Below, in pieces: positions 1 through 64,000 of a stretch of DNA of 64,000 nt (position 1 is the stretch's first letter; each line of letters begins with the position of its first letter). This DNA is from Terripilifer ovatus. Lineage in GTDB: Bacteria > Pseudomonadota > Alphaproteobacteria > Rhizobiales > Beijerinckiaceae. The stretch covers positions 1 to 64,000 of the forward strand of contig JARHVB010000028.1 of the NCBI GenBank assembly GCA_029222685.1, written 5' to 3'. Position numbers and translations under genes: made by a program. Under the pieces are notes generated by a model, which was not told where the DNA came from, did no database searches, and worked only from the letters and a program-made list of their open reading frames with translations.

Positions 1-50
1 CACCGACACCTCCCGCCAGCCCATCCCAACCTCCCATGCCTTGCGGCATG

Positions 51-96
51 AGTGTCAGGCATGTCATGGAACAAGTGTCAGGTATGTCATGGAACC
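51..96. repeat. Two-copy imperfect direct repeat, unit about 23 bp
   Basis: Positions 51-73 and 74-96 carry the same 23-base unit beginning AGTGTCAGG and containing ATGTCATGGAAC, with one internal change (C to T) and a changed last base. It lies in the non-coding stretch at the left edge and is followed at about 110-123 by the right half of the GGGAATGACA repeat family seen elsewhere in the window. Origin unknown; it could be the flank of an insertion element beyond the edge, but no terminal repeat or transposase can be seen. Confidence 0.6.
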
Positions 97-147
97 GCAC
101 ACTGTGGCGCGTCGGGAATGACACCCCTTAATTCGCGCGCAACACCC

Positions 148-1338
148 TCATCCCTTCGCCGGATGCGCCTTCACCACCTCTTCATTGATCTCCGTTCCCC
201 AGCCCGGCCCGTCCGGCAGCACGAATTCGCCATGTTCAATTTGATAAGGCACCGTCAGCATGTCGGCCCGCCACGGCACCTCGTCGACGTCGAGCTCGAA
301 GATGCGAAAGTTCGGAATGGCGGCGCAGAAATGCGCGGCGATCACGCTCGACAGCGGGCCGTTGAAACAATGCGAGGCGACATTGACCTCGGCCGCGTCG
401 CACATCGCCGCCATGCGCAGGCTCTCCGGCATGCCGTTGTATTGCACGTCGATGATCGCCACGTCGGCGCTGCCGTGATCGAGAAACGGTTTTAATGCCC
501 GGCGGCCCAGAATGGCCTCGATAGAGGCGATTGGCGTCGTCGTCGAATTGCGGATGCCCGCGAGCACCGCCGCATCATAAACATCCATCTCCAGCCATTC
601 GAGGCCGAACGGCTCGACAGCCTTCGCGAAGCGGCGGAAGCCCTCGGCCTTGTAGTTGAAATTGAGATCGACCATCAGGCCGGCGTCTGGCCCGGCGCCG
701 GCGCGCAGCGCCGTCAACTGCTTCTCCAGCGCCTTGATGAGCGAACGGTCCGCATTCAGCTCCGGATGCCCCGGCCCGCGCGCGGAGCCGGGCGCATACA
801 TGCGTGCGCCCCTGTCGTCGAACAGCAGCAGGTTGGTCTTCATGGCGCGAAAGCCGCGCGCCACCGCCTCGCGCGCCGCGGCTTCGAGGTCGGCCAGGCT
901 ACGCACCGCGGGCGCCGCGATCACATTGCCATCGAAGAAATCGGGGTTGCGGGCGCGCACGACGCCGCAGCGCGACCAATAGGCCGGCAGACGTTTGCGC
1001 AGCGCACCGCCAAGAAGATCGTAGACCGGAATGCCGAGCGCCTTCGCCTTGATGTCGAGACAGGCATTCACGATCGGCGCGATGGCGTGCGACATGATCC
1101 CGCCGGCAACCGGCCGGGTCTGCGCTGTCAGCGCCGCCTCGATAGCCGAGATATTGCGCGGATCGTCACCCTTGATCGCGGCGCACAGCGACCGCACGAT
1201 CTGCGTCAGCCCCTTGCGGCCGCGCCCCTCGTTATACTCGCCCCATCCGACGAGCCCATCGTCGGTCACAATCTTGAGAAAGGAATAGGTGTCCCACCCG
1301 GCGTCGGCGTGCAAATCCTCGAAGGCGACGATCTTCAT
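148..1338 (-). CDS. Mandelate racemase/muconate lactonizing enzyme family protein (enolase superfamily)
   Basis: A 396-residue enolase-superfamily enzyme, which abstracts a proton alpha to a carboxylate in acid-sugar dehydratases, racemases or cycloisomerases. The N-terminal capping domain (about 1-125) is followed by the TIM barrel. Visible elements are the lysine segment RAMKTN on the second strand, metal ligands in MVDLNFNY, EWLEMD and ASIEAI, and a likely His/Asp dyad (IIDVQYNG and ASHCFNGP). The start chosen is the ATG at 1338 because it opens the conserved MKIVAFED segment and is preceded by GAGGAA; the open frame runs 57 codons further upstream without support. It sits upstream-facing in a run of minus-strand catabolic genes. 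Substrate cannot be told; an acid-sugar dehydratase or a cycloisomerase are both possible. Confidence 0.88.
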   Translation of the reverse strand: MKIVAFEDLHADAGWDTYSFLKIVTDDGLVGWGEYNEGRGRKGLTQIVRSLCAAIKGDDPRNISAIEAALTAQTRPVAGGIMSHAIAPIVNACLDIKAKALGIPVYDLLGGALRKRLPAYWSRCGVVRARNPDFFDGNVIAAPAVRSLADLEAAAREAVARGFRAMKTNLLLFDDRGARMYAPGSARGPGHPELNADRSLIKALEKQLTALRAGAGPDAGLMVDLNFNYKAEGFRRFAKAVEPFGLEWLEMDVYDAAVLAGIRNSTTTPIASIEAILGRRALKPFLDHGSADVAIIDVQYNGMPESLRMAAMCDAAEVNVASHCFNGPLSSVIAAHFCAAIPNFRIFELDVDEVPWRADMLTVPYQIEHGEFVLPDGPGWGTEINEEVVKAHPAKG

Positions 1339-1486
1339 CTGATTCCTCGCGCGGGCCTGTAGACGGACCCTTGCGATGAGTTTCGGATGCCACGGGCGCG
1401 GCGTCAATCTGATCCTCATAAACAAAAGCGCGGCGTTGCCGCCGCGCTTTGATGGCTGTCCGCCGCCTTTCATCCTCCGCGTCGGC

Positions 1487-1622
1487 ATGCCCGCACTTGT
1501 TGCGGGCACCCACGCCAGGACATCGCCGCATCATGGAGGGAAATGCCCGAACGATCGGGCAAACCCATCTTCGTCATCGCTCGCCACGGCGTGGGTGCCC
1601 GGCACAAGGCCGAGCATGACGC
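1487..1622. repeat. Intergenic inverted repeat, family C (GCCCGCA...TGCGGGCACCCACGCC)
   Basis: A palindromic element about 45 bases long (CATGCCCGCACTTGTTGCGG through CACCCACGCC) is followed about 50 bp later by its inverted partner (GGCGTGGGTGCCCGGCACAA). Each arm can itself fold (GCCCGCAC/GTTGCGGGC). Closely similar pairs occur at 14575-14706 and 38781-38924, always between genes. It is a small interspersed palindromic element; no coding capacity. Confidence 0.75.
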
Positions 1623-1634
1623 TGTGAAGGTCGC

Positions 1635-2681
1635 TTACCGCAGCTCTTCACGATACAGCCCCAGCTTTTCCTGGGCGCTGCGGTCGGAGAAGGTGAAGGT
1701 GATCGCGTCCTTGGAAGCGCGATACTTCCGCCAGACCCAGCTCGGCATGGCAATAACGTCGCCTTCCGTGGCGCGGAAGCTCTTGTCGCCGGCTTCGACC
1801 TCGATCTCGCCTTCGACGACGATGACCGTCTGGCCGTCGGTGGCGCGCAGCGGCTTGGTCTCGAAGCCCTTCGGCAGATGCGACAGCCAGGCCGCGATGG
1901 TCGGCATCGGCCAGCCGCCATCGGTCGGATTGGTGTAGCGCAGGGCGTGGGCTCTGTGCGCATCCGGCTTGCCGGCGGCGGCGATCGCCATCAGCGCCTC
2001 ACGGCTGGCCTTGTACTTGTAGTTGAAGATCGGCGTGGTCAGGCCGAACGGCGAGGCCATCTGGAACGGAGCCATATTGGCGCCCCAGCGCGCCTGCGAT
2101 TCGCCCGGCTTCCTCTGCACCATCTGCGCCTTGTCGTTGGCGTGCTCGCTGAAGGCCGTCTCGAAGAAGTTGATCATATGCAGATCGAGACCGTCGATCC
2201 AGATCACCGGCTTGTCATGCTCCTGGCCGTGGTCGTGCCAGGCCCAGTTCGGCGTGATGACGAAATCGCCGCGCTCCATCAGGGTGCGCTCGCCGGCAAC
2301 CGCCGTGTAGCCGAGATTGCCCTCCAGCACGAAACGCAGCGCCGAGGCGGTATGGCGATGCGCCGGTGCGATCTCGCCCGGCAGGATCAACTGCATGCCG
2401 GAATACATGGTGGCGGTGATGCGCGAGCCGCCGGGCATGGCCGGATTCTCGAACACCAGCACGCGGCGCTCGGCCTCTTCAGCGGTGAGGAGATCGCCGG
2501 CTTCCATCAGGAACTCGCGGCATTCCTTGAAGCGCCACACATGCGGGATGAATTTGCTCGTCGGCTCGAGCGGCACCAGACCCTTGAGCACTTCCCACAG
2601 CGGCGCAAGGTTCTGCGGCGCCAGCCTGTCGTAGAATTTCTGCCGGTCTTTGACGGGTGCGAGAGCTTCTGCTGTCGACAT
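1635..2681 (-). CDS. Gentisate 1,2-dioxygenase-like bicupin
   Basis: A 348-residue bicupin resembling gentisate 1,2-dioxygenase, an Fe(II) enzyme that opens the ring of 2,5-dihydroxybenzoate or related hydroxy acids between the carboxyl- and hydroxyl-bearing carbons to maleylpyruvate. The N-terminal cupin carries the iron-binding HRHTASALRFVLEG motif (His108, His110) and AWHDHG (His149 or His151); the C-terminal cupin is degenerate, as is usual. The length fits the family (about 340-390). I chose the second in-frame ATG at 2681 because GGAG lies 7 bases upstream; the first ATG at 2693 contains that Shine-Dalgarno. It precedes no obvious maleylpyruvate isomerase or fumarylpyruvate hydrolase in the window, so a salicylate- or other-substrate ring cleavage is possible. 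Confidence 0.85.
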   Translation of the reverse strand: MSTAEALAPVKDRQKFYDRLAPQNLAPLWEVLKGLVPLEPTSKFIPHVWRFKECREFLMEAGDLLTAEEAERRVLVFENPAMPGGSRITATMYSGMQLILPGEIAPAHRHTASALRFVLEGNLGYTAVAGERTLMERGDFVITPNWAWHDHGQEHDKPVIWIDGLDLHMINFFETAFSEHANDKAQMVQRKPGESQARWGANMAPFQMASPFGLTTPIFNYKYKASREALMAIAAAGKPDAHRAHALRYTNPTDGGWPMPTIAAWLSHLPKGFETKPLRATDGQTVIVVEGEIEVEAGDKSFRATEGDVIAMPSWVWRKYRASKDAITFTFSDRSAQEKLGLYREELR

Positions 2682-2729
2682 GATACGCTCCATTCGTTGC
2701 GGACGCGCTGCGTCCAGTCGGAATTCAGT

Positions 2730-3677
2730 CTACTTCTTCATCAGCTGGAAAAATTGATCCAACTGTTCCTTCTTCAAGGGCTCGCTCAGATATTTGAACG
2801 CGATCCCGTCAGCCATGGCCTGATCGATCCCGCTGATGTTGTCGGGATCGGCATTGGCGCGCGGAATGAAATCGTCGCGGGTGCGCCGCGCGATCTCTTC
2901 GGTGGTCTGCGCCCATTTGGCATAGACCTTCATGCTGTCGGGGCTTTCATAGAGCCACGCCAGCGTTTCCCGATAGCCTTCCATATAACGACGGAAGGCA
3001 TCGCGGTTCTTCTCCAACGAGCCGGCGTTGACGGCGATGAGGCGCACGGTCTGCTCGCGCATTTCCGGCACTTCGGAGCCGCGCGCCACGATACGCGTGC
3101 GCCCGTCGAGGATGGCGTCGAGCTGCAGCGGCGCAGCGGTCCAGCCGATGGCGATCTGGCCGCTCATGACCTGCGTGTACGTCGCCGGCGGACTGCCGGT
3201 CGCGACGGCGTCGACCTTGACGCCGTAGACTTTCTCGAGGCCCATCACCAGAAGATTGGTCGAAGAGCCGCGCGTCGAAAAGGCGACGGTCTTGCCGGCG
3301 GCATCCTTGAACGTCTTGATCGGCGAGTTCGCCGGCACGTACCAGACTTCGTAGGAGCCTTTCATCGTCGCACCGATGGCGCGGATCGGCGCGCCTTTCT
3401 GAAACGCCGACAGCGCCGACACCGTTCCGATGCCGATGCCGATATCGACGCTGCCGGAAATGACCGCCTGCTGGGATTCGCCGCTTCCCTGCGTGTACAG
3501 GATTTCGAGCGCCAGATTGTGCTTCTTGAAGATGCCAGCGTCCTGGCCGAGTTCGGACACGGAATTTTCGAACACGCCGCGCTGTCCGATCGCGACCTTC
3601 AGCCGGTCCTGCGCCAGCACCGGCGATACAATCATTGTCGCCAGCGCCAGAATGGAGATGCGAAAAGCCTGCGTCAC
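2730..3677 (-). CDS. Periplasmic substrate-binding protein, NMT1/SsuA-like ABC type
   Basis: A 315-residue exported binding protein of the NitT/TauT (NMT1/SsuA-like) fold. The start is taken as the GTG at 3677, preceded by GTGAGGAGCGCGCC; this gives a clean signal peptide (VTQAFRISILALATMIVSPV then LAQ cleavage). The longer open frame to 3836 would add an arginine-rich, implausible leader and overlap the aldolase gene. Mature domain shows the family pattern of VAIGQRGVFENS, the DIGIGIGT segment and a C-terminal helix pair. It is 10 bp downstream of the aldolase/decarboxylase gene, so probably co-transcribed and delivering the pathway substrate. No permease or ATPase is adjacent. Confidence 0.85.
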   Translation of the reverse strand: MTQAFRISILALATMIVSPVLAQDRLKVAIGQRGVFENSVSELGQDAGIFKKHNLALEILYTQGSGESQQAVISGSVDIGIGIGTVSALSAFQKGAPIRAIGATMKGSYEVWYVPANSPIKTFKDAAGKTVAFSTRGSSTNLLVMGLEKVYGVKVDAVATGSPPATYTQVMSGQIAIGWTAAPLQLDAILDGRTRIVARGSEVPEMREQTVRLIAVNAGSLEKNRDAFRRYMEGYRETLAWLYESPDSMKVYAKWAQTTEEIARRTRDDFIPRANADPDNISGIDQAMADGIAFKYLSEPLKKEQLDQFFQLMKK

Positions 3678-3687
3678 GGCGCGCTCC

Positions 3688-4479
3688 TCACACTTTGCCT
3701 TCGGCGCGCATGCGCCACATGTCCCAGGCGCGCGTCGCCTGGCCGCCGATAACCCGCGTCGCCGTGCGCGTTTCCGCTTCGCTGAGGCCGGTGATCGGGC
3801 CGCCGAGGCGTGCGGCTTCCGAGAGGACGCGGGCATTCTGCTCCGTATAGACGGCGCGGAACACGGCTTCCTTGAGGCTGGTGCCGACGGCCGTCGAGCC
3901 GTGACCGCGCATCAGCACGACGACGCTGTCGCCCAGGCATTCCGCCAGCGCCTTGCCGAGCTTGCCGTTGGTGATGAGCAAGTCGTTGTCGTCGCCGACC
4001 ACATCGCGAATTTCAAACACCGGCGCGCAGGTGCCGATGAACGAGCCCATATGGGTGACGGCGCGGAACGGAAACGTCGGCACCAGGCCGAACGGCAGCA
4101 CCGCCATGGAGTGGGAATGCACGACGGCCATCACATCGGGCCGGGCGCGATAGATTTCGCCATGGATGAAGCGTTCGAGGTAGACGGCGCGACCGTTGGC
4201 ATCGACCGGCGCGCCATCGAGATCGAACTCGACGATGTCTTCGGCGGTCACCTGCACCGGCGCCATATTGCGCGCCAGCAGGAAACGGTCGGGCCGCTTG
4301 TCGTGGCGGACACTGACGTGGCCGAACGCATCGACGACGCCTTCGCCGAACAGGATATGATTGGCGGTGACGAGATCGTCGATCAGCTTCGGATCAGCCT
4401 TCGGACCCGGCGCCGCGGATGTTCCTGCTACGCCGCCCGTATTGGCAATATCAACTGAACCATGCCCGGATGTACACAT
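3688..4479 (-). CDS. Class II aldolase/adducin family protein (possible decarboxylase)
   Basis: A 263-residue class II aldolase-fold enzyme. These are zinc-dependent lyases that cleave or decarboxylate carbonyl or hydroxy-aromatic acids. The metal-binding set is visible: HSHS (His121, His123) and RGHG (His193), with Glu108 in HGEIY as candidate catalytic acid/base. Start at the ATG 4479 is preceded by GGGGAGG; the open frame extends to 4620 through AT-rich promoter DNA with no conserved residues. Related proteins in phthalate-type clusters act as dihydroxyphthalate decarboxylases, and fuculose-phosphate-aldolase-like lyases are the alternative. It heads a minus-strand operon with the binding protein and the gentisate-dioxygenase-like gene and is divergent from the IclR regulator. 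Confidence 0.85.
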   Translation of the reverse strand: MCTSGHGSVDIANTGGVAGTSAAPGPKADPKLIDDLVTANHILFGEGVVDAFGHVSVRHDKRPDRFLLARNMAPVQVTAEDIVEFDLDGAPVDANGRAVYLERFIHGEIYRARPDVMAVVHSHSMAVLPFGLVPTFPFRAVTHMGSFIGTCAPVFEIRDVVGDDNDLLITNGKLGKALAECLGDSVVVLMRGHGSTAVGTSLKEAVFRAVYTEQNARVLSEAARLGGPITGLSEAETRTATRVIGGQATRAWDMWRMRAEGKV

Positions 4480-4564
4480 ATGATGGCTACCTCCCCGGCC
4501 GAGTGTCGCTTGCTGCGCTTCGGACGGCAATATAATTGACCGCCACGCTCCCGGCGATAAATTA

Positions 4565-4609
4565 TGAGTATCAGAGTTGTTTGACTGCGTCAAGATTATC
4601 ATATAATAA
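4565..4609. promoter_or_regulatory. Overlapping divergent promoters around a 13-bp palindrome, candidate IclR operator
   Basis: In the AT-rich gap between the aldolase gene and the iclR-type gene the sequence TTGACTGCGTCAA (4581-4593) is an inverted repeat TTGAC-N3-GTCAA. Its two arms double as -35 boxes: on the plus strand TTGACT with TAATAA 17 bp away at 4604-4609 (and TATAAT at 4602-4607), and on the minus strand TTGACG with TACTCA 17 bp away at 4565-4570. A regulator binding the palindrome would occlude both -35 regions, which fits control of both directions by the adjacent IclR protein. Inference from sequence only. Confidence 0.55.
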
Positions 4610-4672
4610 TAAATTCGCACTTACAATTCACCATAATGGCGATTAAACGAGAAGTTACGGACGGAAGCGGCA

Positions 4673-5458
4673 TTGGCGGGTTTCAGCAGATTTCTCAGCG
4701 TTCTGCGCCTCTTCAACGAGGCCGAAAGCGCCTGGACGGTGCCCGCCATGGCCGACGCCATGGGCGTGCCGGCCAGCACCGTCTACCGCACCGTCCGCGA
4801 TCTCGTCGCCGCCGGTTTTCTCGAACAAGCGACCGAGGCCGCCTATCGGCTCGGGCCTGCCTTTATCGAGTTCGACCGTTCGCTGCGCCTCACCGATCCG
4901 CTGGTGGTGGCCGGCCGGCCGGTCCTGCACGACGTGGTCATGCAGGCGCATGTGCCCTGCGTCGCCATGCTCGCCCGTTTCTACAACGGCGCGGTGATGT
5001 GCGTCGCCGACGAGGCGGCCGCCGACACGCCGTTCCGGCCCAGCTACGAGCGCGGACGGCCGATGCCGCTGACGCGCGGCTCGACTTCAAAGGTCATCCT
5101 CGCCCATCTGCCGACGCGCCAGTTCAACAAGCTTGTCGAAAATCATGAGGGGCTCGACGCAGCAGCCCTGCGCGCCGAGCTCGCCGATATCCGCAAGCGC
5201 GGCTTCTGCTCGACGGCGAGCGAGATCGACCAGGGCCTGGCCGGTATTTCCGCGCCGGTCATCCTCAAGGACGCCGGCATTGTGGCGAGCCTCAGCCTCG
5301 TCGCCCATGACGCCGCGCTCGACGAAGGCCAGAGGCGGCGGTTGATCCTGCTCGTCGTCTCGGCCGCCAGCCTGCTTGCCGAAGATCTCCGCCGGCGTCA
5401 TCAGGCAGGCGGATCAAACATCAGGAAAGCCATGGGGGAACCGGGGAATGGAAAATGA
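4673..5458 (+). CDS. IclR family transcriptional regulator
   Basis: A 261-residue IclR-type regulator: N-terminal winged helix-turn-helix (about 5-65, with FLSVLRLFNEA and the recognition region VPASTVYRTVRDL) and a C-terminal effector-binding domain (about 75-245; includes RGSTSKVILAHLP and the GLAGISAPV segment typical of the family). The start is a TTG at 4673 preceded by GGAAGCGG; no in-frame ATG precedes the HTH. It overlaps the flavoprotein hydroxylase gene by ATGA (5455-5458), so the two are translationally coupled. IclR proteins commonly control aromatic degradation operons and sense pathway substrates, and the palindrome at 4581-4593 is its most likely site. Confidence 0.92.
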   Translation: MAGFSRFLSVLRLFNEAESAWTVPAMADAMGVPASTVYRTVRDLVAAGFLEQATEAAYRLGPAFIEFDRSLRLTDPLVVAGRPVLHDVVMQAHVPCVAMLARFYNGAVMCVADEAAADTPFRPSYERGRPMPLTRGSTSKVILAHLPTRQFNKLVENHEGLDAAALRAELADIRKRGFCSTASEIDQGLAGISAPVILKDAGIVASLSLVAHDAALDEGQRRRLILLVVSAASLLAEDLRRRHQAGGSNIRKAMGEPGNGK

Positions 5459-7059
5459 GCGAAGCTGATCTCGCTTGCGACATCGCGATCATCGGCGCCG
5501 GCCCCACCGGGCTGACCCTGGCCAACCTGCTCGGCCGCGCCGGCGTGGACACCATTCTGGTCGAGCGCAATGAGCTGACCGTCCAGGCGCCCCGCGCCGT
5601 CTCCATCGACGACGAATCCTTGCGCACCATGCAGGCCTGCGGCCTCATCGACGAGGTGATGGCCGATGTCGCGCCCGACTATGGCTCTCATTACATGTCG
5701 ACGGCCGGCATCAATTTCGCCCGTGTCGAGCCGACAACCCGTGAATATGGCTATCCGCGCCGCAGTGCCTTCATGCAGCCCGAGCTGGAAGCGACACTGC
5801 GCACAGGCCTTGTCCGCTGGCCGAGCGTCAAACAGCTTTTTCAGCATACGTTCGAGTCAGTCGACGAGAGCGACCTTGGCGTCACCGTTCAGATCAAGGG
5901 CCCCGACGGTTCGCCGCTGACGATCCGCGCCAGATATCTCGCCGCCTGCGATGGAGGCCGCAGCGCCCTGCGCAAGATCATCGGCGCCGAACTGCAGGGA
6001 TCGACCTATCCCGACAAATGGCTGATCGTTGATATGGAAGGGACGAAGGAACGCCTGCGCCAGACCCGCGTCCTGTGCAATCCGGCGCGCCCGGCCATCT
6101 GCCTGCCCGGCCCCGACGGCAAGCGCCGCTACGAATTCAAGCTGCACGACGGCGAATCCGAAGAGGAAATATCTTCGCCGGAGTCCGTGGCAAAACTGCT
6201 GGCCATGTATGGCCCCGACGAGAACGCCGCCATCGTGCGACGGCAGGTCTACGCTTTCCATGCGCGCGTCTGCGACAAGTGGAACACGAAGCGCATCTAT
6301 CTTGCCGGCGATGCCGCGCATCTGACACCGCCCTTCGCCGGCCAGGGCATGAACAGCGGCGTGCGCGACGCCCATGCCCTGTCATGGCGCTTCGCCGCCG
6401 TGGCCAAAGGGGAGCTCGGACCGGGCGTGCTCGACAGCTACGAGAGCGAGCGCAAACCCCATGCCTGGGCGCTGATCGATCTCGCCATCAACATCGGCCG
6501 CGTGATGATGCCGACCTCGCCGTTGCAGGCCTGGCTCGTGCAAGCGGCCTTCCGGCTGATGCGCTTCGTGCCGACGGTGCAGAACTATTTCGCGCAGATG
6601 CGCTTCAAGCCGAAGCCCTATTACAAAAAAGGCTTCATCGTCGAGGACACGTCGTCCACCGTCGTCGGCCGCATGTTCCCGCAGCCCGATGTGGAAATGC
6701 TCGACCGCTCGGTGAAGAAGATGGACGATCTGCTCGGCAACGACTTCGCGCTGATCGCCTATGGTGATGAGGCGCAGGCGACGATTGCCGCGACGCAGAC
6801 GATAGACTTCGGCCTGCCCGACCTGCGCCGGCTCGCCATCACACCCATGCGCATGAACATCGACCGCCGCGCCGATCCATCGATTTTAGCCTGCCGTGAC
6901 AAGACGGGGTTGCTCGAACAGACACTGAATGCGGCTAAGGAAACGCTGATCGTCGTTCGTCCGGACCGCTATACACTGGCGGCAGCGGAGATCAGCAAAC
7001 CGGGTGATATCGCCGTGATGGCCGGCAAGGTCCGCAAACGGGTGGCGGAGTCACGCTGA
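5455..7059 (+). CDS. FAD-dependent aromatic hydroxylase (MhpA-like, group A flavoprotein monooxygenase)
   Basis: A 534-residue FAD/NAD(P)H monooxygenase of the p-hydroxybenzoate hydroxylase fold, closest in layout to 3-(3-hydroxyphenyl)propionate hydroxylase MhpA. Motifs: GAGPTGLTLANLLG (about 15-28, ADP-binding), the ACDGGRSALR NAD(P)H/FAD motif near 160, and LAGDAAHLTPPFAGQG near 283 that binds the FAD ribityl chain. The C-terminal thioredoxin-like tail of about 150 residues is present, so it is full length. It would hydroxylate a phenolic acid ortho or para to the hydroxyl before ring cleavage. ATGA overlap with the IclR gene makes it the regulated partner; a hairpin follows at 7065-7083. 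Confidence 0.9.
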   Translation: MSEADLACDIAIIGAGPTGLTLANLLGRAGVDTILVERNELTVQAPRAVSIDDESLRTMQACGLIDEVMADVAPDYGSHYMSTAGINFARVEPTTREYGYPRRSAFMQPELEATLRTGLVRWPSVKQLFQHTFESVDESDLGVTVQIKGPDGSPLTIRARYLAACDGGRSALRKIIGAELQGSTYPDKWLIVDMEGTKERLRQTRVLCNPARPAICLPGPDGKRRYEFKLHDGESEEEISSPESVAKLLAMYGPDENAAIVRRQVYAFHARVCDKWNTKRIYLAGDAAHLTPPFAGQGMNSGVRDAHALSWRFAAVAKGELGPGVLDSYESERKPHAWALIDLAINIGRVMMPTSPLQAWLVQAAFRLMRFVPTVQNYFAQMRFKPKPYYKKGFIVEDTSSTVVGRMFPQPDVEMLDRSVKKMDDLLGNDFALIAYGDEAQATIAATQTIDFGLPDLRRLAITPMRMNIDRRADPSILACRDKTGLLEQTLNAAKETLIVVRPDRYTLAAAEISKPGDIAVMAGKVRKRVAESR

Positions 7060-7064
7060 CTGGG

Positions 7065-7090
7065 GCCGGGATATCCTCCCGGCTTCACAC
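7065..7090 (+). terminator. Hairpin terminator between convergent genes
   Basis: GCCGGGA (7065-7071), a TATCC loop and TCCCGGC (7077-7083) form a perfect 7-bp stem directly after the hydroxylase stop, followed by a short TTCACACTTT tract. It separates the hydroxylase gene from the convergent gene ending at 7093. The U-tract is imperfect. Confidence 0.5.
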
Positions 7091-7092
7091 TT

Positions 7093-7974
7093 TCAGTCTG
7101 CCGTTCCACTGCATTCCGTCGAGGAGAAGGGGATCAGCTTGCCGGGGATGGTCCCGTTATTGCTGAATACGCCGACGGGCGATTTGATCCGCCACGTCCC
7201 GGACAGGGTGAGCGTGCCGCCGCTGTCCGACAGGCTCTGGGTGTAGGTGCCGCCGCCTGACCAGGTCACACCCGCCGCCGGCCCGGCGAGCGAGAACGAT
7301 CCGCCAGTCTCGCCGGACGGCGTCAGCGAGAAGCGAACGCCCGCCATCGGCGCCTTCGCGTTGACGGTGAAAGGTTTGCTCACATCGCAGACGGTCTGAT
7401 CGATCTTGAGATCGTGGTTGTTCGCCTGAAACCGATAGGCCTTTTTCTGGCAAAGCTTCTCGACGATCTCCTGGGCGATCTTGTCGGCGGCTTCGAGGGT
7501 GCGTCCGCCCCTGGCCGATCCCTCGACGCGCGCCACGCTCTTCTTGGTCACCACATTGCTGACATCGATCATATAATCGTAGCCGCCATCGCCATCGAAA
7601 CCGATGACGCCATTGATGGCGTCGGAAACACTCATTTTGCTTTGCAGCAGGCCATCTTTCTTCGCATAGCCCTGCTTCTGCAGTTTCTTCTCGGTTTCAC
7701 GCCCCTGGACAAAGGCCTCGCTGGTGTCGATCGAGGTGATATCGCACTTGCCGTCCTTGCGCGCTTTCTCGATCTCCAGAGCCAGTGATGTCCGCAGGGT
7801 CTCCTGAAGCGCCCGGGCGTTGCCGGGCGCCGTCTGGTCGTTGGCCGCCGTGATTGATCCCACCGTGACGCGGATCTGCGCCGACGCAGGCGCCGCCGCC
7901 CACACCATCAGCGAGGCAAACACCAGGATCGCGCCAAAAAGGCTTCTTGAAAGAACAGACTGAACGGCAATCAT
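7093..7974 (-). CDS. Exported protein of unknown function, CsgG-like N-terminal region
   Basis: A 293-residue exported protein. The start at 7974 follows GGGGGCTGGTG and opens a signal peptide with a hydrophobic core (SLFGAILVFASLMVWAAA) and ASAQ cleavage site; the longer frame to 8088 lacks support. Residues about 30-170 resemble the alpha/beta layout of CsgG/curli-type or DUF-family proteins that sense penicillin-binding regulators (ARALQETLRTSLALEIEKA, GYDYMIDVSNVV), but I cannot assign it firmly. The last 120 residues are glycine/serine/threonine-rich beta strands (GETGGSFSLAGPAAGVTW), probably a surface or immunoglobulin-like domain, with paired cysteines (Cys in VCDVS and TECSG). It does not obviously belong to the neighbouring catabolic genes. 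Confidence 0.65.
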   Translation of the reverse strand: MIAVQSVLSRSLFGAILVFASLMVWAAAPASAQIRVTVGSITAANDQTAPGNARALQETLRTSLALEIEKARKDGKCDITSIDTSEAFVQGRETEKKLQKQGYAKKDGLLQSKMSVSDAINGVIGFDGDGGYDYMIDVSNVVTKKSVARVEGSARGGRTLEAADKIAQEIVEKLCQKKAYRFQANNHDLKIDQTVCDVSKPFTVNAKAPMAGVRFSLTPSGETGGSFSLAGPAAGVTWSGGGTYTQSLSDSGGTLTLSGTWRIKSPVGVFSNNGTIPGKLIPFSSTECSGTAD

Positions 7975-8044
7975 CACCAGCCCCCGGTGAACGTCCCGCC
8001 GCCAGCATAGTCGGCACGCCCGCCCCCGACAACAATGCTCAAAC

Positions 8045-8078
8045 AAAAACGCCCGCCTCTCGCGAGACGGGCGTTTTC
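8045..8078 (-). terminator. Rho-independent terminator of the hydrolase-dehydrogenase operon
   Basis: Read on the minus strand, a GC-rich stem (AAAACGCCCG paired with CGGGCGTTTT, with TCTCGCGAGA as a nested palindrome) runs into TTTTTGTTT. It lies 18 bp past the stop of the amidohydrolase gene. Confidence 0.8.
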
Positions 8079-8095
8079 TCAAACTCAAACCAGAT

Positions 8096-9007
8096 TCACT
8101 TCTCGTCGAAGTAGAGCCTGCCCGGGTTCGTCACCAGCAGCTTCTGCTGCAGTTCCGGCTCCGGCGCGAACAGCGGGATGAGATCGACGAGGTCGCCGTC
8201 GTTCGGCATCTGCTTCACATTCGGATGCGGCCAGTCGGTACCCCAGATGATGCGGTCCGGCGCCAGTTCGCAGATCTGGCGGGCGAACGGCACCGCGTCG
8301 TGGAACGGATAACCGGTCGAGGAGACACGCTCGGAACCGCACACCTTCACCCAGCACTTCTCGTCGTCCTTGATCAGGTTGACAAGACATTCGAACGGCT
8401 TCTGCTGCAGGCCGTCGCTGGCCTTGACTCTGCCCATGTGGTCGATCGTATAGATGACCGGCAGTTTCGCCAGCATCGGCGCGTATTCGGGCAGGTCGAT
8501 GGCATCGAAATGCACGTCGAGCGACCAGCCGAAGTTCTTGATCTTGTCGACGACGCTGTGGAACACCTTCATGTCGGGTACGCCGCCGAGATGGGCGACG
8601 AAGTTGAAGCGGCAACCGCGGATGCCGCCGTTGTGCAGTTCCTCGATCGCCTTTTCGCTGAACGTGTCATCGATGTTGGCGACGGCGCGATAACGCCCGC
8701 CGCTTTGGGCGATGGCGTCAAGGCAGACCGTATTGTCATTGCCGTGGCACGAGGCATTGACGATGACGGCGCGGGTCAGGCCGAGTTTCGCCTGCAGCGC
8801 AGCGAATTTCGCGAGCCCTGAATCCGGAGGCGTATAGGAGCGATCCGGCGCGAACGGATATTTGTCGCCCGGCCCGAAGATGTGGCAATGGGCATCGGTG
8901 GCATTGTGCGGCAGTTTGAACTTCGGCGTCTTGGTGTTCGGATCCGGCGGCGGAATGGACGGCGTGAAATCGCCCGGCGGATTCTTATGCGATTCAAGCG
9001 CGCTCAT
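8096..9007 (-). CDS. LigI-like amidohydrolase (2-pyrone-4,6-dicarboxylate hydrolase family)
   Basis: A 303-residue metal-dependent hydrolase of the amidohydrolase superfamily, close in architecture to LigI, which hydrolyses 2-pyrone-4,6-dicarboxylate to oxalomesaconate in protocatechuate/syringate meta-cleavage. Visible landmarks: DAHCHIFGP (His40, His42), Arg130/Arg133 in GIRGCRFNF at the place where LigI binds substrate carboxylates, DVHFDA (His166), TIDHMGR (His190) and WGTDWPHP (Asp258). The sets match the known LigI catalytic residues in order. It overlaps the upstream dehydrogenase gene by 4 bp (ATGA, 9004-9007). The actual lactone may differ; related proteins also hydrolyse other sugar or aromatic lactones. 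Confidence 0.85.
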   Translation of the reverse strand: MSALESHKNPPGDFTPSIPPPDPNTKTPKFKLPHNATDAHCHIFGPGDKYPFAPDRSYTPPDSGLAKFAALQAKLGLTRAVIVNASCHGNDNTVCLDAIAQSGGRYRAVANIDDTFSEKAIEELHNGGIRGCRFNFVAHLGGVPDMKVFHSVVDKIKNFGWSLDVHFDAIDLPEYAPMLAKLPVIYTIDHMGRVKASDGLQQKPFECLVNLIKDDEKCWVKVCGSERVSSTGYPFHDAVPFARQICELAPDRIIWGTDWPHPNVKQMPNDGDLVDLIPLFAPEPELQQKLLVTNPGRLYFDEK

Positions 9008-9822
9008 TTCTTGTCAGCTCCTCTTTCCTGTGCATCGGCGATGGCCTTGCAAAGACCCGGATCCATGCCGAGATCCTCGACCATCATCGCCGCTTCCCGC
9101 ATTTCCGCCGCGCGGCGGATGCCGTGCTGACGTACACGACCGCCCATCGTCTCCGCAAGCTGGCGGAAATCGATCGACGGATAGCTGGCGTCGAGGCTGG
9201 CGAAGACCTCGTCCTCGACGCCCCATTGCTTCGCGGCCGCGGCGCAATCGACCATGATCGCCTCAAGTCCTTTGATGACGATGGAGCGGCAGAGCTTCAT
9301 CGCCGAGGCGCGGCCGGGTTCGGTGGTCACCGGAGTGACGTTCATGCCAAGCCCGTTGAGGAGCACGGCGGCCTCTTCGGCGAACGGCCCGCCGGCGAGG
9401 ATCGGCACTTTGATGCCCGGCCCCGGCACCGGCGCCATCACCGCGCCCTCGACATATTTCGCATGTGAGGCGTTGACCTTGCCGGCCGCCGTCTTCTTGG
9501 TCACCGGCGAGGCGGAATTGATATCGAAGAAGAACTGGCCCTGGTTGAGATAACCGGCCGCCTGGCCGGCGACGTCGAGCACGTTCGAGGCCGTGACGGC
9601 GGAAATGACGATGCGCGCATCCTTGCTGGCGTCGGCAGCGCTTTTCGCCGGCCGCACGCCGATGCTTTCGGCCAGTTCGCGCTTCGCCGGACCTTTCTGC
9701 GGATCGTCGAACAGAATGTCGTAGGTGGCGATCGAAACGCCGCCACGGGCGAGAAATTCGCGCGCGAAGGTCGACCCGACCTCGCCGAACCCTATGATTC
9801 CAAGAGAAATGGTGCCGCTCAT
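9004..9822 (-). CDS. NAD(P)-dependent dehydrogenase, 6PGDH-like with DUF1932 C-terminal domain
   Basis: A 272-residue beta-hydroxyacid-dehydrogenase-type enzyme. The N-terminal Rossmann fold begins GIIGFGEVGSTFA (about 8-20), followed by the FDINSASPVTKK substrate segment and a C-terminal all-helical DUF1932 domain with the conserved lysine in SAMKLCRSIVIKGLEA. Such proteins occur next to LigI- or LigU-type genes in aromatic clusters and are thought to oxidise or reduce hydroxy acids; the exact reaction is not established. Overlap of ATGA with the hydrolase gene supports one transcript and a shared intermediate. Confidence 0.85.
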   Translation of the reverse strand: MSGTISLGIIGFGEVGSTFAREFLARGGVSIATYDILFDDPQKGPAKRELAESIGVRPAKSAADASKDARIVISAVTASNVLDVAGQAAGYLNQGQFFFDINSASPVTKKTAAGKVNASHAKYVEGAVMAPVPGPGIKVPILAGGPFAEEAAVLLNGLGMNVTPVTTEPGRASAMKLCRSIVIKGLEAIMVDCAAAAKQWGVEDEVFASLDASYPSIDFRQLAETMGGRVRQHGIRRAAEMREAAMMVEDLGMDPGLCKAIADAQERGADKK

Positions 9823-9915
9823 GCGTGGTCCTCCGGGCTGGATGGATTTCCGTACCCATTCCGGCGGCGGCTGGCAACCTTGGCTATTGCGAGAGACGGA
9901 TCATTTTTAGATTAC

Positions 9916-10260
9916 TCATTTCGGCTTTTTTGAAAGGGCGGCAACAACGGATGGCTTCAAGGTGAGAATTTGCGTTCCGACGTTATCATCGGAGTAATCT
10001 ACCAACGCGAGAACGTCTGGATTATTGGCGCCAAGCTCTTCTGCCACGCGCCGGCAGAACCAACCAAAATGAAGGTCGAAAGCCCCATACTTGTCATCAA
10101 TCTCAGAGCGCTTCATTGAGTGACCTGGAGCATTATAGAGCGCCCAAAGCGCATCGATGCCAGGCTGGATACGTAAACCCGGCGTTTGGTTTACCGTGCG
10201 GATAGCTTTCGCAATTTGTTCAGGAGAGCTCGAATCCACAATCGTAATTGCTAATCCCAT
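9916..10260 (-). CDS. Small hypothetical protein of low-GC composition
   Basis: A 114-residue acidic-to-neutral cytoplasmic protein without signal peptide or membrane helix. The sequence starts MGLAITIVDSSSPEQIAKAI and contains an aromatic/charged centre (KYGAFDLHFGWFCRRVAEEL); I recognise no family. The reading frame has codons visibly poorer in G/C at third positions than its neighbours, which suggests later acquisition. GGAGAACACG precedes the ATG (rc of 10261-10270), so it is plausibly expressed. It sits alone between the dehydrogenase and a binding protein gene. Confidence 0.6.
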   Translation of the reverse strand: MGLAITIVDSSSPEQIAKAIRTVNQTPGLRIQPGIDALWALYNAPGHSMKRSEIDDKYGAFDLHFGWFCRRVAEELGANNPDVLALVDYSDDNVGTQILTLKPSVVAALSKKPK

Positions 10261-10297
10261 CGTGTTCTCCTGAGCCTAACTCAATTGCTACGGGCAA

Positions 10298-11281
10298 CTA
10301 TTTGTGCCCGGCCAAAAAACGCTCATCATAAAGTTTTTCGGCCGGCGGCGGATCGGCAAGCGTGCCGATTTCGCGCAGCGAGCGGCGGATGGTCTCGATC
10401 GCCGCCTTGTCGAAGCCACCCTTGTCGCGCGCCATCATGGTGATCTCGTCCTCATAGGCGGCGCGTGCCGAGTCCTGGCTGATGTTCAGGGTCGCAGCGC
10501 TGACCTTGATGGTGAAATCCGGATTGGCTTTGGCATAGGCGACGGATTTGAACCAGCCATCAACGAAGCGCTGCACCGTCTCCGGCGATTTGGCGATCAT
10601 CTCATTGCGGGCAAAGAGAACGTTGGAATGGAAATCCTTGACGATATGGCCGAGCGGCGCCAGCACGCGGCCCTGCTTGTTGAGCTGCGCATCGAAACCG
10701 GTCGCCGCGCCCATCACCACCCCGTCGAGATCGCCGGCCCGCATGGCGGCGATCGACGTGCGCGACCCGCCGGTGGGAAACGACAGGACGCCCTCGTTGC
10801 CCCAGCCCTGGCTGCGGCCGATCTCCTTCGCCATCCAGTCGGTGAGCGAACCGGCCGATGTCACGCCGAGCTTCTTGCCGCGCAGGTCGGCGAGCGACTT
10901 GATCGGCGAATTCACCGCCACGGTGACAACCATGTTGTAAGGCGCACCGCTCACCGCCGCGATCGCCGTCACCGGAACGCCCTTCACCGGATAGGCAAGC
11001 CCCGGCCCCGAGCCGAAGCCAAAATCGATGGAGCCTGAGGCAAGGCCGACCATGGTCTGGGATTCGCCGCCGAAATAGATGGATTCGACATCGAGCCCCT
11101 GCGCCTTCCAGATGCCCGCTTCCGTGCCGACATCGACGATGGTCAGGATCATCGGCCCGCCGGATTTGCCGACTTTCACTTTGGCGAGGGCGGGTGTTTG
11201 GGCAGGCGTTTGGGCGTGCGCCGCTCCGGCGAGCACGAGGCTTCCTGCCAGAACCAGCTGCTTCAGAACATCGGCCTTCAT
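10298..11281 (-). CDS. Periplasmic substrate-binding protein, NMT1/SsuA-like ABC type
   Basis: A 327-residue exported binding protein with a signal peptide (KQLVLAGSLVLAGAAHAQ) and a short TPAQTPA linker repeat. The mature fold has the NitT/TauT pattern: VGKSGGPMILTIVDVGTEAG at the start, the GSIDFGFGSGPGL hinge, and PIKSLADLRGKKLGV at the first interdomain crossing. The ATG at 11281 is preceded by AAAAGGGGAGGG, a strong ribosome site. It stands alone on the minus strand with no permease or ATPase, so it probably works with a transporter encoded elsewhere. The aromatic-acid setting suggests an aromatic carboxylate ligand. Confidence 0.87.
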   Translation of the reverse strand: MKADVLKQLVLAGSLVLAGAAHAQTPAQTPALAKVKVGKSGGPMILTIVDVGTEAGIWKAQGLDVESIYFGGESQTMVGLASGSIDFGFGSGPGLAYPVKGVPVTAIAAVSGAPYNMVVTVAVNSPIKSLADLRGKKLGVTSAGSLTDWMAKEIGRSQGWGNEGVLSFPTGGSRTSIAAMRAGDLDGVVMGAATGFDAQLNKQGRVLAPLGHIVKDFHSNVLFARNEMIAKSPETVQRFVDGWFKSVAYAKANPDFTIKVSAATLNISQDSARAAYEDEITMMARDKGGFDKAAIETIRRSLREIGTLADPPPAEKLYDERFLAGHK

Positions 11282-11328
11282 TAAATCCCTCCCCTTTTAG
11301 CCGCCGCAAACGATCGCTGCGGCGTGAC

Positions 11329-11490
11329 GCCCCCGTCCTTCGAGACGCGCCTTTCAGGCGCTCCTCAGGATGAGGGCTTCTGGTTGTTTCCGGAACTCTA
11401 CAACTGATTTCCTGATATAAGAAACAAGCTCATCAGAGCCCTCATCCTGAGGAAGCGCGAAGCGCTGTCTCGAAGGACGAGGGCGTGACG
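11329..11490. repeat. Large inverted repeat, family B (CCTCATCCTGAGG / CCGTCCTTCGAGAC)
   Basis: Two inverted copies of a roughly 50-bp element: CCCGTCCTTCGAGACGCGCC ending in CTCAGGATGAGGGCTTCTGG at 11332-11383, and GCCCTCATCCTGAGGAAGCG ending in CGAAGGACGAGGGCGTGACG at 11438-11490. Each copy holds its own small stem (GCGCCTTTCAGGCGC). The pair fills most of the 295-bp gap 11282-11576, which otherwise holds nothing recognisable beyond the ribosome site of the next gene. Confidence 0.8.
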
Positions 11491-11576
11491 CGACATCTGC
11501 AGATCAGCGGATCGGGATGACAGCCCGCCGCCATGGTGGCAAAGTCGTTGAATAAAACCTGAGCTGGGAGGACCAG

Positions 11577-12443
11577 ATGCAGATCGGTCATGCGGACGCC
11601 TATGAGGGCGCGGTCACGACGCCGGAGTTTCGTGGCGGCGGCAAGCTGTTTCGCACCCTGCTGGCGGGCGAGGAGGGCGACCCCGGCAATTTCCGCCTCG
11701 TCTATGTGCGGGTCAACAGCGCGATCTCGACGCCGCGCCACCGGCACAATTTCGACCAGCTCCGCCTCGCCCTCGAAGGCGCGATCAACTACGGCCCCGA
11801 CCAATGGATCGAGCCCGGCGAACTCGCCTATTTCCCCGAAGGCACACCTTACGGGCCGGAAGAGGCCGACAATGAGCGCCTTGGCGTCACCATCCAGTTC
11901 GGCGGCGACAGCGGCGAGGGGTTCATCAGCGAACGCCAGATGAACGAAGGCATGGCGCGGCTGCAGACGCGCGGCACTTTCGAGAACGGCATCTATCGCC
12001 GCACCGACAATCCGCCCGATGGCACGCGCCGCAATCAGGATGCGTTCGAAGCGATCTGGGAAGAGGTCAACGGCCGCCGCATCTCCTATCCGGAAAAGCG
12101 CTGGGAAACGCCGGTGATGATGCGCCCGCAGGATGTAGAATGGACACAGGAGGAACCCGGCGTTGCGCGCAAGCAGTTGGGTTCCTTCGGCGCCCGCGGC
12201 ACCGCCTTCGCCTTTCTGCGCCTCGATGCCGGCGCAGAGCTCGATCTTGCCGCGCGCGGCGGCGCACGCATCGGCTTTGTCCTGTCGGGGCAAGGCGATA
12301 TCGCAGGCGAAGAGCTGCGGCCGCATTCCGCCTTCGGACTGAAGGCCGGAGAAGGCGCGGTATTGCGCGCAAGCGCGCCGCTGCAACTGATGCTGGCCGA
12401 CATGCCGGCGTTCAATGCCGCCCGCGCGTCAGCGGCGGCCTGA
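11577..12443 (+). CDS. Cupin-fold protein of unknown substrate
   Basis: A 288-residue bicupin. The first cupin motif is RHRHNFDQLRLALEG (two His and a Gln/Glu-type third position) followed by PGELAYFPEGTPYGP; the second half (about 160-280) is a degenerate cupin (RIGFVLSGQGDIAGEELRPH). It may be an Fe or Mn oxygenase or isomerase, or only a binding protein. GGGAGGACCAG directly precedes the ATG. It is the first plus-strand gene of a group with two NAD(P) dehydrogenases, separated from them by a palindromic repeat at 12457-12579, so co-transcription is uncertain. Confidence 0.75.
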   Translation: MQIGHADAYEGAVTTPEFRGGGKLFRTLLAGEEGDPGNFRLVYVRVNSAISTPRHRHNFDQLRLALEGAINYGPDQWIEPGELAYFPEGTPYGPEEADNERLGVTIQFGGDSGEGFISERQMNEGMARLQTRGTFENGIYRRTDNPPDGTRRNQDAFEAIWEEVNGRRISYPEKRWETPVMMRPQDVEWTQEEPGVARKQLGSFGARGTAFAFLRLDAGAELDLAARGGARIGFVLSGQGDIAGEELRPHSAFGLKAGEGAVLRASAPLQLMLADMPAFNAARASAAA

Positions 12444-12456
12444 GAATATGGCCCGG

Positions 12457-12579
12457 AGTGTCATTCCCGCCAAGCGAAGCGCAGAGCGGGAATCCAGGAG
12501 CAACGTGACGGTTCGAGGTAGCGGCCTGTGGCTTCTGGATTCCCGCTCGCCCGCTACGCGGACGTCGGGAATGACACTG
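12457..12579. repeat. Intergenic palindromic element, family A (GTGTCATTCCCG...CGGGAATGACAC)
   Basis: A 123-bp element with perfect terminal inverted repeats GTGTCATTCCCG and CGGGAATGACAC and an inner pair (GGGAATCCAG / CTGGATTCCCG). Each arm also folds alone (CCCGC...GCGGG around a GCGAAGC core). Similar copies, full or partial, are at 17551-17957, 21637-21766, 27731-27837, 36313-36348 and 41436-41573. Confidence 0.85.
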
Positions 12580-12621
12580 TTAGCTTTCGCCATGACCAAA
12601 GCCCGAAAGGTTGGATGACTT

Positions 12622-13524
12622 ATGACTGAAATGATCGGTTTCGTCGGCACCGGCGCGCTCGGCGGCGCGATGGCGCGCAGCCTGCTGCGCTCGGGCCTGA
12701 AACTCATGGCGTTCGACACCGGCGATGCCGCACGCCAGCGCATGGCTGAGGCCGGTGCGGTCATTGCCCCCTCGGCGCGCGCCGTGGCCGACACTTGCGA
12801 GATCGTCTTCGCCTGCCTGCCGGCGCCCGCCGTCAGCGTCACCGTCGCCGCCGAGATCGCAGGAGCAGCGAAACTCCGCATCCTCGTCGAATGTTCGACG
12901 CTCGGTGTGAAGACCATGCGCGAGATTGCCGCCAATATGGCGGAGTACAATATCGCCGTCCTCGATGCGCCGATCACCGGTGCGTCCGGCGGCTCTTACG
13001 GCGTCGATTCCGGCGCCTTCTCGCTGATCTGCGCCGGAGCCGACGATGTCTTCGAGCGCATTCGTCCGATCCTGGCGCGAATGACATCGAAGATCCATCG
13101 CGTCGGCAGCGAGCCCGGCATGGCGCAGATCGCCAAGGTCATCAACAATGCCCTGTCGATCACCGCGCTCACCGTCTCGTGCGAGGCCATCGTCATGGGC
13201 GTCAAGGCCGGGCTCGACGCGCGCGGCCTGATCGACGCCATCAACGACGGCAGCGGCCGCAATTCGGCGACCGTCGATAAGTTCCCCCGCTCGATCCTGA
13301 AGCGCGATTTCGCCTCGCCGATGACCATTGGCCTCAAGGACATGCAGCTCTACATGGAGACGATCCACGACGCCGGCCTGCCCGCTCCCATCGGCGCGAC
13401 GGTGATGGAAATCTGGAATGCGGCCTATGCGCAGAACCCCAAGCGAGGCTACAGCTCTATCGTCGAATATTTCGAGCAGTGGGCGGGCGTCCAGGTGAAG
13501 AGCGAGGAATCGAAGGGTTCATGA
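12622..13524 (+). CDS. NAD(P)-dependent beta-hydroxyacid dehydrogenase (3-hydroxyisobutyrate dehydrogenase family)
   Basis: A 300-residue two-domain dehydrogenase that would interconvert a beta-hydroxy acid and its semialdehyde or ketone with NAD(P). Motifs: GFVGTGALGGAMARSLLRSG (about 5-24), the substrate loop DAPITGASGGSYG, and the catalytic lysine in GMAQIAKVINNALS (about Lys173). The C-terminal helical domain ends with SIVEYFEQWAGV. It overlaps the following reductase gene by ATGA at 13521-13524, so the two are coupled. Substrate is not evident; tartronate semialdehyde reductase or 2-hydroxymethylglutarate dehydrogenase are family alternatives, the latter known from nicotinate catabolism. 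Confidence 0.85.
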   Translation: MTEMIGFVGTGALGGAMARSLLRSGLKLMAFDTGDAARQRMAEAGAVIAPSARAVADTCEIVFACLPAPAVSVTVAAEIAGAAKLRILVECSTLGVKTMREIAANMAEYNIAVLDAPITGASGGSYGVDSGAFSLICAGADDVFERIRPILARMTSKIHRVGSEPGMAQIAKVINNALSITALTVSCEAIVMGVKAGLDARGLIDAINDGSGRNSATVDKFPRSILKRDFASPMTIGLKDMQLYMETIHDAGLPAPIGATVMEIWNAAYAQNPKRGYSSIVEYFEQWAGVQVKSEESKGS

Positions 13525-14537
13525 AAATCTGCATTATCGGCGCCGGCGCCATCGGCGGCCTGCTTGCGGCGAAACTCGCGGCGAGCGGCGAGGACGTCAC
13601 CGTCGTGGCGCGCGGCGCGCAGCTTGCCGCCATCAAGTCCGATGGCCTGCGCCTCATCGGCGAAGAAGGCGATGTGCAAGATGGCGATATACATGTGCGC
13701 CCGCGTGCGGTCGGCACGGTGAAGGAGGCCGGCCCGCACGACCTCGTCCTGCTCGGCATGAAGGCGCATCAGGTCGCCGAGATCATTCCCGACCTGCCCG
13801 CGACCTTCACTGACGAGACCATGGTGCTGACGGCGCAGAACGGCATTCCCTGGTGGTATTTCCTCAAGCAGGAAAGCCCCTTCGCCGGCCGCAGGCTCGA
13901 AAGCGTCGATCCCGGCGGCATCATCGCTGGTGGCCTGCCGGCGGAGCGCGTGATCGGTTCCGTCGTCTATCCGGCCGCCGAGATCGCCGCGCCCGGCGTC
14001 ATCAGGCTCATCGAAGGCAATCGCTTCTCGCTGGCGGAGATCGACAACAGCAAGTCGCCGCGCATCGAGGCCGTGTCGCAGGCCTTCACCAGGGCCGGCT
14101 TCAAGGCGCCCGTCGTCTCCGACATTCGCGCCGAGATCTGGACCAAGCTGTGGGGCAATCTCAGCTTCAACCCGATCAGCGCGCTGACGCACGCGACTCT
14201 GGCCGCGATCTGCGCCGATCCGCTGACCCGTGCGCTGGCAGCCGACATGATGCGCGAGGCGCAGGCGATCGGCGAGCGCCTCGGCATCCGCTTCCGCATC
14301 CCGTTGGAAAAGCGCATCGCCGGTGCAGCCGCCGTTGGCGAGCACAAGACCTCGATGCTGCAGGATGTGGAATCTGGTCGCTTCATTGAGATCGACGCCC
14401 TGGTCGGCTCGGTCATCGAACTGGGTGAGATCACCGGCGTGCCGACGCCGAACATTTCCGCCGTCTATGCCTGTGTGAAGCTGCTGGCGCAGACAGCGCA
14501 GGCGCAGAAGGGCGCAGTGAGGATCGTGACGCTTTAA
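13521..14537 (+). CDS. Ketopantoate reductase family protein (PanE/ApbA fold)
   Basis: A 338-residue PanE/ApbA-type NADPH reductase. The N-terminal glycine motif IGAGAIGGLLAAKLA is at about 5-19 and the helical C-terminal domain carries the conserved lysine of IWTKLWGNLSFNPISALTHA. The start at 13521 overlaps the stop of the preceding dehydrogenase (ATGA); the open frame extending to 13479 lies inside that gene. The genomic setting argues against housekeeping pantothenate synthesis and for reduction of a catabolic 2-oxo acid. Sequence of 338 residues is longer than E. coli PanE (303) but usual for proteobacterial paralogues. Confidence 0.85.
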   Translation: MKICIIGAGAIGGLLAAKLAASGEDVTVVARGAQLAAIKSDGLRLIGEEGDVQDGDIHVRPRAVGTVKEAGPHDLVLLGMKAHQVAEIIPDLPATFTDETMVLTAQNGIPWWYFLKQESPFAGRRLESVDPGGIIAGGLPAERVIGSVVYPAAEIAAPGVIRLIEGNRFSLAEIDNSKSPRIEAVSQAFTRAGFKAPVVSDIRAEIWTKLWGNLSFNPISALTHATLAAICADPLTRALAADMMREAQAIGERLGIRFRIPLEKRIAGAAAVGEHKTSMLQDVESGRFIEIDALVGSVIELGEITGVPTPNISAVYACVKLLAQTAQAQKGAVRIVTL

Positions 14538-14574
14538 ATCTCAAGATGAAGCGGAAGCGCTGCACCCTGTACCA

Positions 14575-14706
14575 CGTCTTGCCCGGCCTTGTGCCGGGCA
14601 CCCACGCCGTGACGTTGCATTGCCGTCGCAGAACTTACGCACGTGCTCGTCCTGCATCATAACCGCGCACTCCGGCGTGGGTGCCCGCAACAAGTGCGGG
14701 CATGAC
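14575..14706. repeat. Intergenic inverted repeat pair, family C
   Basis: TTGCCCGGCCTTGTGCCGGG followed by CACCCACGCC (from about 14578) is mirrored by GGCGTGGGTGCCCGCAACAA with GTGCGGGCATGAC (14671-14705). It lies between the convergent genes ending at 14537 and 14724, where it may also act as a bidirectional transcription stop. Confidence 0.75.
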
Positions 14707-14723
14707 GGTTGCGCGGTGTCGCC

Positions 14724-15605
14724 CTATCTCTTCAACAGCGGCACAGCCAGCTTCACAAACTCATCCGCCGCATCCCACGGCACCAGATGCTTGCAGCCTT
14801 CGGCGATGTGCAGGTCGAGGTGCGGATAAAGCTGTTTCAGCTTGGTGGCGCGCTCGAAGGCATTGGCCCTGTCCTGCTTGCCGTAGATCATCAGCAGCGG
14901 CGCCTTCACTTCCGCCGTCTTCTGCCACAGCGGCACGGCCGGCTCTTTCGCCGGCTGGGACTCGGCGAGTTCATTGCGGGCGCAGAAGGCTTCGAACGCC
15001 TTGCCGATGCTGCGCGCGTGGCGCAGCGCCAGTTCGTCCGGCGTGATCAATTCGTGATGGAAGAGATTGGCCTCGAGCAGCTTACGCGTGTCCTCGATGG
15101 TCGGCTCTGCCTGCGCCATGCGGCGCTCCAGCCGCTGCTGCACGGCGGCTTCCGCCGATACTCCTTTATTATTTGCCTTCTTGCCTTCATCGAGCGGCGG
15201 CAGCAGGCTGCCGGTGCCCAGCACCACCACATGGCTCACCCGGTCCGGCGCCTGCAGCGCCGTCTGGATGGCGGGCCCGCCCGATTGCGAATGGCCGATC
15301 AGCGCCGCCTTCGCCAGGCCAAGCGCATCCATGAATTTCAGGATCGAGGCGCGGCGATAGGCCGGCGAGTGATCGCTCGGCGTATCGGAGAGGCCGAAGC
15401 CTGGGAAATCGAAGGCGATGGCGCGGAAGCCCGCTTTCGCCAGCGGCGGCAGGTTGCGCAGGAACACATCCGCCGAGGAGCCGAGCGAGGCGCCATGCAG
15501 CAGCAGCAGCGGCGGGCCGCTGCCGGCCTCGATGTAGCGCAGTTTCAGCCCGTCGACCGTGACGAACTTGTCTTCAACCCGCGCTTTCGCGACAGCATCA
15601 TCCAT
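14724..15605 (-). CDS. Alpha/beta hydrolase
   Basis: A 293-residue alpha/beta-fold hydrolase. Landmarks: oxyanion segment LLLLHGASLG (about 33-42), nucleophile elbow IGHSQSGG with Ser106, acid residue in MIYGKQDRAN and catalytic His in GCKHLVPWD (His273). In layout it resembles meta-cleavage-product C-C hydrolases (MhpC/BphD type), which cut vinylogous 1,5-diketones after extradiol ring opening, but simple esterase or lactonase activity cannot be excluded. The start is preceded by AAGGGCGAAGACC. Eleven bases separate it from the upstream VOC gene, so the pair forms one operon; a ring-cleavage dioxygenase and its hydrolase would be a natural couple. Confidence 0.85.
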   Translation of the reverse strand: MDDAVAKARVEDKFVTVDGLKLRYIEAGSGPPLLLLHGASLGSSADVFLRNLPPLAKAGFRAIAFDFPGFGLSDTPSDHSPAYRRASILKFMDALGLAKAALIGHSQSGGPAIQTALQAPDRVSHVVVLGTGSLLPPLDEGKKANNKGVSAEAAVQQRLERRMAQAEPTIEDTRKLLEANLFHHELITPDELALRHARSIGKAFEAFCARNELAESQPAKEPAVPLWQKTAEVKAPLLMIYGKQDRANAFERATKLKQLYPHLDLHIAEGCKHLVPWDAADEFVKLAVPLLKR

Positions 15606-15616
15606 GGTCTTCGCCC

Positions 15617-16429
15617 TTATTCATCTGTGATGTCGATCCACACCGCGCCGGGATCGGCGATCTGCATTTTGCCCGTCGCGGCTTTCGCCAGGAATGCCTT
15701 GCGCGCATCGGATTCCTTGCTGCCGCCGAGCGGCATCGCCGCCAGATAGGGATTGGACCCGCCGATGGCGCCAAGATGTTCCTTGAACGCGTCCATGCTC
15801 TCCACCTTGAAGCCGATATGGTCCGGCCCCGGCCGCTTGATCGACATGTTCTCGAAGATCGGGATCGACCACGGCAGGATCGACAGCGTCACCCGCCCGT
15901 CGGTGAGATGCCAGCCCGGCCCGTCGAACCGCTTGTTCAGCGGCTCCAGCTCGAACACTTCCGAATAGAATTCTGCGCATTTCTCCGCATTGGGCGTGCG
16001 GATGGCGAATTTGTTGAGATAGCGGTCCGGGACCGGCTTTTCCTCCATCTGGTCGGCATAGACCTCGCTGAGCTTGCTCGTCCGCTCCGCCAGGTCGAAG
16101 ACGTTGCCGTCCGGATCATTGCCCGAATATTGGGCGAACGGCCGGGTCGACGGCCGCTTGACGATATTGGCCTCGGGGAATTTCTTCTGCATGCGCTCCA
16201 GCGCCGCATCGATGCTGTCGACCTTCATGCCGAAATGATCGAGCCCGCCGACATAGCCGTCGCGCAGCGGATTGATGTTCATGCCCACATAGCCGTCGCC
16301 GACGGAGACGCCATTGGCCGGCCGGCTGGTCTTGCTGGAGGGTTTCAGCCCGAACACCGCCTCGTAGAACTTCGCCATCATCGGCCAGTTCGGGCTGTTC
16401 ATGGCCATGTGATTGATCTGCGCGAACAT
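15617..16429 (-). CDS. VOC-superfamily protein with two glyoxalase/extradiol-dioxygenase modules
   Basis: A 270-residue protein built of two vicinal-oxygen-chelate modules (about 1-120 and 135-268). The first module has a complete metal triad pattern: His7 (QINHMAM), His65 (GLDHFGMKV) and Glu115 (NVFDLAER). The second has lost the first His (NKFAIRTPN) but keeps PDHIGFKVES. It could be a type I extradiol dioxygenase-like or a lyase/isomerase; in true two-domain extradiol enzymes the active metal is in the second module, so this arrangement is unlike them. GGAGGAGACGGTC precedes the ATG. Divergent from the dihydroxyphthalate-decarboxylase-like gene, with which it likely shares control. Confidence 0.82.
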   Translation of the reverse strand: MFAQINHMAMNSPNWPMMAKFYEAVFGLKPSSKTSRPANGVSVGDGYVGMNINPLRDGYVGGLDHFGMKVDSIDAALERMQKKFPEANIVKRPSTRPFAQYSGNDPDGNVFDLAERTSKLSEVYADQMEEKPVPDRYLNKFAIRTPNAEKCAEFYSEVFELEPLNKRFDGPGWHLTDGRVTLSILPWSIPIFENMSIKRPGPDHIGFKVESMDAFKEHLGAIGGSNPYLAAMPLGGSKESDARKAFLAKAATGKMQIADPGAVWIDITDE

Positions 16430-16473
16430 GACCGTCTCCTCCTAAAAATTTGCTTTTGCCAATTGTACGCGCC

Positions 16474-16487
16474 TTGCAGCCATGCAA
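16474..16487. promoter_or_regulatory. Palindrome in divergent intergenic region, possible operator
   Basis: TTGCAGCCATGCAA (TTGCA-N4-TGCAA) lies in the 97-bp gap between the divergently transcribed VOC and decarboxylase-like genes. The position suits an operator controlling both. No match to a known site can be claimed. Confidence 0.35.
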
Positions 16488-16526
16488 TCAAGACAGCAAA
16501 GCTTCATAATGAGGAGGAAGCCGCCG

Positions 16527-17528
16527 ATGAAAAAGATCAATCTCACCATCGCCGCCAGCGATTACGATCATTTCCGCGATTTCCGCAACGGCGAGGTGCA
16601 GGCGCAGGGCATCGAGCCGATCTGGCTTCAGCACGAAATTCACGAGATTTTCTCCCGTTTCGCCGCCAAGCGCGAATGGGATGTCAGCGAAATGTCCTTC
16701 GCCAAGTTCACCGCCCAGATGGCCGAGCACGAGAAGCCCGAAGACCGGGACGTGATCGCCCTGCCGGTCTTCGCCTCGCGCGTCTTCCGCCTGTCGTCGC
16801 TGTACGTGAACCCCTCGAAAGGCATCAGGACCGCCGCCGATCTCAAGGGCAAGCGGGTCGGCCTGCCTGAATGGGCGCAGACCGCCGCCGTCTATACGCG
16901 CGGCTGGCTGGAGCATGAGGCCGGCGTGCCGCTGACCAGCATCCAGTGGGTGCAGGCGGGCACCGAAGATGCCGGCCGCACCGAGAAGGTCGATCTCAAA
17001 CTGCCGGACGGCATCAACATCATCCGCGAATCGGAAAAGACGTTGAGCGACATGATCGTGCGCGGCGAGCTCGACGCCATCATGACGGCGACCATCCCGC
17101 TGCCCTACCAGCGCCGCGATCCCAACATCAAACGCCTGTTCGACGACCCGACCGGCGAAGAGGTGAAATATTTCCAGCGCACCGGCGTCTATCCGATCAT
17201 GCACATCATCGCCATGCGCAAGGCGGTGCTCGACGAATACCCCTGGGCGGCGCGCAATCTCTATCTCGCCTTCCTGGAATCGAAGGACCGCGCCATGGAG
17301 CGCATCTTCGAAGGCGGAGCCTCGCGCTACCCGATCCCCTGGCTGAACGACACGGTGATGAAGCTGCGCGACCTGTTCAAGGGCGACATCTACCCCTACG
17401 GCCTCGACGCCAATTACACGACGCTGGAAACCTTCCTGCGCTTCTGCTTCGAGCAGGGCGTGGCGAAGCGCCTGCTGAAGCCGGAGGACATTTTCCCAGC
17501 CGGGATAAACCCGCAGGTGAAAACCTAG
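16527..17528 (+). CDS. 4,5-dihydroxyphthalate decarboxylase-like protein (periplasmic-binding fold, cytoplasmic)
   Basis: A 333-residue protein of the family that includes 4,5-dihydroxyphthalate decarboxylase (Pht5), which has a type II periplasmic-binding fold but is an intracellular enzyme. The start at 16527 follows GAGGAGGAAG; no signal peptide is present (MKKINLTIAASDYDHFRDF), consistent with a cytoplasmic enzyme rather than a transporter component. Typical segments are EMSFAKFTAQMAE, LPVFASRVFRLSSLYVNPS and ADLKGKRVGLPEWAQTAAVY. It would remove a carboxyl group from a hydroxylated aromatic dicarboxylate. Divergent from the VOC/hydrolase operon. Confidence 0.85.
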   Translation: MKKINLTIAASDYDHFRDFRNGEVQAQGIEPIWLQHEIHEIFSRFAAKREWDVSEMSFAKFTAQMAEHEKPEDRDVIALPVFASRVFRLSSLYVNPSKGIRTAADLKGKRVGLPEWAQTAAVYTRGWLEHEAGVPLTSIQWVQAGTEDAGRTEKVDLKLPDGINIIRESEKTLSDMIVRGELDAIMTATIPLPYQRRDPNIKRLFDDPTGEEVKYFQRTGVYPIMHIIAMRKAVLDEYPWAARNLYLAFLESKDRAMERIFEGGASRYPIPWLNDTVMKLRDLFKGDIYPYGLDANYTTLETFLRFCFEQGVAKRLLKPEDIFPAGINPQVKT

Positions 17529-17977
17529 AGCTATTCCGCCAGACAAACGGCTGTCATCCCCGACGCCCGCAAAGCGGCTACCGGATTCACACATCCAGGA
17601 GGCCGAATCGGGATCGGCACTCGGGATGGCCCTCGATGACGAGCGCGATAAGCGCAGGATACGGAACGAAGCTTTGAAGAGATTCGTCTTTCGATAGGCA
17701 TTGATGCAGCTTCGACGTCTGGTTTCCCGCTCGCGCTTCGCGCGTCGGGAATGACATTGAGGTCCTGTCATCCCCGACGCGCCGCAGGCGCGAGCGGGGA
17801 TCCAGACCTGAAAATTCAGTGCATCGGATGCCCGCGAGAGATGTGTGAATGCCATAGCGCAAAGCGGGCGAGCGGGGATCCAGAGGCCAACGACGGCATG
17901 TGTCATCACGTTGCCTCTGGATTCCCGCTCTGCGCTTCGCTTGGCGGGAATGACACCAAGACTGCGGCCCTACAGCC
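17529..17977. repeat. Array of family A palindromic repeats filling a 449-bp gap
   Basis: The gap between the decarboxylase-like gene and the TauD gene holds at least four partial or complete family A arms: TGTCATCCCCGACGCCCGCA (from 17552), TTTCCCGCTCGCGCTTCGCG to GGGAATGACATTG (17715-17759), CTGTCATCCCCGACGCGCCG to GGGGATCCAGACC (17765-17810), AGCGGGCGAGCGGGGATCCA (17864-17883) and CTGGATTCCCGCTCTGCGCT to GGGAATGACACC (17925-17957). They alternate in orientation and could fold into long hairpins. No gene-like reading frame stands out in it. Confidence 0.8.
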
Positions 17978-18853
17978 CTACGGCTCCGATACCGTCACAC
18001 GGCGCAGATGCCGCCGCTCGCTCGCCGGGAAATCCGCGCGTGCGTGATTGACGGCGCGGTTGTCCCAGATCAGCAGGTCAGCGACTTTCCAGGAATGGGC
18101 GTAGATGAACTCCGGCCGCTCGATGTGCGCGAACAGTTCTTCCAGCAGCCCGTCGCTTTCGGCACGCTCCATGCCGACAATGTTGCGGGTCATCAGGCGG
18201 CTCAGATAGAGCGCCTTGCGGCCTGAATCAGGATGCACGCGCACCAGCGGATGCCGCGCGTTCGACAGCTTGCCGTCGGTCTCGTCCGTCTGCTCGCGCA
18301 AGGTCGCCCGTGTGTCGTAGACATTGTTGACGATCAAGCCTTCGAGACGTTGCTTCATCGCCTCCGGCAGATGGTCGTAGGCCATCTGCATATTGGCGAA
18401 TTTGGTTTCGCCGCCGACGGAAGGAATCTCGATCGAGAACAGGCTGGTGGCGCGATAGGGCGATTTGCGGTGCGCGCCGTCGGAATGAAAATGCAGCTCG
18501 CCATCCGGCAGCGCGCCGACCTGCTGGCCGTTCTCGCGCAGGTTGGAAATATACATCACGCCGCGCTTCGCCGGACCATCATATTCTGCCTTCTCGCTAT
18601 ATTCCGGCGTGTCATTGGCCGTCGGCTTACCCATGAAATCCGCATCCGCGCGTCCGAAGTTGCGCGCGAAGCGAATCTGGTCTTCGTTGGTGATGGTCTG
18701 CTGCGGAAAGCATAGCACGCAATATTTCGCGAATGCCTCGCGCAGCATCAGCGAGCGCGCGGCGCTGTCGGGTTCGCTCAGATCGACGCCGTGCACACGC
18801 GCGCCGAGAATCGGGCTGAGCGGCTCGAATGCGATCGCCGTCCCTTCTGCCAT
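17978..18853 (-). CDS. TauD/TfdA family Fe(II)/2-oxoglutarate-dependent dioxygenase
   Basis: A 291-residue TauD/TfdA-type oxygenase, which couples oxidative decarboxylation of 2-oxoglutarate to hydroxylation of a substrate, often releasing sulfite or a side chain. The iron triad is visible: HFHSDG (His123, Asp125) and VNHARADF (His270), with arginines about 11-15 residues later (RRHLRR) to hold 2-oxoglutarate. The start at 18853 has GGGAGGAGACC upstream; the extra ten residues of the longer frame contain the ribosome site. It ends 26 bp upstream-adjacent to the SDR gene on the same strand and likely shares its transcript. Substrates of the family include taurine and aryloxyacetates such as 2,4-D. 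Confidence 0.88.
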   Translation of the reverse strand: MAEGTAIAFEPLSPILGARVHGVDLSEPDSAARSLMLREAFAKYCVLCFPQQTITNEDQIRFARNFGRADADFMGKPTANDTPEYSEKAEYDGPAKRGVMYISNLRENGQQVGALPDGELHFHSDGAHRKSPYRATSLFSIEIPSVGGETKFANMQMAYDHLPEAMKQRLEGLIVNNVYDTRATLREQTDETDGKLSNARHPLVRVHPDSGRKALYLSRLMTRNIVGMERAESDGLLEELFAHIERPEFIYAHSWKVADLLIWDNRAVNHARADFPASERRHLRRVTVSEP

Positions 18854-18879
18854 GGTCTCCTCCCTGTTCTTTGATCGGT

Positions 18880-19662
18880 TCAATGCATCGCCTGACCGCC
18901 GTCGACATTGAGTGTCTGGCCGGTCATAAAACCGCTGGCGTCCGACAGCAGGAACATCACCGCGCCGACGAGATCGTCCGGCACCTGCGCCCGTTTGAAG
19001 GTGCGGCCATCGCCCTTGAACGCGACGTAGTTCGACGAGGACGAGGCCACCTGCGTCTCGCTCTCCGTGAAGCCAGGCGTAATGGCATTGACGCCGATGT
19101 TGTCGTCCCCGACCTCGCGCGCTAGCGCCCTGGTCAGCCCGACGACACCGGCTTTCGACGTCGTATAGTGCAGGCGATTAGGGTTGCCGCCCCAGATGCG
19201 CGACGAAGAAATGTTGACGATACGTCCGCCGCCCTGCGCCTTCATGTGCGGATGCACGGCGCGGCAGCACAGGAAGATACCCTTCAGGTTGACGGCCATC
19301 ACCCGATCCCATTCCTCCACCGGAATCTTGAGCCAGCTTCCGCGCGGCAGCACGCTCATCAGCGAGGCATTGTTGATCAGCCCGTCGATACGGCCCCATT
19401 TGGCGATGGTCTGCGCCACCATGGCCTCGACCGATTCCGGGCTGGACACGTCGGTGGGAAACGACACCACCTCCAGCCCAGCCCTGGTGCAATCTTCGGC
19501 GACCTTGCCCGCAGGCTCTGCGGCGATATCGGCCAAGACCACCCGGGCACCGCCTTCCGCCAGCCGCTGGCTGTAGACTTTGCCGATACCGGTGCCGCCG
19601 CCGGTAACTATGATCACCTTGCCTGCGACGCTGAAAGCCGTCTTGACGTCAAAACCCGCCAT
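18880..19662 (-). CDS. Short-chain dehydrogenase/reductase
   Basis: A 260-residue classical SDR. Cofactor motif TGGGTGIG at 20-27, the structural NNAS at 97-100, catalytic Ser near 153 and Tyr166-x3-Lys170 (HYTTSKAG), and the C-terminal ending TGQTLNVDGGQ. NAD(P)-dependent oxidation or reduction of an alcohol/ketone is expected; the substrate is unknown. The start at 19662 is preceded by GAGGAAACGGCGAT, which places the ribosome site well; the frame open to 19749 adds non-conserved residues. It is upstream of the TauD gene in the same direction. Confidence 0.9.
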   Translation of the reverse strand: MAGFDVKTAFSVAGKVIIVTGGGTGIGKVYSQRLAEGGARVVLADIAAEPAGKVAEDCTRAGLEVVSFPTDVSSPESVEAMVAQTIAKWGRIDGLINNASLMSVLPRGSWLKIPVEEWDRVMAVNLKGIFLCCRAVHPHMKAQGGGRIVNISSSRIWGGNPNRLHYTTSKAGVVGLTRALAREVGDDNIGVNAITPGFTESETQVASSSSNYVAFKGDGRTFKRAQVPDDLVGAVMFLLSDASGFMTGQTLNVDGGQAMH

Positions 19663-19806
19663 ATCGCCGTTTCCTCCTGCATGTCCTTCAACAACCGCCT
19701 TCCTGGCAGCCGTTGGCGCCCGTTCGGGCTTGCAGCGATGATGTCGCAAGCGCGCCTGTCACGCAAGAATAGATTAGATTGCTAATCATCTACCCGCTGG
19801 AGCCGA

Positions 19807-20304
19807 TCATCTGGACGTGAGGCCGACAGGAGGAAGATCAGTCGCGCCGGCGGCCGGAGGCGATTTCTGCAGATCTGTAATGAGCTGCTTCATTTCGCTG
19901 ATTTCCCTGACCTGGGCTTCGATGATGCCGTCCGCCAGTTTGCGGACCCTGGGGTCATGGATGTGAGCGCGGGTGCTCGTAAGAACCGCGATGGAATGAT
20001 GCGGGATCATCGCCTTCATATAGGCAACGTCGCTGATGGTTTCCTGGCTTCGGACCAGCCACAGCGCGCCGGCGAAAACGACCACGCTGCCGAGCAGGAT
20101 GGCGATGTTGACTGGTGTTTTGGTGTACATGTCGAGCATGAAGGCAAGCATGATGACGGCCATTGCCGCGCCCATCACCAAGGCCATCCACAGGCGGGTC
20201 TGGCTGAAGAAAACGTGGTCCAGCGCGTAAGTGTTCAGATACATCAAGCCGAACATGACCACGGTGGATACGAAGATCATCGCCAGAAAACGCAGATAGC
20301 TCAT
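19807..20304 (-). CDS. DUF305 family membrane protein
   Basis: A 165-residue protein with three predicted membrane helices in the first 95 residues (FLAMIFVSTVVMFGLMYL, LWMALVMGAAMAVIMLAFML, VNIAILLGSVVVFAGALWLV) and a C-terminal DUF305 segment carrying the paired histidines of MIPHHSIAVLTS and later RKLADGIIEAQ. DUF305 proteins are frequently metal- (copper-) associated and form ferritin-like helical bundles; the exact role is unsettled. ATG at 20304 has GGGAGCGACC upstream. It is transcribed away from the alcohol dehydrogenase gene. Confidence 0.85.
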   Translation of the reverse strand: MSYLRFLAMIFVSTVVMFGLMYLNTYALDHVFFSQTRLWMALVMGAAMAVIMLAFMLDMYTKTPVNIAILLGSVVVFAGALWLVRSQETISDVAYMKAMIPHHSIAVLTSTRAHIHDPRVRKLADGIIEAQVREISEMKQLITDLQKSPPAAGATDLPPVGLTSR

Positions 20305-20495
20305 GGTCGCTCCCGGGGATCGCTGCGCATAAGCCGCAAAAGTCATGTGAGCCCGCCAACCCGCCATGGCTCAATCGCCCGCGAGCGTGCAATAGTAGAA
20401 CGTTCCGCCTGCGCGTCGGTTCCGCCAGTCTTCGCTTTGACGATTGCCGGGCGCCGCCAAAATAGCGACACTGAGCTGAAATCGGAGATCAACGC

Positions 20496-21623
20496 ATGAA
20501 AGTCCGCGCCGCCGTTCTGGAAGACATGGGCCGGGCGACGCCCTATGCCGTCTCAAAACCTCTGACGATTTCCACTGTCGATCTCGCGCCGCCGGGCCCC
20601 GGCGAAGTGCTGGTGCGCATCGCCGCCGCCGGGCTCTGCCACTCCGACCTCTCGGTCATCGACGGCTCGCGTCCGCGCCCGACGCCGATGGCGCTCGGCC
20701 ATGAAGCATCCGGCGTGGTCGAGGAATTGGGGAAGGGCGTCGACGATCTCGCCAAAGGCGATCATGTGGTGCTCGTCTTCGTGCCGAGCTGCGGCCATTG
20801 CCAGCCCTGCGCCATCGGCCGGCCGGCTTTGTGCGAACCGGCTGCGGCGGCCAACGGCGCCGGCATGCTTCTCTCCGGCGAACGGCGCATCAGCCGCGAC
20901 ACCAAACCGCTCAACCATCACATGGGCGTCTCTGCCTTTGCCGAATATGCGGTGGTCTCGCGCCGCTCGCTGGTGCGCATCGACAAGGACATCCCGCTCG
21001 ATCACGCCGCCCTCTTCGGCTGCGCCGTGCTCACCGGTGTGGGTGCCGTCGTCAACACCGCGGCGCTGCCGGCGGGATCGACGGTCGCCATCGTCGGCCT
21101 CGGTGGCGTCGGCTTGGCAGCCCTGCTCGGCGCCATCGCCTCGGGCGGCGATCGTATCGCGGCGATCGACCTCGATGACGGCAAGCTCGCCTTCGCCAGA
21201 CAGCTCGGCGCCACCGAGACGTTCAACTCCCGCGAGGCCGATGCGGCCGCGACGATACGCGACGCGACGAAGGGTGGCTTCGATGTGGTGATCGAACTTG
21301 CCGGCTCGGTGAAGGCGCTCGAACTCGCCTATGCGATCACCAGGCGCGGCGGCACCACCGTCACCGGCGGATTGCCGGCGCCTTCCGCCATGCTGCAGAT
21401 CCCCGCCGTCAGTCTTGTCGCCGAGGAACGCACGTTGAAGGGCAGCTATATCGGCACCTGCGTGCCGTCGCGCGATCTGCCGCGCTACATCAACCTGTTC
21501 CGCCGCGGCCGCCTGCCGGTCGACCGCCTGCTGACCGATCGCATCGCGCTTGACGAGATCAACGAGGGATTCGATCGCCTGCGCGAGGGCAAGGCGATAC
21601 GCCAGGTTGTTACATTCGGTTGA
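20496..21623 (+). CDS. Zinc-dependent alcohol dehydrogenase (class III-like MDR)
   Basis: A 375-residue medium-chain dehydrogenase. Catalytic zinc ligands are Cys48 (GLCHSD), His69-Glu70 (GHEASG) and a later Cys; structural zinc ligands are Cys99, Cys102, Cys105 and Cys113 in CGHCQPCAIGRPALC. The NAD-binding segment VGLGGVGLAALLGAIASGG lies near 193-211. The size and the loop around MLLSGERRISR match the long-chain/glutathione-independent class III relatives that oxidise primary or aryl alcohols to aldehydes. It stands as a single gene, closed by a family A repeat, and could feed aldehydes to other pathways; physiological substrate unknown. Confidence 0.9.
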   Translation: MKVRAAVLEDMGRATPYAVSKPLTISTVDLAPPGPGEVLVRIAAAGLCHSDLSVIDGSRPRPTPMALGHEASGVVEELGKGVDDLAKGDHVVLVFVPSCGHCQPCAIGRPALCEPAAAANGAGMLLSGERRISRDTKPLNHHMGVSAFAEYAVVSRRSLVRIDKDIPLDHAALFGCAVLTGVGAVVNTAALPAGSTVAIVGLGGVGLAALLGAIASGGDRIAAIDLDDGKLAFARQLGATETFNSREADAAATIRDATKGGFDVVIELAGSVKALELAYAITRRGGTTVTGGLPAPSAMLQIPAVSLVAEERTLKGSYIGTCVPSRDLPRYINLFRRGRLPVDRLLTDRIALDEINEGFDRLREGKAIRQVVTFG

Positions 21624-21636
21624 CGATCGGAAGCGC

Positions 21637-21766
21637 GATGTTATTCCCGACGGCTGCGAAGCAGGCGGGCGGGAATCCAGACCTGATGATCCAGCGTTTC
21701 TCAGCCCACATCGACGCGCTGCAACGCCTGGGTTCCCGCTCGCGCTGCGCGCGTCGGGAATTACAT
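21637..21766. repeat. Intergenic palindromic element, family A
   Basis: TTATTCCCGACGGCTGCGAA through GGGCGGGAATCCAGACCTGA on the left and ACGCGCTGCAACGCCTGGGT through GCGTCGGGAATTACATC on the right. The inner unique portion (GACGCGCTGCAACGCCTG) is shared with the copy at 41436-41573, so these two have a common ancestor rather than being independent hairpins. Confidence 0.8.
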
Positions 21767-21855
21767 CGGCTATCGGCCATGACAAGCGCGATCATTTTTG
21801 CCATGATTTGATGTTGCCATAGATCGATAGACTTGATTGGTCGAAGGACGACGCA

Positions 21856-23298
21856 ATGACGGCCAGCATCAACGCGCAGATGGCGCTTGTCGCGCTCAAT
21901 CGTTTCGGGCTTGGCGCTCGTGGCGGCAATTCCGGCGATCTCGCCAATGCAGCGTCCGATCCAAAAGGCTTCGTCAAATCCGAACTGGCGTCGCCGCGCA
22001 CGGCCTTGCTCGAAGGGCCCAACCTGCGCCCAAGCGAAGACCTGCTGGCGGAAATGTACGGCGTGATCCGGCAAAGGCGCGAAGCCCGCGCCCAGACGAA
22101 CCAGACTGCACCCAATGCGCAAACGATGTCCGATGCACCGCCCGGCACGGCGCCGCCGCCACCGCCAAAGCCGCAACCGAACTTCAACTTCATACAGGAG
22201 CGCTTTCGCTCCGATGCGCTGGCGCGCATCCAGCGCGCCCATGCGCCGGCCTGCGGCTTCGTCGAGCGGCTTGTCGGCTTCTGGTCCAATCACTTCTGCA
22301 TTTCCGCCGTCAAAGGTCCGGGCGTCCGCATCAGCGCCGGCGCTTTCGAGCGCGAGGCGATCCGGCCGCATGTGCTGGGCTCTTTCGCCGATATGGTGAA
22401 AGCCGTCGAACAGCATCCCGCCATGCTGGCCTATCTCGACAACGCCGTCTCCGTCGGCCCAAATTCCCGCGCCGGCCAGAACCGCAAGCGCGGCCTCAAC
22501 GAAAATCTCGCGCGCGAAACGCTCGAACTGCATACGCTCGGCGTCGACGGCGGTTACACGCAGGCGGACGTAACATCGCTGGCGCGCATCATCACCGGCT
22601 GGACCATCGTCGGGCCGCCGGGCCAGTTGGGGCGTCCCGGCACGTTTGTCTTCAACAAGAACGCCCATGAACCAGGCGCGCAGATCCTGCTCGGCAAGAC
22701 TTATGCGGACGAAGGCGTCGTCCAGGGTGAAAAAGCCTTGTACGATCTCGCCCATCATCCTGCGGCTGCCAAATTCATCGCGACGAAATTCGCCCGCCAT
22801 TTTGTTGCCGACGACCCGCCGCCGGCGCTGGTCGAGAAGCTGACAAACGTGTTTCGCGACAGCGACGGCGATCTCAAGGCCTTGTCGCTGGTGCTTGTCG
22901 ACGACGACACCGCATGGTCGGCGCCGCTGACGAAAATCCGCAGCCCCTACGACTATATCATCGCTGCGTCGCGCCTGATCGCGCGCGTGCCCGACCAGCC
23001 GCAGCGCTATCTCGGCTCGCTCATCCTGATGGGCGCGCCGCTCTGGCAGCCGCCGGGCCCGAACGGATTTGCCGATACCAACGCCGCCTGGGCGACGCCC
23101 AACGGCATGAAGACGCGGCTCGACATCGCCGGGCAGATCGCCAAACGGCTCGGCAATCTCACCGACCCCGAGGAGGCGCTCGACGCCGTCGCCGGCCCGG
23201 CTGCTTCGGCCGAAACCAGGCAGGCGATCGGCCGCGCCGAATCGCGTGAACAAGCGATGGCACTCGTGCTGATGTCGCCCGAATTCCAGAGGAGATGA
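21856..23298 (+). CDS. DUF1800 domain-containing protein
   Basis: A 480-residue DUF1800 protein. The family shows the N-terminal ALNRFGLGARGG motif, a Pro-rich linker (GTAPPPPPKPQPN, about 97-109), the LVGFWSNHFCIS motif, and the NENLARETLELHTLGVDGGYTQ-type segment that begins near residue 214. The function is not established; these genes are almost always paired with DUF1501 genes and the pair is suspected to act on cell-surface or secreted carbohydrates or sulfates. GAAGGACGACGCA precedes the ATG. The stop overlaps the DUF1501 gene start region (TGA at 23296-23298), making a two-gene operon. Confidence 0.9.
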   Translation: MTASINAQMALVALNRFGLGARGGNSGDLANAASDPKGFVKSELASPRTALLEGPNLRPSEDLLAEMYGVIRQRREARAQTNQTAPNAQTMSDAPPGTAPPPPPKPQPNFNFIQERFRSDALARIQRAHAPACGFVERLVGFWSNHFCISAVKGPGVRISAGAFEREAIRPHVLGSFADMVKAVEQHPAMLAYLDNAVSVGPNSRAGQNRKRGLNENLARETLELHTLGVDGGYTQADVTSLARIITGWTIVGPPGQLGRPGTFVFNKNAHEPGAQILLGKTYADEGVVQGEKALYDLAHHPAAAKFIATKFARHFVADDPPPALVEKLTNVFRDSDGDLKALSLVLVDDDTAWSAPLTKIRSPYDYIIAASRLIARVPDQPQRYLGSLILMGAPLWQPPGPNGFADTNAAWATPNGMKTRLDIAGQIAKRLGNLTDPEEALDAVAGPAASAETRQAIGRAESREQAMALVLMSPEFQRR

Positions 23299-23300
23299 CG

Positions 23301-24530
23301 ATGGCTCTCTCGACAGCGCTGCACGCGCCCTCGCGCCGGCAGCTTCTCGTCACCGGCGGCGCTCTCTTCGCCTGGTCGCACCTGCCGCGCTTTGCACATG
23401 CGGCGGACGGGCGCGATCCGCGCCTTGTGGTGATGGTCCTGCGCGGCGCGCTCGACGGCCTTGCCGCTGTCGCGCCGGTGAGCGATCCCGCCTATGAGGC
23501 CCTGCATGGCCAGCAGGCCTTGTCGCTGTCGGGCGATAAGCCGGCGCTACCGCTCGACAATTTCTTCGCCCTGCATCCGGCCATGCCGAATTTCGCCAGA
23601 CTGTACGGCCTGCGGCAGGCGGCTGTCGTGCATGCTACCGCCACGGCCTATCGCGAGCGCTCGCATTTCGATGGTCAGGACGTGCTGGAGAGCGGCTACG
23701 CGATGCCGGGCAAAACCGATTCCGGCTGGCTCAACCGCGCGCTCCAACAATTGCCGAAAGGTGAGCGCATCGCAATCAAGGGTAAGGGCCTGGCGGTGGG
23801 TGCTTCGACGCCGCTCATTCTGCGCGGCGGCGCGCCGGTCACCGGCTGGGCGCCGAGCGCCCTGCCCGCCGTTCAGGACGATCTCGAACAGCGGCTGCTC
23901 GAGCTCTACCGCCATCGCGACGTCGGGCTGGCAAGCGCCCTCGAACAGGGCCTCGGTCTTGAAAAGGTGGCGCAGCGCGAAGCAGGCAACATGCGTCCCG
24001 TCGGCGGCAATGTCATCGAGGCGATGCGCGTTCCTTCGCGCGGCGCCGCGAAACTGATTGCCGCCGACGACGGACCGCGCTTCGCAGCACTCGCCTTCGA
24101 CGGCTGGGACACCCACGTCAATGAAGGCGGCGCCACAGGCCGCCTGGCGCAATTGCTGGCCGGCCTCGACGGCGCCATCGAAGAGTTCGAAAAGGGCCTC
24201 GGTGAGAATTGGAAAACCACCGTCATCGCCGTCGTCACCGAATTCGGCCGCACGGCGCGCATCAACGGCACGGCCGGCACCGATCACGGCACTGGCACGG
24301 TCGCCTTTCTCGCCGGCGGCGCGCTGAACGGCGGCCGCGTGATCGCCGACTGGCCCGGCCTCCGCGACGCCGACCTGTTCGAGGGCCGCGACCTCAAGGC
24401 GACGACGGATGTGCGCGGCGTGATGAAAGGCCTGCTCACCGATCATCTCGGCATCGGCGCGAACGTGCTCGGCGAACGGGTGTTTCCGGATTCACGAGAT
24501 GTGAAGCCGATGCAGGGGTTAATTGTCTGA
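23301..24530 (+). CDS. DUF1501 domain-containing protein with Tat-like signal
   Basis: A 409-residue DUF1501 protein (sulfatase/alkaline-phosphatase-like fold), partner of the DUF1800 product. The start taken is the ATG at 23301, six bases after AGAGGAG; the ATG at 23295 abuts that ribosome site and would only add two residues. The leader APSRRQLLVTGGALFAW has a twin-arginine motif and a hydrophobic core, so export of the folded protein is likely. Family segments include VVMVLRGALDGL, RSHFDGQDVLESG, FDGWDTHVNEG, TEFGRTARINGT and TDHGTGTVAFL, which hold the putative metal-binding Asp/His residues. Unknown activity. Confidence 0.9.
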   Translation: MALSTALHAPSRRQLLVTGGALFAWSHLPRFAHAADGRDPRLVVMVLRGALDGLAAVAPVSDPAYEALHGQQALSLSGDKPALPLDNFFALHPAMPNFARLYGLRQAAVVHATATAYRERSHFDGQDVLESGYAMPGKTDSGWLNRALQQLPKGERIAIKGKGLAVGASTPLILRGGAPVTGWAPSALPAVQDDLEQRLLELYRHRDVGLASALEQGLGLEKVAQREAGNMRPVGGNVIEAMRVPSRGAAKLIAADDGPRFAALAFDGWDTHVNEGGATGRLAQLLAGLDGAIEEFEKGLGENWKTTVIAVVTEFGRTARINGTAGTDHGTGTVAFLAGGALNGGRVIADWPGLRDADLFEGRDLKATTDVRGVMKGLLTDHLGIGANVLGERVFPDSRDVKPMQGLIV

Positions 24531-24684
24531 CCTGCACGACGGCGGCAACCCAACAGAAGCCCTCATCCTGAGGCAGTCGGAAAAGTTCCATGCTAATTTG
24601 CACAACGCAACTGCTCGGCCCCACCTTGCCCAGGTCGCGATGGAATGCCATGCGTTAGGCCTCCACCCAACCGAGACACAAGCC

Positions 24685-25041
24685 GTGGCGCAATTCACTT
24701 CTTCCGCACTGACTCCTATCGTCCTTCTTCTCCTGTCGAACATCTTCATGACCTTCGCCTGGTACGGCCATCTGAAATTCAAGGAGAGCCCGCTCTTATG
24801 GGCAATTCTGGCGAGCTGGGGGATTGCGCTGATCGAATACTGCTTCGCCGTGCCGGCCAACCGCTTCGGCAGCAATGTCTACAGCGTCGCCCAATTGAAG
24901 ACGATGCAGGAAGTCATCACCCTCCTTGTCTTTGCCGGCTTCTCGACCTTCTATCTCAAGGAACAGCTCGGCTGGAACCACGCGGTCGGCTTCGCCTTCA
25001 TCGCCATCGGTGCGGCGTTTGTCTTCAAGGACAAGATTTGA
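24685..25041 (+). CDS. DUF486 family membrane protein
   Basis: A small integral membrane protein of the DUF486 family, about 118 residues with four helices (TPIVLLLLSNIFMTFAWYG, LLWAILASWGIALIEYCFAV, TMQEVITLLVFAGFSTFYL, AVGFAFIAIGAAFVF). It resembles half-size DMT/EmrE-type transporters, but its substrate is unknown. The GTG at 24685 gives the usual family length; the open frame extends back to 24523 and an ATG at 24640 is an alternative. The first 100 bases of the long frame overlap the DUF1501 stop and a family B repeat fragment (24559-24580), so they are unlikely to be coding. Confidence 0.75.
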   Translation: MAQFTSSALTPIVLLLLSNIFMTFAWYGHLKFKESPLLWAILASWGIALIEYCFAVPANRFGSNVYSVAQLKTMQEVITLLVFAGFSTFYLKEQLGWNHAVGFAFIAIGAAFVFKDKI

Positions 25042-25042
25042 A

Positions 25043-25076
25043 ACAAAAACGCGCTGCCTTTCGACAGCGCGCTGTT
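25043..25076 (-). terminator. Rho-independent terminator of the HhH protein gene
   Basis: On the minus strand a 7-bp stem (CGCGCTG/CAGCGCG, loop CCTTTCGA read on the plus strand) runs directly into TTTTTGTTT. It serves the gene ending at 25099 and also lies just past the convergent DUF486 stop, so it may act both ways. Confidence 0.8.
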
Positions 25077-25098
25077 TATGAGAGCCGATTGAACCGGA

Positions 25099-25479
25099 TT
25101 ACTTCGCCGCCTGCTTGGCGATGATCAGATCCTTGATGTCGTTATAGACATTCGACGGCACGATCTTCTTGTCGAGCAGTTCGTTCTTGCCGCGATAGGG
25201 GCGGCCCTTGATGATGGCCGCCGCGCGGGCAGGCCCGACGCCCTTGAGCTTTTCGAGATCCGCCTCGCTGGCGGTATTTATGTCCAGCAGTTGCGCATTT
25301 GCGGCAGGCGCCGTCGCCGCGGCGGGCGCCGCCGGCTTGGCCGGAGCGGTTGTGGCCGGAGCGGTTGCCGCCGGAGGAGCCGCCGGGCGCGCGGGGGTCG
25401 AGGTGGCGGGAGCCTGAGCGAACGCGGCACCGGAAAGAACGGTGGCGAGGGCGAGAGCAGCAAGAAAACGGGACTTCAT
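25099..25479 (-). CDS. ComEA-like helix-hairpin-helix protein, exported
   Basis: A 126-residue exported protein: signal peptide [20 protein letters not shown], a 45-residue Ala/Pro/Thr linker, then a C-terminal helix-hairpin-helix domain ([20 protein letters not shown], about 65-125) of the ComEA type that binds DNA without sequence specificity. ComEA proteins draw incoming DNA into the periplasm in competent cells; alphaproteobacterial versions of this size are often lone genes of unknown role. The ATG at 25479 has GGAGATAGCC upstream; 14 more residues in the open frame are unsupported. Confidence 0.85.
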
Positions 25480-25534
25480 GGCTATCTCCAGAGGTACAGG
25501 CCAACCTGTCAGGTTGACCACGCTAGCACTCTAG

Positions 25535-25843
25535 TCAGCGCAGATGAACCGCACCTGAACCCTTTACCGGCTGGGAATCACTGGGAAGATTTTCGGCCAT
25601 GAACGTCGTTGTCGCGATGGGCACGCTCACCGGCGCGCGCTGGCGTACTTCGTTTGCCGACATCTGGTCGGTTGCCGCCGGACCGGAGCTGCGCAGCACG
25701 GTCAGAGCACCGATCAGGCAGGCCACGGCCATGATCGCCACCAGCCTGAGCGACATATGCAATTGCTGTTGCGCCAGCTCGCGCGGCATGGCGTAGGAAA
25801 ACCCGCTGTTTTCATTCACTTCTGACATTCGGATCGAGCGCAT
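25535..25843 (-). CDS. Small single-pass membrane protein, hypothetical
   Basis: About 102 residues from the ATG at 25843, which follows CAGGAGCTGCTC. One hydrophobic segment (LRLVAIMAVACLIGALTVLR, about residues 32-52) predicts a membrane anchor; the remainder is polar with a Pro/Ser/Thr-rich periplasmic tail. No family recognised. The frame continues upstream to 25942 but that portion overlaps the leader region of the divergent aminotransferase gene. Moderate support only: coding potential rests on the ribosome site and the sensible topology. Confidence 0.55.
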   Translation of the reverse strand: MRSIRMSEVNENSGFSYAMPRELAQQQLHMSLRLVAIMAVACLIGALTVLRSSGPAATDQMSANEVRQRAPVSVPIATTTFMAENLPSDSQPVKGSGAVHLR

Positions 25844-25845
25844 GA

Positions 25846-27276
<1,431 letters not shown>

Positions 27277-27282
27277 CGCACT

Positions 27283-27345
27283 TACCCTTCTCCCGCTGCG
27301 CGGGAGAAGGTGACCCTTGCGCAGCAAGGGTCGGATGAGGGAGGC
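27283..27345. repeat. Short intergenic palindrome, family D (CCCTTCTCCCGC / GCGGGAGAAGGTG)
   Basis: ACCCTTCTCCCGCTGCGCGG through GAGAAGGTGACCC forms a tight hairpin right after the aminotransferase stop, followed by CTTGCGCAGCAAGGGTCGGA. A relative is at 37268-37312. It may work as a terminator or mRNA-stabilising hairpin. Confidence 0.6.
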
Positions 27346-27351
27346 CTCACC

Positions 27352-27723
27352 ATGAAGTTTTCGACACTCGCCGCCACCCTTGTGCTGACAGCTGCAAGCG
27401 CGCCGGCCCTGGCGCAGGATGCTCGAGGAACCTGGCTGCACCAGACCGGCAACGCCCGTGTCCACATTTCAGACTGCGGCTCAGCGCTCTGCGGCGTGAT
27501 TTCATGGACGAAAGACAACAGCACCCCCGCCAGGGTCGGCCAGCGCGTCTTCTACGATATGAAACCGTCGAAGCCGAACGCCTGGGCCGGCAACGCTTTC
27601 AACCCGGAAGACGGCAAGACCTATTCCGGCACGATGACGCTGTCCGGCAACAGCCTGACGACCGCAGGCTGCGTGCTCGGCGGACTGATCTGCAAGTCCG
27701 TGCACTGGACAAGGGTGAACTGA
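27352..27723 (+). CDS. DUF2147 family exported protein
   Basis: A 123-residue exported protein: signal peptide KFSTLAATLVLTAASAPALA, then a compact DUF2147 domain with the typical GTWLHQTGNARVHISDCGSA opening, SGTMTLSGNSLTTAGC and a conserved Cys pair. The domain is a lipocalin-like beta barrel of unknown function, often in envelopes of alphaproteobacteria. Start at 27352 with GAGGGAGGCCTCACC upstream. It is separated from kdpE by a family A repeat at 27731-27837. Confidence 0.85.
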   Translation: MKFSTLAATLVLTAASAPALAQDARGTWLHQTGNARVHISDCGSALCGVISWTKDNSTPARVGQRVFYDMKPSKPNAWAGNAFNPEDGKTYSGTMTLSGNSLTTAGCVLGGLICKSVHWTRVN

Positions 27724-27730
27724 GCCCTCT

Positions 27731-27837
27731 GTCATTCCCAACGCGCGCGTAGCGGGCGACGGGAAACCAGACCTGATGATTCAAGCGCTCGCAAGGACTG
27801 GATTCCCGCTCTGCGCTTCGCTTGGCGGGAATGACAC
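27731..27837. repeat. Intergenic palindromic element, family A, between convergent genes
   Basis: TGTCATTCCCAACGCGCGCG to GGGAAACCAGACCTGATG on the left, CTGGATTCCCGCTCTGCGCT to GGGAATGACAC on the right. It lies exactly between the DUF2147 stop and the kdpE stop and may terminate both transcripts. Confidence 0.8.
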
Positions 27838-27844
27838 ACCGGGA

Positions 27845-28537
27845 CTACGCATCCGTCTCCGCCAGCCGATACCCGATCCCCGGCTCCGTCAGGATGATCT
27901 TCGGCGTTGACGCATCCGCTTCGATCTTCGCCCGCAACTGACCGACGAAGACGCGCAGATACTGCGTATCGTCCACATGCGCCGGTCCCCAGACCGCTGC
28001 CAGAATCTGCCGGTGCGTCATCACCCGGCCGGCATGGCGCACCAGCACCGTGAGCAGATCGTATTCCTTCGGCGTCAGTTTCACCGCCACGCCGTCGCGT
28101 GTCACCAGCCGCTTCAAGGTATCGACCACCAGCCCGCCGACCTCCATCCGGGTCACCTCATCGGCGGCGGTGGCGATATGGCGCAGGGCTGCCCGCAGCC
28201 GCGCCATCATCTCGCCGATGGCGAAGGGCTTCTCGACATAATCGTCGGCGCCGAGATCGAGCGCTTCGATCTTCTCGGCCTCGCGATCGCGCGCCGAAAG
28301 AATGAGAACGGGTGTCTGGGAGAATCCCCGCATCTCCCGCAAGACATCCTTGCCGTCGATGTCCGGCAGGCCGAGATCGAGAATGACGACATCGGGCGCG
28401 GCGGTCGCGATCAGCTTCAGCGCCTCAGCACCCGTCGCCGCGGCAATCACCTCATAGCCGGACGCGGTCAAGGCCGGCTTGAGGAAGCGCTGGATCTGCG
28501 GCTCGTCATCGACCACCAGGACTCGTGTCTGCTTCAT
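27845..28537 (-). CDS. kdpE: KdpE response regulator
   Basis: A 230-residue OmpR/PhoB-type response regulator. Receiver domain about 1-120 with phospho-acceptor Asp54 (VILDLGLPDIDG), Thr/Ser at the SARD segment and Lys in VEKPF; C-terminal winged helix (130-228) with LTPKEYDLLTVLVRHAG. KdpE activates the kdp promoter when phosphorylated by KdpD under potassium limitation or salt stress. Its start overlaps the kdpD stop by 4 bp (28534-28537), so the kinase and regulator are coupled. Last gene of the kdp cluster. Confidence 0.96.
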   Translation of the reverse strand: MKQTRVLVVDDEPQIQRFLKPALTASGYEVIAAATGAEALKLIATAAPDVVILDLGLPDIDGKDVLREMRGFSQTPVLILSARDREAEKIEALDLGADDYVEKPFAIGEMMARLRAALRHIATAADEVTRMEVGGLVVDTLKRLVTRDGVAVKLTPKEYDLLTVLVRHAGRVMTHRQILAAVWGPAHVDDTQYLRVFVGQLRAKIEADASTPKIILTEPGIGYRLAETDA

Positions 28538-31236
28538 TCGCCGCTCCCGCGTGCCGGCGGCTGTTCGGCGGCGGCAAACCGCATCAGCAGGCGCGTACCG
28601 CGACGCCGCGCAGCGGGGCTTTGCGCCACGATGGTTCCGCCCATCGCCTCGACCAGCCCGCGCGCGATCGACAGGCCAAGCCCGGTGCCGGCCTTGCGCC
28701 CGTCCGGACGGCCGCCGCGATAGAATTTCTCGAAGATTCGTTCGAGATCGGCTGGCTTCACACCCACGCCGTCGTCGGTCACGCTGATCACAACCTTGTC
28801 GTCCTCACGCCGCGCATGCACCGCGACGCCGGTATCGCTGCCGTATTTATGCGCATTGTCGAGCAGGTTGAACAGCACCTGTTCGAGCAGATTGGCGTCG
28901 CCGCGGATGAATGGCAGATCCGCCGCCACGCTGACCGTCGTCGCGCGTGCTGGAAAGCTCTTGCGGATGCGCTCCACCGCGGCGCGGATGACATCGGCCA
29001 CATCGACCCAATCGTTCCTGACTTTCAGCGCGCCGGATTCGATGCGCGACATATCGAGCAGGTTGGCGACGAAGCGCGTGAGACGCCCCGCCTCCTCCTC
29101 GATCGATGCCAGCAAGTCGACACGCTCGTCGGCGGGCAACTTGTCGCCCAACTGCCGCAAGGTGGTGACCGCACCGGTGATCGAGGCAAGCGGCGTGCGC
29201 AGGTCATGCGACAGCGACGCCAGCAGCGTCATGCGCAATTTCTCGTTGTCTTCGAGCGCCGCCGCTCGGATCACATCGCCGGCGAGAATCGACCGGTCGA
29301 TCGCCACCGCCGTCTGTTCCATCACCGCGGCCAGGATGCGGTCGTCCTCGACGGAAAGTGGTTCCGCCAGGTCCGCCGGGGTGATGCCGCAGACGCCGAC
29401 GACGCCGCGCGGCGTCATCAGGGGGCGAAACTGAAAGCGCACGCTCGGCAGGGTGGTCGTCTTCCAGCCTGCCGGCTGCTGCTTCTCCAGGGCCCAGCGC
29501 GCCGCGCTCGCCTCGCCCGGATCGAGCCCGTCCACCGGCGGCCACGAGCAGCGGATCACCGGTTCGCCGTCCTGCGGCAGCAGCAGGACGATGCTGCCGC
29601 CGAGCGTCTTCTGCGCATAGGACGTCGCCACCCACAGCACGTCGTCGAGATTGGCGGCGCCGGACAGCTTGCGCGAAAAATCGAGCAGCGCCTGTGTCGT
29701 CTGCGCCCGCTTCCACACCGTCTCGGCCTGGTCGCGCACGCGCCCCGCCAGCGAGCCGGTGAAGATGGCGACCACCAGGAAGATGATCAGCGCAAACAGC
29801 TCATGCGGCTCGGCAATGGTGAATGTGTAGAGCGGCTCGATGAAAAAGAAATTATAGGCGAGAAACGAAAACACCGCCGCCGCGACCGCGGACCAGAGCC
29901 CGAACCTGATCGCGCAGAACAGAACGGCGGTGAGAAAGATCATCGACAGGTTCGGCAGCGACAGCCAATGGGTCAGCGCCGTGCCGACACCCACCGCCAG
30001 CGTCACCGACACGACGGCGGCGAGCGCGGCGACGGGAGCACCGCGCCAGTGCAGCAGCTTGCGGAAATTGCGCTTGCGTTCGACCGGCTCGCTATCGGTC
30101 GTCACCACATAGACGCCGATATCGCTCGACAGCCTGAGCAGTTCGTCCGGCAGCGAGCGGCGCATGAATTTCGCCACCACGCCCACATGCGAGCGGCCGA
30201 CGACGATTTGCGTGATGTTTTCGCGCCGGGCATATTTCAGGATTTCGCTGGCGAAATCCGTTCCCGACAGGCGCTCGACTTCGCCGCCTAGGCGCTCCAC
30301 CAGCCGCAGCAGTTCGTCGATCCGCGCGGCTCTGGCCGGATCGGCATCGTCGACACCCGGGCGCTGCACATGCACGGCGACCCAGGAGGTGTTGAGGCCG
30401 ATGGCGAGCCGGCTCGCCGTGCGCACCACCGTCTCCGCCACCGCATCGCCGCCAAGGCAGACCAGCAGCCGCTCGGAGGTGCGCCACGGCCCCTCGATGG
30501 CGTTCTGGCGCAGATAGTCGACCATCTGGTCGTCGACCCGGTCGGCGGTGCGCCGCAGCGCCATTTCACGCAGCGCCGTGAGATTGCCCGGCGTGAAGAA
30601 ATTCTGCGTCGCACGCCTGGCGGTCTCGGGCAGATAGATCTTCCCGTCCTTGAGGCGCTGGATCAGTTCATCCGGCGTGATATCGACCAGCACCACGTCG
30701 CTCGCCGTCTGCAGGATCGTATCGGGGACGCTTTCGCGCACCGCGACGCCGGTGATGCTGGCGACGACATCGGCCAGGCCTTCGAGGTGCTGGATATTGA
30801 GCGCCGTCCACACATCGATGCCGGCATCGAGCAATTCCTCGACGTCCTGCCAGCGCTTGGGATGACGGCTGTCAGGCGCATTGGTATGCGCCAGCTCGTC
30901 GACGACGAGCAATTGCGGCTTGCGGGCCAGCGCCGCGTCGATGTCGAACTCCTGAAACGTGCGCCCGCCATGATCGAACTGGCGCAGCGGCAGCACCTCC
31001 TGGCCTTCGATCAGGGCGGCCGTCTCGGCGCGGCCGTGCGTTTCGATGAGGCCGATGACAACATCGACGCCTTCGGCCTTCAGCCGGCGCGCGCCCTGCA
31101 GCATGGCGTAGGTCTTGCCAACGCCTGGCGCCGCCCCCAGAAACACCCGCAGCTTGCCGCGCTTGTCCCGGCCCGCCAGCGCCAGCAGCGCGTCGGGGTC
31201 GGGCCGTTTGTCGAGATCGCGGGCCGGTTGAGCCAT
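28534..31236 (-). CDS. kdpD: KdpD sensor histidine kinase
   Basis: A 900-residue sensor kinase. Domains in order: N-terminal KdpD domain with Walker A GAAPGVGKT (34-42), universal-stress-protein-like domain (about 245-370), four transmembrane helices (about 405-500), GAF domain, HisKA with phospho-accepting His677 (SLSHDLRTPL) and HATPase with the N box and GTGLGLSIARGLVEAMGG. It senses low potassium and ionic stress and phosphorylates KdpE. The full length of about 900 and intact motifs indicate a working protein. The 12-bp gap after kdpC and the overlap with kdpE put all in one operon. Confidence 0.97.
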   Translation of the reverse strand: MAQPARDLDKRPDPDALLALAGRDKRGKLRVFLGAAPGVGKTYAMLQGARRLKAEGVDVVIGLIETHGRAETAALIEGQEVLPLRQFDHGGRTFQEFDIDAALARKPQLLVVDELAHTNAPDSRHPKRWQDVEELLDAGIDVWTALNIQHLEGLADVVASITGVAVRESVPDTILQTASDVVLVDITPDELIQRLKDGKIYLPETARRATQNFFTPGNLTALREMALRRTADRVDDQMVDYLRQNAIEGPWRTSERLLVCLGGDAVAETVVRTASRLAIGLNTSWVAVHVQRPGVDDADPARAARIDELLRLVERLGGEVERLSGTDFASEILKYARRENITQIVVGRSHVGVVAKFMRRSLPDELLRLSSDIGVYVVTTDSEPVERKRNFRKLLHWRGAPVAALAAVVSVTLAVGVGTALTHWLSLPNLSMIFLTAVLFCAIRFGLWSAVAAAVFSFLAYNFFFIEPLYTFTIAEPHELFALIIFLVVAIFTGSLAGRVRDQAETVWKRAQTTQALLDFSRKLSGAANLDDVLWVATSYAQKTLGGSIVLLLPQDGEPVIRCSWPPVDGLDPGEASAARWALEKQQPAGWKTTTLPSVRFQFRPLMTPRGVVGVCGITPADLAEPLSVEDDRILAAVMEQTAVAIDRSILAGDVIRAAALEDNEKLRMTLLASLSHDLRTPLASITGAVTTLRQLGDKLPADERVDLLASIEEEAGRLTRFVANLLDMSRIESGALKVRNDWVDVADVIRAAVERIRKSFPARATTVSVAADLPFIRGDANLLEQVLFNLLDNAHKYGSDTGVAVHARREDDKVVISVTDDGVGVKPADLERIFEKFYRGGRPDGRKAGTGLGLSIARGLVEAMGGTIVAQSPAARRRGTRLLMRFAAAEQPPARGSGE

Positions 31237-31248
31237 GCGGTCATTTTG

Positions 31249-31863
31249 TCATGGCGCGGCGGCGGGCGAAAGCGCGTCGAGCGCCAGATTGAGCCTCACC
31301 ACATTGACGCGCGGCTCGCCGAGGATGCCCAGCAGCCGGCCTTCGACATTGTCCTGCACGAGCTGGCGCACGCGCTCCTCCGGCAGCTTGCGCTCTTTGG
31401 CGACAGCGGCCGCCTGCAGCAGCGCGAAGGCCGGCGAGATATGCGGATCGAGACCCGAGGCCGACGTCGTCAGAGCGTCGGCCGGCACGGAACCGGAGAG
31501 ACCGGCGGCGCGCGCCGCCTCCATATCGGCCTTCACCCGGTCGATCAGCTTTTGCGACGTCGGGCCAAGATTGGAGCCCGACGAATTCGCCGCATTATAG
31601 GGTGCGTCGACGGTCTTCGTCGCATCCGCCGGATCGGGCGCGCTGGTCGCCGACGGACGGCCATGGAAATAGCCGGCGCCGGTGAAGTTCTGTCCGATGA
31701 TGGCCGAGGCCACCGGGCCGTTCTTCTGCACGATCAGGCTGCCGTTCGCCTGGAACGGCAGTAGAGCCTGCGACACGCCGAGAATGGCGAAGGGATAGGC
31801 GAGGCCTGTCAGCAGCGTGAACAGCAGGAGCATCATGAATGCAGGGCGAAAATGTTGAACCAT
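31249..31863 (-). CDS. kdpC: KdpC subunit of the potassium-transporting ATPase
   Basis: A 204-residue KdpC: one N-terminal membrane helix (FMMLLLFTLLTGLAYPFAIL) and a periplasmic domain with the family segments QNFTGAGYFHGRPSAT, the SGSNLGPTSQ motif and SGLDPHISPAFALLQ. KdpC stabilises the KdpA-KdpB complex and raises ATP affinity. The start at 31863 follows TAAGGAGGCTCAC; the extended frame to 31926 runs into repeat DNA. A 331-bp gap with two inverted repeat elements separates it from kdpB. Confidence 0.96.
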   Translation of the reverse strand: MVQHFRPAFMMLLLFTLLTGLAYPFAILGVSQALLPFQANGSLIVQKNGPVASAIIGQNFTGAGYFHGRPSATSAPDPADATKTVDAPYNAANSSGSNLGPTSQKLIDRVKADMEAARAAGLSGSVPADALTTSASGLDPHISPAFALLQAAAVAKERKLPEERVRQLVQDNVEGRLLGILGEPRVNVVRLNLALDALSPAAAP

Positions 31864-32194
31864 GTGAGCCTCCTTAAAGCCTAACTGAACAATTGCTGTT
31901 CTGTAGCAAGCCCCGGAAGCCCTCATCCTGAGGAGCGCCCGCAGGGCGCGTCTCGAAGGACGAGGGCGTCAGGCCGCTGCGTCTGGGCTCCGCTCGTGAA
32001 AGCCTGTATCCATCGACAGTTTTGAGCAAGCGACCTTGATGCAACGCGGCCTGCCGTGATCCTCTCACACGCCCCCGTCCTTCGAGACGCCTGCTGCGCA
32101 GGCTCCTCAGGATGAGGGCTTCTGGGTTCTTTCCACCACTTGCAGAATACAGAATAGCCATTCCATAGCCTCGATTTAACTATCACTCAGACTC
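31864..32194. repeat. Inverted pair of family B elements between kdpB and kdpC
   Basis: This 331-bp spacer holds one family B element at about 31917-31972 (AGCCCTCATCCTGAGGAGCG to CGAAGGACGAGGGCG) and its inverted partner at 32070-32132 (CCCCGTCCTTCGAGACGCCT to CTCAGGATGAGGGCTTCTGG). Both can fold alone and also with one another. Between them is about 95 bp with no recognisable content. In most kdp operons kdpB and kdpC are only a few bases apart, so the pair looks like an insertion into the operon. Confidence 0.82.
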
Positions 32195-34249
32195 TCAAGC
32201 CAGATGCAGAAAGGCGACGGCCATATCGATCAGCTTTATGCCGATGAACGGCACGATCAGGCCGCCTACGCCGTAGATGAGAAGATTGCGGCGCAGCAGC
32301 AGCGATGCGCCGACCGGACGATAGGCGACGCCGCGCAAAGCCAGCGGGATCAGCGCGATGATGATCAGCGCGTTGAAGATGACAGCCGACAGGATCGCCG
32401 ATTGCGGCGACGACAGTTTCATCACGTTCATGGCGCCGAGTTCGGGATAGGTGGCGATGAACAGGGCCGGCAGGATGGCGAAATATTTCGCCACGTCGTT
32501 TGCGATCGAGAACGTCGTCAGCGAACCGCGCGTCATGAGGAGCTGCTTGCCGATTTCGACGATCTCGATGAGCTTGGTCGGATTGCTGTCGAGATCGACC
32601 ATATTGCCGGCCTCGCGCGCCGCCTGGGTGCCGGTCTGCATGGCGACGCCGACATCGGCCTGCGCCAGCGCCGGCGCATCATTGGTGCCGTCGCCGCACA
32701 TGGCAATGAGGCGGCCGCCGCTCTGCTCCTTGCGGATGAAGGCGAGCTTGTCCTCCGGCGTCGCCTCGGCGATGAAATCGTCGACGCCGGCTTCCGACGC
32801 GATCGCCGCCGCCGTCACCGGATTATCGCCAGTCACCATCACGGTCTTGATGCCCATGGCGCGCAGGGCGTTGAAGCGGTCGCGAATGCCTGGCTTCACC
32901 ACATCCTTCAGGTGGACGATGCCGAGAAGACGGCCGTTTTCCGAAACGGCCAGCGGCGTGCCGCCGGTGCGCGCCACCTTGTCGACGGCGCTGTTGAACT
33001 CCGCCGACGCCTGGTCCTTGCCGATGCCGGCACTCTTCAGGATGGAATCGATGGCGCCCTTGCGGATCGACCGACCGTCGAGATCGATACCCGACACCCG
33101 CGTCTGCGCCGCGAAGGGCACGATGACCGGCTTCGTGTCCTTGAACACCGGTTCCCGCAGCCCGTAGAGCTGCTTCGCCAGCGCCACGATGGAACGGCCT
33201 TCCGGCGTCTCGTCGGCGAGGCTGGCGTAGAGCAGCGCCTCGGCAAGGTCCAGCTCGGCGACGCCACTCATGGCGACGAACTCGGTCGCCATGCGGTTGC
33301 CGAAGGTGATCGTACCAGTCTTGTCGAGCAGCAATGTGTCGACATCGCCCGCCGCCTCGACGGCGCGGCCGGAGGTCGCCAGCACGTTGAAGCGCACGAG
33401 GCGGTCCATGCCGGCGATGCCGATGGCCGACAGCAGGCCGCCGATGGTCGTCGGGATCAAGGTCACCAGCAGGGCGACGAGCACGACGATCGAGACCACC
33501 ATACCGGAATAAGCCGCAAGTCCGTACAACGTCGTCACCGCGATCAGGAAGATCAGGGTCATGCCCGACAGCAGGACCGACAGCGCCAGTTCGTTCGGCG
33601 TCTTCTGCCGCTCGGCGCCTTCGACCAGCGCGATCATCCGATCGATGAAGGTCGAGCCGGCGGCCGCCGTGATGCGCACCTTGATCCAGTCGGACAGAAC
33701 CGTGGTGCCGCCGGTCACCGCCGAGCGGTCGCCGCCGGCTTCGCGGATGACAGGGGCCGATTCGCCCGTGATCGCCGACTCATTGACCGAGGCGACGCCT
33801 TCGATGATCTCGCCGTCGGAGGGAATGAGCTCTCCCGCCTCGACGAGCACCACATCGCCGACCTTCAGGCCGGCGGCATTGACGCTCGCCCAGGCGCCGC
33901 CGGTCTCCTGGCTGTCGGCATAGCGCTTGGCCATCGTATCGGTGCGCGTCTTGCGGAGGGAGGCCGCCTGCGCCTTGCCGCGGCCTTCGGCCACCGCTTC
34001 CGCGAAGGTCGCAAACAGCACGGTGAACCAAAGCCAGGCGGCGATCTGCCCGGAGAACCAGGCCTGGCCGGTGCCGGTGACGAGATCGCGCGCAAACAGC
34101 ACGCTCACCAGCGCCGCCACGACTTCAGTGACGAAGATAACCGGATTGCGCATCAGTGCGCGTGGGTCAAGCTTGCGGATCGCATCGCCGGCAGCAGCCG
34201 CCACAAGCGACATATCGAACAGGGATTTTTTAGCGATATCGGACGACAT
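32195..34249 (-). CDS. kdpB: KdpB, ATP-hydrolysing subunit of the potassium-transporting P-type ATPase
   Basis: A 684-residue P-type ATPase catalytic subunit. Actuator motif TGES at 161-164, the phosphorylation loop [10 protein letters not shown] with Asp309, the KGA(I) segment [13 protein letters not shown] in the nucleotide domain, [10 protein letters not shown] and the hinge [16 protein letters not shown]. Seven membrane helices are expected; helix 5-6 ends with the TPETTIGG-like TLIPTTIGG that lines the ion tunnel. It energises KdpA for high-affinity potassium uptake. The preceding kdpA stop is 24 bp upstream. Confidence 0.97.
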
Positions 34250-34273
34250 GGCGTCACTCCATCAGTATTTTGA

Positions 34274-35983
34274 TCAGAAGGTCTTGCCGGCGAGCAGGGT
34301 GAAATGCTCGACGATCGGACCAAGCGCGAGGGCGGGGAAGAACTGCAGGCCGCCGACAATGAGGATGATGCCGACGAGCAGGCCGACGAAGAGCGGCGTC
34401 GTGGTGGGGAACGTGCCCGCCGACTCAGCCGTCTTCTTCTTGGCGGCCAGCGAACCGGCAATCGCCATTACCGGCACCACATAGGCGAAGCGTCCCAGCG
34501 CCATCGAGATGCCAAGGGTCGTGTTGTACCAGGGCGTGTTGGCGCTGAGCCCGGCGAAGGCGGAACCGTTGTTGCCGGTGGCCGACGAATAGGCATAGAG
34601 AATCTCCGACAAGCCATGAGGTCCGTTGTTGGCCAGGCTCGCCAGCGCCGACGGCAGCACGGCGGCGACGGCGGAAAAGCCGAGGATGACCAGCGGCAGG
34701 ATCAGCACCGCCAGCATGGCGAGCTTCATCTCCCGCACTTCGATCTTCTTGCCGAGGAATTCCGGCGTGCGGCCGACCATCAGCCCGGCAATGAACACCG
34801 CGAGAATGGCGAAGACGATCATGCCGTAGAGGCCGGAGCCGACGCCGCCCGGCAGCACTTCGCCAAGCTGGATCAGAAACATCGGCACCAGGCCGCCGAG
34901 CGGCATCAGCGAATCGTGCATGGCGTTGACCGCCCCGCACGACAGACCTGTCGTGATGGCGACGAACAGGGACGACATGGCCATGCCGAAGCGCACTTCC
35001 TTGCCTTCCATATTGCCGCCAGAAGGATCGACGCCGAGTGCTGTCAGCAACGGATTGCCGCCGGCCTCCGAGCCGTAGACGATGGCGACACCGGCGATCA
35101 GCAGGATGCCCATGCCGGCCAGCAGCGCCCAGCCCTGGCGATCGCGGCCGACCATGCGGCCGAAGGTGATCGGCAGGGCCGCGGAAATCACCAGCATGCT
35201 GAAGATCGACAGGAAGTTGGACACCGCATTCGGATTTTCGAACGGATGCGCGGCATTGGCGTTGAGGAAGCCGCCGCCATTCGTGCCAAGCTGCTTGATC
35301 GCTTCCTGACTGGCCATCGGCCCCATGGCGATCGTTTGCTTGGCGCCTTCCAGTGTCGTCACATCGACGCTGCCGAGCAGGGTCTGCGGCATGCCGGTGG
35401 CAACGAAGGCCAGCGCCACGATGATGGACAGCGGCAGCAATATATAAAGCGTCGCGCGGGTCATATCGACCCAGAAATTTCCCAGCGTCGCGGCGCTGGA
35501 GCGCACGAAGGCGCGCGTCACCGCAATCGCCAGCGCGATGCCGGTGGCCGCCGAAAGGAAGTTATGAACGGCGAGCCCGGCCATTTGCGTGAAATTGCTC
35601 ATGGTCGTTTCACCGACATAGGACTGCCAGTTGGTATTGGTCAGGAAGCTGATCGCCGTGTTGAAGGCGAGGTCCGGCGGCACATTGTCGAAGCCCTGCG
35701 GATTCCACGGCAGCACCGCCTGCAGGCGCAGGATCGCGTAGAGGCTGAGAAAGCCGAACAGGCTGAAGATCAGCATCGCCATCGCATAGGCGAGCCAGTT
35801 CTGCTCCTTGCCGGGGTCGACGCCGGAAAGTTTGTAGAATGCGGTTTCGAGCGGCCGCAGAACGGGCTGAAGAAACGTCTTCTCGCCGCTGAATACGCGC
35901 GCCATATAAACGCCCAGCGGTTTTGCCGCCGCGACCACGCAGGCGAACAAAAGGCCGATCTGGAGCCAACCGATCATAGTCAT
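34274..35983 (-). CDS. kdpA: KdpA, potassium-binding and translocating subunit
   Basis: A 569-residue membrane protein of the SKT channel-like superfamily, with about ten membrane helices and four pore loops. Selectivity-filter-like repeats are seen as [30 protein letters not shown], and related Gly-rich segments [12 protein letters not shown] and [15 protein letters not shown]. It binds potassium at micromolar levels and passes it into KdpB. GGAGGATTTCC precedes the ATG. Length equals the family norm. Confidence 0.97.
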
Positions 35984-36011
35984 GGAAATCCTCCGGAAAT
36001 GGAGCAGTCGC

Positions 36012-36098
36012 TCAGAAGCGCTCAGGCTTCAGCAGGGTGATCACGAGGTAGACGCCGAGACCCAGGGCAACGGCGAGACCGATCAGAGCGTCGAACAT
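36012..36098 (-). CDS. kdpF: KdpF, small stabilising subunit
   Basis: A 28-residue single-helix protein ([20 protein letters not shown] then TLLKPERF), which matches the KdpF pattern of a single membrane helix ending in LL-x-PE-RF. KdpF stabilises the KdpABC complex in the lipid bilayer. GGAGGCTTCC lies directly upstream of the ATG, and kdpA begins 28 bp beyond the stop. Too short for usual ORF thresholds, found by reading the gap before kdpA. Confidence 0.92.
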
Positions 36099-36108
36099 GG
36101 AAGCCTCC

Positions 36109-36192
36109 TCACGCGTGTTCGATGAGCAGCGCGTAGACGCACATGGCGGCGATGAGGGCGAAACCGAGGCCCGCAAAGATGAAATCAAGCAT
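36109..36192 (-). CDS. 27-residue single-helix membrane protein upstream of kdpF
   Basis: A 27-codon frame (MLDFIFAGLGFALIAAMCVY then ALLIEHA) with a good ribosome site (AGGAG, 7 bases before the ATG) begins the kdp cluster 10 bp ahead of kdpF. It is one hydrophobic helix with an acidic N-terminus and a short charged C-terminus. Unnamed tiny ORFs of similar look lie before kdpF in other proteobacteria as far as I recall, but I know of no function. It may be an additional small subunit or a leader peptide that couples translation into kdpF. Function is unassigned. Confidence 0.7.
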   Translation of the reverse strand: MLDFIFAGLGFALIAAMCVYALLIEHA

Positions 36193-36403
36193 GACGCACT
36201 CCTGTCATTTCAGGAGGCATCCTTGCGCCCGAAAGCCATCAGGGTTCGATTGGGAACATCGGCCGGCGGCATAAGGACTTCATAAAGACGGGCCGGATAG
36301 CCCGGCTTCAATGTCATTCCCGACGCGCCGCAGGCGCCGGGGATGACAACCTCCGCCCCTGCCCAACGCTCGACGGGTCTGGCCTCGCCCGCTATCCTGC
36401 CGC
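36193..36403. promoter_or_regulatory. Divergent control region of the kdp operon, with a short family A hairpin
   Basis: The 211 bp between the first kdp ORF (starting 36192, leftward) and the DUF3445 gene (starting 36404, rightward) must hold both promoters. A short family A hairpin (TGTCATTCCCGACGCGCCGC through GCGCCGGGGATGACA) lies at 36313-36348 nearer the DUF3445 gene. I cannot point to the KdpE site with confidence. Confidence 0.4.
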
Positions 36404-37267
36404 ATGCTCGCTCACCGGCCTTATGACGGCAGCTCGAAGCCCTTCACCATCGGCGTCCGGCCCCTCGAACCGGCGCGCTGGATCGAGCCGAATGACAAGC
36501 TTGAGAGCTATCTCGCCCAGAAGCAGGAGTTGTTCGCCGATAAATATGCCGATGTCTTCGCCGCACGCGAGAACACGGCTGACAGCCAGCGCGAAATCCG
36601 CGATGCGCTGGCGGACTATCTGACCGGGCACCATCCGCACCTCTATCGACGCGACGGTGTGCGCATTCGCATCGCGCAGGGCCCGAGGACCGTCACATTC
36701 GATGACGAAACACCGGCGCTGTTGCAGGCCGCCAACCTCGTCCAGGATGATCTCGCCATCATGCGCAAGGACGGCACCGTCTGGCGGCTGGTCGCCGCCG
36801 CCATCTGCTTTCCCTCGACCTGGGTGCTCCGTGAAAAATTCAACCGAACCCTGGCGGAAATCCATGCGCCGGTGCCGGGCTTCGCCGGCGAGATGGAGCG
36901 CCGCGTCACACGGATTTTCGACAACCTTCGCGTCGGCGCCCCGGTCGAGCGTTTCAACTGGTCGATCTATGACAACGACAGGCTGCATCACCCGTTGCCG
37001 AGCCCGACGACGTCCGACGCCGGCTTCATCAGGGTCGAGCGCCAGACCCTGATGAAAATGCCGCACTCCCGCGATATCCTCTTCACTATCCGCGTGCTGA
37101 TCGACCCAATCGCCGCGTTCCACTCAAATCCCGACGGCAGCAGGCTTGCGGCGTCGATGCGTGGGCAGTTGCTGGCGATGACGGATGCGCAGCTTGCCTA
37201 CAAGGGTATGAGCGAAAACAGGGATCGGCTTGCAGCTGAGTTAGCAAAGCTTGCCGCGCTAAACTGA
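36404..37267 (+). CDS. DUF3445 protein, heme-dependent oxidative N-demethylase-like
   Basis: A 287-residue DUF3445 protein. Characterised relatives are the alpha subunit of heme-dependent oxidative N-demethylase (HODM), which oxidatively removes a methyl group from dimethylamine via a PAS-like heme domain. Signature segments here are LAIMRKDGTVWRLVAAAICF, PSTWVLREKFNRTLAEIHAP, VPGFAGEMERRVTRIF, and VERQTLMKMPHSRDILFTIR with residues of the proposed heme pocket. No neighbouring HODM beta, gamma or delta (flavin, ferredoxin) subunits are present, as in most stand-alone alphaproteobacterial versions, so the reaction may differ. Start at 36404 opens the conserved region closely. Confidence 0.85.
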   Translation: MLAHRPYDGSSKPFTIGVRPLEPARWIEPNDKLESYLAQKQELFADKYADVFAARENTADSQREIRDALADYLTGHHPHLYRRDGVRIRIAQGPRTVTFDDETPALLQAANLVQDDLAIMRKDGTVWRLVAAAICFPSTWVLREKFNRTLAEIHAPVPGFAGEMERRVTRIFDNLRVGAPVERFNWSIYDNDRLHHPLPSPTTSDAGFIRVERQTLMKMPHSRDILFTIRVLIDPIAAFHSNPDGSRLAASMRGQLLAMTDAQLAYKGMSENRDRLAAELAKLAALN

Positions 37268-37312
37268 AACCCTCATCCGACCTCTGCTGCGCAAGGGTCG
37301 GATGAGGGTGGG
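37268..37312. repeat. Short intergenic palindrome, family D relative
   Basis: ACCCTCATCCGACCTCTGCT followed by GCGCAAGGGTCGGATGAGGG forms a hairpin just downstream of the DUF3445 stop. The right arm matches the ACCCTTGCGCAGCAAGGGTC segment of the copy near 27310-27345. Confidence 0.6.
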
Positions 37313-37380
37313 CTGCCGTTGTCTATTTGATTAAACTTCATACATACATCAGCTTCCGCTCAGAAATCCGCCAGGACCCT

Positions 37381-38757
37381 ATGACCGACGACGAACAGAA
37401 CCGCCTTTCCGCCCGCGCCGCCCGTTATGCCCGCGTTGGCGCCAGCGTCGGAGGCATGGCGGCGCGCATGGCAGGCAGCCGCCTTACCGGCGGCAATGCG
37501 ATGGATCCTGCCAATGCGGCGGCCTTCACCGCGGCGCTCGGCTCGCTGAAGGGGCCGATGATGAAGGTAGCGCAGTTTCTCGCCACCGTGCCCGATGCGC
37601 TGCCGCCGGAATGGGCCGACAAGCTGCGCCAGTTGCAGGCCAATGCGCCGCCCATGGGCGCGGGCTTCGTCGCCCGCCGGATGATCGCCGAACTGGGGCC
37701 TGACTGGCGCAGGCGTTTTGCCAGCTTCGACCTGCAGCCGGCCCATGCCGCCTCGCTCGGCCAGGTGCACCGCGCCACCTCGCTCGACGGCCGCCGGCTC
37801 GCTTGCAAGCTGCAATATCCGGATATGTCCTCGGTCGTCGAAGCCGATCTCAAACAGCTCGATCTGCTGTTTGCCTTGCGCCGCCAGTTCAACACCGCGC
37901 TCGACACGCGCGAGGCGGTGAAGGAAATCGGCGCGCGCGTGCGCGAGGAACTCGACTATGTACGCGAGGCAAAACACGTCGCACTCTACCGCTCGATCCT
38001 CGGCGACGAGACCACGCAGACGAATGTCCACGTGCCAGGCGTTCACCCGGAGCTTTCAACCCGCCGCCTGCTGACGCTCGACTGGCTCGACGGCGAGCCG
38101 CTGCTCGATTTCACCAAAGCCTCGCAGGAGGCGCGCAACACCATCGCCGCCGCCATGTTCCGCGCCTGGTGGCATCCTTTCGTGCGTCTCGGCATCATCC
38201 ACGGCGATCCGCATCTGGGCAATTACACCGTGTTCCGCGATGCCGGCGGCGAGCCCGGCGGCATCAACCTGCTCGACTACGGCTGCATCCGCATTTTCCC
38301 GCCGAGTTTCGTCAAGGGCGTCGTCGATCTCTATCGCGGCCTGCGCGACGGTGACGCAAGCGTCATCGACCAGGCCTACGCCACCTGGGGCTTTCACGGC
38401 CTGAGCCGCCAGCTCACCGACACGCTCAACATCTGGTCGCGCTTCATCTATGGCCCGCTGCTCGACGACCGGGTGCGCCCCATCGCCGACGGCGTCTCGC
38501 CGGGCGACTATGGCCGCGAGCAGGCGCGTCTCGTCCACGAAGGCCTGAAGAAATACGGCCCGGTGAAGGTGCCGCGCGAATTCGTCTTCATGGACCGCGC
38601 CGCCATCGGCCTCGGCGGCGCCTTCCTGCATCTCGACGCAAGGTTGAATTTCTGCGCCATGTTCAATGAGGCGCTGGGCGAAGGCTTCGATGTCGAGGCG
38701 CTGGCGCAGCGGCAGGCGAAGGCGCTGAAGGATTCGGGGCTGCAGCCGGTCGTTTAA
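37381..38757 (+). CDS. ABC1/UbiB-family atypical kinase
   Basis: A 458-residue ABC1 (ADCK/UbiB) protein kinase-like protein. Features: Ala-rich N-terminus (GASVGGMAARMAGSRLTGG), the family-specific motif KGPMMKVAQFLATVPDALP (equivalent of KxGQ), ATP-lysine segment ACKLQYPDM, catalytic loop HGDPHLGNY and LLDYGC in the DFG place. UbiB-type proteins have ATPase activity needed for ubiquinone biosynthesis and lipid homeostasis; paralogues are often uncharacterised. The start at 37381 is chosen since the conserved region begins soon after; the upstream 18 codons are AT-rich. No signal peptide. It stands alone between repeat elements. Confidence 0.88.
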   Translation: MTDDEQNRLSARAARYARVGASVGGMAARMAGSRLTGGNAMDPANAAAFTAALGSLKGPMMKVAQFLATVPDALPPEWADKLRQLQANAPPMGAGFVARRMIAELGPDWRRRFASFDLQPAHAASLGQVHRATSLDGRRLACKLQYPDMSSVVEADLKQLDLLFALRRQFNTALDTREAVKEIGARVREELDYVREAKHVALYRSILGDETTQTNVHVPGVHPELSTRRLLTLDWLDGEPLLDFTKASQEARNTIAAAMFRAWWHPFVRLGIIHGDPHLGNYTVFRDAGGEPGGINLLDYGCIRIFPPSFVKGVVDLYRGLRDGDASVIDQAYATWGFHGLSRQLTDTLNIWSRFIYGPLLDDRVRPIADGVSPGDYGREQARLVHEGLKKYGPVKVPREFVFMDRAAIGLGGAFLHLDARLNFCAMFNEALGEGFDVEALAQRQAKALKDSGLQPVV

Positions 38758-38780
38758 CGGAGCACTCACACCCTCCGCAA

Positions 38781-38924
38781 CGTCACGCCCGGCCTTGTGC
38801 CGGGTACCCACGCCGAGACATCGGATGACGCTGAAGGAAGGCGACGGCGATGAAGCGCCACTCATCCTGAACCGTCGTAGCGCCCCACGGCGTGGGTGCC
38901 CGCGACAAGCGCGGGCATGACGCG
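38781..38924. repeat. Intergenic inverted repeat pair, family C
   Basis: CGTCACGCCCGGCCTTGTGC through TACCCACGCC (38781-38814) and the inverted ACGGCGTGGGTGCCCGCGAC through AGCGCGGGCATGACG (38886-38922). Same layout as 1487-1622 and 14575-14706, with about 70 bp between arms. Confidence 0.8.
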
Positions 38925-38999
38925 GTGGAGGACGCAGGCCCAAGCCATGACATTTCCGTCTAACTCTGGTTAGCTTCCCAAAACAGGGAGGGCGTCGGC

Positions 39000-40028
39000 A
39001 TGCTGCGCAAATTCGCAATCGGCTTTTTGCTGATCTGGCCACACATGGCGGCGCTGGCTGCCGACAAGGTGAGCGTCGGCACCGTGGGCAACAGCAGTGA
39101 CGCGGCGTTTTTCATCGCCGCCGACAAGGGCTATTTCGCCGCCGAACAGCTCGACGTCGCTTTCGTTCCCTTCGACAATGCCGGCCGCATGATGGCGCCG
39201 CTCGGCACCGCCGATCTCGACATCGGCGCCGGCACGGCGATTGCCGGACTTTACAATGCCGGCGCACGCGGCATCGGCATCAAGGTGGTGGCCGACCGTT
39301 CGCGCATGCGCCAGGGCTATCTGTTCCAGTCCTTCGTGGTTCGCAAGGCAGTCATCGACAGTGGCCGCTTCAAATCATGGTCCGATCTGAAAGGCCTCAA
39401 GGTGGCGCTGCTGTCGAACGCCGGCAGCCCGGCCTCGGCGCTGAACGAGGCGGCGAAGCTCGGTAAGGTCAAACTCGCCGACATCGACCTGACAATCCTG
39501 CAATTCCCGCAGCAGGTGCCGGCCTTCGCCAACGGCGCCATCGACGCCTCGATCATGGTCGAGCCATTTACCACGCAGGTCCTGTCGCAAGGCACTGCGG
39601 TGCGGTTTTCCTCCACGGAAGACTTTGTGCCCTCCGACCAGATCGGAATGGTCTTCTACGCGGACAAATTTGCGCGCGAACACCGCGACATCGGCCAGCG
39701 TTTCATGAAGGCCTATATCCGGGCGGTGCGCGCCTACAATGACGCGATCAAGGACGGCCGTTTCAGCGCGGGCGCGAAGGGCAATGAGATTGTCGCCATC
39801 CTGGCACGCAATCTTAAGGTGAGCGATGCGCAGATCAGGGCGACCTGGCCCCAGGCGATCGATCCCGACGGCCGGGTCAACCGCGAAAGCCTGCAGCGCG
39901 TGCTCGATTTCTTCAAGCAATACGACCAGGTGTCGGACAAGTCTGTCACCGTCGACAGCGTGCTCGACATGTCCTTCGTCGAACAGGCATTGAAAGATCT
40001 CGGCCCCTATCAGCCGCAACCTGACTGA
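39000..40028 (+). CDS. Periplasmic substrate-binding protein, NitT/TauT type (paralogue A)
   Basis: A 342-residue exported binding protein: signal peptide FAIGFLLIWPHMAALA, mature NMT1/SsuA-like fold (VGTVGNSSDAAFFIAADKGY, DIGAGTAIAGLYNAGARG, SWSDLKGLKVALLS). It is clearly related along its whole length to the protein at 45509-46558 (shared pattern of GLYNA-x2-RGI, QDFVVRK/QSFVVRK, PQQVxAFAxGAIDASI and KDLGPY/KELGPY). GGGAGGGCGTCGGC gives a strong ribosome site. There is no permease or ATPase nearby. Ligand unknown. Confidence 0.88.
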   Translation: MLRKFAIGFLLIWPHMAALAADKVSVGTVGNSSDAAFFIAADKGYFAAEQLDVAFVPFDNAGRMMAPLGTADLDIGAGTAIAGLYNAGARGIGIKVVADRSRMRQGYLFQSFVVRKAVIDSGRFKSWSDLKGLKVALLSNAGSPASALNEAAKLGKVKLADIDLTILQFPQQVPAFANGAIDASIMVEPFTTQVLSQGTAVRFSSTEDFVPSDQIGMVFYADKFAREHRDIGQRFMKAYIRAVRAYNDAIKDGRFSAGAKGNEIVAILARNLKVSDAQIRATWPQAIDPDGRVNRESLQRVLDFFKQYDQVSDKSVTVDSVLDMSFVEQALKDLGPYQPQPD

Positions 40029-40037
40029 CCACAGCTT

Positions 40038-41231
40038 TCAGGGTTGCGCCTTGCGCCAGGCCTTGTAATCGGCGCGCAGGCGCCTGCCCGCCGCCTCCAC
40101 CTGCATGCGCAGCCATTTGGCATCGCGCCTGGCGACATCGGTGCGCACCTTCTCGAGCCGGCCGCGGTCACCCGCATGGCAGGCGGCGAGTTCGCGCCCC
40201 ATCAGCAACAGCAGGTCCAAGTCGAGCAGTTCCACCGGATCGGTCTTCGCCTCGATCTTGCGGCTGTTGGGGCCGAGCCGGCGCACCACGATGCCGCTCT
40301 CCACCCGGTAGTTCGGATCGGGCGCGCGAAACGCGCCGCCGGCAATCTTCCCGCCGAGAACCGTCTGCGTTGCATCCTTACCCGAATAGATCCAGGCGGA
40401 CGCGCACAGCAGTTTCGATTCGCGCAGCACCAGGCCGCCGCGCCAGTCGCCCCAGGCAACGAAGCGCGGACGCCCGAGGCTGCCGGTTCCCGCCGTGCGC
40501 CGCGCGAAGCGCAGTTCGATCGAAGGATCGGGCATGGCGGCTTTCAGAGCTTTCAGATGCACCGGCGGCACCGACTTTGCCGGAACGGCCCTGTCGAAAC
40601 AGCGTGTCTGCATTTTTGCCCAGAACGCGCGCCGCTCCATCGGCGACAGATAGAGCTCTTCGCGCAAAAGATCATTGTCGCGTTCGAGAATGATCGGCCG
40701 CGGATCGGCGATGCCTTGCTTGTAGCCGGCCAGGATGCTTTGGCAGATCGCCTTGGTCGATGGTTTCTCGCCGGCGCGCGCCAGAGTTCCGCTCAACGCC
40801 AGCCGCACCAGATCGAGTGCATAGGGCATGACCGCGGCTTCATCGAAATCGTTGACGCCCCAGACCATGCGGCTGTCGGCATCGCGCCACATGCCGAAGT
40901 TTTCGAGATGGATATCGCCGACCGCCAGAATCGACGGACAGGCTGCGAGGTCCGGGCAATCGCTGAGGATGGTTTCGGCGAAACGCCAATAGGTGCCGCG
41001 CAGGAACGAGAAGGCATTGTCCTGCAGTTTGACATTCTTCTTGGCGAAGTCCGACGCCACGAAGGTCTTGCCGGTCTGCTTGCGCAGCCAGCTTTCATAA
41101 GCCTTGGCGGATTGCACGAATGACGGAACGCTAGACGTCGTCTCGGCTTTCCGTTTGGATTGGCGCTTGGATTTTTCTTTGGAAGCGACCTTGGACGAGC
41201 TTTCGAGTGAAGTCTTGGCGGCGTCGATCAT
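40038..41231 (-). CDS. DUF2252 family protein
   Basis: A 397-residue DUF2252 protein. The fold is related to aminoglycoside phosphotransferase/kinase-like proteins; the segment ILAVGDIHLENFGMWRD has the kinase-like HxxN loop and VNDFDEAAVMPYALDLVRL resembles the metal-binding DxD of the family. Function in cells is unknown. The first 40 residues are Ser/Lys-rich (KSKRQSKRKAETTSSVPSFV) and likely disordered. Start at 41231 (ATG) is preferred to the TTG at 41243 because GGACGTTCAC sits in ribosome-site position. It converges on the binding protein gene that ends at 40028, 9 bp away. Confidence 0.85.
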   Translation of the reverse strand: MIDAAKTSLESSSKVASKEKSKRQSKRKAETTSSVPSFVQSAKAYESWLRKQTGKTFVASDFAKKNVKLQDNAFSFLRGTYWRFAETILSDCPDLAACPSILAVGDIHLENFGMWRDADSRMVWGVNDFDEAAVMPYALDLVRLALSGTLARAGEKPSTKAICQSILAGYKQGIADPRPIILERDNDLLREELYLSPMERRAFWAKMQTRCFDRAVPAKSVPPVHLKALKAAMPDPSIELRFARRTAGTGSLGRPRFVAWGDWRGGLVLRESKLLCASAWIYSGKDATQTVLGGKIAGGAFRAPDPNYRVESGIVVRRLGPNSRKIEAKTDPVELLDLDLLLLMGRELAACHAGDRGRLEKVRTDVARRDAKWLRMQVEAAGRRLRADYKAWRKAQP

Positions 41232-41879
41232 GTGAACGTCCAATTCTCAAGCCGCCACCGCAAGCTGTCTCATCATACGACGCACCGGCAATGGAAACGC
41301 TAAACGGTTCGAAGTCCGTCAGGGGATCATATCGGCTTTTGTAAGAATCGAAACAGGGGCGACGCACACTGCTCTGGAGAGGTGCATGTCGTATCCAGAC
41401 CGGAAAGACGCATCGTTCGACGACGTGCCTGCGTGTGTCATTCCCGACGGCCGCGAAGCGGGCGGGCGGAAATCCAGATCTGACGGTTCAGCGTTTCGCA
41501 GCCCGCCATCTACGGGAAGCGGCCGGCGTCGACGCGCTGCAACGCCTGGTTTCCCGCTCGCGCCTGCGTGGCAAGTTCCAGGACATCCCTGACTGGTGTT
41601 CCGGGGACAGGTACGAGGCGGGTACATATAAACAGCAATGTAGCGAGCCTGGCTCGGTCCCGTACCGAATTCCGGCCCACGCCCTGGCGATTTCCCGTCA
41701 ACAAGCGCTTTTTACCGATCATTTTCGATAATTTTTTCAATATTTTGAGGATGCGACATGGTTGGTCACAGAATAGCAGCCATACCGTCCCGTTCCAGCA
41801 CGGACCTTAACCCACTCTTTACTCTGTTCGCACAATCTGTGAGCGCGATGCGGTCGGCGGTACCGCTGCAAGGGGTGAA
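41232..41879. other. 648-bp intergenic region upstream of the NtrC-type regulator gene
   Basis: Apart from the truncated repeat above, the stretch holds no convincing gene. From about 41574 the base composition drops, with an AT-rich zone at 41709-41760 (containing ATTTTTTCAATATTTTGAGG) that probably holds the regulator's promoter, and a ribosome site AAGGGGTGAA immediately ahead of the ATG at 41880. The open frames that cross this region in several phases have no recognisable family or start signal. Confidence 0.5.
41436..41573. repeat. Family A palindromic element, right end missing
   Basis: The left arm is intact (GTGTCATTCCCGACGGCCGC to GGAAATCCAGATCTG) and the inner region (GACGCGCTGCAACGCCTGG) and TTTCCCGCTCGCGC are present, but the terminal GTCGGGAATGACAC is absent; sequence changes at about 41571 to unrelated DNA. 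The break marks a deletion or an insertion point. Confidence 0.7.
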
Positions 41880-43370
<1,491 letters not shown>

Positions 43371-43549
43371 CTTCGGCCTCTGCAAACCGTGTGAATTCGG
43401 CAACATCGCGTGTGATTGCGCACGGACAAGCCAGCGCGATCTTTGCAAGCTTACAGACGTAACTTACTCTTGCGGAAAGCACGGCTGCGCGAGTTATCGC
43501 GCTTGCGCTGACTGCTCCGCATACAAGATTCGACGACTGTGAGACGAAG

Positions 43550-45394
43550 ATGCGACTGGCGGATAGAGTTTATTTGCTGAGCGGAACGGCCTGCGCCGCA
43601 ATCATATTGGCCTGCAGCTTCACCGCCCTTCCCCTGCGTGCCGAAGAAACGCAACCGGCGGCCGAGATGGCCGTGTCGGTGCCCCTCCCGCCCGAAGCCG
43701 GCCTGAGCCAGGACGTGCTGGCCGGGACGCCCGCCGAAACAGAAAACGCAGCGGCGCCGGCCTCCCCCGCTGTCGATGTTGCCGTCGAACCGCCGGCCGA
43801 AAACAAGCAGGCGATTGAAACGCCGCCCGCAGTCCCGGCTCCGGCCACGGCCCAAACCACCATCGCACCCGCCCTAGCAAAAGACACGGCCAAGGATACC
43901 GGCGGGGATACCGCTTTGCGCGAGCTCATCCAAACCGCGACCGCGGCATTGGTCGAGCCTGAGCAGGCGGCGCGCGCCACCACCAAGGATCTTGCCAAAG
44001 CCCAGCAGGCGCAACGCAAGGAACGCGAGGCGATCGTCGCTTTCTATACGGGCCGCGATAACGCCCCTGTCTGGGTCTCGTCGGGAGGCCTCACTGAGGC
44101 CGGCCGCAGCCTCGTCGCCCGCCTGGCCCGTGCGTCCGACGACGGCCTCGACCTGAAAGGCTTCACCCAGCCCAACCTCACCGGCGCCGACGAGGCGACC
44201 CTGGCCAAGGCCGAACTCGCCCTGACCCAGACCGCCGTCGACTATGCCCGCCAGGCCAGCGGCGCGAGAGTCGACCCGCGCAGCATCGGCCTGATCACCG
44301 CCAAGCCGGAGATCGCCGAGCCGGCAGCCATTCTCGCCGCGATTGCGGCGCCGGGCATCGAGGCCGGCGACCGCCTCGCCGAATTCAACCCGCCCCACGC
44401 CGGCTACCGCGCCCTGCGCACCAAGCTGGCGGAACTGCGCCGCGAAAATCCCGCCATGGCCAGCCAGCGCATCGGCCCCGGCCCTGAGCTTCGCGTCGGC
44501 ATGAAGGATCGCCGCGTGCCGCTGATCCGCGCCCGCCTCGGCATCGACCCCGCGGGCGACAACGATCCGTTGCTGTATGATATCCGCGTGGCCAGCGCCG
44601 TTGCCGATTTCAATCGCGCCAACGGCCTGTCCAACGGCAATACGCTGACCTCGCGCACCATCGCCAAACTCTCCGGCGGCGAGCCGCTGCGGCTCGAAGC
44701 GGAGTTGATCTCCAATATGGAGCGCTGGCGCTGGGTGCCGCGCGACATGGGCGACACCCGCATCGAAGTGAACATCCCCGACTACAAGGTCAAGGTGACC
44801 CGCGACGGCGAAGTGGTTCACACGGCGAGGGTCATCGTCGGCAAGCCGCAGAACCCGACTCCGGTGTTCTCCGACACTATGCGCCACGTCATCGTCAATC
44901 CCTACTGGAACGTGCCGGTCTCGATCATCAAGAAGGAGATGATGCCGGGCTATGCCAAGGATCCGAGCTATTTCCAGAAGCGCGGCTATGAGGTCACGTC
45001 CTATCGCGGCCAGATGGTCGTCCGCCAGCCGCCCGGCGAACGCAATGCGCTCGGCCGCATCAAGTTCATGTTCCCCAACGAGCATTCGGTCTACCTGCAC
45101 GACACGCCGTCGCGCGGCCTGTTCGCCAATGCGCGCCGGGCCTACAGCCACGGCTGCGTGCGGGTCGAAAACCCCTTCAAGCTCGCCGAGATCGTGCTCG
45201 GCAAGGACAACGGCTGGAGCGAAGCCAAAGTGCGCAGCCTGATCGGCGGCGGCGAGCGGCTGATCAACCTGCCGCAACTGATCCCCATTCACATCGAATA
45301 TTTCACCGCTTTCGTCGATGACGAAGGCAAGGTGCAATTGCGCGAAGACATCTACGGCTATTCGCACAAAGTGCAGGCCGCACTGGGGCTGTGA
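43550..45394 (+). CDS. YcbB-type L,D-transpeptidase
   Basis: A 614-residue murein L,D-transpeptidase. Order: signal/anchor helix (RVYLLSGTACAAIILACSFT), a Pro/Ala-rich linker (about 28-120), a YcbB-like scaffold domain, a peptidoglycan-binding module (RVPLIRARLGIDP, ANGLSNGNTLTSRTI) and a YkuD catalytic domain with SHGCVRVENP (His534, Cys536). It would form 3-3 cross-links in peptidoglycan or attach proteins to it, acting in the periplasm. An ATG at 43550 is the start used. 179 bp separate it from the NtrC-type gene, enough for its own promoter. Confidence 0.92.
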   Translation: MRLADRVYLLSGTACAAIILACSFTALPLRAEETQPAAEMAVSVPLPPEAGLSQDVLAGTPAETENAAAPASPAVDVAVEPPAENKQAIETPPAVPAPATAQTTIAPALAKDTAKDTGGDTALRELIQTATAALVEPEQAARATTKDLAKAQQAQRKEREAIVAFYTGRDNAPVWVSSGGLTEAGRSLVARLARASDDGLDLKGFTQPNLTGADEATLAKAELALTQTAVDYARQASGARVDPRSIGLITAKPEIAEPAAILAAIAAPGIEAGDRLAEFNPPHAGYRALRTKLAELRRENPAMASQRIGPGPELRVGMKDRRVPLIRARLGIDPAGDNDPLLYDIRVASAVADFNRANGLSNGNTLTSRTIAKLSGGEPLRLEAELISNMERWRWVPRDMGDTRIEVNIPDYKVKVTRDGEVVHTARVIVGKPQNPTPVFSDTMRHVIVNPYWNVPVSIIKKEMMPGYAKDPSYFQKRGYEVTSYRGQMVVRQPPGERNALGRIKFMFPNEHSVYLHDTPSRGLFANARRAYSHGCVRVENPFKLAEIVLGKDNGWSEAKVRSLIGGGERLINLPQLIPIHIEYFTAFVDDEGKVQLREDIYGYSHKVQAALGL

Positions 45395-45426
45395 AGACTT
45401 TACGGTCCAGCCCAGCATCTTTCAGA

Positions 45427-45485
45427 AGCCCCCGTCCTTCGAGACGCGCCTTTTCAGGCGCTCCTCAGGATGAGGGCTCCTGGAA
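45427..45485. repeat. Intergenic element, family B, single copy
   Basis: AGCCCCCGTCCTTCGAGACG, internal hairpin GCGCCTTTTCAGGCGC, then CTCAGGATGAGGGCTCCTGG. Located between convergent genes ending at 45394 and 45509, where it may also serve as terminator. Confidence 0.8.
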
Positions 45486-45508
45486 AGATTTTGCAGCAAG
45501 CACCATTG

Positions 45509-46558
45509 TCACCTCTTCGGCTTGTACGGCCCTAGCTCCTTCACCGCCGCATCGACCCATGACTGATCGAGAATCATGTCGACGGTGACATTGCCCTTGA
45601 TGATGCCTTCCGCCTTGTAGAAATCCCAGTCCTTGCGCAGGCTCTCGTCTGGAATATGCCCGTCGGGATTGACTGCATGCGGGATGACATTTCGCAGCAG
45701 CGCCTTGTCCTTCACCGTCGAATAGCGCGCGATGATGTTGATGACATCGTCGGCGCCGGGCCCGGCAATGCGATTGTCCTTCACCACATCCGTATAGTCA
45801 CGAAGCCCGCGCACATACGCCTTCATCAATCGTTTGGCGACTTCTGGCCGTTGCTTGATGAGGTGGTCGCTGTAGATGATGATGCCCGTGACGCTCGGGT
45901 CGCGCACCTTCGTCACTGGCATCACATTGACGACGCTGCCCGATTTGATGGCGGCACTGAGGAACGGTTCGGCCAGAATGCTGGCGTCGATGGCGCCGCT
46001 GGCAAAGGCGGCAACCTGCTGCGGCATGCTCAGATGGGTGATGTCGATATCCTTGGAGGTCAGCCCGACGGTGCGCAGGGCCTCGTCGATAACCGCCGAC
46101 TCGTTATTTCCCTGTCCGGTCGAGCCGATCTTGCGACCTTTCCAATCCTTGAAGCCGCGAATCTCACCGCTGTCCCACAGCGATTTGCGCACGACGAAGT
46201 CCTGATAGGACAGGCTGCCCTTGTCGCCGGACTTATCGGCGACGATCCTCATGGAGATGCCGCGTTCGAACGCATTGTAAAGCCCCGCCGAAGCAGCGCC
46301 CGATCCGACATCGATATCGCCGTTGGCTAACGGCGCCACCATGCGTGTACTCGAATCGAAAACGGTGAAAGCGGCTTCGATACCTTCATCGCGCAGATAA
46401 CCGCGTGCATCGGCGATGTAGAAGCCCACATCCGCAGTACCACCGATATAGGCGATTTTGACCTTTTCCACGGCGTGGCCTGGCGATGAAAATAAAAAAG
46501 GCGCTAGCGCCACTGCGAATGCCACCGCATATCTGCGGCTTGCCGATGCGCGATTCAT
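45509..46558 (-). CDS. Periplasmic substrate-binding protein, NitT/TauT type (paralogue B)
   Basis: A 349-residue exported binding protein, paralogous to the product of 39000-40028. Signal peptide RYAVAFAVALAPFLFSSPGHA; mature segments VKIAYIGGTADVGFYIADAR, VGSGAASAGLYNAFERGI, GFKDWKGRKIGS, PQQVAAFASGAIDASILAEP. Start at 46558 follows AGGGAGGAGCGC. The ligand is not known, no cognate membrane components nearby, and the two paralogues lie on opposite strands 5.5 kb apart. Confidence 0.88.
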   Translation of the reverse strand: MNRASASRRYAVAFAVALAPFLFSSPGHAVEKVKIAYIGGTADVGFYIADARGYLRDEGIEAAFTVFDSSTRMVAPLANGDIDVGSGAASAGLYNAFERGISMRIVADKSGDKGSLSYQDFVVRKSLWDSGEIRGFKDWKGRKIGSTGQGNNESAVIDEALRTVGLTSKDIDITHLSMPQQVAAFASGAIDASILAEPFLSAAIKSGSVVNVMPVTKVRDPSVTGIIIYSDHLIKQRPEVAKRLMKAYVRGLRDYTDVVKDNRIAGPGADDVINIIARYSTVKDKALLRNVIPHAVNPDGHIPDESLRKDWDFYKAEGIIKGNVTVDMILDQSWVDAAVKELGPYKPKR

Positions 46559-46645
46559 GCGCTCCTCCCTCTGAAGTATTGTTCCTTGCACTTTAGAACT
46601 TGAGCGTGCAGCTTGTCCAATCGGCTGAGTGCGGCAGGCTGGAAT

Positions 46646-47671
46646 CTAGTTCCGCTCGATGAACGAGCGATACTCGGCGATCACCTCCGGCGACAGGCCC
46701 GAGATCGTCTTGCTGAGAAAAGCCGCAAGCTCCTCGCCCGAATTCGGCTTGCCGATGTCGAAACCACGCCGCCGCGCCTCTTCCTGGTAGGCGGGGTCGC
46801 GCACCATCTTCTCATAGGCTTCGCGCAGGATCATCGTCGGTTCCGCCAGCATGTCGGGCGGGCCGATGAGCGCGAGGCCGAGGCGCATCGGCGTCGTCAG
46901 CAGCGCCACCAGCTCGCGCTCGCGCGGATCGCTCAGCAGCGTGTCGATTGTCGGCACGCCGGGCTCCTGGTCGAAGGTCTGGAACAGCGGCGCGACAAGT
47001 CCGCTCGAAACCATGTCGGGCCTGATGCTGGCACGGTCGCAATAGACGGCTTCGGTCTCGCCGCGCTCGACCGACAGAACTGCGGACGCCATGCCCGGAT
47101 AGCCGCGCACGATCTTGAACGGAAAGCGCTCATAGCGCGCCAGCACTTCCGGCATGATCGAATTGGACGTGGTCGCACCCGATCCGGCGACCGCCATCTC
47201 GCGCTTCAGCGCCCTGAGATCGGCGATGGTTTTCAATCCGGATGTATTGCGCGTCCAGAAGATGAAATTGGTGCTGGCCGCGCTGCCGATCCAGGTGAAT
47301 TTGCGCACGTCGTAACGCGCCGTCTTGTCGTCGCCGACGGGCGCCAGGACAAAGCCGGCGCGCCCCGGCATGGCGAGCGTCAGGCCGTCGGCCGCAATCG
47401 AGTTGTAAAGCGTATTGCCGAGGGTGACACCGCCGGCGCCCGGCATGTTGCGCGGCTGCACGATCGGCTCGCCTGGAATGAAGCGGCTGATGAATTGCGC
47501 CACCAGCCGCATTTCGCTGTCGATGCCGCCGCCCGCCGGCTGTCCGGCATAGAGCACGATGGTCTTGCCGGCATAAAACGCCTTCTCGTGCGGTTGCTGC
47601 GCGATGGCCGGCGGGCACAGACCCGTTACGCAGGCAAACGCGGCAACACCGATGATAGAAAATCGCGGCAA
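46646..47671 (-). CDS. Tripartite tricarboxylate transporter-type binding protein (Bug family)
   Basis: A Bug/TctC-family periplasmic receptor of about 341 residues. The start is inferred as TTG at 47671, five bases past GGGGAGG; the GTG at 47695 lies upstream of this ribosome site and would prefix MALGGEAI. The resulting leader (PRFSIIGVAAFACVTGLCPP AIAQ) is a good signal peptide. The family pattern YAGQPAGGGIDSEMRLVAQF, VQPRNMPGAGG, WIGSAAST and PEVLARYERFP is visible; the typical motif GGxxD is AGGGID. No TctA or TctB neighbours. It follows the OmpA-type gene by 39 bp on the same strand but is probably independent. Confidence 0.85.
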   Translation of the reverse strand: MPRFSIIGVAAFACVTGLCPPAIAQQPHEKAFYAGKTIVLYAGQPAGGGIDSEMRLVAQFISRFIPGEPIVQPRNMPGAGGVTLGNTLYNSIAADGLTLAMPGRAGFVLAPVGDDKTARYDVRKFTWIGSAASTNFIFWTRNTSGLKTIADLRALKREMAVAGSGATTSNSIMPEVLARYERFPFKIVRGYPGMASAVLSVERGETEAVYCDRASIRPDMVSSGLVAPLFQTFDQEPGVPTIDTLLSDPRERELVALLTTPMRLGLALIGPPDMLAEPTMILREAYEKMVRDPAYQEEARRRGFDIGKPNSGEELAAFLSKTISGLSPEVIAEYRSFIERN

Positions 47672-47710
47672 GATGGCCTCCCCTCCCAACGCCACCTTGA
47701 TGGAGGCGCC

Positions 47711-48739
47711 TTATCTGTCGGTCAGCTTCAACTCGATGCGGCGGTTGCGCCGCAGGGCGTCTTCCGTGTCGCTGGTGTCGATCGGCTGGAATTCGCCGAA
47801 GCCCGCCGCCGCGAGCCGCTGCGGCGACACACCCTTGCTGACGAGATATTGCACCACCGCAATGGCGCGGCTCGCCGACAGGTCCCAGTTGGATTTATAG
47901 GCGCCGCCGGTGATCGGCCGCTTGTCGGTATGACCGTCCACCCGCATGACCCAGGGAATCTCGGGCGGGATCTCGCGGTCGAGGTCGGCCATCGCCGAGG
48001 CAAGTTTGTCGAGTTCGCCGCGCCCTTGCGGATTGATCTCGGCGCGGCCGGTATCGAACAGCACTTCCGATTCGAATACGAAACGGTCGCCGACGGTGCG
48101 GATGCCCGGACGATTGCCGAGGATCTCGCGCAAGCGTCCGAAGAAATCGGAACGATAGCGCGCCAGCTCCTGCACCTTCTGCGCCAGCGCCACGTTGAGG
48201 CGGGATCCGAGATCGGCGATGCGCGCCTGCGAATCCTTGTCGCGCTGTTCCGATGCGTTGAGCGCTTCCTCGATCGCCGCAAGCTGGCGGCGCAACGCTG
48301 CGATCTGCTGGTTCAGCACGTCGACCTGCGCTGCCGCACGCGCCGAAATCTGCTTTTCCGCATCGAGCGCCTGCTGGGCGGCCGCCGCTGCGCCGCCGCT
48401 TGAGGCCGCATTGGCCGCGTTGGCGTCGATGAGGCCCTGCAGGCGCTCCTTGTCCTTCTGCGTCGCTTCGAGCGTCGCCATCAGACTGGTCAGGCTGGAC
48501 TGCGCATCGGCGCGGCCGGAGCGCTCGAGCGCCAGCAGCGAGGTCAATTCCTCGATCTGCTTGTTGAGCTTGACGAGCGCGCTGTCCTTGCCGGTGACTT
48601 CCCGCGACAGGAAATATTGCGACAGCATGAAGACCGACAGCAGGAAGATGATGGCGAGCAGCATGGTCGACAGGGCATCGACGAAGCCCGGCCAATAATC
48701 GAAACCGCCGCGGCTCCGGCGCGAGCGTGCATAAGCCAT
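47711..48739 (-). CDS. OmpA/MotB-like protein with peptidoglycan-binding domain
   Basis: A 342-residue protein: one N-terminal membrane helix with the MotB-type WPGFVDALSTMLLAIIFLLS containing Asp21, a coiled coil of about 130 residues rich in Ala, Gln and Arg (about 55-190), and a C-terminal OmpA domain (about 210-340; FDTGRAEINPQGRGELDKLA, VDGHTDKRPI, GFGEFQPI, NRRIELKL). Asp21 is the proton-carrying residue in MotB/TolR/ExbD. It overlaps the upstream MotA-like gene by one base (TGATG) and forms a stator-type pair with it; there are no flagellar genes nearby. Confidence 0.9.
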   Translation of the reverse strand: MAYARSRRSRGGFDYWPGFVDALSTMLLAIIFLLSVFMLSQYFLSREVTGKDSALVKLNKQIEELTSLLALERSGRADAQSSLTSLMATLEATQKDKERLQGLIDANAANAASSGGAAAAAQQALDAEKQISARAAAQVDVLNQQIAALRRQLAAIEEALNASEQRDKDSQARIADLGSRLNVALAQKVQELARYRSDFFGRLREILGNRPGIRTVGDRFVFESEVLFDTGRAEINPQGRGELDKLASAMADLDREIPPEIPWVMRVDGHTDKRPITGGAYKSNWDLSASRAIAVVQYLVSKGVSPQRLAAAGFGEFQPIDTSDTEDALRRNRRIELKLTDR

Positions 48740-49698
48740 CAGCGCCGCTCCGCTTCCGACGCGATGCGCTCGAGCAGCTTGCTGATCTCGCGCTGCTGCG
48801 CCGCCTGCGCCTCGACCCAGTCGCGGATCATCTGCTGTTCACCGCGCATATGTTTGACGAGGCCCTGAATGCCCTCTGCCAGATTGGCCATCGCGGCAGT
48901 GGAGGCGCGCGATCCGGCCGGATCCCCGGCGCTGAGCTTGGTCAGCGCCGCGGCAAGATCGGGCGGCAGGCCAGCCATGGCCTCGACACCGGGATCAGTG
49001 GCATTGGCGGAGAGAAAGTCTTCCAGCTCGTTGTAGAACCGGTTCTGCGCCTGCCCCGCCTGCAGGTCGAGAAAGCCCAGCACCAGCGATCCGGCGAGGC
49101 CGAACAGCGACGAAGTGAAGGAGATCGACATGCCGGCGATGGGCGCCGACAGGCCATTTTTCAACTCGTCGAACATGATCCCCGCGTCATTGCCGCCCTG
49201 CATCGACTTGATGACGTTGGAGATCGAGCCGACTGTCTCGAGCAGGCCCCAGAACGTACCGAGCAGGCCGAGGAAGACCAGCAGGCCCGTCAGGTAGCGG
49301 GCGATCTCGCGCGATTCATCGAGACGCGAGCCGATCGAATCCAGGATGGCGCGCAATGTCATGGTCGAAATGGTTTTGTGCTGTTGCTTGTCGCCGAGCA
49401 ATTTCGCCATCGGCGCCAGCAAGACCGGCGCGCGCGCCGCTTCCGTATCGCCGGCCTGATAGGTGTTGACCCACCGCACTTCCGGAATCAGCCGCCAGAC
49501 CTGGCGGATCGCCAGCACGATACCGATGCAAAGGACACCGATGATGAGGCCGTTGAGCCCCGGATTTGCCATGAACGCCGTCTGGATCTGGCGATAGAGG
49601 ATGAGCGCAACGAAGCCGATGAGCAGCAGGAATACGATGATGCGCACCAGGTAGATCCCTGGCGCCGACAGCCGCCGCGTCTCGTTTTCGCTCGCCAT
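48739..49698 (-). CDS. MotA/TolQ/ExbB-like proton-channel protein
   Basis: A 319-residue membrane protein with four predicted helices: two at about 14-34 and 48-65 (IYLVRIIVFLLLIGFVALIL, GLIIGVLCIGIVLAIRQVW), then the MotA/ExbB domain (YLTGLLVFLGLLGTFWGLLE, SISFTSSLFGLAGSLVLGF). The C-terminus is an acidic/coiled segment. Together with the following OmpA-type protein it probably makes a non-flagellar stator that uses the proton gradient to move or tension an envelope-bound complex. These adjacent genes recur in alphaproteobacteria without a flagellar function assigned. Confidence 0.87.
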   Translation of the reverse strand: MASENETRRLSAPGIYLVRIIVFLLLIGFVALILYRQIQTAFMANPGLNGLIIGVLCIGIVLAIRQVWRLIPEVRWVNTYQAGDTEAARAPVLLAPMAKLLGDKQQHKTISTMTLRAILDSIGSRLDESREIARYLTGLLVFLGLLGTFWGLLETVGSISNVIKSMQGGNDAGIMFDELKNGLSAPIAGMSISFTSSLFGLAGSLVLGFLDLQAGQAQNRFYNELEDFLSANATDPGVEAMAGLPPDLAAALTKLSAGDPAGSRASTAAMANLAEGIQGLVKHMRGEQQMIRDWVEAQAAQQREISKLLERIASEAERR

Positions 49699-49909
49699 AT
49701 GTCATCATCCTCCAGCGCATTTCAGGCGAAGTGGATACCGGTTCGGCCGGACACAAGTTCCTGAATAGCGCCTGCCTTGCCGGACGCTGGCTGGCGAATC
49801 TGGCCTGCCCAGCCTGCACAAATCAGGCGACAAGTTGACGTCAGAACCCTGCCGCGATCAAGCCTTTGTTTGCAGGCGAAATTACGGCGCAGCCCATCGG
49901 CTGTCCCGA

Positions 49910-50701
49910 TCAGGTCTTGTTGATCAGGCCGAGCAGGCGGCGGTGCATCGTCTCGTTGCCGGCGCAGACCGAGCCCTTGTCCAGCATGTCGCCGCCGCCG
50001 TCCGCGTCGGTGATGTAACCGCCGGCCTCACGCACCATGATGATGCCTGCCGCCACGTCCCACGGCGCCAGGCCGCGTTCCCAGTACGCGTCGAGCCGGC
50101 CCGCGGCCACGAAACACAGGTCGAGCGACGCCGCGCCGAAGCGCCGGATGTTGTGCACCCGCGCCATTACGCTCGACAGCTCGACCTTGAACTTCGGGTG
50201 CTGGCTGGCCTTGCCCAGATGCGGCACGCCGGTGCCGATGAGCGCCTCGGACAGGTCCGTGCGTGCCGCGACCCGCAGGCGGCGGTTGTTGAGCCAGGCG
50301 CCCTGGCCCTTCTCGGCGACGAACATATCGTCGGTGATCGGATTGTAGACGACGCCGGCGACAATCTGGCCTTCGCGCTCCAGCGCGATGGAAATCGCGA
50401 AAACCGGCACGCCGTGCAGGAAATTCGTGGTGCCGTCGAGCGGATCGACCAGCCAGCGATGGGTGGTGTCGGTGCCGGTCTCGGCGCCCGATTCCTCCAT
50501 CAGAAAGCTGTAGCCGGGCCGCGCCTTGGCGAGTTCGTCATGGACCACGCGCTCCGCCTTGCGGTCGGCCGCGGTGACGAAATCGCTCGGTCCCTTGAGC
50601 GAGACCTGCAGGTTCTCGACCTCGCCGTAATCGCGCTTCAATCCGCGGCCGGCCTTGACGGCGGCGGAAGTCATGACAGTCATCAGGGCGGAACGGATCA
50701 T
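49910..50701 (-). CDS. Inositol monophosphatase family protein (SuhB-like)
   Basis: A 263-residue Mg-dependent phosphatase of the IMPase/SuhB family, acting on inositol-1-phosphate or related sugar phosphates, and in SuhB also an antitermination factor. Motifs: MEESGAE, the metal motif DPLDGTTNFLHGVP (about 86-99) and the second motif WDVAAGIIMVREAGG. Start at 50701 opens MIRSALMTVMTSAAVKAGR, usual in alphaproteobacterial SuhB proteins; the open frame to 50776 is unsupported. Gap of 206 bp to the Sel1 gene. Confidence 0.9.
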   Translation of the reverse strand: MIRSALMTVMTSAAVKAGRGLKRDYGEVENLQVSLKGPSDFVTAADRKAERVVHDELAKARPGYSFLMEESGAETGTDTTHRWLVDPLDGTTNFLHGVPVFAISIALEREGQIVAGVVYNPITDDMFVAEKGQGAWLNNRRLRVAARTDLSEALIGTGVPHLGKASQHPKFKVELSSVMARVHNIRRFGAASLDLCFVAAGRLDAYWERGLAPWDVAAGIIMVREAGGYITDADGGGDMLDKGSVCAGNETMHRRLLGLINKT

Positions 50702-50907
50702 GGGCGGTCGATCACAAAAGCAGGAAAACATGGGGCGAAAGCCCCGGCGAACGGCCGCGCGAGGCGCGCACGGCAAAATGTCTGAGATATCCGGTCGGAA
50801 GGCTGCCGGAAGCGCTGCGATGTCTGCCCGCCCCGGGCTGCTGCGTCAAGTCTGCTGCGTCAGGCGCGACGGATCAAGTCAGCCGCGCCTCGTCATTGCC
50901 GAGAAGC

Positions 50908-51924
50908 TCATTTTCCGAGAAAGCGCTGGATCGCCTCGTCCACGGCGGCCTTCTGGCCCTGCGACAGGGTGCGCAGCTTGTCGTCCAGCCATTCGTCGGG
51001 CACGCCGTTGGCGCGCGCCAGGACATGCCATTTCATCGCCTCGACCAGGTCCGGCTTGACGCCCCGGCCGACGACATAGAGCCGGGCCAGGCGGTTCTGG
51101 GCGATGGGTGCGTTGAGCCAGGCGGCGCGGATGAAATATTTCGCTGCCAGTTCTTCGTTCTTCTCGGTTCCGGTGCCGTTGAACAGGGCGATGGCGTAAT
51201 CGACGACGGCAGGGGTGAGCTTCTCGTCGGCGGCGCGCTTGAGCAGGCTCGTCGCCATGACCGGGTCCTTCGGCACGCCGGTGCCTTCCTTGTAAAACAT
51301 GGACAAGGCATAGGCCGCATCCGGATAGCCGCCGTCCATCGACCGGCGGAACAGATCAGCAGCGCCCTTGAAATCCTGGATCTCGCCCTCGATCGCCATG
51401 ACGGCCAGATTGTAGAGCGCCGCCGGCTGGTTTTTCTCCGCCGCCTTCTCGAACCAGGCGCGCGCCTGCTTCATATCCTTCGCCGTCCCGCGACCCTCGA
51501 GATAGGAGAGACCAAGGGAATATTGCGCCTGCGGATCGCCCCGGTCGGCCGCCAGCTTGTACCATTTGTTGGCTTCTTCCTGGCTTTGCTTCACCGACAA
51601 TCCATCGCGGTACAGCTCGCCGACAAGCGCCATCGCCGGCGCATCGTTGGAATCCGCCTCGATGCGCTTCATCGCCTCGCGCATGGCCGTCACATAGAGC
51701 CCGCGCTGATAGGCGCCGAACGCGAGGTCCACCGGCCCTTTCAGCCCGGCATCGAATTCGGGCGTCACCGGCTTGGGCAGCATCACCGCCGGCCGCGTCG
51801 AGTCGAAGGCCGGCCGTAATATCTCCGACGACTTGTCTTGTATTTTCTCTTGCGCGACGCCTGCGGACGACAGCGCCGCAAGCCCGAGCAAGCCCATGAA
51901 GATGAAGCCTGACTTTGGAATCAT
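50908..51924 (-). CDS. Sel1/TPR repeat protein, exported
   Basis: A 338-residue exported protein with a signal peptide (FIFMGLLGLAALSSAGVAQ) and five to six Sel1-like/TPR repeats (about 75-320), seen as ALVGELYRDGLSVKQSQEEA, AQYSLGLSYLEGRGTAKDMK, AYALSMFYKEGTGVPKDPVM and similar. Sel1 repeats are protein-protein interaction scaffolds in the periplasm. Its ATG at 51924 overlaps the stop of the ThiE-like gene (ATGA, 51921-51924), and the frame open to 52110 lies inside that gene, so it is not used. Confidence 0.9.
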   Translation of the reverse strand: MIPKSGFIFMGLLGLAALSSAGVAQEKIQDKSSEILRPAFDSTRPAVMLPKPVTPEFDAGLKGPVDLAFGAYQRGLYVTAMREAMKRIEADSNDAPAMALVGELYRDGLSVKQSQEEANKWYKLAADRGDPQAQYSLGLSYLEGRGTAKDMKQARAWFEKAAEKNQPAALYNLAVMAIEGEIQDFKGAADLFRRSMDGGYPDAAYALSMFYKEGTGVPKDPVMATSLLKRAADEKLTPAVVDYAIALFNGTGTEKNEELAAKYFIRAAWLNAPIAQNRLARLYVVGRGVKPDLVEAMKWHVLARANGVPDEWLDDKLRTLSQGQKAAVDEAIQRFLGK

Positions 51925-52595
51925 GCCACCTCCACCCGTTTCCGGCGGATGGCCTCCAGCGCCTGCGTCATGGCGGCCGTCACGCCACGCGGATCGCTCC
52001 AGATCGCCTCCCGCAGGGCGATGAAATCCGCCCCTGCCGCCACCAGGGCGGGAATGTCGTCGAGCGTGCGCGCATAGACGACGCAGGGAACCGTGAATAT
52101 TTCCGCCCACCAGGCGACCCGCGCCAGCACCGCCTCGACGGATGGCAGACCGTCGTCATTGCCGCCGTTACCGTCGGGTTCGCCGAACATCACGTAATCG
52201 ACATCGCGCTCGCCCATATCCATGGCCTGATGGCGCGTCTGCAGCGCCCCGGCGCCGACGATGCCGGCGCCCGTTCCATTGCCCCTGGCCTGTTTGATCG
52301 CCGCCGCGATCTCGGCCTCAGCCTCCTCGCCCGGATGATTCAGGTGAACGCCATCGGCCCCCGTCCGCTTCGCCGTGTCCAGTGCCGGGACCAGTGCCGC
52401 CGCGTCATGCCTCTGAATGAGTTGGACAGTTGCAGCCAGCGCCGCCGGATCGCCGTCACAGGCAGCCTTGTCGAGCAGCACACAGGCGACGTGGCCCGCC
52501 TCCAGCGCCGCCGTGAGCAGAGGATCGAGCGCACCTGCTGCCACACCAGCCGGCGTCATCAGATAGAGCTGAACGGCTTCGGCCTGATCATTCAT
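51921..52595 (-). CDS. Thiamine-phosphate-synthase-like protein
   Basis: A 224-residue TIM-barrel protein of the thiamine phosphate synthase/TenI (ThiE) superfamily. True ThiE couples HMP-PP and THZ-P; here the barrel pattern is present (GADGVHLNHPGEEAEAEI, VDYVMFGEPDG, AAGADFIALREAIWSD), including a DGVHL-type strand, but the substrate region after VGAGALQTRHQAM is divergent, so a TenI-like or unrelated role is possible. Stop overlaps the Sel1 protein start by 4 bp, which couples the two genes, a pairing seen widely in Rhizobiales. Confidence 0.78.
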   Translation of the reverse strand: MNDQAEAVQLYLMTPAGVAAGALDPLLTAALEAGHVACVLLDKAACDGDPAALAATVQLIQRHDAAALVPALDTAKRTGADGVHLNHPGEEAEAEIAAAIKQARGNGTGAGIVGAGALQTRHQAMDMGERDVDYVMFGEPDGNGGNDDGLPSVEAVLARVAWWAEIFTVPCVVYARTLDDIPALVAAGADFIALREAIWSDPRGVTAAMTQALEAIRRKRVEVA

Positions 52596-52743
52596 CGTGA
52601 AAATAGAATCCTGTGGGTCGGAAAGATGCTATGGCGGGCGAAATCGCATATTGCCCGGAAAATAGCAGGCCGTGCGCCGGCCATCTTCCTATTTCCCGAA
52701 AATCTGGCGAAACCGGGGCTCGCCCGAAGCCAAACCGTTTCAT

Positions 52744-54036
52744 CTAATCCTCAGCGACAAGCTTGAATTCGGCCCGGCGGACAATGCCGGTGAAACCCGG
52801 TGCGCAGTGCAGCCGCAACTCAAGATCCGTGACCGCGTCATCGAGATGCAAGGGCAACTCGACTGTCTGCACCCCGCCAAGGTCCTCGGCGCCGAAATCG
52901 ACTCTGGCGAGAACCCTGCTGCCCTTCTCGATCGCGACATCGATCTGCGCCGTGCCGGCCGTCTCGCCCGAGAAACCGAGCGAGACCACATAGTCCCCCG
53001 CCGGCAGCGGCATATAGGGGCCGAACAGGCCGTAACCTTCCTGCCCGGTCAGATGCACGCCGTCGGAGCGCTTTTCGCCGATCTGGGTGGCGAAGCGCCG
53101 ATCCGCGGCATCCAGCACGATGGGCTCACGGGCATTTCTCGCCGTCCAGATCGTCATCCACGGCACATCGTTCGAAACCATGGGCTCGGCGCGCCATCCG
53201 GTCAGAGCGAGCGCCTGCTGAAAATAGCGCTCCGAGAATCCGAGCTCCATCCAGCCGAACTTGCGGATCGACCACAGCGATTGCCCGTCCAGCCGCAGCC
53301 CCCAAGGTTGCGGGAAATCCGCATGAACCGGCTCGGCGGCAAAAAGGATACGGCCGCCCGGCTTGAGCACGCGGCGCAGCGCCCTGAGCAGCCTAAGATG
53401 GTCGTCGCAATGGTGAAAACATTCGAAAAACAGCACGACATCGTATGTCTTGCCGGTCTGTTCGGCCCACATGAAATCCGAATTGACGACGTCGACAGTG
53501 ACGCCGGCGAGACTGGCGCGCCGGCGAATAAGTTCGCAGAACCGCGCCTCGATATCCACCGCCGTCACCGCCATGCCCGTTTGCGCCAGCGCCAAAGTGG
53601 TATTGCCCCAGCCGGGTCCGAATTCGAGCACGCGGCTGCCGGGCGCAAGCTCCATCCGGCTGATCAGATAGCCGATCGCCATCAACTGTTCGCCGACGGT
53701 CTGGCAGCTTCCCGTCGCATAGGGGAAGGGCCGCCGCACGGCGTCGGCAATCTCGAACGCCGTCGCCTCGTTCTTCAGCGCATAATCGCGGCCGGCGATC
53801 CATCGATAAAGATCGAGCTGATGCGCGCGAAATTCCTGACTGAACGGATCGGCCGGCGCGGGCGGCGGCAGCATCTGGAAGGACGTGAAAACAGTGCGCA
53901 ACGCATCGTCGGAAACAGCAGCAGCGGCATCGCAGTCGGCAAGGACGCGATCCAGTTCCTCGAGCGTTTCAAGCGTCCGCAAACCGTCCCTCGATTCGTC
54001 CAGGCAATCAGCCCGTGTCCTTGAGCCGCATTCCAT
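52744..54036 (-). CDS. SAM-dependent methyltransferase with C-terminal beta-rich extension
   Basis: A 430-residue class I methyltransferase. The SAM-binding core lies at about 130-240, with SRVLEFGPGWGNTTLALA as motif I, AVDIEARF as motif II and VLKPGGRILFAAEP as motif post-I. The N-terminal 120 residues and C-terminal 170 residues (starting around GFSERYFQQAL) are extra domains; the latter is a beta-sandwich (VVSLGFSGETAGTAQIDVAI, RAEFKLVAED) that could bind carbohydrates. A role in methylating surface sugars or lipids is plausible but unproven. The start is the first ATG of the frame; an internal start is possible. Confidence 0.78.
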   Translation of the reverse strand: MECGSRTRADCLDESRDGLRTLETLEELDRVLADCDAAAAVSDDALRTVFTSFQMLPPPAPADPFSQEFRAHQLDLYRWIAGRDYALKNEATAFEIADAVRRPFPYATGSCQTVGEQLMAIGYLISRMELAPGSRVLEFGPGWGNTTLALAQTGMAVTAVDIEARFCELIRRRASLAGVTVDVVNSDFMWAEQTGKTYDVVLFFECFHHCDDHLRLLRALRRVLKPGGRILFAAEPVHADFPQPWGLRLDGQSLWSIRKFGWMELGFSERYFQQALALTGWRAEPMVSNDVPWMTIWTARNAREPIVLDAADRRFATQIGEKRSDGVHLTGQEGYGLFGPYMPLPAGDYVVSLGFSGETAGTAQIDVAIEKGSRVLARVDFGAEDLGGVQTVELPLHLDDAVTDLELRLHCAPGFTGIVRRAEFKLVAED

Positions 54037-54160
54037 CGGACGGCGACTGTTGCCGGGCGATCCATAACCGGGATGATGCTTTTAATAAAGCTGCGCAGAA
54101 ACGCCCGCCGGCGGCACAAGGCCGCCGGATCCTGCCTGACAGGCCTTGCGTGAGCGAACG

Positions 54161-54616
54161 TTACGCAGACGGGGCTGCTTGCGTCTCTTCGTCAAAAAAC
54201 CCGACGAAAACCGCGCGGCTTTCTTCAAGCTTTTCGATATGGACATGCGCCACTTCGGCCAGCTTGCGCGCGCCGTCTGCGGTCAGGGCGAGCAAGGCGC
54301 GGCGGCGGTCCTTCGGATCCTTGACGCGCTCGATGAGATTGGCGTTTTCAAGCCGGTTCACCAATTCAGCCGCTGTATTGGGGCGGATCAACAGCAGCCG
54401 GGCGAGTTCGCCGACACTCATCGGCTGGTCGTCGCCATGAGCCTTGATCGCGAGCATCGCCTGATAACGGCGCGGTCCCAGATTGGATCGTTCAAGCATG
54501 GCGTCGCTGAAGGCGGTGAACTGACGCAAAGCGTGGCGGAAGCGCGCCAGCTTTTCGTAGTCTTCACGGCTGAGAAGCGGCATCTGGACCATATTCTGCG
54601 CGTTTGAATTCGGCAT
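54161..54616 (-). CDS. MarR family transcriptional regulator
   Basis: A 151-residue winged-helix MarR-type regulator. DNA-binding region: SVGELARLLLIRPNTAAELV then NRLENANLIERVKDPKDRRR, the usual recognition helix and wing; flanking helices form the dimer interface. The ATG at 54616 has AAGGGACAGGGC before it; another ATG at 54649 lacks a ribosome site. MarR proteins respond to phenolic ligands or oxidants and control adjacent genes; the target is not clear, since the divergent side is the fba end. It lies 124 bp past the methyltransferase start. Confidence 0.87.
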   Translation of the reverse strand: MPNSNAQNMVQMPLLSREDYEKLARFRHALRQFTAFSDAMLERSNLGPRRYQAMLAIKAHGDDQPMSVGELARLLLIRPNTAAELVNRLENANLIERVKDPKDRRRALLALTADGARKLAEVAHVHIEKLEESRAVFVGFFDEETQAAPSA

Positions 54617-54735
54617 GCCCTGTCCCTTCACCAGATCGGCACCAAACATGGAGCGATACGATACTCTTGGATCGATTCCATATATACCGCCGCCGCATCA
54701 GCCAGTCACGGAAATTGCATCAGTAAAACTACGCG

Positions 54736-55800
54736 TTAGGCGAATTTCGGATCGAGCTCGCCCGAGGCATAGCGTTTAGCCATGACTGAGAGCGGCAAAG
54801 GCTTGATTTTGGAAGCTTTTCCAGCCGTATTGAACTGCTCCAGACGGTCGCGGCAAAGCTTGGTCATCGCATCCGTGGCGGGCTTCAGGTATTTGCGCGG
54901 ATCGAATTCCCCGGGATGCTCGCTGAGAATCTTGCGGATCTGGCCGGTGATCGCCATGCGGTTGTCGGTGTCGATGTTGATCTTGCGGACACCGTTCTTG
55001 ATGCCGCGCTGGATTTCCTCCACCGGCACGCCCCAGGTTTGCGGCATCTTCCCGCCATAGGCGTTGATGACGTCCTGCAGATCCTGGGGTACCGACGACG
55101 ATCCGTGCATGACCAGATGCACATGCGGCATCCGCCTGTGAATGTCCTCGATGACATTCATCGCCAGCACGTCGCCGTCCGGCTTGCGCGAAAACTTGTA
55201 GGCGCCGTGCGACGTGCCCATGGCGATGGCGAGTGCGTCGACCTTGGTTTCCTTGACGAACTTCACCGCTTCATCGGGATTGGTCAGAAGCTGGTCATGG
55301 GAAAGTTTGCCCTCGGCGCCGTGGCCGTCTTCCTTCTCGCCCATGCCGGTTTCCAGCGAGCCGAGAACGCCCAGTTCGCCTTCGACCGAAATACCGCCGA
55401 GATGCGCCATGCCGACCACTTTGTTGGTGACGCCGACGTTATAATCCCAATCGGCCGGCGTCTTTCCATCGGCCTTCAGCGAACCGTCCATCATCACCGA
55501 CGTAAAGCCCGACTGCATCGCCGTTACGCAGGTGCCCGGCTCGTTGCCGTGATCGAGATGCACGCAGACGGGGATATACGGATACATCTCCACCACCGCG
55601 TCCATCATGTGGCGCAACATGATGTCGTTGGCATAGGAGCGCGCGCCGCGCGAGGCCTGGATGATCACCGGCGCCTCGACGGCATCGGCCGCGGCCATGA
55701 TCGCCAGCGCCTGTTCCATATTGTTGATGTTGAACGCCGGCACGCCGTAATCGTGCTCGGCGGCATGGTCGAGGAGCTGCCTCAGGGTGATACGGGCCAT
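54736..55800 (-). CDS. fba: Fructose-bisphosphate aldolase, class II
   Basis: A 354-residue class II aldolase that cleaves fructose-1,6-bisphosphate to DHAP and glyceraldehyde-3-phosphate (and, in autotrophs, sedoheptulose-1,7-bisphosphate). Zinc-ligating HLDHGNEPG, catalytic and substrate segments [41 protein letters not shown] and NIDTDNRM are all seen. Start at 55800 gives [16 protein letters not shown]; the frame extending to 55944 runs into tandem repeats. The gene is preceded on the same strand by pgk and gap. Confidence 0.96.
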
Positions 55801-55810
55801 CTTGTCTCTC

Positions 55811-55874
55811 CGTCGAAGTATCTGCCGTCGAAAGTATCTGCCGTCGAAAGTATCTGCCGTCGAAAAATTATTTG
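55811..55874. repeat. Tandem repeat of a 16-bp unit in the pgk-fba spacer
   Basis: Three consecutive copies of CGTCGAAAGTATCTGC (55811-55825 lacking one A, 55826-55841, 55842-55857) and a fourth degenerate copy to 55874 that overlaps the pgk stop codon. Read on the coding strand the unit is GCAGATACTTTCGACG. The copies fill the whole 67-bp spacer between pgk and the fba ribosome site (GGAGAGACAAG), as if amplified from the end of pgk. Confidence 0.85.
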
Positions 55875-57115
55875 CCGTTGTTGACGCGCAACGCCTCGAC
55901 GCCCGGCAGGCTCTTGCCCTCGAGCCATTCAAGAAATGCGCCACCCGCCGTTGAAATATAGCTGAATTTCTCGCCGACGCCCGCCTGATTGAGCGCCGCC
56001 ACCGTATCGCCGCCGCCGGCGACCGTCAGCAGTTGATTTGCCGACGTACGGTCGGCGGCAAATTGCGCCACGGCATTTGTCCCCGCGTCGAACGGGCTCA
56101 GTTCGAATGCGCCGAACGGCCCGTTCCAGACCAGCGTCTTCGTACCGGCGAGCACCTTGTCGATGGCCGCAACCGATGCAGGCCCGATATCGAGGATCAT
56201 GTCGCCGTCCTCGACCATATCGATGCCGACCACATGGGAGGGCGCATGCGCCTTGAAGTCGTGCGCCACGACCACGTCTTCCGGCAGCACGATCTGGCAA
56301 TGCGCATCTCGCGCGGCATCGAGGATTTTCAACGCCGTCTCATACATGTTGCGCTCGACCAGCGACTTGCCGACCTTCCTGCCTTGAGCGGCAAAGAACG
56401 TGTTGGCCATCGCGCCGCCGATGATCAGATAGTCGACCTTCTTCATCAGATTGCCGAGCAGGGCAAGCTTGCTGGAAACCTTGGCACCGCCGACGATCGC
56501 CGCGAGCGGCCGCTCTGGTTCGTCGAGCGCATGGTTCAGGGCTTCGAGCTCTGCCTGCATGCTGCGTCCGGCACAGGCCGGCAGCACATGCGCCAGGCCT
56601 TCGGTCGAGGCGTGCGAGCGATGCGCGACGGAGAAACCATCGTTGACGTAGACGTCTCCAAGCTTCGCCAGCTCCGCCACGAACGCCGGATCGTTGGCTT
56701 CTTCGCCCTTGTGAAAGCGCGTGTTCTCGAGCAGCAGCACGTCGCCGTCCTGCATGGCAGCGACCGCCTCCTGCGTCTCCTCGCCGATACAGTCGAAGGC
56801 AAACGACACCGGCCAGTCGAGATGCGCCGATACGGCGGCGGCGAGCGGTCGCAAGGTATTGTCCTCGTCGGGTCCGTTCTTCGGACGGCCGAAATGCGAC
56901 AGCAGAATCAGCTTGCCGCCGCGCGAGATGATCTCGCGCATGGTCGGGATGATGCGCTCGAGCCGCGTCGTATCGGTAACCCGTCCGCTTTCGACCGGCA
57001 GGTTGAGATCGACGCGGAGCAGCACGCGCTTGCCGGCGATGTCGACATCTTCAAGCGTACGGAATTTCGGCATCGTCGGGCTTTCGGCCAGGCTTTCGGC
57101 GGTGTCGTCAGTCAT
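55868..57115 (-). CDS. pgk: Phosphoglycerate kinase
   Basis: A 415-residue monomeric phosphoglycerate kinase. The N-terminal half has [28 protein letters not shown] and the C-terminal half has [19 protein letters not shown] and the [13 protein letters not shown] nucleotide motif (about 377-389). It makes ATP in glycolysis and runs backward in gluconeogenesis/Calvin cycle. The start at 57115 (MTDDTAES) is used; [10 protein letters not shown] at 57073 is an alternative start matching most homologues, neither has a strong ribosome site. Same orientation as gap and fba. Confidence 0.96.
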
Positions 57116-57161
57116 GTCCAGGCGGTTCCGTGCGGCTGCGGATGTTCGATCACATCTGCGA

Positions 57162-58169
57162 TCATATCTGCTTGCCCATGGCGACAGCCGTGTCGACCAG
57201 ACGGCACGAGAAACCCCATTCGTTGTCGTACCAGCTCAGCACGCGCACGAACGTGCCGTCGATGACCTTGGTCTCCATCGTGTGGAAGATCGACGAATGG
57301 CTGTTGTGATTGAAATCGACCGAGACATTGGGGTCGTCTGTATAGGACAGCACACCCTTCAGCTCCTGGCCCGCCGCGCGGCGGATCACGCTGTTGATCT
57401 CGTCCTTGGTCGTGGCGCGCTTGGCCGTGAACTTGAGATCGACCACCGACACGTTGGCGGTCGGCACGCGGATGGAGGAGCCATCGAGCTTGCCGGCAAG
57501 TTCCGGCAGAACCAGGCCGACGGCCTTGGCCGCGCCGGTCTTGGTGGGAATCATCGACAGGGCGGCAGCGCGGGCGCGATAGAGATCCTTGTGGGTCGAA
57601 TCATGCGTCGGCTGGTCGCCGGTATAGGAATGGATCGTTGTCATGAAACCGTGCTCGATGCCGATGTGATCGTTGAGCACTTTTGCGACAGGCACAAGAC
57701 AATTGGTCGTGCACGAGGCATTCGAAACGATGATGTCGTCGCGGGTCAGCTTATCGTGATTGACGCCGTAAACGACCGTGAGGTCGGCATCGTCGCAGGG
57801 CGAGGACACCAGCACGCGTTTGGCGCCCGCCTCGATATGGGCCATGGCAGCCGATTTCTTGGTGAACTTGCCGGTGCATTCGAGAACGATGTCGATGCCC
57901 ATGTCCTTGTGCGGCAGCTTTGAAGGATCGCGGTCCGACGTCAACTGCATCGGGCCGTGCCCGGCATCGATCATCTGCGGGCCATAGGTGATTTCGCCGG
58001 GAAAGCGGCCGTGGATCGAATCGAATTTCAGCAGATGGACCAGTGTCTCGACAGGCGCGGTGCCGTTGATGGCGACGACCTCGATGTCCTTTCGTCCTGA
58101 TTCAATGATCGAGCGCAGCGCCAGGCGACCGATGCGGCCGAAACCATTGATCGAAACCCTGACAGCCAT
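57162..58169 (-). CDS. gap: Glyceraldehyde-3-phosphate dehydrogenase, type I
   Basis: A 335-residue GAPDH. The Rossmann motif [13 protein letters not shown] opens the protein, the catalytic cysteine lies in [12 protein letters not shown] (about Cys153) and the partner His lies in the later [13 protein letters not shown]. It interconverts glyceraldehyde-3-phosphate and 1,3-bisphosphoglycerate with NAD(P). Start at 58169 is preceded by GGAGAAGGATTTT; the TTG at 58184 is inside the ribosome site. Between tkt and pgk in the central carbon operon. Confidence 0.97.
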
Positions 58170-58220
58170 AAAATCCTTCTCCAATCTGCTCCGGTTGCAC
58201 CCGCTGCACCGCTGTGCCGA

Positions 58221-60212
58221 TCACCCGTTGTGACGAGCCATGGCCGCTGCGGCAACCGCTTGAGGTGTAATACCAAAATGTTCGTAAAGTTTCTTATACG
58301 GACCACTGGCACCAAAAGTTGACATTCCGACGAAGGCACCATCCGAACCGATGATTGCGTCCCATCCCATCCGGATCGCCGCCTCGACCGCGACTTTCAC
58401 CGGCGCATCGCCGATCACCCGGCGCCGCGTCGCCTCATCCTGCTCCAGGAAGATATCCATGCAGGGCACCGAGACAACCCGCGCGGCCACGCCCTTGTCG
58501 GCCAGCAGCTTCTGCGCATCGAGCGCGATTTCGACCTCGGACCCCGAGGCGAAAATCGACACCTGCGCGGGTCCGTTCGCATGCCCGTCGGCGGCGGAGA
58601 GTTCATAGGCCCCTCTGGCGCAGAGGTTATCCTGCATCACCGAGGTGCGGACCTGCCGCAGATTCTGGCGCGTCAACGCCAGAATCGACGGCGTATGGGC
58701 GGATTCGAGCGCAACCTGCCAGCATTCCAGCGTCTCCGTCAGGTCGGCGGGGCGGAACACGTTCAGATTGGGAATGGCGCGCAGCGCCGCCAGATGCTCG
58801 ACAGGCTGATGCGTCGGTCCGTCTTCACCCAGTCCGATCGAATCGTGGGTCAGAACCTCGATATGGCGCAGCCCCATCAGCGCCGCGAGCCGCAGGGACG
58901 GACGGCAGTAATCGCTGAACACCAGGAAGGTCGCCCCCGAAGGGATGAACCCGCCGTGCAGCGCCATGCCGTTGATCGCGGCAGCCATGCCGTGCTCGCG
59001 AATGCCCCAATGGACATAGCGGCCGGCATAGTTGCCCGGCGCAATGGCAGGCGTAGCCGCCACTTTGGTATTGTTGGAGCCGGTGAGATCGGCCGATCCG
59101 GTGATCAGTTCCGGCACCGCCGGCGCGAGCGCCGCGAGAACCGCCTCGCCGGCCTTTCGCGTGGCGATCGGCGCCGTTTCCCCGGCCGCCTTCTCCTTGA
59201 AGGCCTGCACGGCAGCGGCAAAACCGGCCGGGAGCTTGCCCGAGAGACGCCGCTCGAACTCCGCCCGTTTCGCCGGGTCGAGCGCGGCCAGGCGCTTTTC
59301 CCACTGCTGGCGGGCGGATGCGCCACGGACGCCTGCGGCCCGCCAGGTTTCCAATATGTCGCCCGGCACTTCGAACGGCGCGTAGGGCCAGTGCAGGTTC
59401 CTGCGCGCGCCTTCGATCTCGCCGGCGCCCAGGGCCTCGCCATGGGCTTTCGACGTGCCGGCGCGGGTCGGCGCACCAAAGCCGATCGTCGTCCTGCAGG
59501 CGATCAGGCTCGGCTTGTCCGACCCTTGGGCCTTCTCGACGGCAGCCAGAATAGCTGCGGGATCATGGCCGTCGATGCGGCTGGCATTCCACCCGCAGGC
59601 CTCGAAACGTTTGATCTGATCCACCGAATCGGAGACTGACGTCGGTCCGTCGATGGAAATGCCGTTGTCGTCGTACAGCACGATCATACGGTTGAGCTTG
59701 AGATGGCCGGCGATGGCGATCGCTTCCTGTGAAACGCCCTCCATCAGGTCGCCGTCCGAGCACAGCACATAGGTGTGGTGGTCGACGATATCGCCGAATT
59801 CGGCGTTGAGCATGCGCTCGGCGAGCGCCATGCCCACGGCGGATGAAATCCCCTGGCCCAGCGGCCCGGTCGTCATCTCCACGCCGACGGTGTGGTGGTA
59901 TTCCGGGTGACCCGGCGTCAGCGACCCGAGCTGGCGGAAATTCTCCAGCTGTTCGATCGTCATGCCCTGTCCGCCGGTCAGATAAAGCAGCGCATAGAGC
60001 AGCATCGACCCGTGGCCCGCCGACAGGACGAAGCGGTCACGATCCGCCCAATGCGGCGCAGAAGCGTCGTATTTCAATACCTTGGTGAACAGGACGGTGG
60101 CCATGTCGGCGGCGCCCATCGGCAGGCCGGGATGGCCGGATTTGGCCTTTTCAACCGCATCCATCGCCAGTGCCCGAATCGCGTTGGCCATGGAATCATG
60201 TGAGACAGTCAT
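58221..60212 (-). CDS. tkt: Transketolase
   Basis: A 663-residue transketolase, transferring two-carbon units with thiamine diphosphate in the pentose phosphate and Calvin cycles. N-terminal ThDP domain: [31 protein letters not shown] and the GDGDLMEG-equivalent [10 protein letters not shown]; the pyrimidine domain contains [19 protein letters not shown] and [20 protein letters not shown]-terminal domain about 530-655. Start at 60212 ([19 protein letters not shown]) chosen; extra 30 codons upstream are unsupported. Leftmost gene in the gap-pgk-fba run and divergent from the DUF4164-zapA pair. Confidence 0.97.
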
Positions 60213-60478
60213 GTGATTTATCCGGAAGCGCAGACGCCGGCATGATGCCGCTCGCCAGCGGATGACGCTCATGAACGAAAGCGGTTCCTGATACCATCTC
60301 ACTTGTGCGTGTCAAATCAAGCCGCCGCAAATTTGCTCAGAAATTGCCTGAAAACTCAGGCGAAACCGATTGTCCTGTGGGCAAGATTCGGCGTTGGCGT
60401 TGACGTGCGCCCCTGTCTTGCGACTAATGGCGGCATGCGCACCCTGTGAGCTGCCCAATAGCTTTGAGTGAGCTGCCA

Positions 60479-60781
60479 ATGACCCTGCCCCCGACCATGC
60501 CGGCCCGTCTCGACACCGCGTTGAAGCGCCTCGCCTCGGCCCTCGATCATCTTGAGGCGGCGGGAGAACGGCGCGTCCAGGCCGACGGCGTCCGCGCCGA
60601 TCTCGAGGAGGAGCTGTCCGTCATGCGCGACGACCGCGCCAGGCTCGCGGTCGAGCTCGACGGCGCCCTGGCGCGCGCCCGCAATCTCGCCCTCGCCAAT
60701 ACGGAAGTCCGCCAGCGGCTGGAAAAGGCCGGCGACACGGTCAAATCCATGATTGTCGCGACCGGCGGCGGAAACGGATAA
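60479..60781 (+). CDS. DUF4164 family small coiled-coil protein
   Basis: A 100-residue protein, almost all helical with heptad-like Leu/Ala (LDTALKRLASALDHLEAAGE and following ELDGALARARNLALANTEVR), matching the DUF4164 family that precedes zapA in Rhizobiales. It may help ZapA or FtsZ-ring assembly, but this is not established. The ATG at 60479 opens MTLPPTMPARLDT; the upstream in-frame ATG at 60446 would extend it by 11. Five bases separate its stop from the zapA ATG. Confidence 0.85.
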   Translation: MTLPPTMPARLDTALKRLASALDHLEAAGERRVQADGVRADLEEELSVMRDDRARLAVELDGALARARNLALANTEVRQRLEKAGDTVKSMIVATGGGNG

Positions 60782-60786
60782 TCACC

Positions 60787-61155
60787 ATGGCGCAGATCAC
60801 CGTCACTGTCGGCGGCCGGCCCTACAGGATGGCATGCGCCGACGGCGAGGAAACTCATCTCGAAAGCCTCGCCCGCCTCGTCGACAGCAGGATCGCCGAA
60901 TTGCGCGGCTCCTTCGGCGAGATCGGCGACCAGCGCCTGACCGTCATGGCGGCGATTTCGATCGCCGACGAACTGGCCGAGAACAAGCGCAGCATCGCGA
61001 AGCTCAACGCCGAGATCGAGCGCCTGCACGATTCCAGCCGCGCCGCGCAATCGACCAGCGAGACCTGGACGGAGGCGGTCGCCGACGACATCGAGGATGC
61101 CGCCATGCGAATCGAGAAGCTGGCGCAACTGCTGAACGCGTCGGGCAAGAGCTAG
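60787..61155 (+). CDS. zapA: Cell division protein ZapA
   Basis: A 122-residue ZapA, a coiled-coil protein that bundles FtsZ filaments at the division site. N-terminal beta strands (ITVTVGGRPYRMACADGEE) are followed by the ZapA globular region (LARLVDSRIAELRGSFGEIG) and a C-terminal helix (DELAENKRSIAKLNAEIERL). Stop codon TAG falls in a 15-bp sequence that is repeated immediately after. The pair with DUF4164 and divergent tkt is a conserved Rhizobiales arrangement. Confidence 0.92.
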   Translation: MAQITVTVGGRPYRMACADGEETHLESLARLVDSRIAELRGSFGEIGDQRLTVMAAISIADELAENKRSIAKLNAEIERLHDSSRAAQSTSETWTEAVADDIEDAAMRIEKLAQLLNASGKS

Positions 61156-61170
61156 TCGGGCAAAAGCTAG
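61141..61170. repeat. 15-bp tandem duplication at the zapA stop codon
   Basis: TCGGGCAAGAGCTAG (61141-61155) is followed directly by TCGGGCAAAAGCTAG (61156-61170), one mismatch. The first copy includes the last codons and the stop of zapA; the second adds an out-of-use stop. A small slippage duplication. Confidence 0.8.
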
Positions 61171-61293
61171 ACGAGATACCCCGTAAGATCCTGCTTGCCT
61201 GAGCTTGCGAAGCCCGACAGGATTGCGCCCGCGCGACGGATCCAGCTCCGCCTGCGGCAAAAATAAGAACGACATCGATCGGGGAGGATCCAC

Positions 61294-62277
61294 ATGTTCG
61301 CATCAAGACGCGTTCCGCTGCTTTGTGCCGCGCTTTCCAGTCTGTTTTTGGCAGCACAGTCCCAGGCGCAACAGAAGCAACCGGCCTATCCCGCCGAAAC
61401 CATTCGCCTCATCTCACCCTTCGGCACCGGCGGACTGACCGACAGTTTCGGCCGCGGTCTCGCCATCGAGATGGCCAGGCACCTCGGCCAGTCGATCATC
61501 GTCGAAAACAAGCCCGGCGCGGCCGGATTGAACGGCACCGCCAGCTGTGCCGCCGCGAAACCTGACGGCTACACCATCTGCATGCTGCCGATCGACGCCA
61601 TGAGCTATGCCCCGCACATGCGCAAGACCATGCCCTTCGATCCCGATACCGCTATCGCGCCGATTGCCCAGGCGCTTTATGTCTCGCAGGCGCTGGTGGT
61701 GCACAAATCAGTCGACGCGAAGTCGATCAGGGAATTGATCGCGCTGGCCCGCAAAATGCCGGAGGGACTGCACTATTCCAATTCCTCGGTCGTGCATCTC
61801 ATGACCATGACGAAACTGGCCAAGGACAATGACATCAAGCTGATCTCGGTGCCCTACAAGAGCGGCGGCGAGGCGACGACCGCGCTCATCAATGGCGACG
61901 TCAAGATCGGCCTGTTCGGTGTCGGCAATATCGCGCCGTTCATGGCAAGCGGCGATGTGAGGGCGATTGCCATCCACGGTCCGAAGCGCCCGGCGTTGAT
62001 GCCGGATGTGCCGACCATGGAGGAGCAGGGCTACCCCGTCGGCGGCCAGGGCTGGATCGGCCTTGCCGCACCCGGCGGCACGCCCGAGCCCATTCTCGAC
62101 ACGCTTTATGATGCCGCCATGAAAGCGATGAAGGATCCCGAATTCATCAAGCGCTTCTACGAAGGCCTCGGCCTCGATCCGCGCTATATGACCCGGCAGG
62201 AATTCACGGTGTTTCTGAAAAAGGACCGCACCGAGGCCGGCGAACTCGCCAGGCTGGCTGGCATCGAGCCTCAGTAA
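61294..62277 (+). CDS. Tripartite tricarboxylate transporter-type binding protein (Bug family)
   Basis: A 327-residue Bug/TctC receptor: signal peptide RVPLLCAALSSLFLAAQSQA, then YPAETIRLISPFGTGGLTD (the family usually reads PFxxGGxxD), IIVENKPGAAGLNGTASCAA, GYTICMLPID and AAPGGTPEPILDTLYDAAMK. Mature fold is a two-domain Venus flytrap for a carboxylate ligand. GGGGAGGATCCAC gives a clear ribosome site. The rest of the transporter is not in the window. In related genomes a 5-formyltetrahydrofolate cyclo-ligase gene and 6S RNA often lie past zapA, so the position is unusual. Confidence 0.87.
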   Translation: MFASRRVPLLCAALSSLFLAAQSQAQQKQPAYPAETIRLISPFGTGGLTDSFGRGLAIEMARHLGQSIIVENKPGAAGLNGTASCAAAKPDGYTICMLPIDAMSYAPHMRKTMPFDPDTAIAPIAQALYVSQALVVHKSVDAKSIRELIALARKMPEGLHYSNSSVVHLMTMTKLAKDNDIKLISVPYKSGGEATTALINGDVKIGLFGVGNIAPFMASGDVRAIAIHGPKRPALMPDVPTMEEQGYPVGGQGWIGLAAPGGTPEPILDTLYDAAMKAMKDPEFIKRFYEGLGLDPRYMTRQEFTVFLKKDRTEAGELARLAGIEPQ

Positions 62278-62320
62278 GGCAGACCACTCCAGCGCCGGCC
62301 CGGCACGACTGCCAGACAAC

Positions 62321-62350
62321 AAAAAACCCGGCCGCGAAGGCCGGGTTTCT
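62321..62350 (-). terminator. Rho-independent terminator between convergent genes
   Basis: A 10-bp stem AAACCCGGCC/GGCCGGGTTT with loop GCGAA (62324-62348); on the minus strand it runs into TTTTTTGTTG, a full U-tract, so it mainly terminates the outer membrane protein gene but also can stop the binding protein transcript. Confidence 0.85.
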
Positions 62351-62393
62351 CGAATGGATACGAGCGATTCGCGGATGCGAAGCGCATGTCCGA

Positions 62394-63131
62394 TCAGTAC
62401 TTGGCGACGACCGCAGCCGGGGCGCCCCAGTTGAAGCGGTAGTTCAGACCGGCGCGGACGATGTGCGCCGTGCTCTTCACGCCAAGGCTGAAGCCCGGAA
62501 CCGTGATGATGTTCTTGTTGCCGAGGTCGGCATAGAGGTATTCGGTCTTGAACGACCAGTTCGGCGTCAGGGCGTATTCCAGGCCGACACCGGCAGTCCA
62601 GCCGCCGTTGGTGCTGCTGGTGCCAAGGCCGAAACCGTTGATGTTGATGGAGGACTTCACCTTGCCGTAGGCGTAACCACCGGTCACGTACAGGAGGGCG
62701 CGATCCATGAACGCGTATCCGAGGCGGGCGCGGACGGTGCCGAGATAATCCATCTGCGAACCGGCCGTCAGGGCCAGGAACGGCGGCACGGCGAGCGACA
62801 GCTTGCCTTCGATGTTGGTGTACTGCAGGTCGGCTTCGAGACCGACGACAATGGCGCTACCAGCGAACTGATAGTTGTAGCCGATCTGGCCGCCGCCGAT
62901 GAAGCCGCTCGAATTCAGCTTGGCGCTGCCGGCGATGCCGAAGCCAGCGAAGGGGTATTCGTACTTGTCGCCAGCGTAGCCGGCGTTCACACCGATGTAG
63001 AAACCGGTCCAGGTGAAGATCGGAGCAGCATAAACCGGTGCCGGTGCATAGCCGCGCGACGGCAGATCGGCGGCGGCGGCGAGGGCCGTCGTGCCGAGCA
63101 GGGCAGCAAGTGCCAGGGAAACTTTTCTCAT
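62394..63131 (-). CDS. Omp25/RopB-like outer membrane beta-barrel protein
   Basis: A 245-residue outer membrane protein: signal peptide RKVSLALAALLGTTALAAAA, DLPSR after cleavage (the usual start of this family), then FTWTGFYIGVNAGYAGD and an eight-stranded barrel ending in VRAGLNYRFNW with a terminal segment rich in alternating hydrophobic residues. Repeated glycine/tyrosine-rich strands (IGGGQIGYNYQF, YVTGGYAYGKV, AGVGLEYALTPNWSFKTEYL) fit. Such proteins are abundant surface proteins that bind peptidoglycan or host; the exact role here is unknown. Start at 63131 follows GAAGGATACATCC. Confidence 0.93.
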   Translation of the reverse strand: MRKVSLALAALLGTTALAAAADLPSRGYAPAPVYAAPIFTWTGFYIGVNAGYAGDKYEYPFAGFGIAGSAKLNSSGFIGGGQIGYNYQFAGSAIVVGLEADLQYTNIEGKLSLAVPPFLALTAGSQMDYLGTVRARLGYAFMDRALLYVTGGYAYGKVKSSININGFGLGTSSTNGGWTAGVGLEYALTPNWSFKTEYLYADLGNKNIITVPGFSLGVKSTAHIVRAGLNYRFNWGAPAAVVAKY

Positions 63132-63548
63132 GGATGTATCCTTCACGTAGTTCTTTATGCCACGATTCGGGAACGCCCCCCGATCGTTTGAGACAGCCGA
63201 ATAGAACATGAGGCGGCCCGTATTCGCAATGGCTTAGAGGGGATAGCCAACCAATTTCCAGCCGATGTTGCCGAAATGAGTCACTAGTGTGAAGGACTTC
63301 CGGGCTCCGTCGTGTCGGAGCCGGAAGCGATCGGAACGTCGATCTTTCCTGGTTACTGCGAAGTAAGTGCCCTTAAAATAACGAATAATCGCCAAAAACT
63401 GCCTACGAATCGGCCAATTTTCGCTGAGCCGACGCCACATTTGCAGGCACTGCCACAAAGAGCGCCTCTGGACCAAATTTGCCTCGATGGGGATAGCGGG
63501 GACAATGTCCGAGGAACGAATCGCCGGCCTGCCCGCCCGCAGAAGCCC
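63132..63548. other. 417-bp intergenic region between the barrel protein and the YebC gene
   Basis: This gap is relatively AT-rich and should hold the promoter of the outer membrane protein gene (minus strand). A weak -35/-10 pair read on the minus strand is TTGCGA-N17-TTCTAT about 90 bp upstream of the start. An open frame of 80 codons crosses 63234-63476 on the minus strand but has no recognised family or ribosome site. I see no RNA gene or repeat. Confidence 0.45.
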
Positions 63549-64000
63549 TCAGCCGCCCATCTTGGCGACCAGCGAATCAGAAACTTCAAAATTCGCGTAG
63601 ACATTCTGCACGTCATCATTGTCCTCGAGCGAACCGATGAGTCGCAGGATTTTCTCCCCCGTCTCGTCGTCGACCGAGATCGTGTTCTGCGGCCGCCAGA
63701 CCAGCTTGGCCTTTCTCGGTTCGCCGAATTTCGCCTCCAGCGCCTTGGCGACTTCGGAGAACGATTCCATCGTGGTCGTCACCAGATGGCCGTCGGTGTT
63801 CGACACGGCATCGTCGGCCCCCGCCTCGATGGCCGCCTCCATCATGGCGTCCTCGCTGGCGACCTTGGCGTCGAATTCGATTTCGCCCACCTTGTCGAAC
63901 ATGAAGGAGACGGCGCCGGTTTCCGCCAGCGCGCCGCCCGCCTTGGTGAAATAGGAGCGCACTTCGCCGGCCGTGCGGTTGCGGTTGTCGGTCAGGGCTT
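63549..64000 (-). CDS. YebC/PmpR family transcriptional regulator, 3' part (5' end beyond window)
   Basis: The minus-strand frame runs to the right edge and continues beyond it. The visible 150 residues match the C-terminal two-thirds of YebC/Pmp[21 protein letters not shown] at the edge, then [39 protein letters not shown] and the C-terminal domain. YebC proteins regulate quorum-sensing or aid translation at stalled polyproline sites. A valine (GTG) at 63962 could be misread as a start, but the conserved residues continue upstream of it, so this is a 5'-truncated gene only because of the window. Confidence 0.93.

Follow-up and report, generated by a model that had tools for sequence, protein, structure and literature searches.

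Gene content and conservation of the island

The 64,000-nt window analyzed here (the whole stretch of DNA) opens at the contig start, so that the left side of a catabolic island is cut, and what remains raises the question of whether its decarboxylase, hydroxylase, ring-cleavage and LigI-type genes form one aromatic-acid pathway or several. Codon-usage gene calling together with Pfam/NCBIfam scans backs the following predicted gene set, in which counts refer to 11 other islands of the genus.

148 to 1509, reverse strand: mandelate racemase/enolase superfamily gene, not conserved (Pfam)
1635 to 2693, reverse strand: gentisate 1,2-dioxygenase (cupin), core (TIGR02272; nearest PDB entry 2d40)
2730 to 3836, reverse strand: NMT1/SsuA-type binding protein SBP1 (Pfam/NCBIfam)
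3688 to 4620, reverse strand: class II aldolase-family decarboxylase, core (PF00596; nearest PDB entry 2z7b)
4673 to 5458, forward strand: IclR-family regulator, core (Pfam/NCBIfam; 11 of 11)
5455 to 7059, forward strand: MhpA-type FAD hydroxylase, core (NF004831)
7093 to 8088, reverse strand: secreted protein between the two core blocks, no Pfam or NCBIfam match, not conserved
8096 to 9007, reverse strand: LigI-type 2-pyrone-4,6-dicarboxylate hydrolase, core (nearest PDB entry 4d8l)
9004 to 9822, reverse strand: DUF1932 NAD-binding oxidoreductase, core (PF09130, 53.4 versus 25)
10298 to 11281, reverse strand: NMT1/SsuA-type binding protein SBP2, accessory (Pfam/NCBIfam; 2 of 11)
11577 to 12443, forward strand: second cupin, accessory (Pfam/NCBIfam; 2 of 11)
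12622 to 13524, forward strand: 3-hydroxyisobutyrate-dehydrogenase-type protein (HIBADH), accessory (Pfam/NCBIfam; 2 of 11)
13479 to 14537, forward strand: PanE/ApbA-type reductase, accessory (NF005089, 446.6 versus 223; 1 of 11)
14724 to 15605, reverse strand: meta-cleavage-product hydrolase-type alpha/beta hydrolase, accessory (best PDB matches HsaD/BphD; 1 of 11)
15617 to 16429, reverse strand: VOC protein (Pfam/NCBIfam; 1 of 11)
16482 to 17528, forward strand: 4,5-dihydroxyphthalate-decarboxylase-like protein, accessory (PDB entry 9jp7; 1 of 11)
17978 to 18883, reverse strand: TauD/TfdA-family oxygenase, accessory (Pfam/NCBIfam; 4 of 11)
18880 to 19749, reverse strand: short-chain dehydrogenase (SDR), accessory (Pfam/NCBIfam; 5 of 11)

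Pfam/NCBIfam matches confirmed the genes named in an earlier, sequence-only reading: the MhpA-type flavoprotein hydroxylase, the gentisate-dioxygenase cupin and second cupin, the VOC protein and alpha/beta hydrolase, the amidohydrolase (the LigI-type protein) and DUF1932, the HIBADH- and PanE-type dehydrogenases, TauD and SDR, two decarboxylase candidates (class II aldolase and 4,5-dihydroxyphthalate-decarboxylase-like, also by PDB match) and two binding proteins, both NMT1/SsuA-type. The racemase, IclR and secreted-protein genes lie beyond that list. The absences it described hold as well: LigAB, maleylpyruvate isomerase, Rieske oxygenase and permease families were not found among the 20 proteins scanned (148 to 21623), and the lack of a Rieske family in this set extends to the phthalate dioxygenase (pht) context of the 4,5-dihydroxyphthalate-decarboxylase-like protein. 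LigB, LigC and LigJ homologues, with LigA beside LigB, and FAH-family hydrolases are encoded in other parts of the same genome.

The 11 other islands (Rhizobiales/Beijerinckiaceae-type) were picked for carrying the cupin, and some are cut by contig ends. Six genes, which encode the gentisate-dioxygenase cupin, class II aldolase-type decarboxylase, IclR regulator, MhpA-type hydroxylase, LigI-type lactonase and DUF1932 protein, are all present in 10 of them (on a single contig in seven, divided by contig ends in three), an association that exceeds chance. At the presence threshold of at least 50% identity used for the racemase, SBP1, secreted-protein and DUF305 genes, none of these was found in the 11 islands, some cut by contig ends; an ADH gene occurs in two. 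The sequence-only reading had held that one pathway would be contradicted if the neighborhood broke up in close relatives: the core six hold together, but the rest vary.

These patterns bear on the proposal that all modules, including VOC, hydrolase, PanE, HIBADH, second cupin and TauD-SDR, serve one unrecognized (hetero)aromatic acid. Codon usage and G+C (0.61 to 0.66) are roughly even, the VOC, hydrolase and dihydroxyphthalate-decarboxylase-like genes sit side by side and resemble a ring-cleavage set, and the run from PanE through hydrolase and VOC to the decarboxylase-like gene is kept between DUF1932 and SDR in island G010. However, accessory genes recur in just 1 to 5 of the 11 islands, a loss in relatives that is already contrary to the proposal, and two ring-cleavage types are next to one step of a third pathway, for which the remaining homologues lie elsewhere in the genome. 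We consider a single pathway improbable, and the claim of one undescribed pathway built from all modules is unsupported, since accessory genes come and go; the same reading's description of a mosaic with decarboxylase, hydroxylase, ring-cleavage and LigI modules is supported. The arrangement that we rate slightly above an even chance is a conserved mosaic island of two functional blocks, in which block A would belong to a gentisate route and block B to protocatechuate/gallate 4,5-cleavage.

The accessory genes would then form a lineage-specific cassette, from which the 4,5-dihydroxyphthalate-decarboxylase-like protein (sole PDB match 9jp7, E 1.1e-67) could supply protocatechuate to block B; its gene adjoins a class II aldolase gene in loci L251, L252, L258 and L206. 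The SDR and TauD genes overlap by 4 bases, and TauD immediately follows DUF1932 in G047, G050, G013 and G006. PDB sequence searches returned no match for the second cupin or the VOC protein, and the H7-H65-E115 spacing of the latter could be a 2-His-1-carboxylate site.

Block A and a probable route through gentisate

In block A, a decarboxylase-SBP1-gentisate dioxygenase operon, of which the racemase gene is possibly the last member, diverges from an IclR-hydroxylase pair whose genes overlap by 4 bases; together they may supply the gentisate pathway from a hydroxyphthalate-type acid. The cupin passes the NCBIfam equivalog TIGR02272 (458.3 bits versus a cut-off of 442.1), which makes the gentisate annotation stronger than the original "gentisate-dioxygenase-like." It retains HRH 112-114 and H153/H155, aligned with 2d40, which we take to be the iron-binding histidines, and every one of the 11 other islands, which were selected for carrying it, has it at 79 to 95% identity. 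Its well-supported family membership predicts opening of gentisate to maleylpyruvate, with the isomerase and hydrolase of the route presumably encoded elsewhere.

The decarboxylase (PF00596, 104.7 versus 22.2) probably starts 40 to 70 codons inside the called open reading frame, because the alignment with most relatives begins only at residue ~40 or beyond. We infer that SBP1 would likewise start near 3677, just past the decarboxylase stop, leaving a signal-peptide-like N terminus. The closest solved relative of the decarboxylase is 2z7b (E 2e-61), Mlr6791, which we take to be the 3-hydroxy-2-methylpyridine-4,5-dicarboxylate decarboxylase of vitamin B6 degradation. The two have in common the class II aldolase metal-site pattern; HxH 168-170, H240 and E155 are present in the island protein, the histidines presumably forming the metal pattern and E155 the catalytic Glu position. 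In the scanned island region no further gene for vitamin B6 degradation was recognized, and decarboxylase relatives accompany 3-hydroxybenzoate/gentisate genes. As a 3,4-dihydroxyphthalate decarboxylase (PhtC), the protein scores 84 against the NF053537 cut-off of 200.

Those relatives are informative about the reaction. A Phaeobacter plasmid operon contains one at 41% identity, together with a 3-hydroxybenzoate 6-monooxygenase (559.2 versus 459), maiA (254.1 versus 171.05), an FAH hydrolase and a gentisate dioxygenase-like cupin. Among same-genus loci with a relative, L145 has a 3-hydroxybenzoate 6-monooxygenase (531.7 versus 459) and an FAH-cluster gene, L140 has FAH and gentisate dioxygenase (450.1 versus 442.1), and L146 has members of all three clusters; SBP1 relatives adjoin the decarboxylase homologues in all three loci. 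Sphingobium AntQ-1 carries a cupin-FAH-class II aldolase set. A further 20 loci (17 of 18 class-level matches and three same-family) are varied and without a gentisate dioxygenase match. Since genes for 3-hydroxybenzoate 6-monooxygenase, gentisate dioxygenase and FAH-type hydrolase share operons with its relatives, the enzyme most likely forms 3-hydroxybenzoate from a hydroxyphthalate-type acid, and would do so by taking off the carboxylate adjacent to the hydroxyl group of the ring. The hydroxyphthalate-type acid named in the sequence-only reading is a good guess for an entry substrate.

The 3-hydroxybenzoate-gentisate pathway proceeds by 3-hydroxybenzoate 6-monooxygenase, gentisate 1,2-dioxygenase, maleylpyruvate isomerase and an FAH-type hydrolase. 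The island shares the dioxygenase family, and decarboxylase relatives lie in such operons, but the other three enzymes were not identified in the island region, which instead has the MhpA-type hydroxylase and, in the operon, the class II aldolase-type decarboxylase. The hydroxylase passes the MhpA model NF004831 (634.0 versus 546) and has counterparts of 59 to 82% identity in all 11 other islands. NF006021 (3-hydroxybenzoate 6-monooxygenase) lies outside the best 25 of 65 families listed for it, and BLAST aligns it with the L145 monooxygenase at 34% over 67 residues only. We suggest that it replaces the 6-monooxygenase of related operons, adding the para hydroxyl to give gentisate. The known chemistry of the MhpA family is ortho-hydroxylation, which counts against para attack on 3-hydroxybenzoate. 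An HsaD/BphD/MhpC-type hydrolase, a further feature in common with the mhp 3-(3-hydroxyphenyl)propionate pathway, lies ~8 kb off, but the hydratase and aldolase of that pathway were not identified, and the partner in the hydroxylase's tree group is gentisate dioxygenase, not an extradiol dioxygenase in the operon.

The hydroxylase tree unites the 12 rows with a gentisate dioxygenase partner (95/94); of the 15 other rows, 14 carry an extradiol-like VOC (c8) gene within the fetched locus. No c8 gene was found in the fetched loci of the 12 gentisate-partnered rows, the window itself being outside the c8 scan, and the "extradiol" label comes from weak matches (81.9 versus 321.4 and 76.1 versus 320.2 bits) and a VOC domain. 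The tree shows what would be one partner switch, from extradiol-like VOC to gentisate dioxygenase.

Alternatively, block A could yield a catechol-type product or a gentisate bearing a carboxyl or other substituent, which the cupin would cleave in place of gentisate, with the decarboxylase acting on the ring-cleavage product. The MhpA-type family of the hydroxylase and the pairing of its relatives with extradiol-like VOC proteins speak for this. The cupin also matches a 5-aminosalicylate dioxygenase model at 207.8 bits, and DhbB, a class II aldolase, is cited in PMC6362003 as decarboxylating a ring-cleavage product in another pathway. However, the cupin is above the gentisate dioxygenase cut-off and far short of the aminosalicylate one (650), and decarboxylase relatives share operons with 3-hydroxybenzoate 6-monooxygenase; we regard an altered substrate as unlikely.

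Block B and a possible role of DUF1932

The LigI and DUF1932 genes overlap by 4 bases. The closest solved relatives of the LigI-type protein are all LigI (4d8l, 4dia and 4di8; E 2e-68 to 2.3e-67), and HCH 40-42, R130/R133, H190, R227 and D258, presumably the active site, are present by comparison with the 4d8l alignment. Against 4-sulfomuconolactone hydrolase (NF042924) it scores 264.9, under the cut-off of 500. LigI homologues are found with LigAB, LigK, OMA tautomerase and PobA, and other lig/gal genes occur in 14 of 43 named LigI loci (L079, L085, L093, L094 and L096 to L105). The remaining 29 are without them, including 13 gammaproteobacterial-type loci (13 of the 14 with a whole gene) and the genus's own scattered ones. 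Assignment to protocatechuate 4,5-cleavage, with predicted conversion of 2-pyrone-4,6-dicarboxylate to 4-oxalomesaconate, has good support from homology and, where lig/gal neighbors occur, from context.

DUF1932 adjoins LigI in 32 of the 41 genus genomes having both. Of 38 class-level loci with a relative, 26 (in 21 of 26 genera) have protocatechuate/gallate (lig/gal) genes alongside it, and among control loci the numbers were 1 of 20 and 0 of 6; the count is 24 of 38 without LigI and 22 of 38 when LigA, LigB, LigK, LigU/GalD and GalB alone are counted. At 12 of the 38 loci (5 of 26 genera) no such neighbor was found. GxGE, D35, K176 and R229/H233/R236/R237 are near-invariant. The island shares LigI, by homology and context, with the lig/pmd and gal pathways, and a DUF1932 neighbor recurs in lig and gal clusters, but the island holds only these two genes of such clusters, with LigAB, LigC and LigJ homologues elsewhere in the genome. 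Ten DUF1932 loci have gallate-type or trunk genes with no LigC or LigI detected, and candidate substrates are therefore narrowed to the shared trunk. From this context, DUF1932 may be an NAD(H)-type oxidoreductase of the oxalomesaconate-to-carboxy-hydroxy-oxoadipate segment.

We tentatively advance, at a little under even probability, a joint proposal: DUF1932 would be a widely conserved but so far unrecognized enzyme of the protocatechuate/gallate trunk, with 4-oxalomesaconate, its tautomer or carboxy-hydroxy-oxoadipate as substrate, and SARO_RS14280, described without a known role in the Novosphingobium LigR operon, would be the same; an MhpA-type, catechol-forming hydroxylase would have switched partner once, from extradiol-type to gentisate dioxygenase, the site of hydroxylation changing with the partner.

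Relationship between the blocks

The two blocks may instead be unrelated pathways, neighbors by common descent only, which we hold to be a substantial possibility that falls somewhat short of even. Most of the genus has homologues of LigI and DUF1932, while block A was found in 12 genomes. In island G049, block A lies away from LigI and lacks the decarboxylase, with gentisate dioxygenase, IclR and hydroxylase retained. Furthermore, the gentisate-partnered genomes are one group in the hydroxylase tree, and shared ancestry could preserve order. However, the association has survived in G050 and G013, where block A is inverted with respect to block B but the core six are still together, and in islands whose hydroxylase has diverged to as low as 61% identity.

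Implications

As a two-block mosaic, the island would join a rebuilt gentisate pathway to two protocatechuate/gallate genes, one of them a recurrent oxidoreductase without an assigned role (DUF1932). With its substrates being narrowed to the shared trunk, only a few intermediates would be needed to test the role of DUF1932. For hydroxyphthalate-type decarboxylation to 3-hydroxybenzoate, the class II aldolase offers a candidate enzyme, and the partner switch of the hydroxylase may provide a natural sister-group pair for finding the determinants of ortho versus para hydroxylation in this flavoenzyme family.

Gene content and conservation of the island

Positions 148-21623 hold a conserved mosaic island that sets what is probably a novel version of the gentisate route beside two genes that recur together from the protocatechuate/gallate route. 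Gene calling by codon usage gave a clean set of 20 genes, and Pfam and NCBIfam scans named most of the proteins by family, as follows.

Minus strand: class II aldolase-family decarboxylase, SBP1 binding protein, gentisate dioxygenase, racemase/enolase-family gene
Divergent from the decarboxylase group: IclR and MhpA-type hydroxylase (4-base overlap)
Between hydroxylase and LigI: secreted protein, no family match
Beyond the secreted protein: LigI and DUF1932 (4-base overlap)
Beyond DUF1932: second binding protein, cupin, HIBADH-type and PanE-type dehydrogenases, alpha/beta hydrolase, VOC protein, 4,5-dihydroxyphthalate-decarboxylase-like protein
Beyond these: TauD and SDR (4-base overlap)

The window begins at the contig start. 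Most relatives of the decarboxylase align only from residue ~40 or later, and the signal-peptide-like stretch of SBP1 begins at residue ~54; judged from the sequences, both called starts look too far upstream, and inner starts would leave the two genes closely spaced, as fits one operon. Just outside the island, a DUF1800-DUF1501 gene pair (21856-24530) also adjoins it in genomes G001 and G014. Further along are genes of a Kdp potassium ATPase (KdpA, a P-type ATPase, and KdpC) accompanied by a KdpD sensor kinase and response regulator (27845-35983), a haem-dependent oxidative N-demethylase alpha-like protein (PF11927; 36404-37267), and two further NMT1-type binding proteins (39000-40028 and 45509-46591) with no transporter partner among the neighboring proteins scanned.

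A strong hydroxylase match was present in 28 of 51 genus genomes, the window's own included. Regions around it were fetched for 24 of the 27 other genomes (G029, G040, and G043, on short contigs, were left out), and in 11 of these 24 the gentisate dioxygenase adjoins the hydroxylase. These 11 regions are the islands compared here, so the presence of the dioxygenase in 11/11 reflects how they were chosen. Counted at ≥50% identity, IclR, the hydroxylase, and a LigI occur in all 11, and the decarboxylase and DUF1932 in 10 each. Accessory genes, those outside this core of six, are present in 0 to 5 of the 11 islands. The sequence-only reading had suggested either one undescribed aromatic-acid pathway built from the modules of the locus or several unrelated islands: the island itself is real and conserved, and the sparse accessory genes speak against a single new pathway.

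All six core genes share one contig in G001, G014, G010, G047, G050, G027, and G013, several compared loci ending at contig ends. Block A (decarboxylase, SBP1, and gentisate dioxygenase, divergent from IclR and hydroxylase) is inverted relative to LigI-DUF1932 in G050 and G013, the blocks still being neighbors. Two loci on different contigs were used for each of G006, G030, G031, and G049 (locus L107 being taken as G030's second contig on the agreement of contig number and length). The core set is divided over two contigs in G030, G006, and G031, with breaks between or inside core genes, which is compatible with adjacency and no proof of it; G049 lacks the decarboxylase and has its LigI (62%) elsewhere, beside a second LigAB. 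LigI matches of ≥86% come from Rhizobiales, Hyphomicrobiales, or Beijerinckiaceae MAGs, some labeled Rhizobium sp. Q54.

A probable partner change of the hydroxylase

The hydroxylase passes the MhpA-type model (634 versus 546) and by BLAST bears little likeness to the 3-hydroxybenzoate 6-monooxygenase of the fetched locus L145. A tree built from 27 hydroxylases puts the 12 whose locus holds a gentisate dioxygenase into a single group (support, 95/94). Among the 11 loci fetched for that group, none has a match to cluster c8, a set of extradiol-like VOC proteins with weak HpaD and catechol 2,3-dioxygenase model matches, both far under cutoff. A c8 protein lies in the locus of 14 of the 15 other hydroxylases, those of Aminobacter and Phaeobacter among them; G019 has neither c8 nor gentisate dioxygenase there. 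The grouping and the distribution of c8 together indicate that the hydroxylase changed its partner once. Because Aminobacter and Phaeobacter take outgroup-like positions in the tree, which is midpoint rooted and has a long Phaeobacter branch, the switch is most simply read as going from the extradiol-like protein to the gentisate dioxygenase. The position that the enzyme hydroxylates may have shifted too.

The VOC protein of the window was considered as an extradiol partner of the hydroxylase and set aside, having no BLAST match to c8 or to the Aminobacter and Phaeobacter VOC proteins at 1e-3. Hydroxylase clusters partnered with c8 (L058-L064 and L066) often carry a RibBA-type riboflavin synthesis gene (cluster c30, of which the L058 member was scanned), perhaps supplying flavin to the hydroxylase.

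The decarboxylase and its gentisate context

The window cupin scores above the NCBIfam gentisate dioxygenase cutoff. The nearest solved relative of the decarboxylase is Mlr6791, a hydroxy-methylpyridine-dicarboxylate decarboxylase that removes the carboxylate adjacent to the ring hydroxyl. The benzene analogue of that reaction would convert 3-hydroxyphthalate to 3-hydroxybenzoate and so could feed the gentisate operons. Within the genus, locus L146 brings together gentisate dioxygenase, MFS-, 3-hydroxybenzoate-6-monooxygenase-, and FAH-cluster genes and the decarboxylase; L140 has the same set without the monooxygenase-cluster member, and L145 has it without the dioxygenase. The FAH hydrolase and MFS members of L140 were confirmed by family scan, its gentisate dioxygenase scores 450.1 against a cutoff of 442.1, and the L145 monooxygenase scores 531.7 against 459. 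On Phaeobacter plasmid pP11_c, a class II aldolase (41% to the window decarboxylase) stands in a row with a 3-hydroxybenzoate 6-monooxygenase, an FAH hydrolase, maiA, a cupin that falls under the gentisate dioxygenase cutoff (280 versus 442.1), and a maleylpyruvate-isomerase-type gene. Sphingobium AntQ-1 has a cupin-FAH-class II aldolase set.

Twenty further decarboxylase loci (17 of the 18 class-level matches plus 3 from the same family) have varied gene sets and no gentisate dioxygenase match, which argues against a narrow, gentisate-only reading of the decarboxylase. PMC6362003 cites a class II aldolase whose step follows ring cleavage. Identity with PhtC was rejected, the score being under cutoff, as was vitamin B6 degradation: Mlr6791 is the nearest relative of the decarboxylase, yet the scanned region yielded no other gene of that pathway.

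One further locus, L258 (G643:C1:1830500-1845500), combines class II aldolase genes (at 49% and 27% identity) with a pair of DHP-decarboxylase-like genes, all within a lig cluster of PobA, LigK, LigC, LigB, LigA, LigI, and LigJ, a hint that decarboxylases of these kinds feed protocatechuate. The window's own genome carries a second gentisate-dioxygenase-like gene (44%) ~5 kb from a LigC homologue (L269; G000:C2:535500-555400).

LigI and a scattered lig pathway

The amidohydrolase is LigI-like by sequence and keeps the presumed active-site positions; sulfomuconolactone hydrolase was rejected, far under its cutoff. Its homologues have further lig genes as neighbors in records from Acidimicrobiia, Arcobacter, Planktomarina, and Rhodospirillales. 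Homologues of LigB (contigs C2, 58%, and C40, 45%), LigC (C2, 53%), and LigJ (C83, 63%) place a lig pathway scattered through the window's genome. The reference labels are assigned by context, LigC being a GFO/IDH-type oxidoreductase and LigJ an Amidohydro_2 protein with no NCBIfam match at the score limits used; their order in reference locus L279 agrees with the ligJABC order of PMC12710314.

Other lig/gal genes accompany LigI in 14 of 43 named loci, and their absence from the other 29 speaks against calling the protein simply LigI. Among the 29 are the copies scattered within the genus itself, three loci whose matches are cut, and 13 gammaproteobacterial-type loci (L080-L084, L087-L092, L095, and L106) whose LigI-like protein is 64 to 69% identical, with no other lig/gal match. 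Many of these 13 share a conserved neighborhood (clusters c9, c12, c13, c18, and c24); of four neighbors scanned at 1e-30, one matched a family (SDR) and the remaining three matched nothing. In G017 and G045 (L074, L071, L184, and L185), LigI at ~90% identity lies beside another gene set (c122 and c123). No DUF1932 match was found in the G017, G045, or G032 genome.

DUF1932 and the protocatechuate/gallate trunk

DUF1932 occurs in 44 of 51 genus genomes; 41 of these also have LigI, and 32 have the two side by side. LigI was taken as the best match in each genome (for G019, a second copy), and in G003, G012, and G022 it is only 37 to 47% identical. Across the class, 38 of 387 genomes carry a DUF1932 match. 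We compared 38 loci, comprising all class-level matches outside the window's own genome (37 genomes, 26 genera), and scored LigA/B/C/I/J/K, GalB, or LigU/GalD within 7 kb as neighbors (identity, ≥38%; coverage, ≥55%). At least one neighbor was found in 26/38 loci (21/26 genera) and at least two in 22/38; the count was unchanged at a 4.5-kb radius, was 24/38 without LigI, and was 22/38 with LigA, LigB, LigK, LigU/GalD, and GalB alone. Among control loci, lig/gal neighbors occur in 1/20 centered on the decarboxylase (the 17 class-level and 3 same-family loci) and in 0/6 centered on HIBADH, a small control of 10-kb loci compared with 15 kb for most others.

The commonest neighbors are a tautomerase (20) and LigK (18), with LigI (14) and LigC (13) rarer. 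Ten loci (L211, L212, L221, L222, L225, L226, L229, L235, L247, and L248), some ending at contig ends, have genes of the trunk, the shared protocatechuate/gallate steps from oxalomesaconate to carboxy-hydroxy-oxoadipate, with no LigC or LigI detected. In Pantoea piersonii the gene order is galB-aldolase-tautomerase-DUF1932, and the annotated genes shown there include neither LigI nor LigC; in Roseomonas an amidohydrolase (53% to the window LigI) and DUF1932 lie near LigK, LigA, and LigB. Plasmid Mpl of Novosphingobium sp. PP1Y reads LigI-tautomerase-LigK, then DUF1932-LigJ-LigA-LigB-LigC, its DUF1932 protein matching at 44% (PF09130, 71.7 versus 25).

Twelve loci have no lig/gal neighbor (L214, L215, L217, L219, L220, L223, L228, L231, L234, L236, L239, and L245) and the same nearly invariant DUF1932 residues as the rest, so that either scattered genes, as in the window's genome, or another role is possible. 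No residues separated 25 lig/gal-neighboring rows (the window's included) from 12 others at the script thresholds, 2 of the 38 loci, short or interrupted, being left out. With residue roles as we presume them, GxGE, D35, K176, and R229/H233/R236/R237 would fit an NAD(H)-using dehydrogenase that belongs to the hydroxyacid dehydrogenase superfamily and takes an anionic substrate.

A published Novosphingobium operon has the order SARO_RS14280-ligJA1B1C, its first gene carrying the annotation of NAD(P)-dependent oxidoreductase. PMC12997858 tabulates lig genes for SYK-6, N. aromaticivorans, and a third strain, with one locus tag skipped between ligJ and ligR; in the open-access literature these tags led only to PMC12710314. 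In its N. aromaticivorans column PMC12997858 has an oddity: the ligI and ligJ tags look exchanged. On PP1Y Mpl the DUF1932 gene fills the slot before LigJ, and from this gene position we infer that SARO_RS14280 is a DUF1932 protein. The available portions of PMC8091115 and PMC13066346 name no role for the gene. The main text of PMC12314914 gives GalD, GalB, and GalC as trunk enzymes and contains no word starting with “phosphogluconate” or “DUF.” We found no assigned role for DUF1932 in the open-access literature.

Replacement of LigC by DUF1932 was rejected: many genomes, among them that of the window, carry homologues of both, and DUF1932 is also present in gallate-type sets where no LigC was detected. 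Such sets suggest that DUF1932 acts in the trunk, from oxalomesaconate onward. Parapyruvate, which according to PMC11951559 is raised by LigK overexpression, is one candidate side product that could be the substrate of an oxidoreductase. The DUF1932 oxidoreductase is the most interesting lead of the island.
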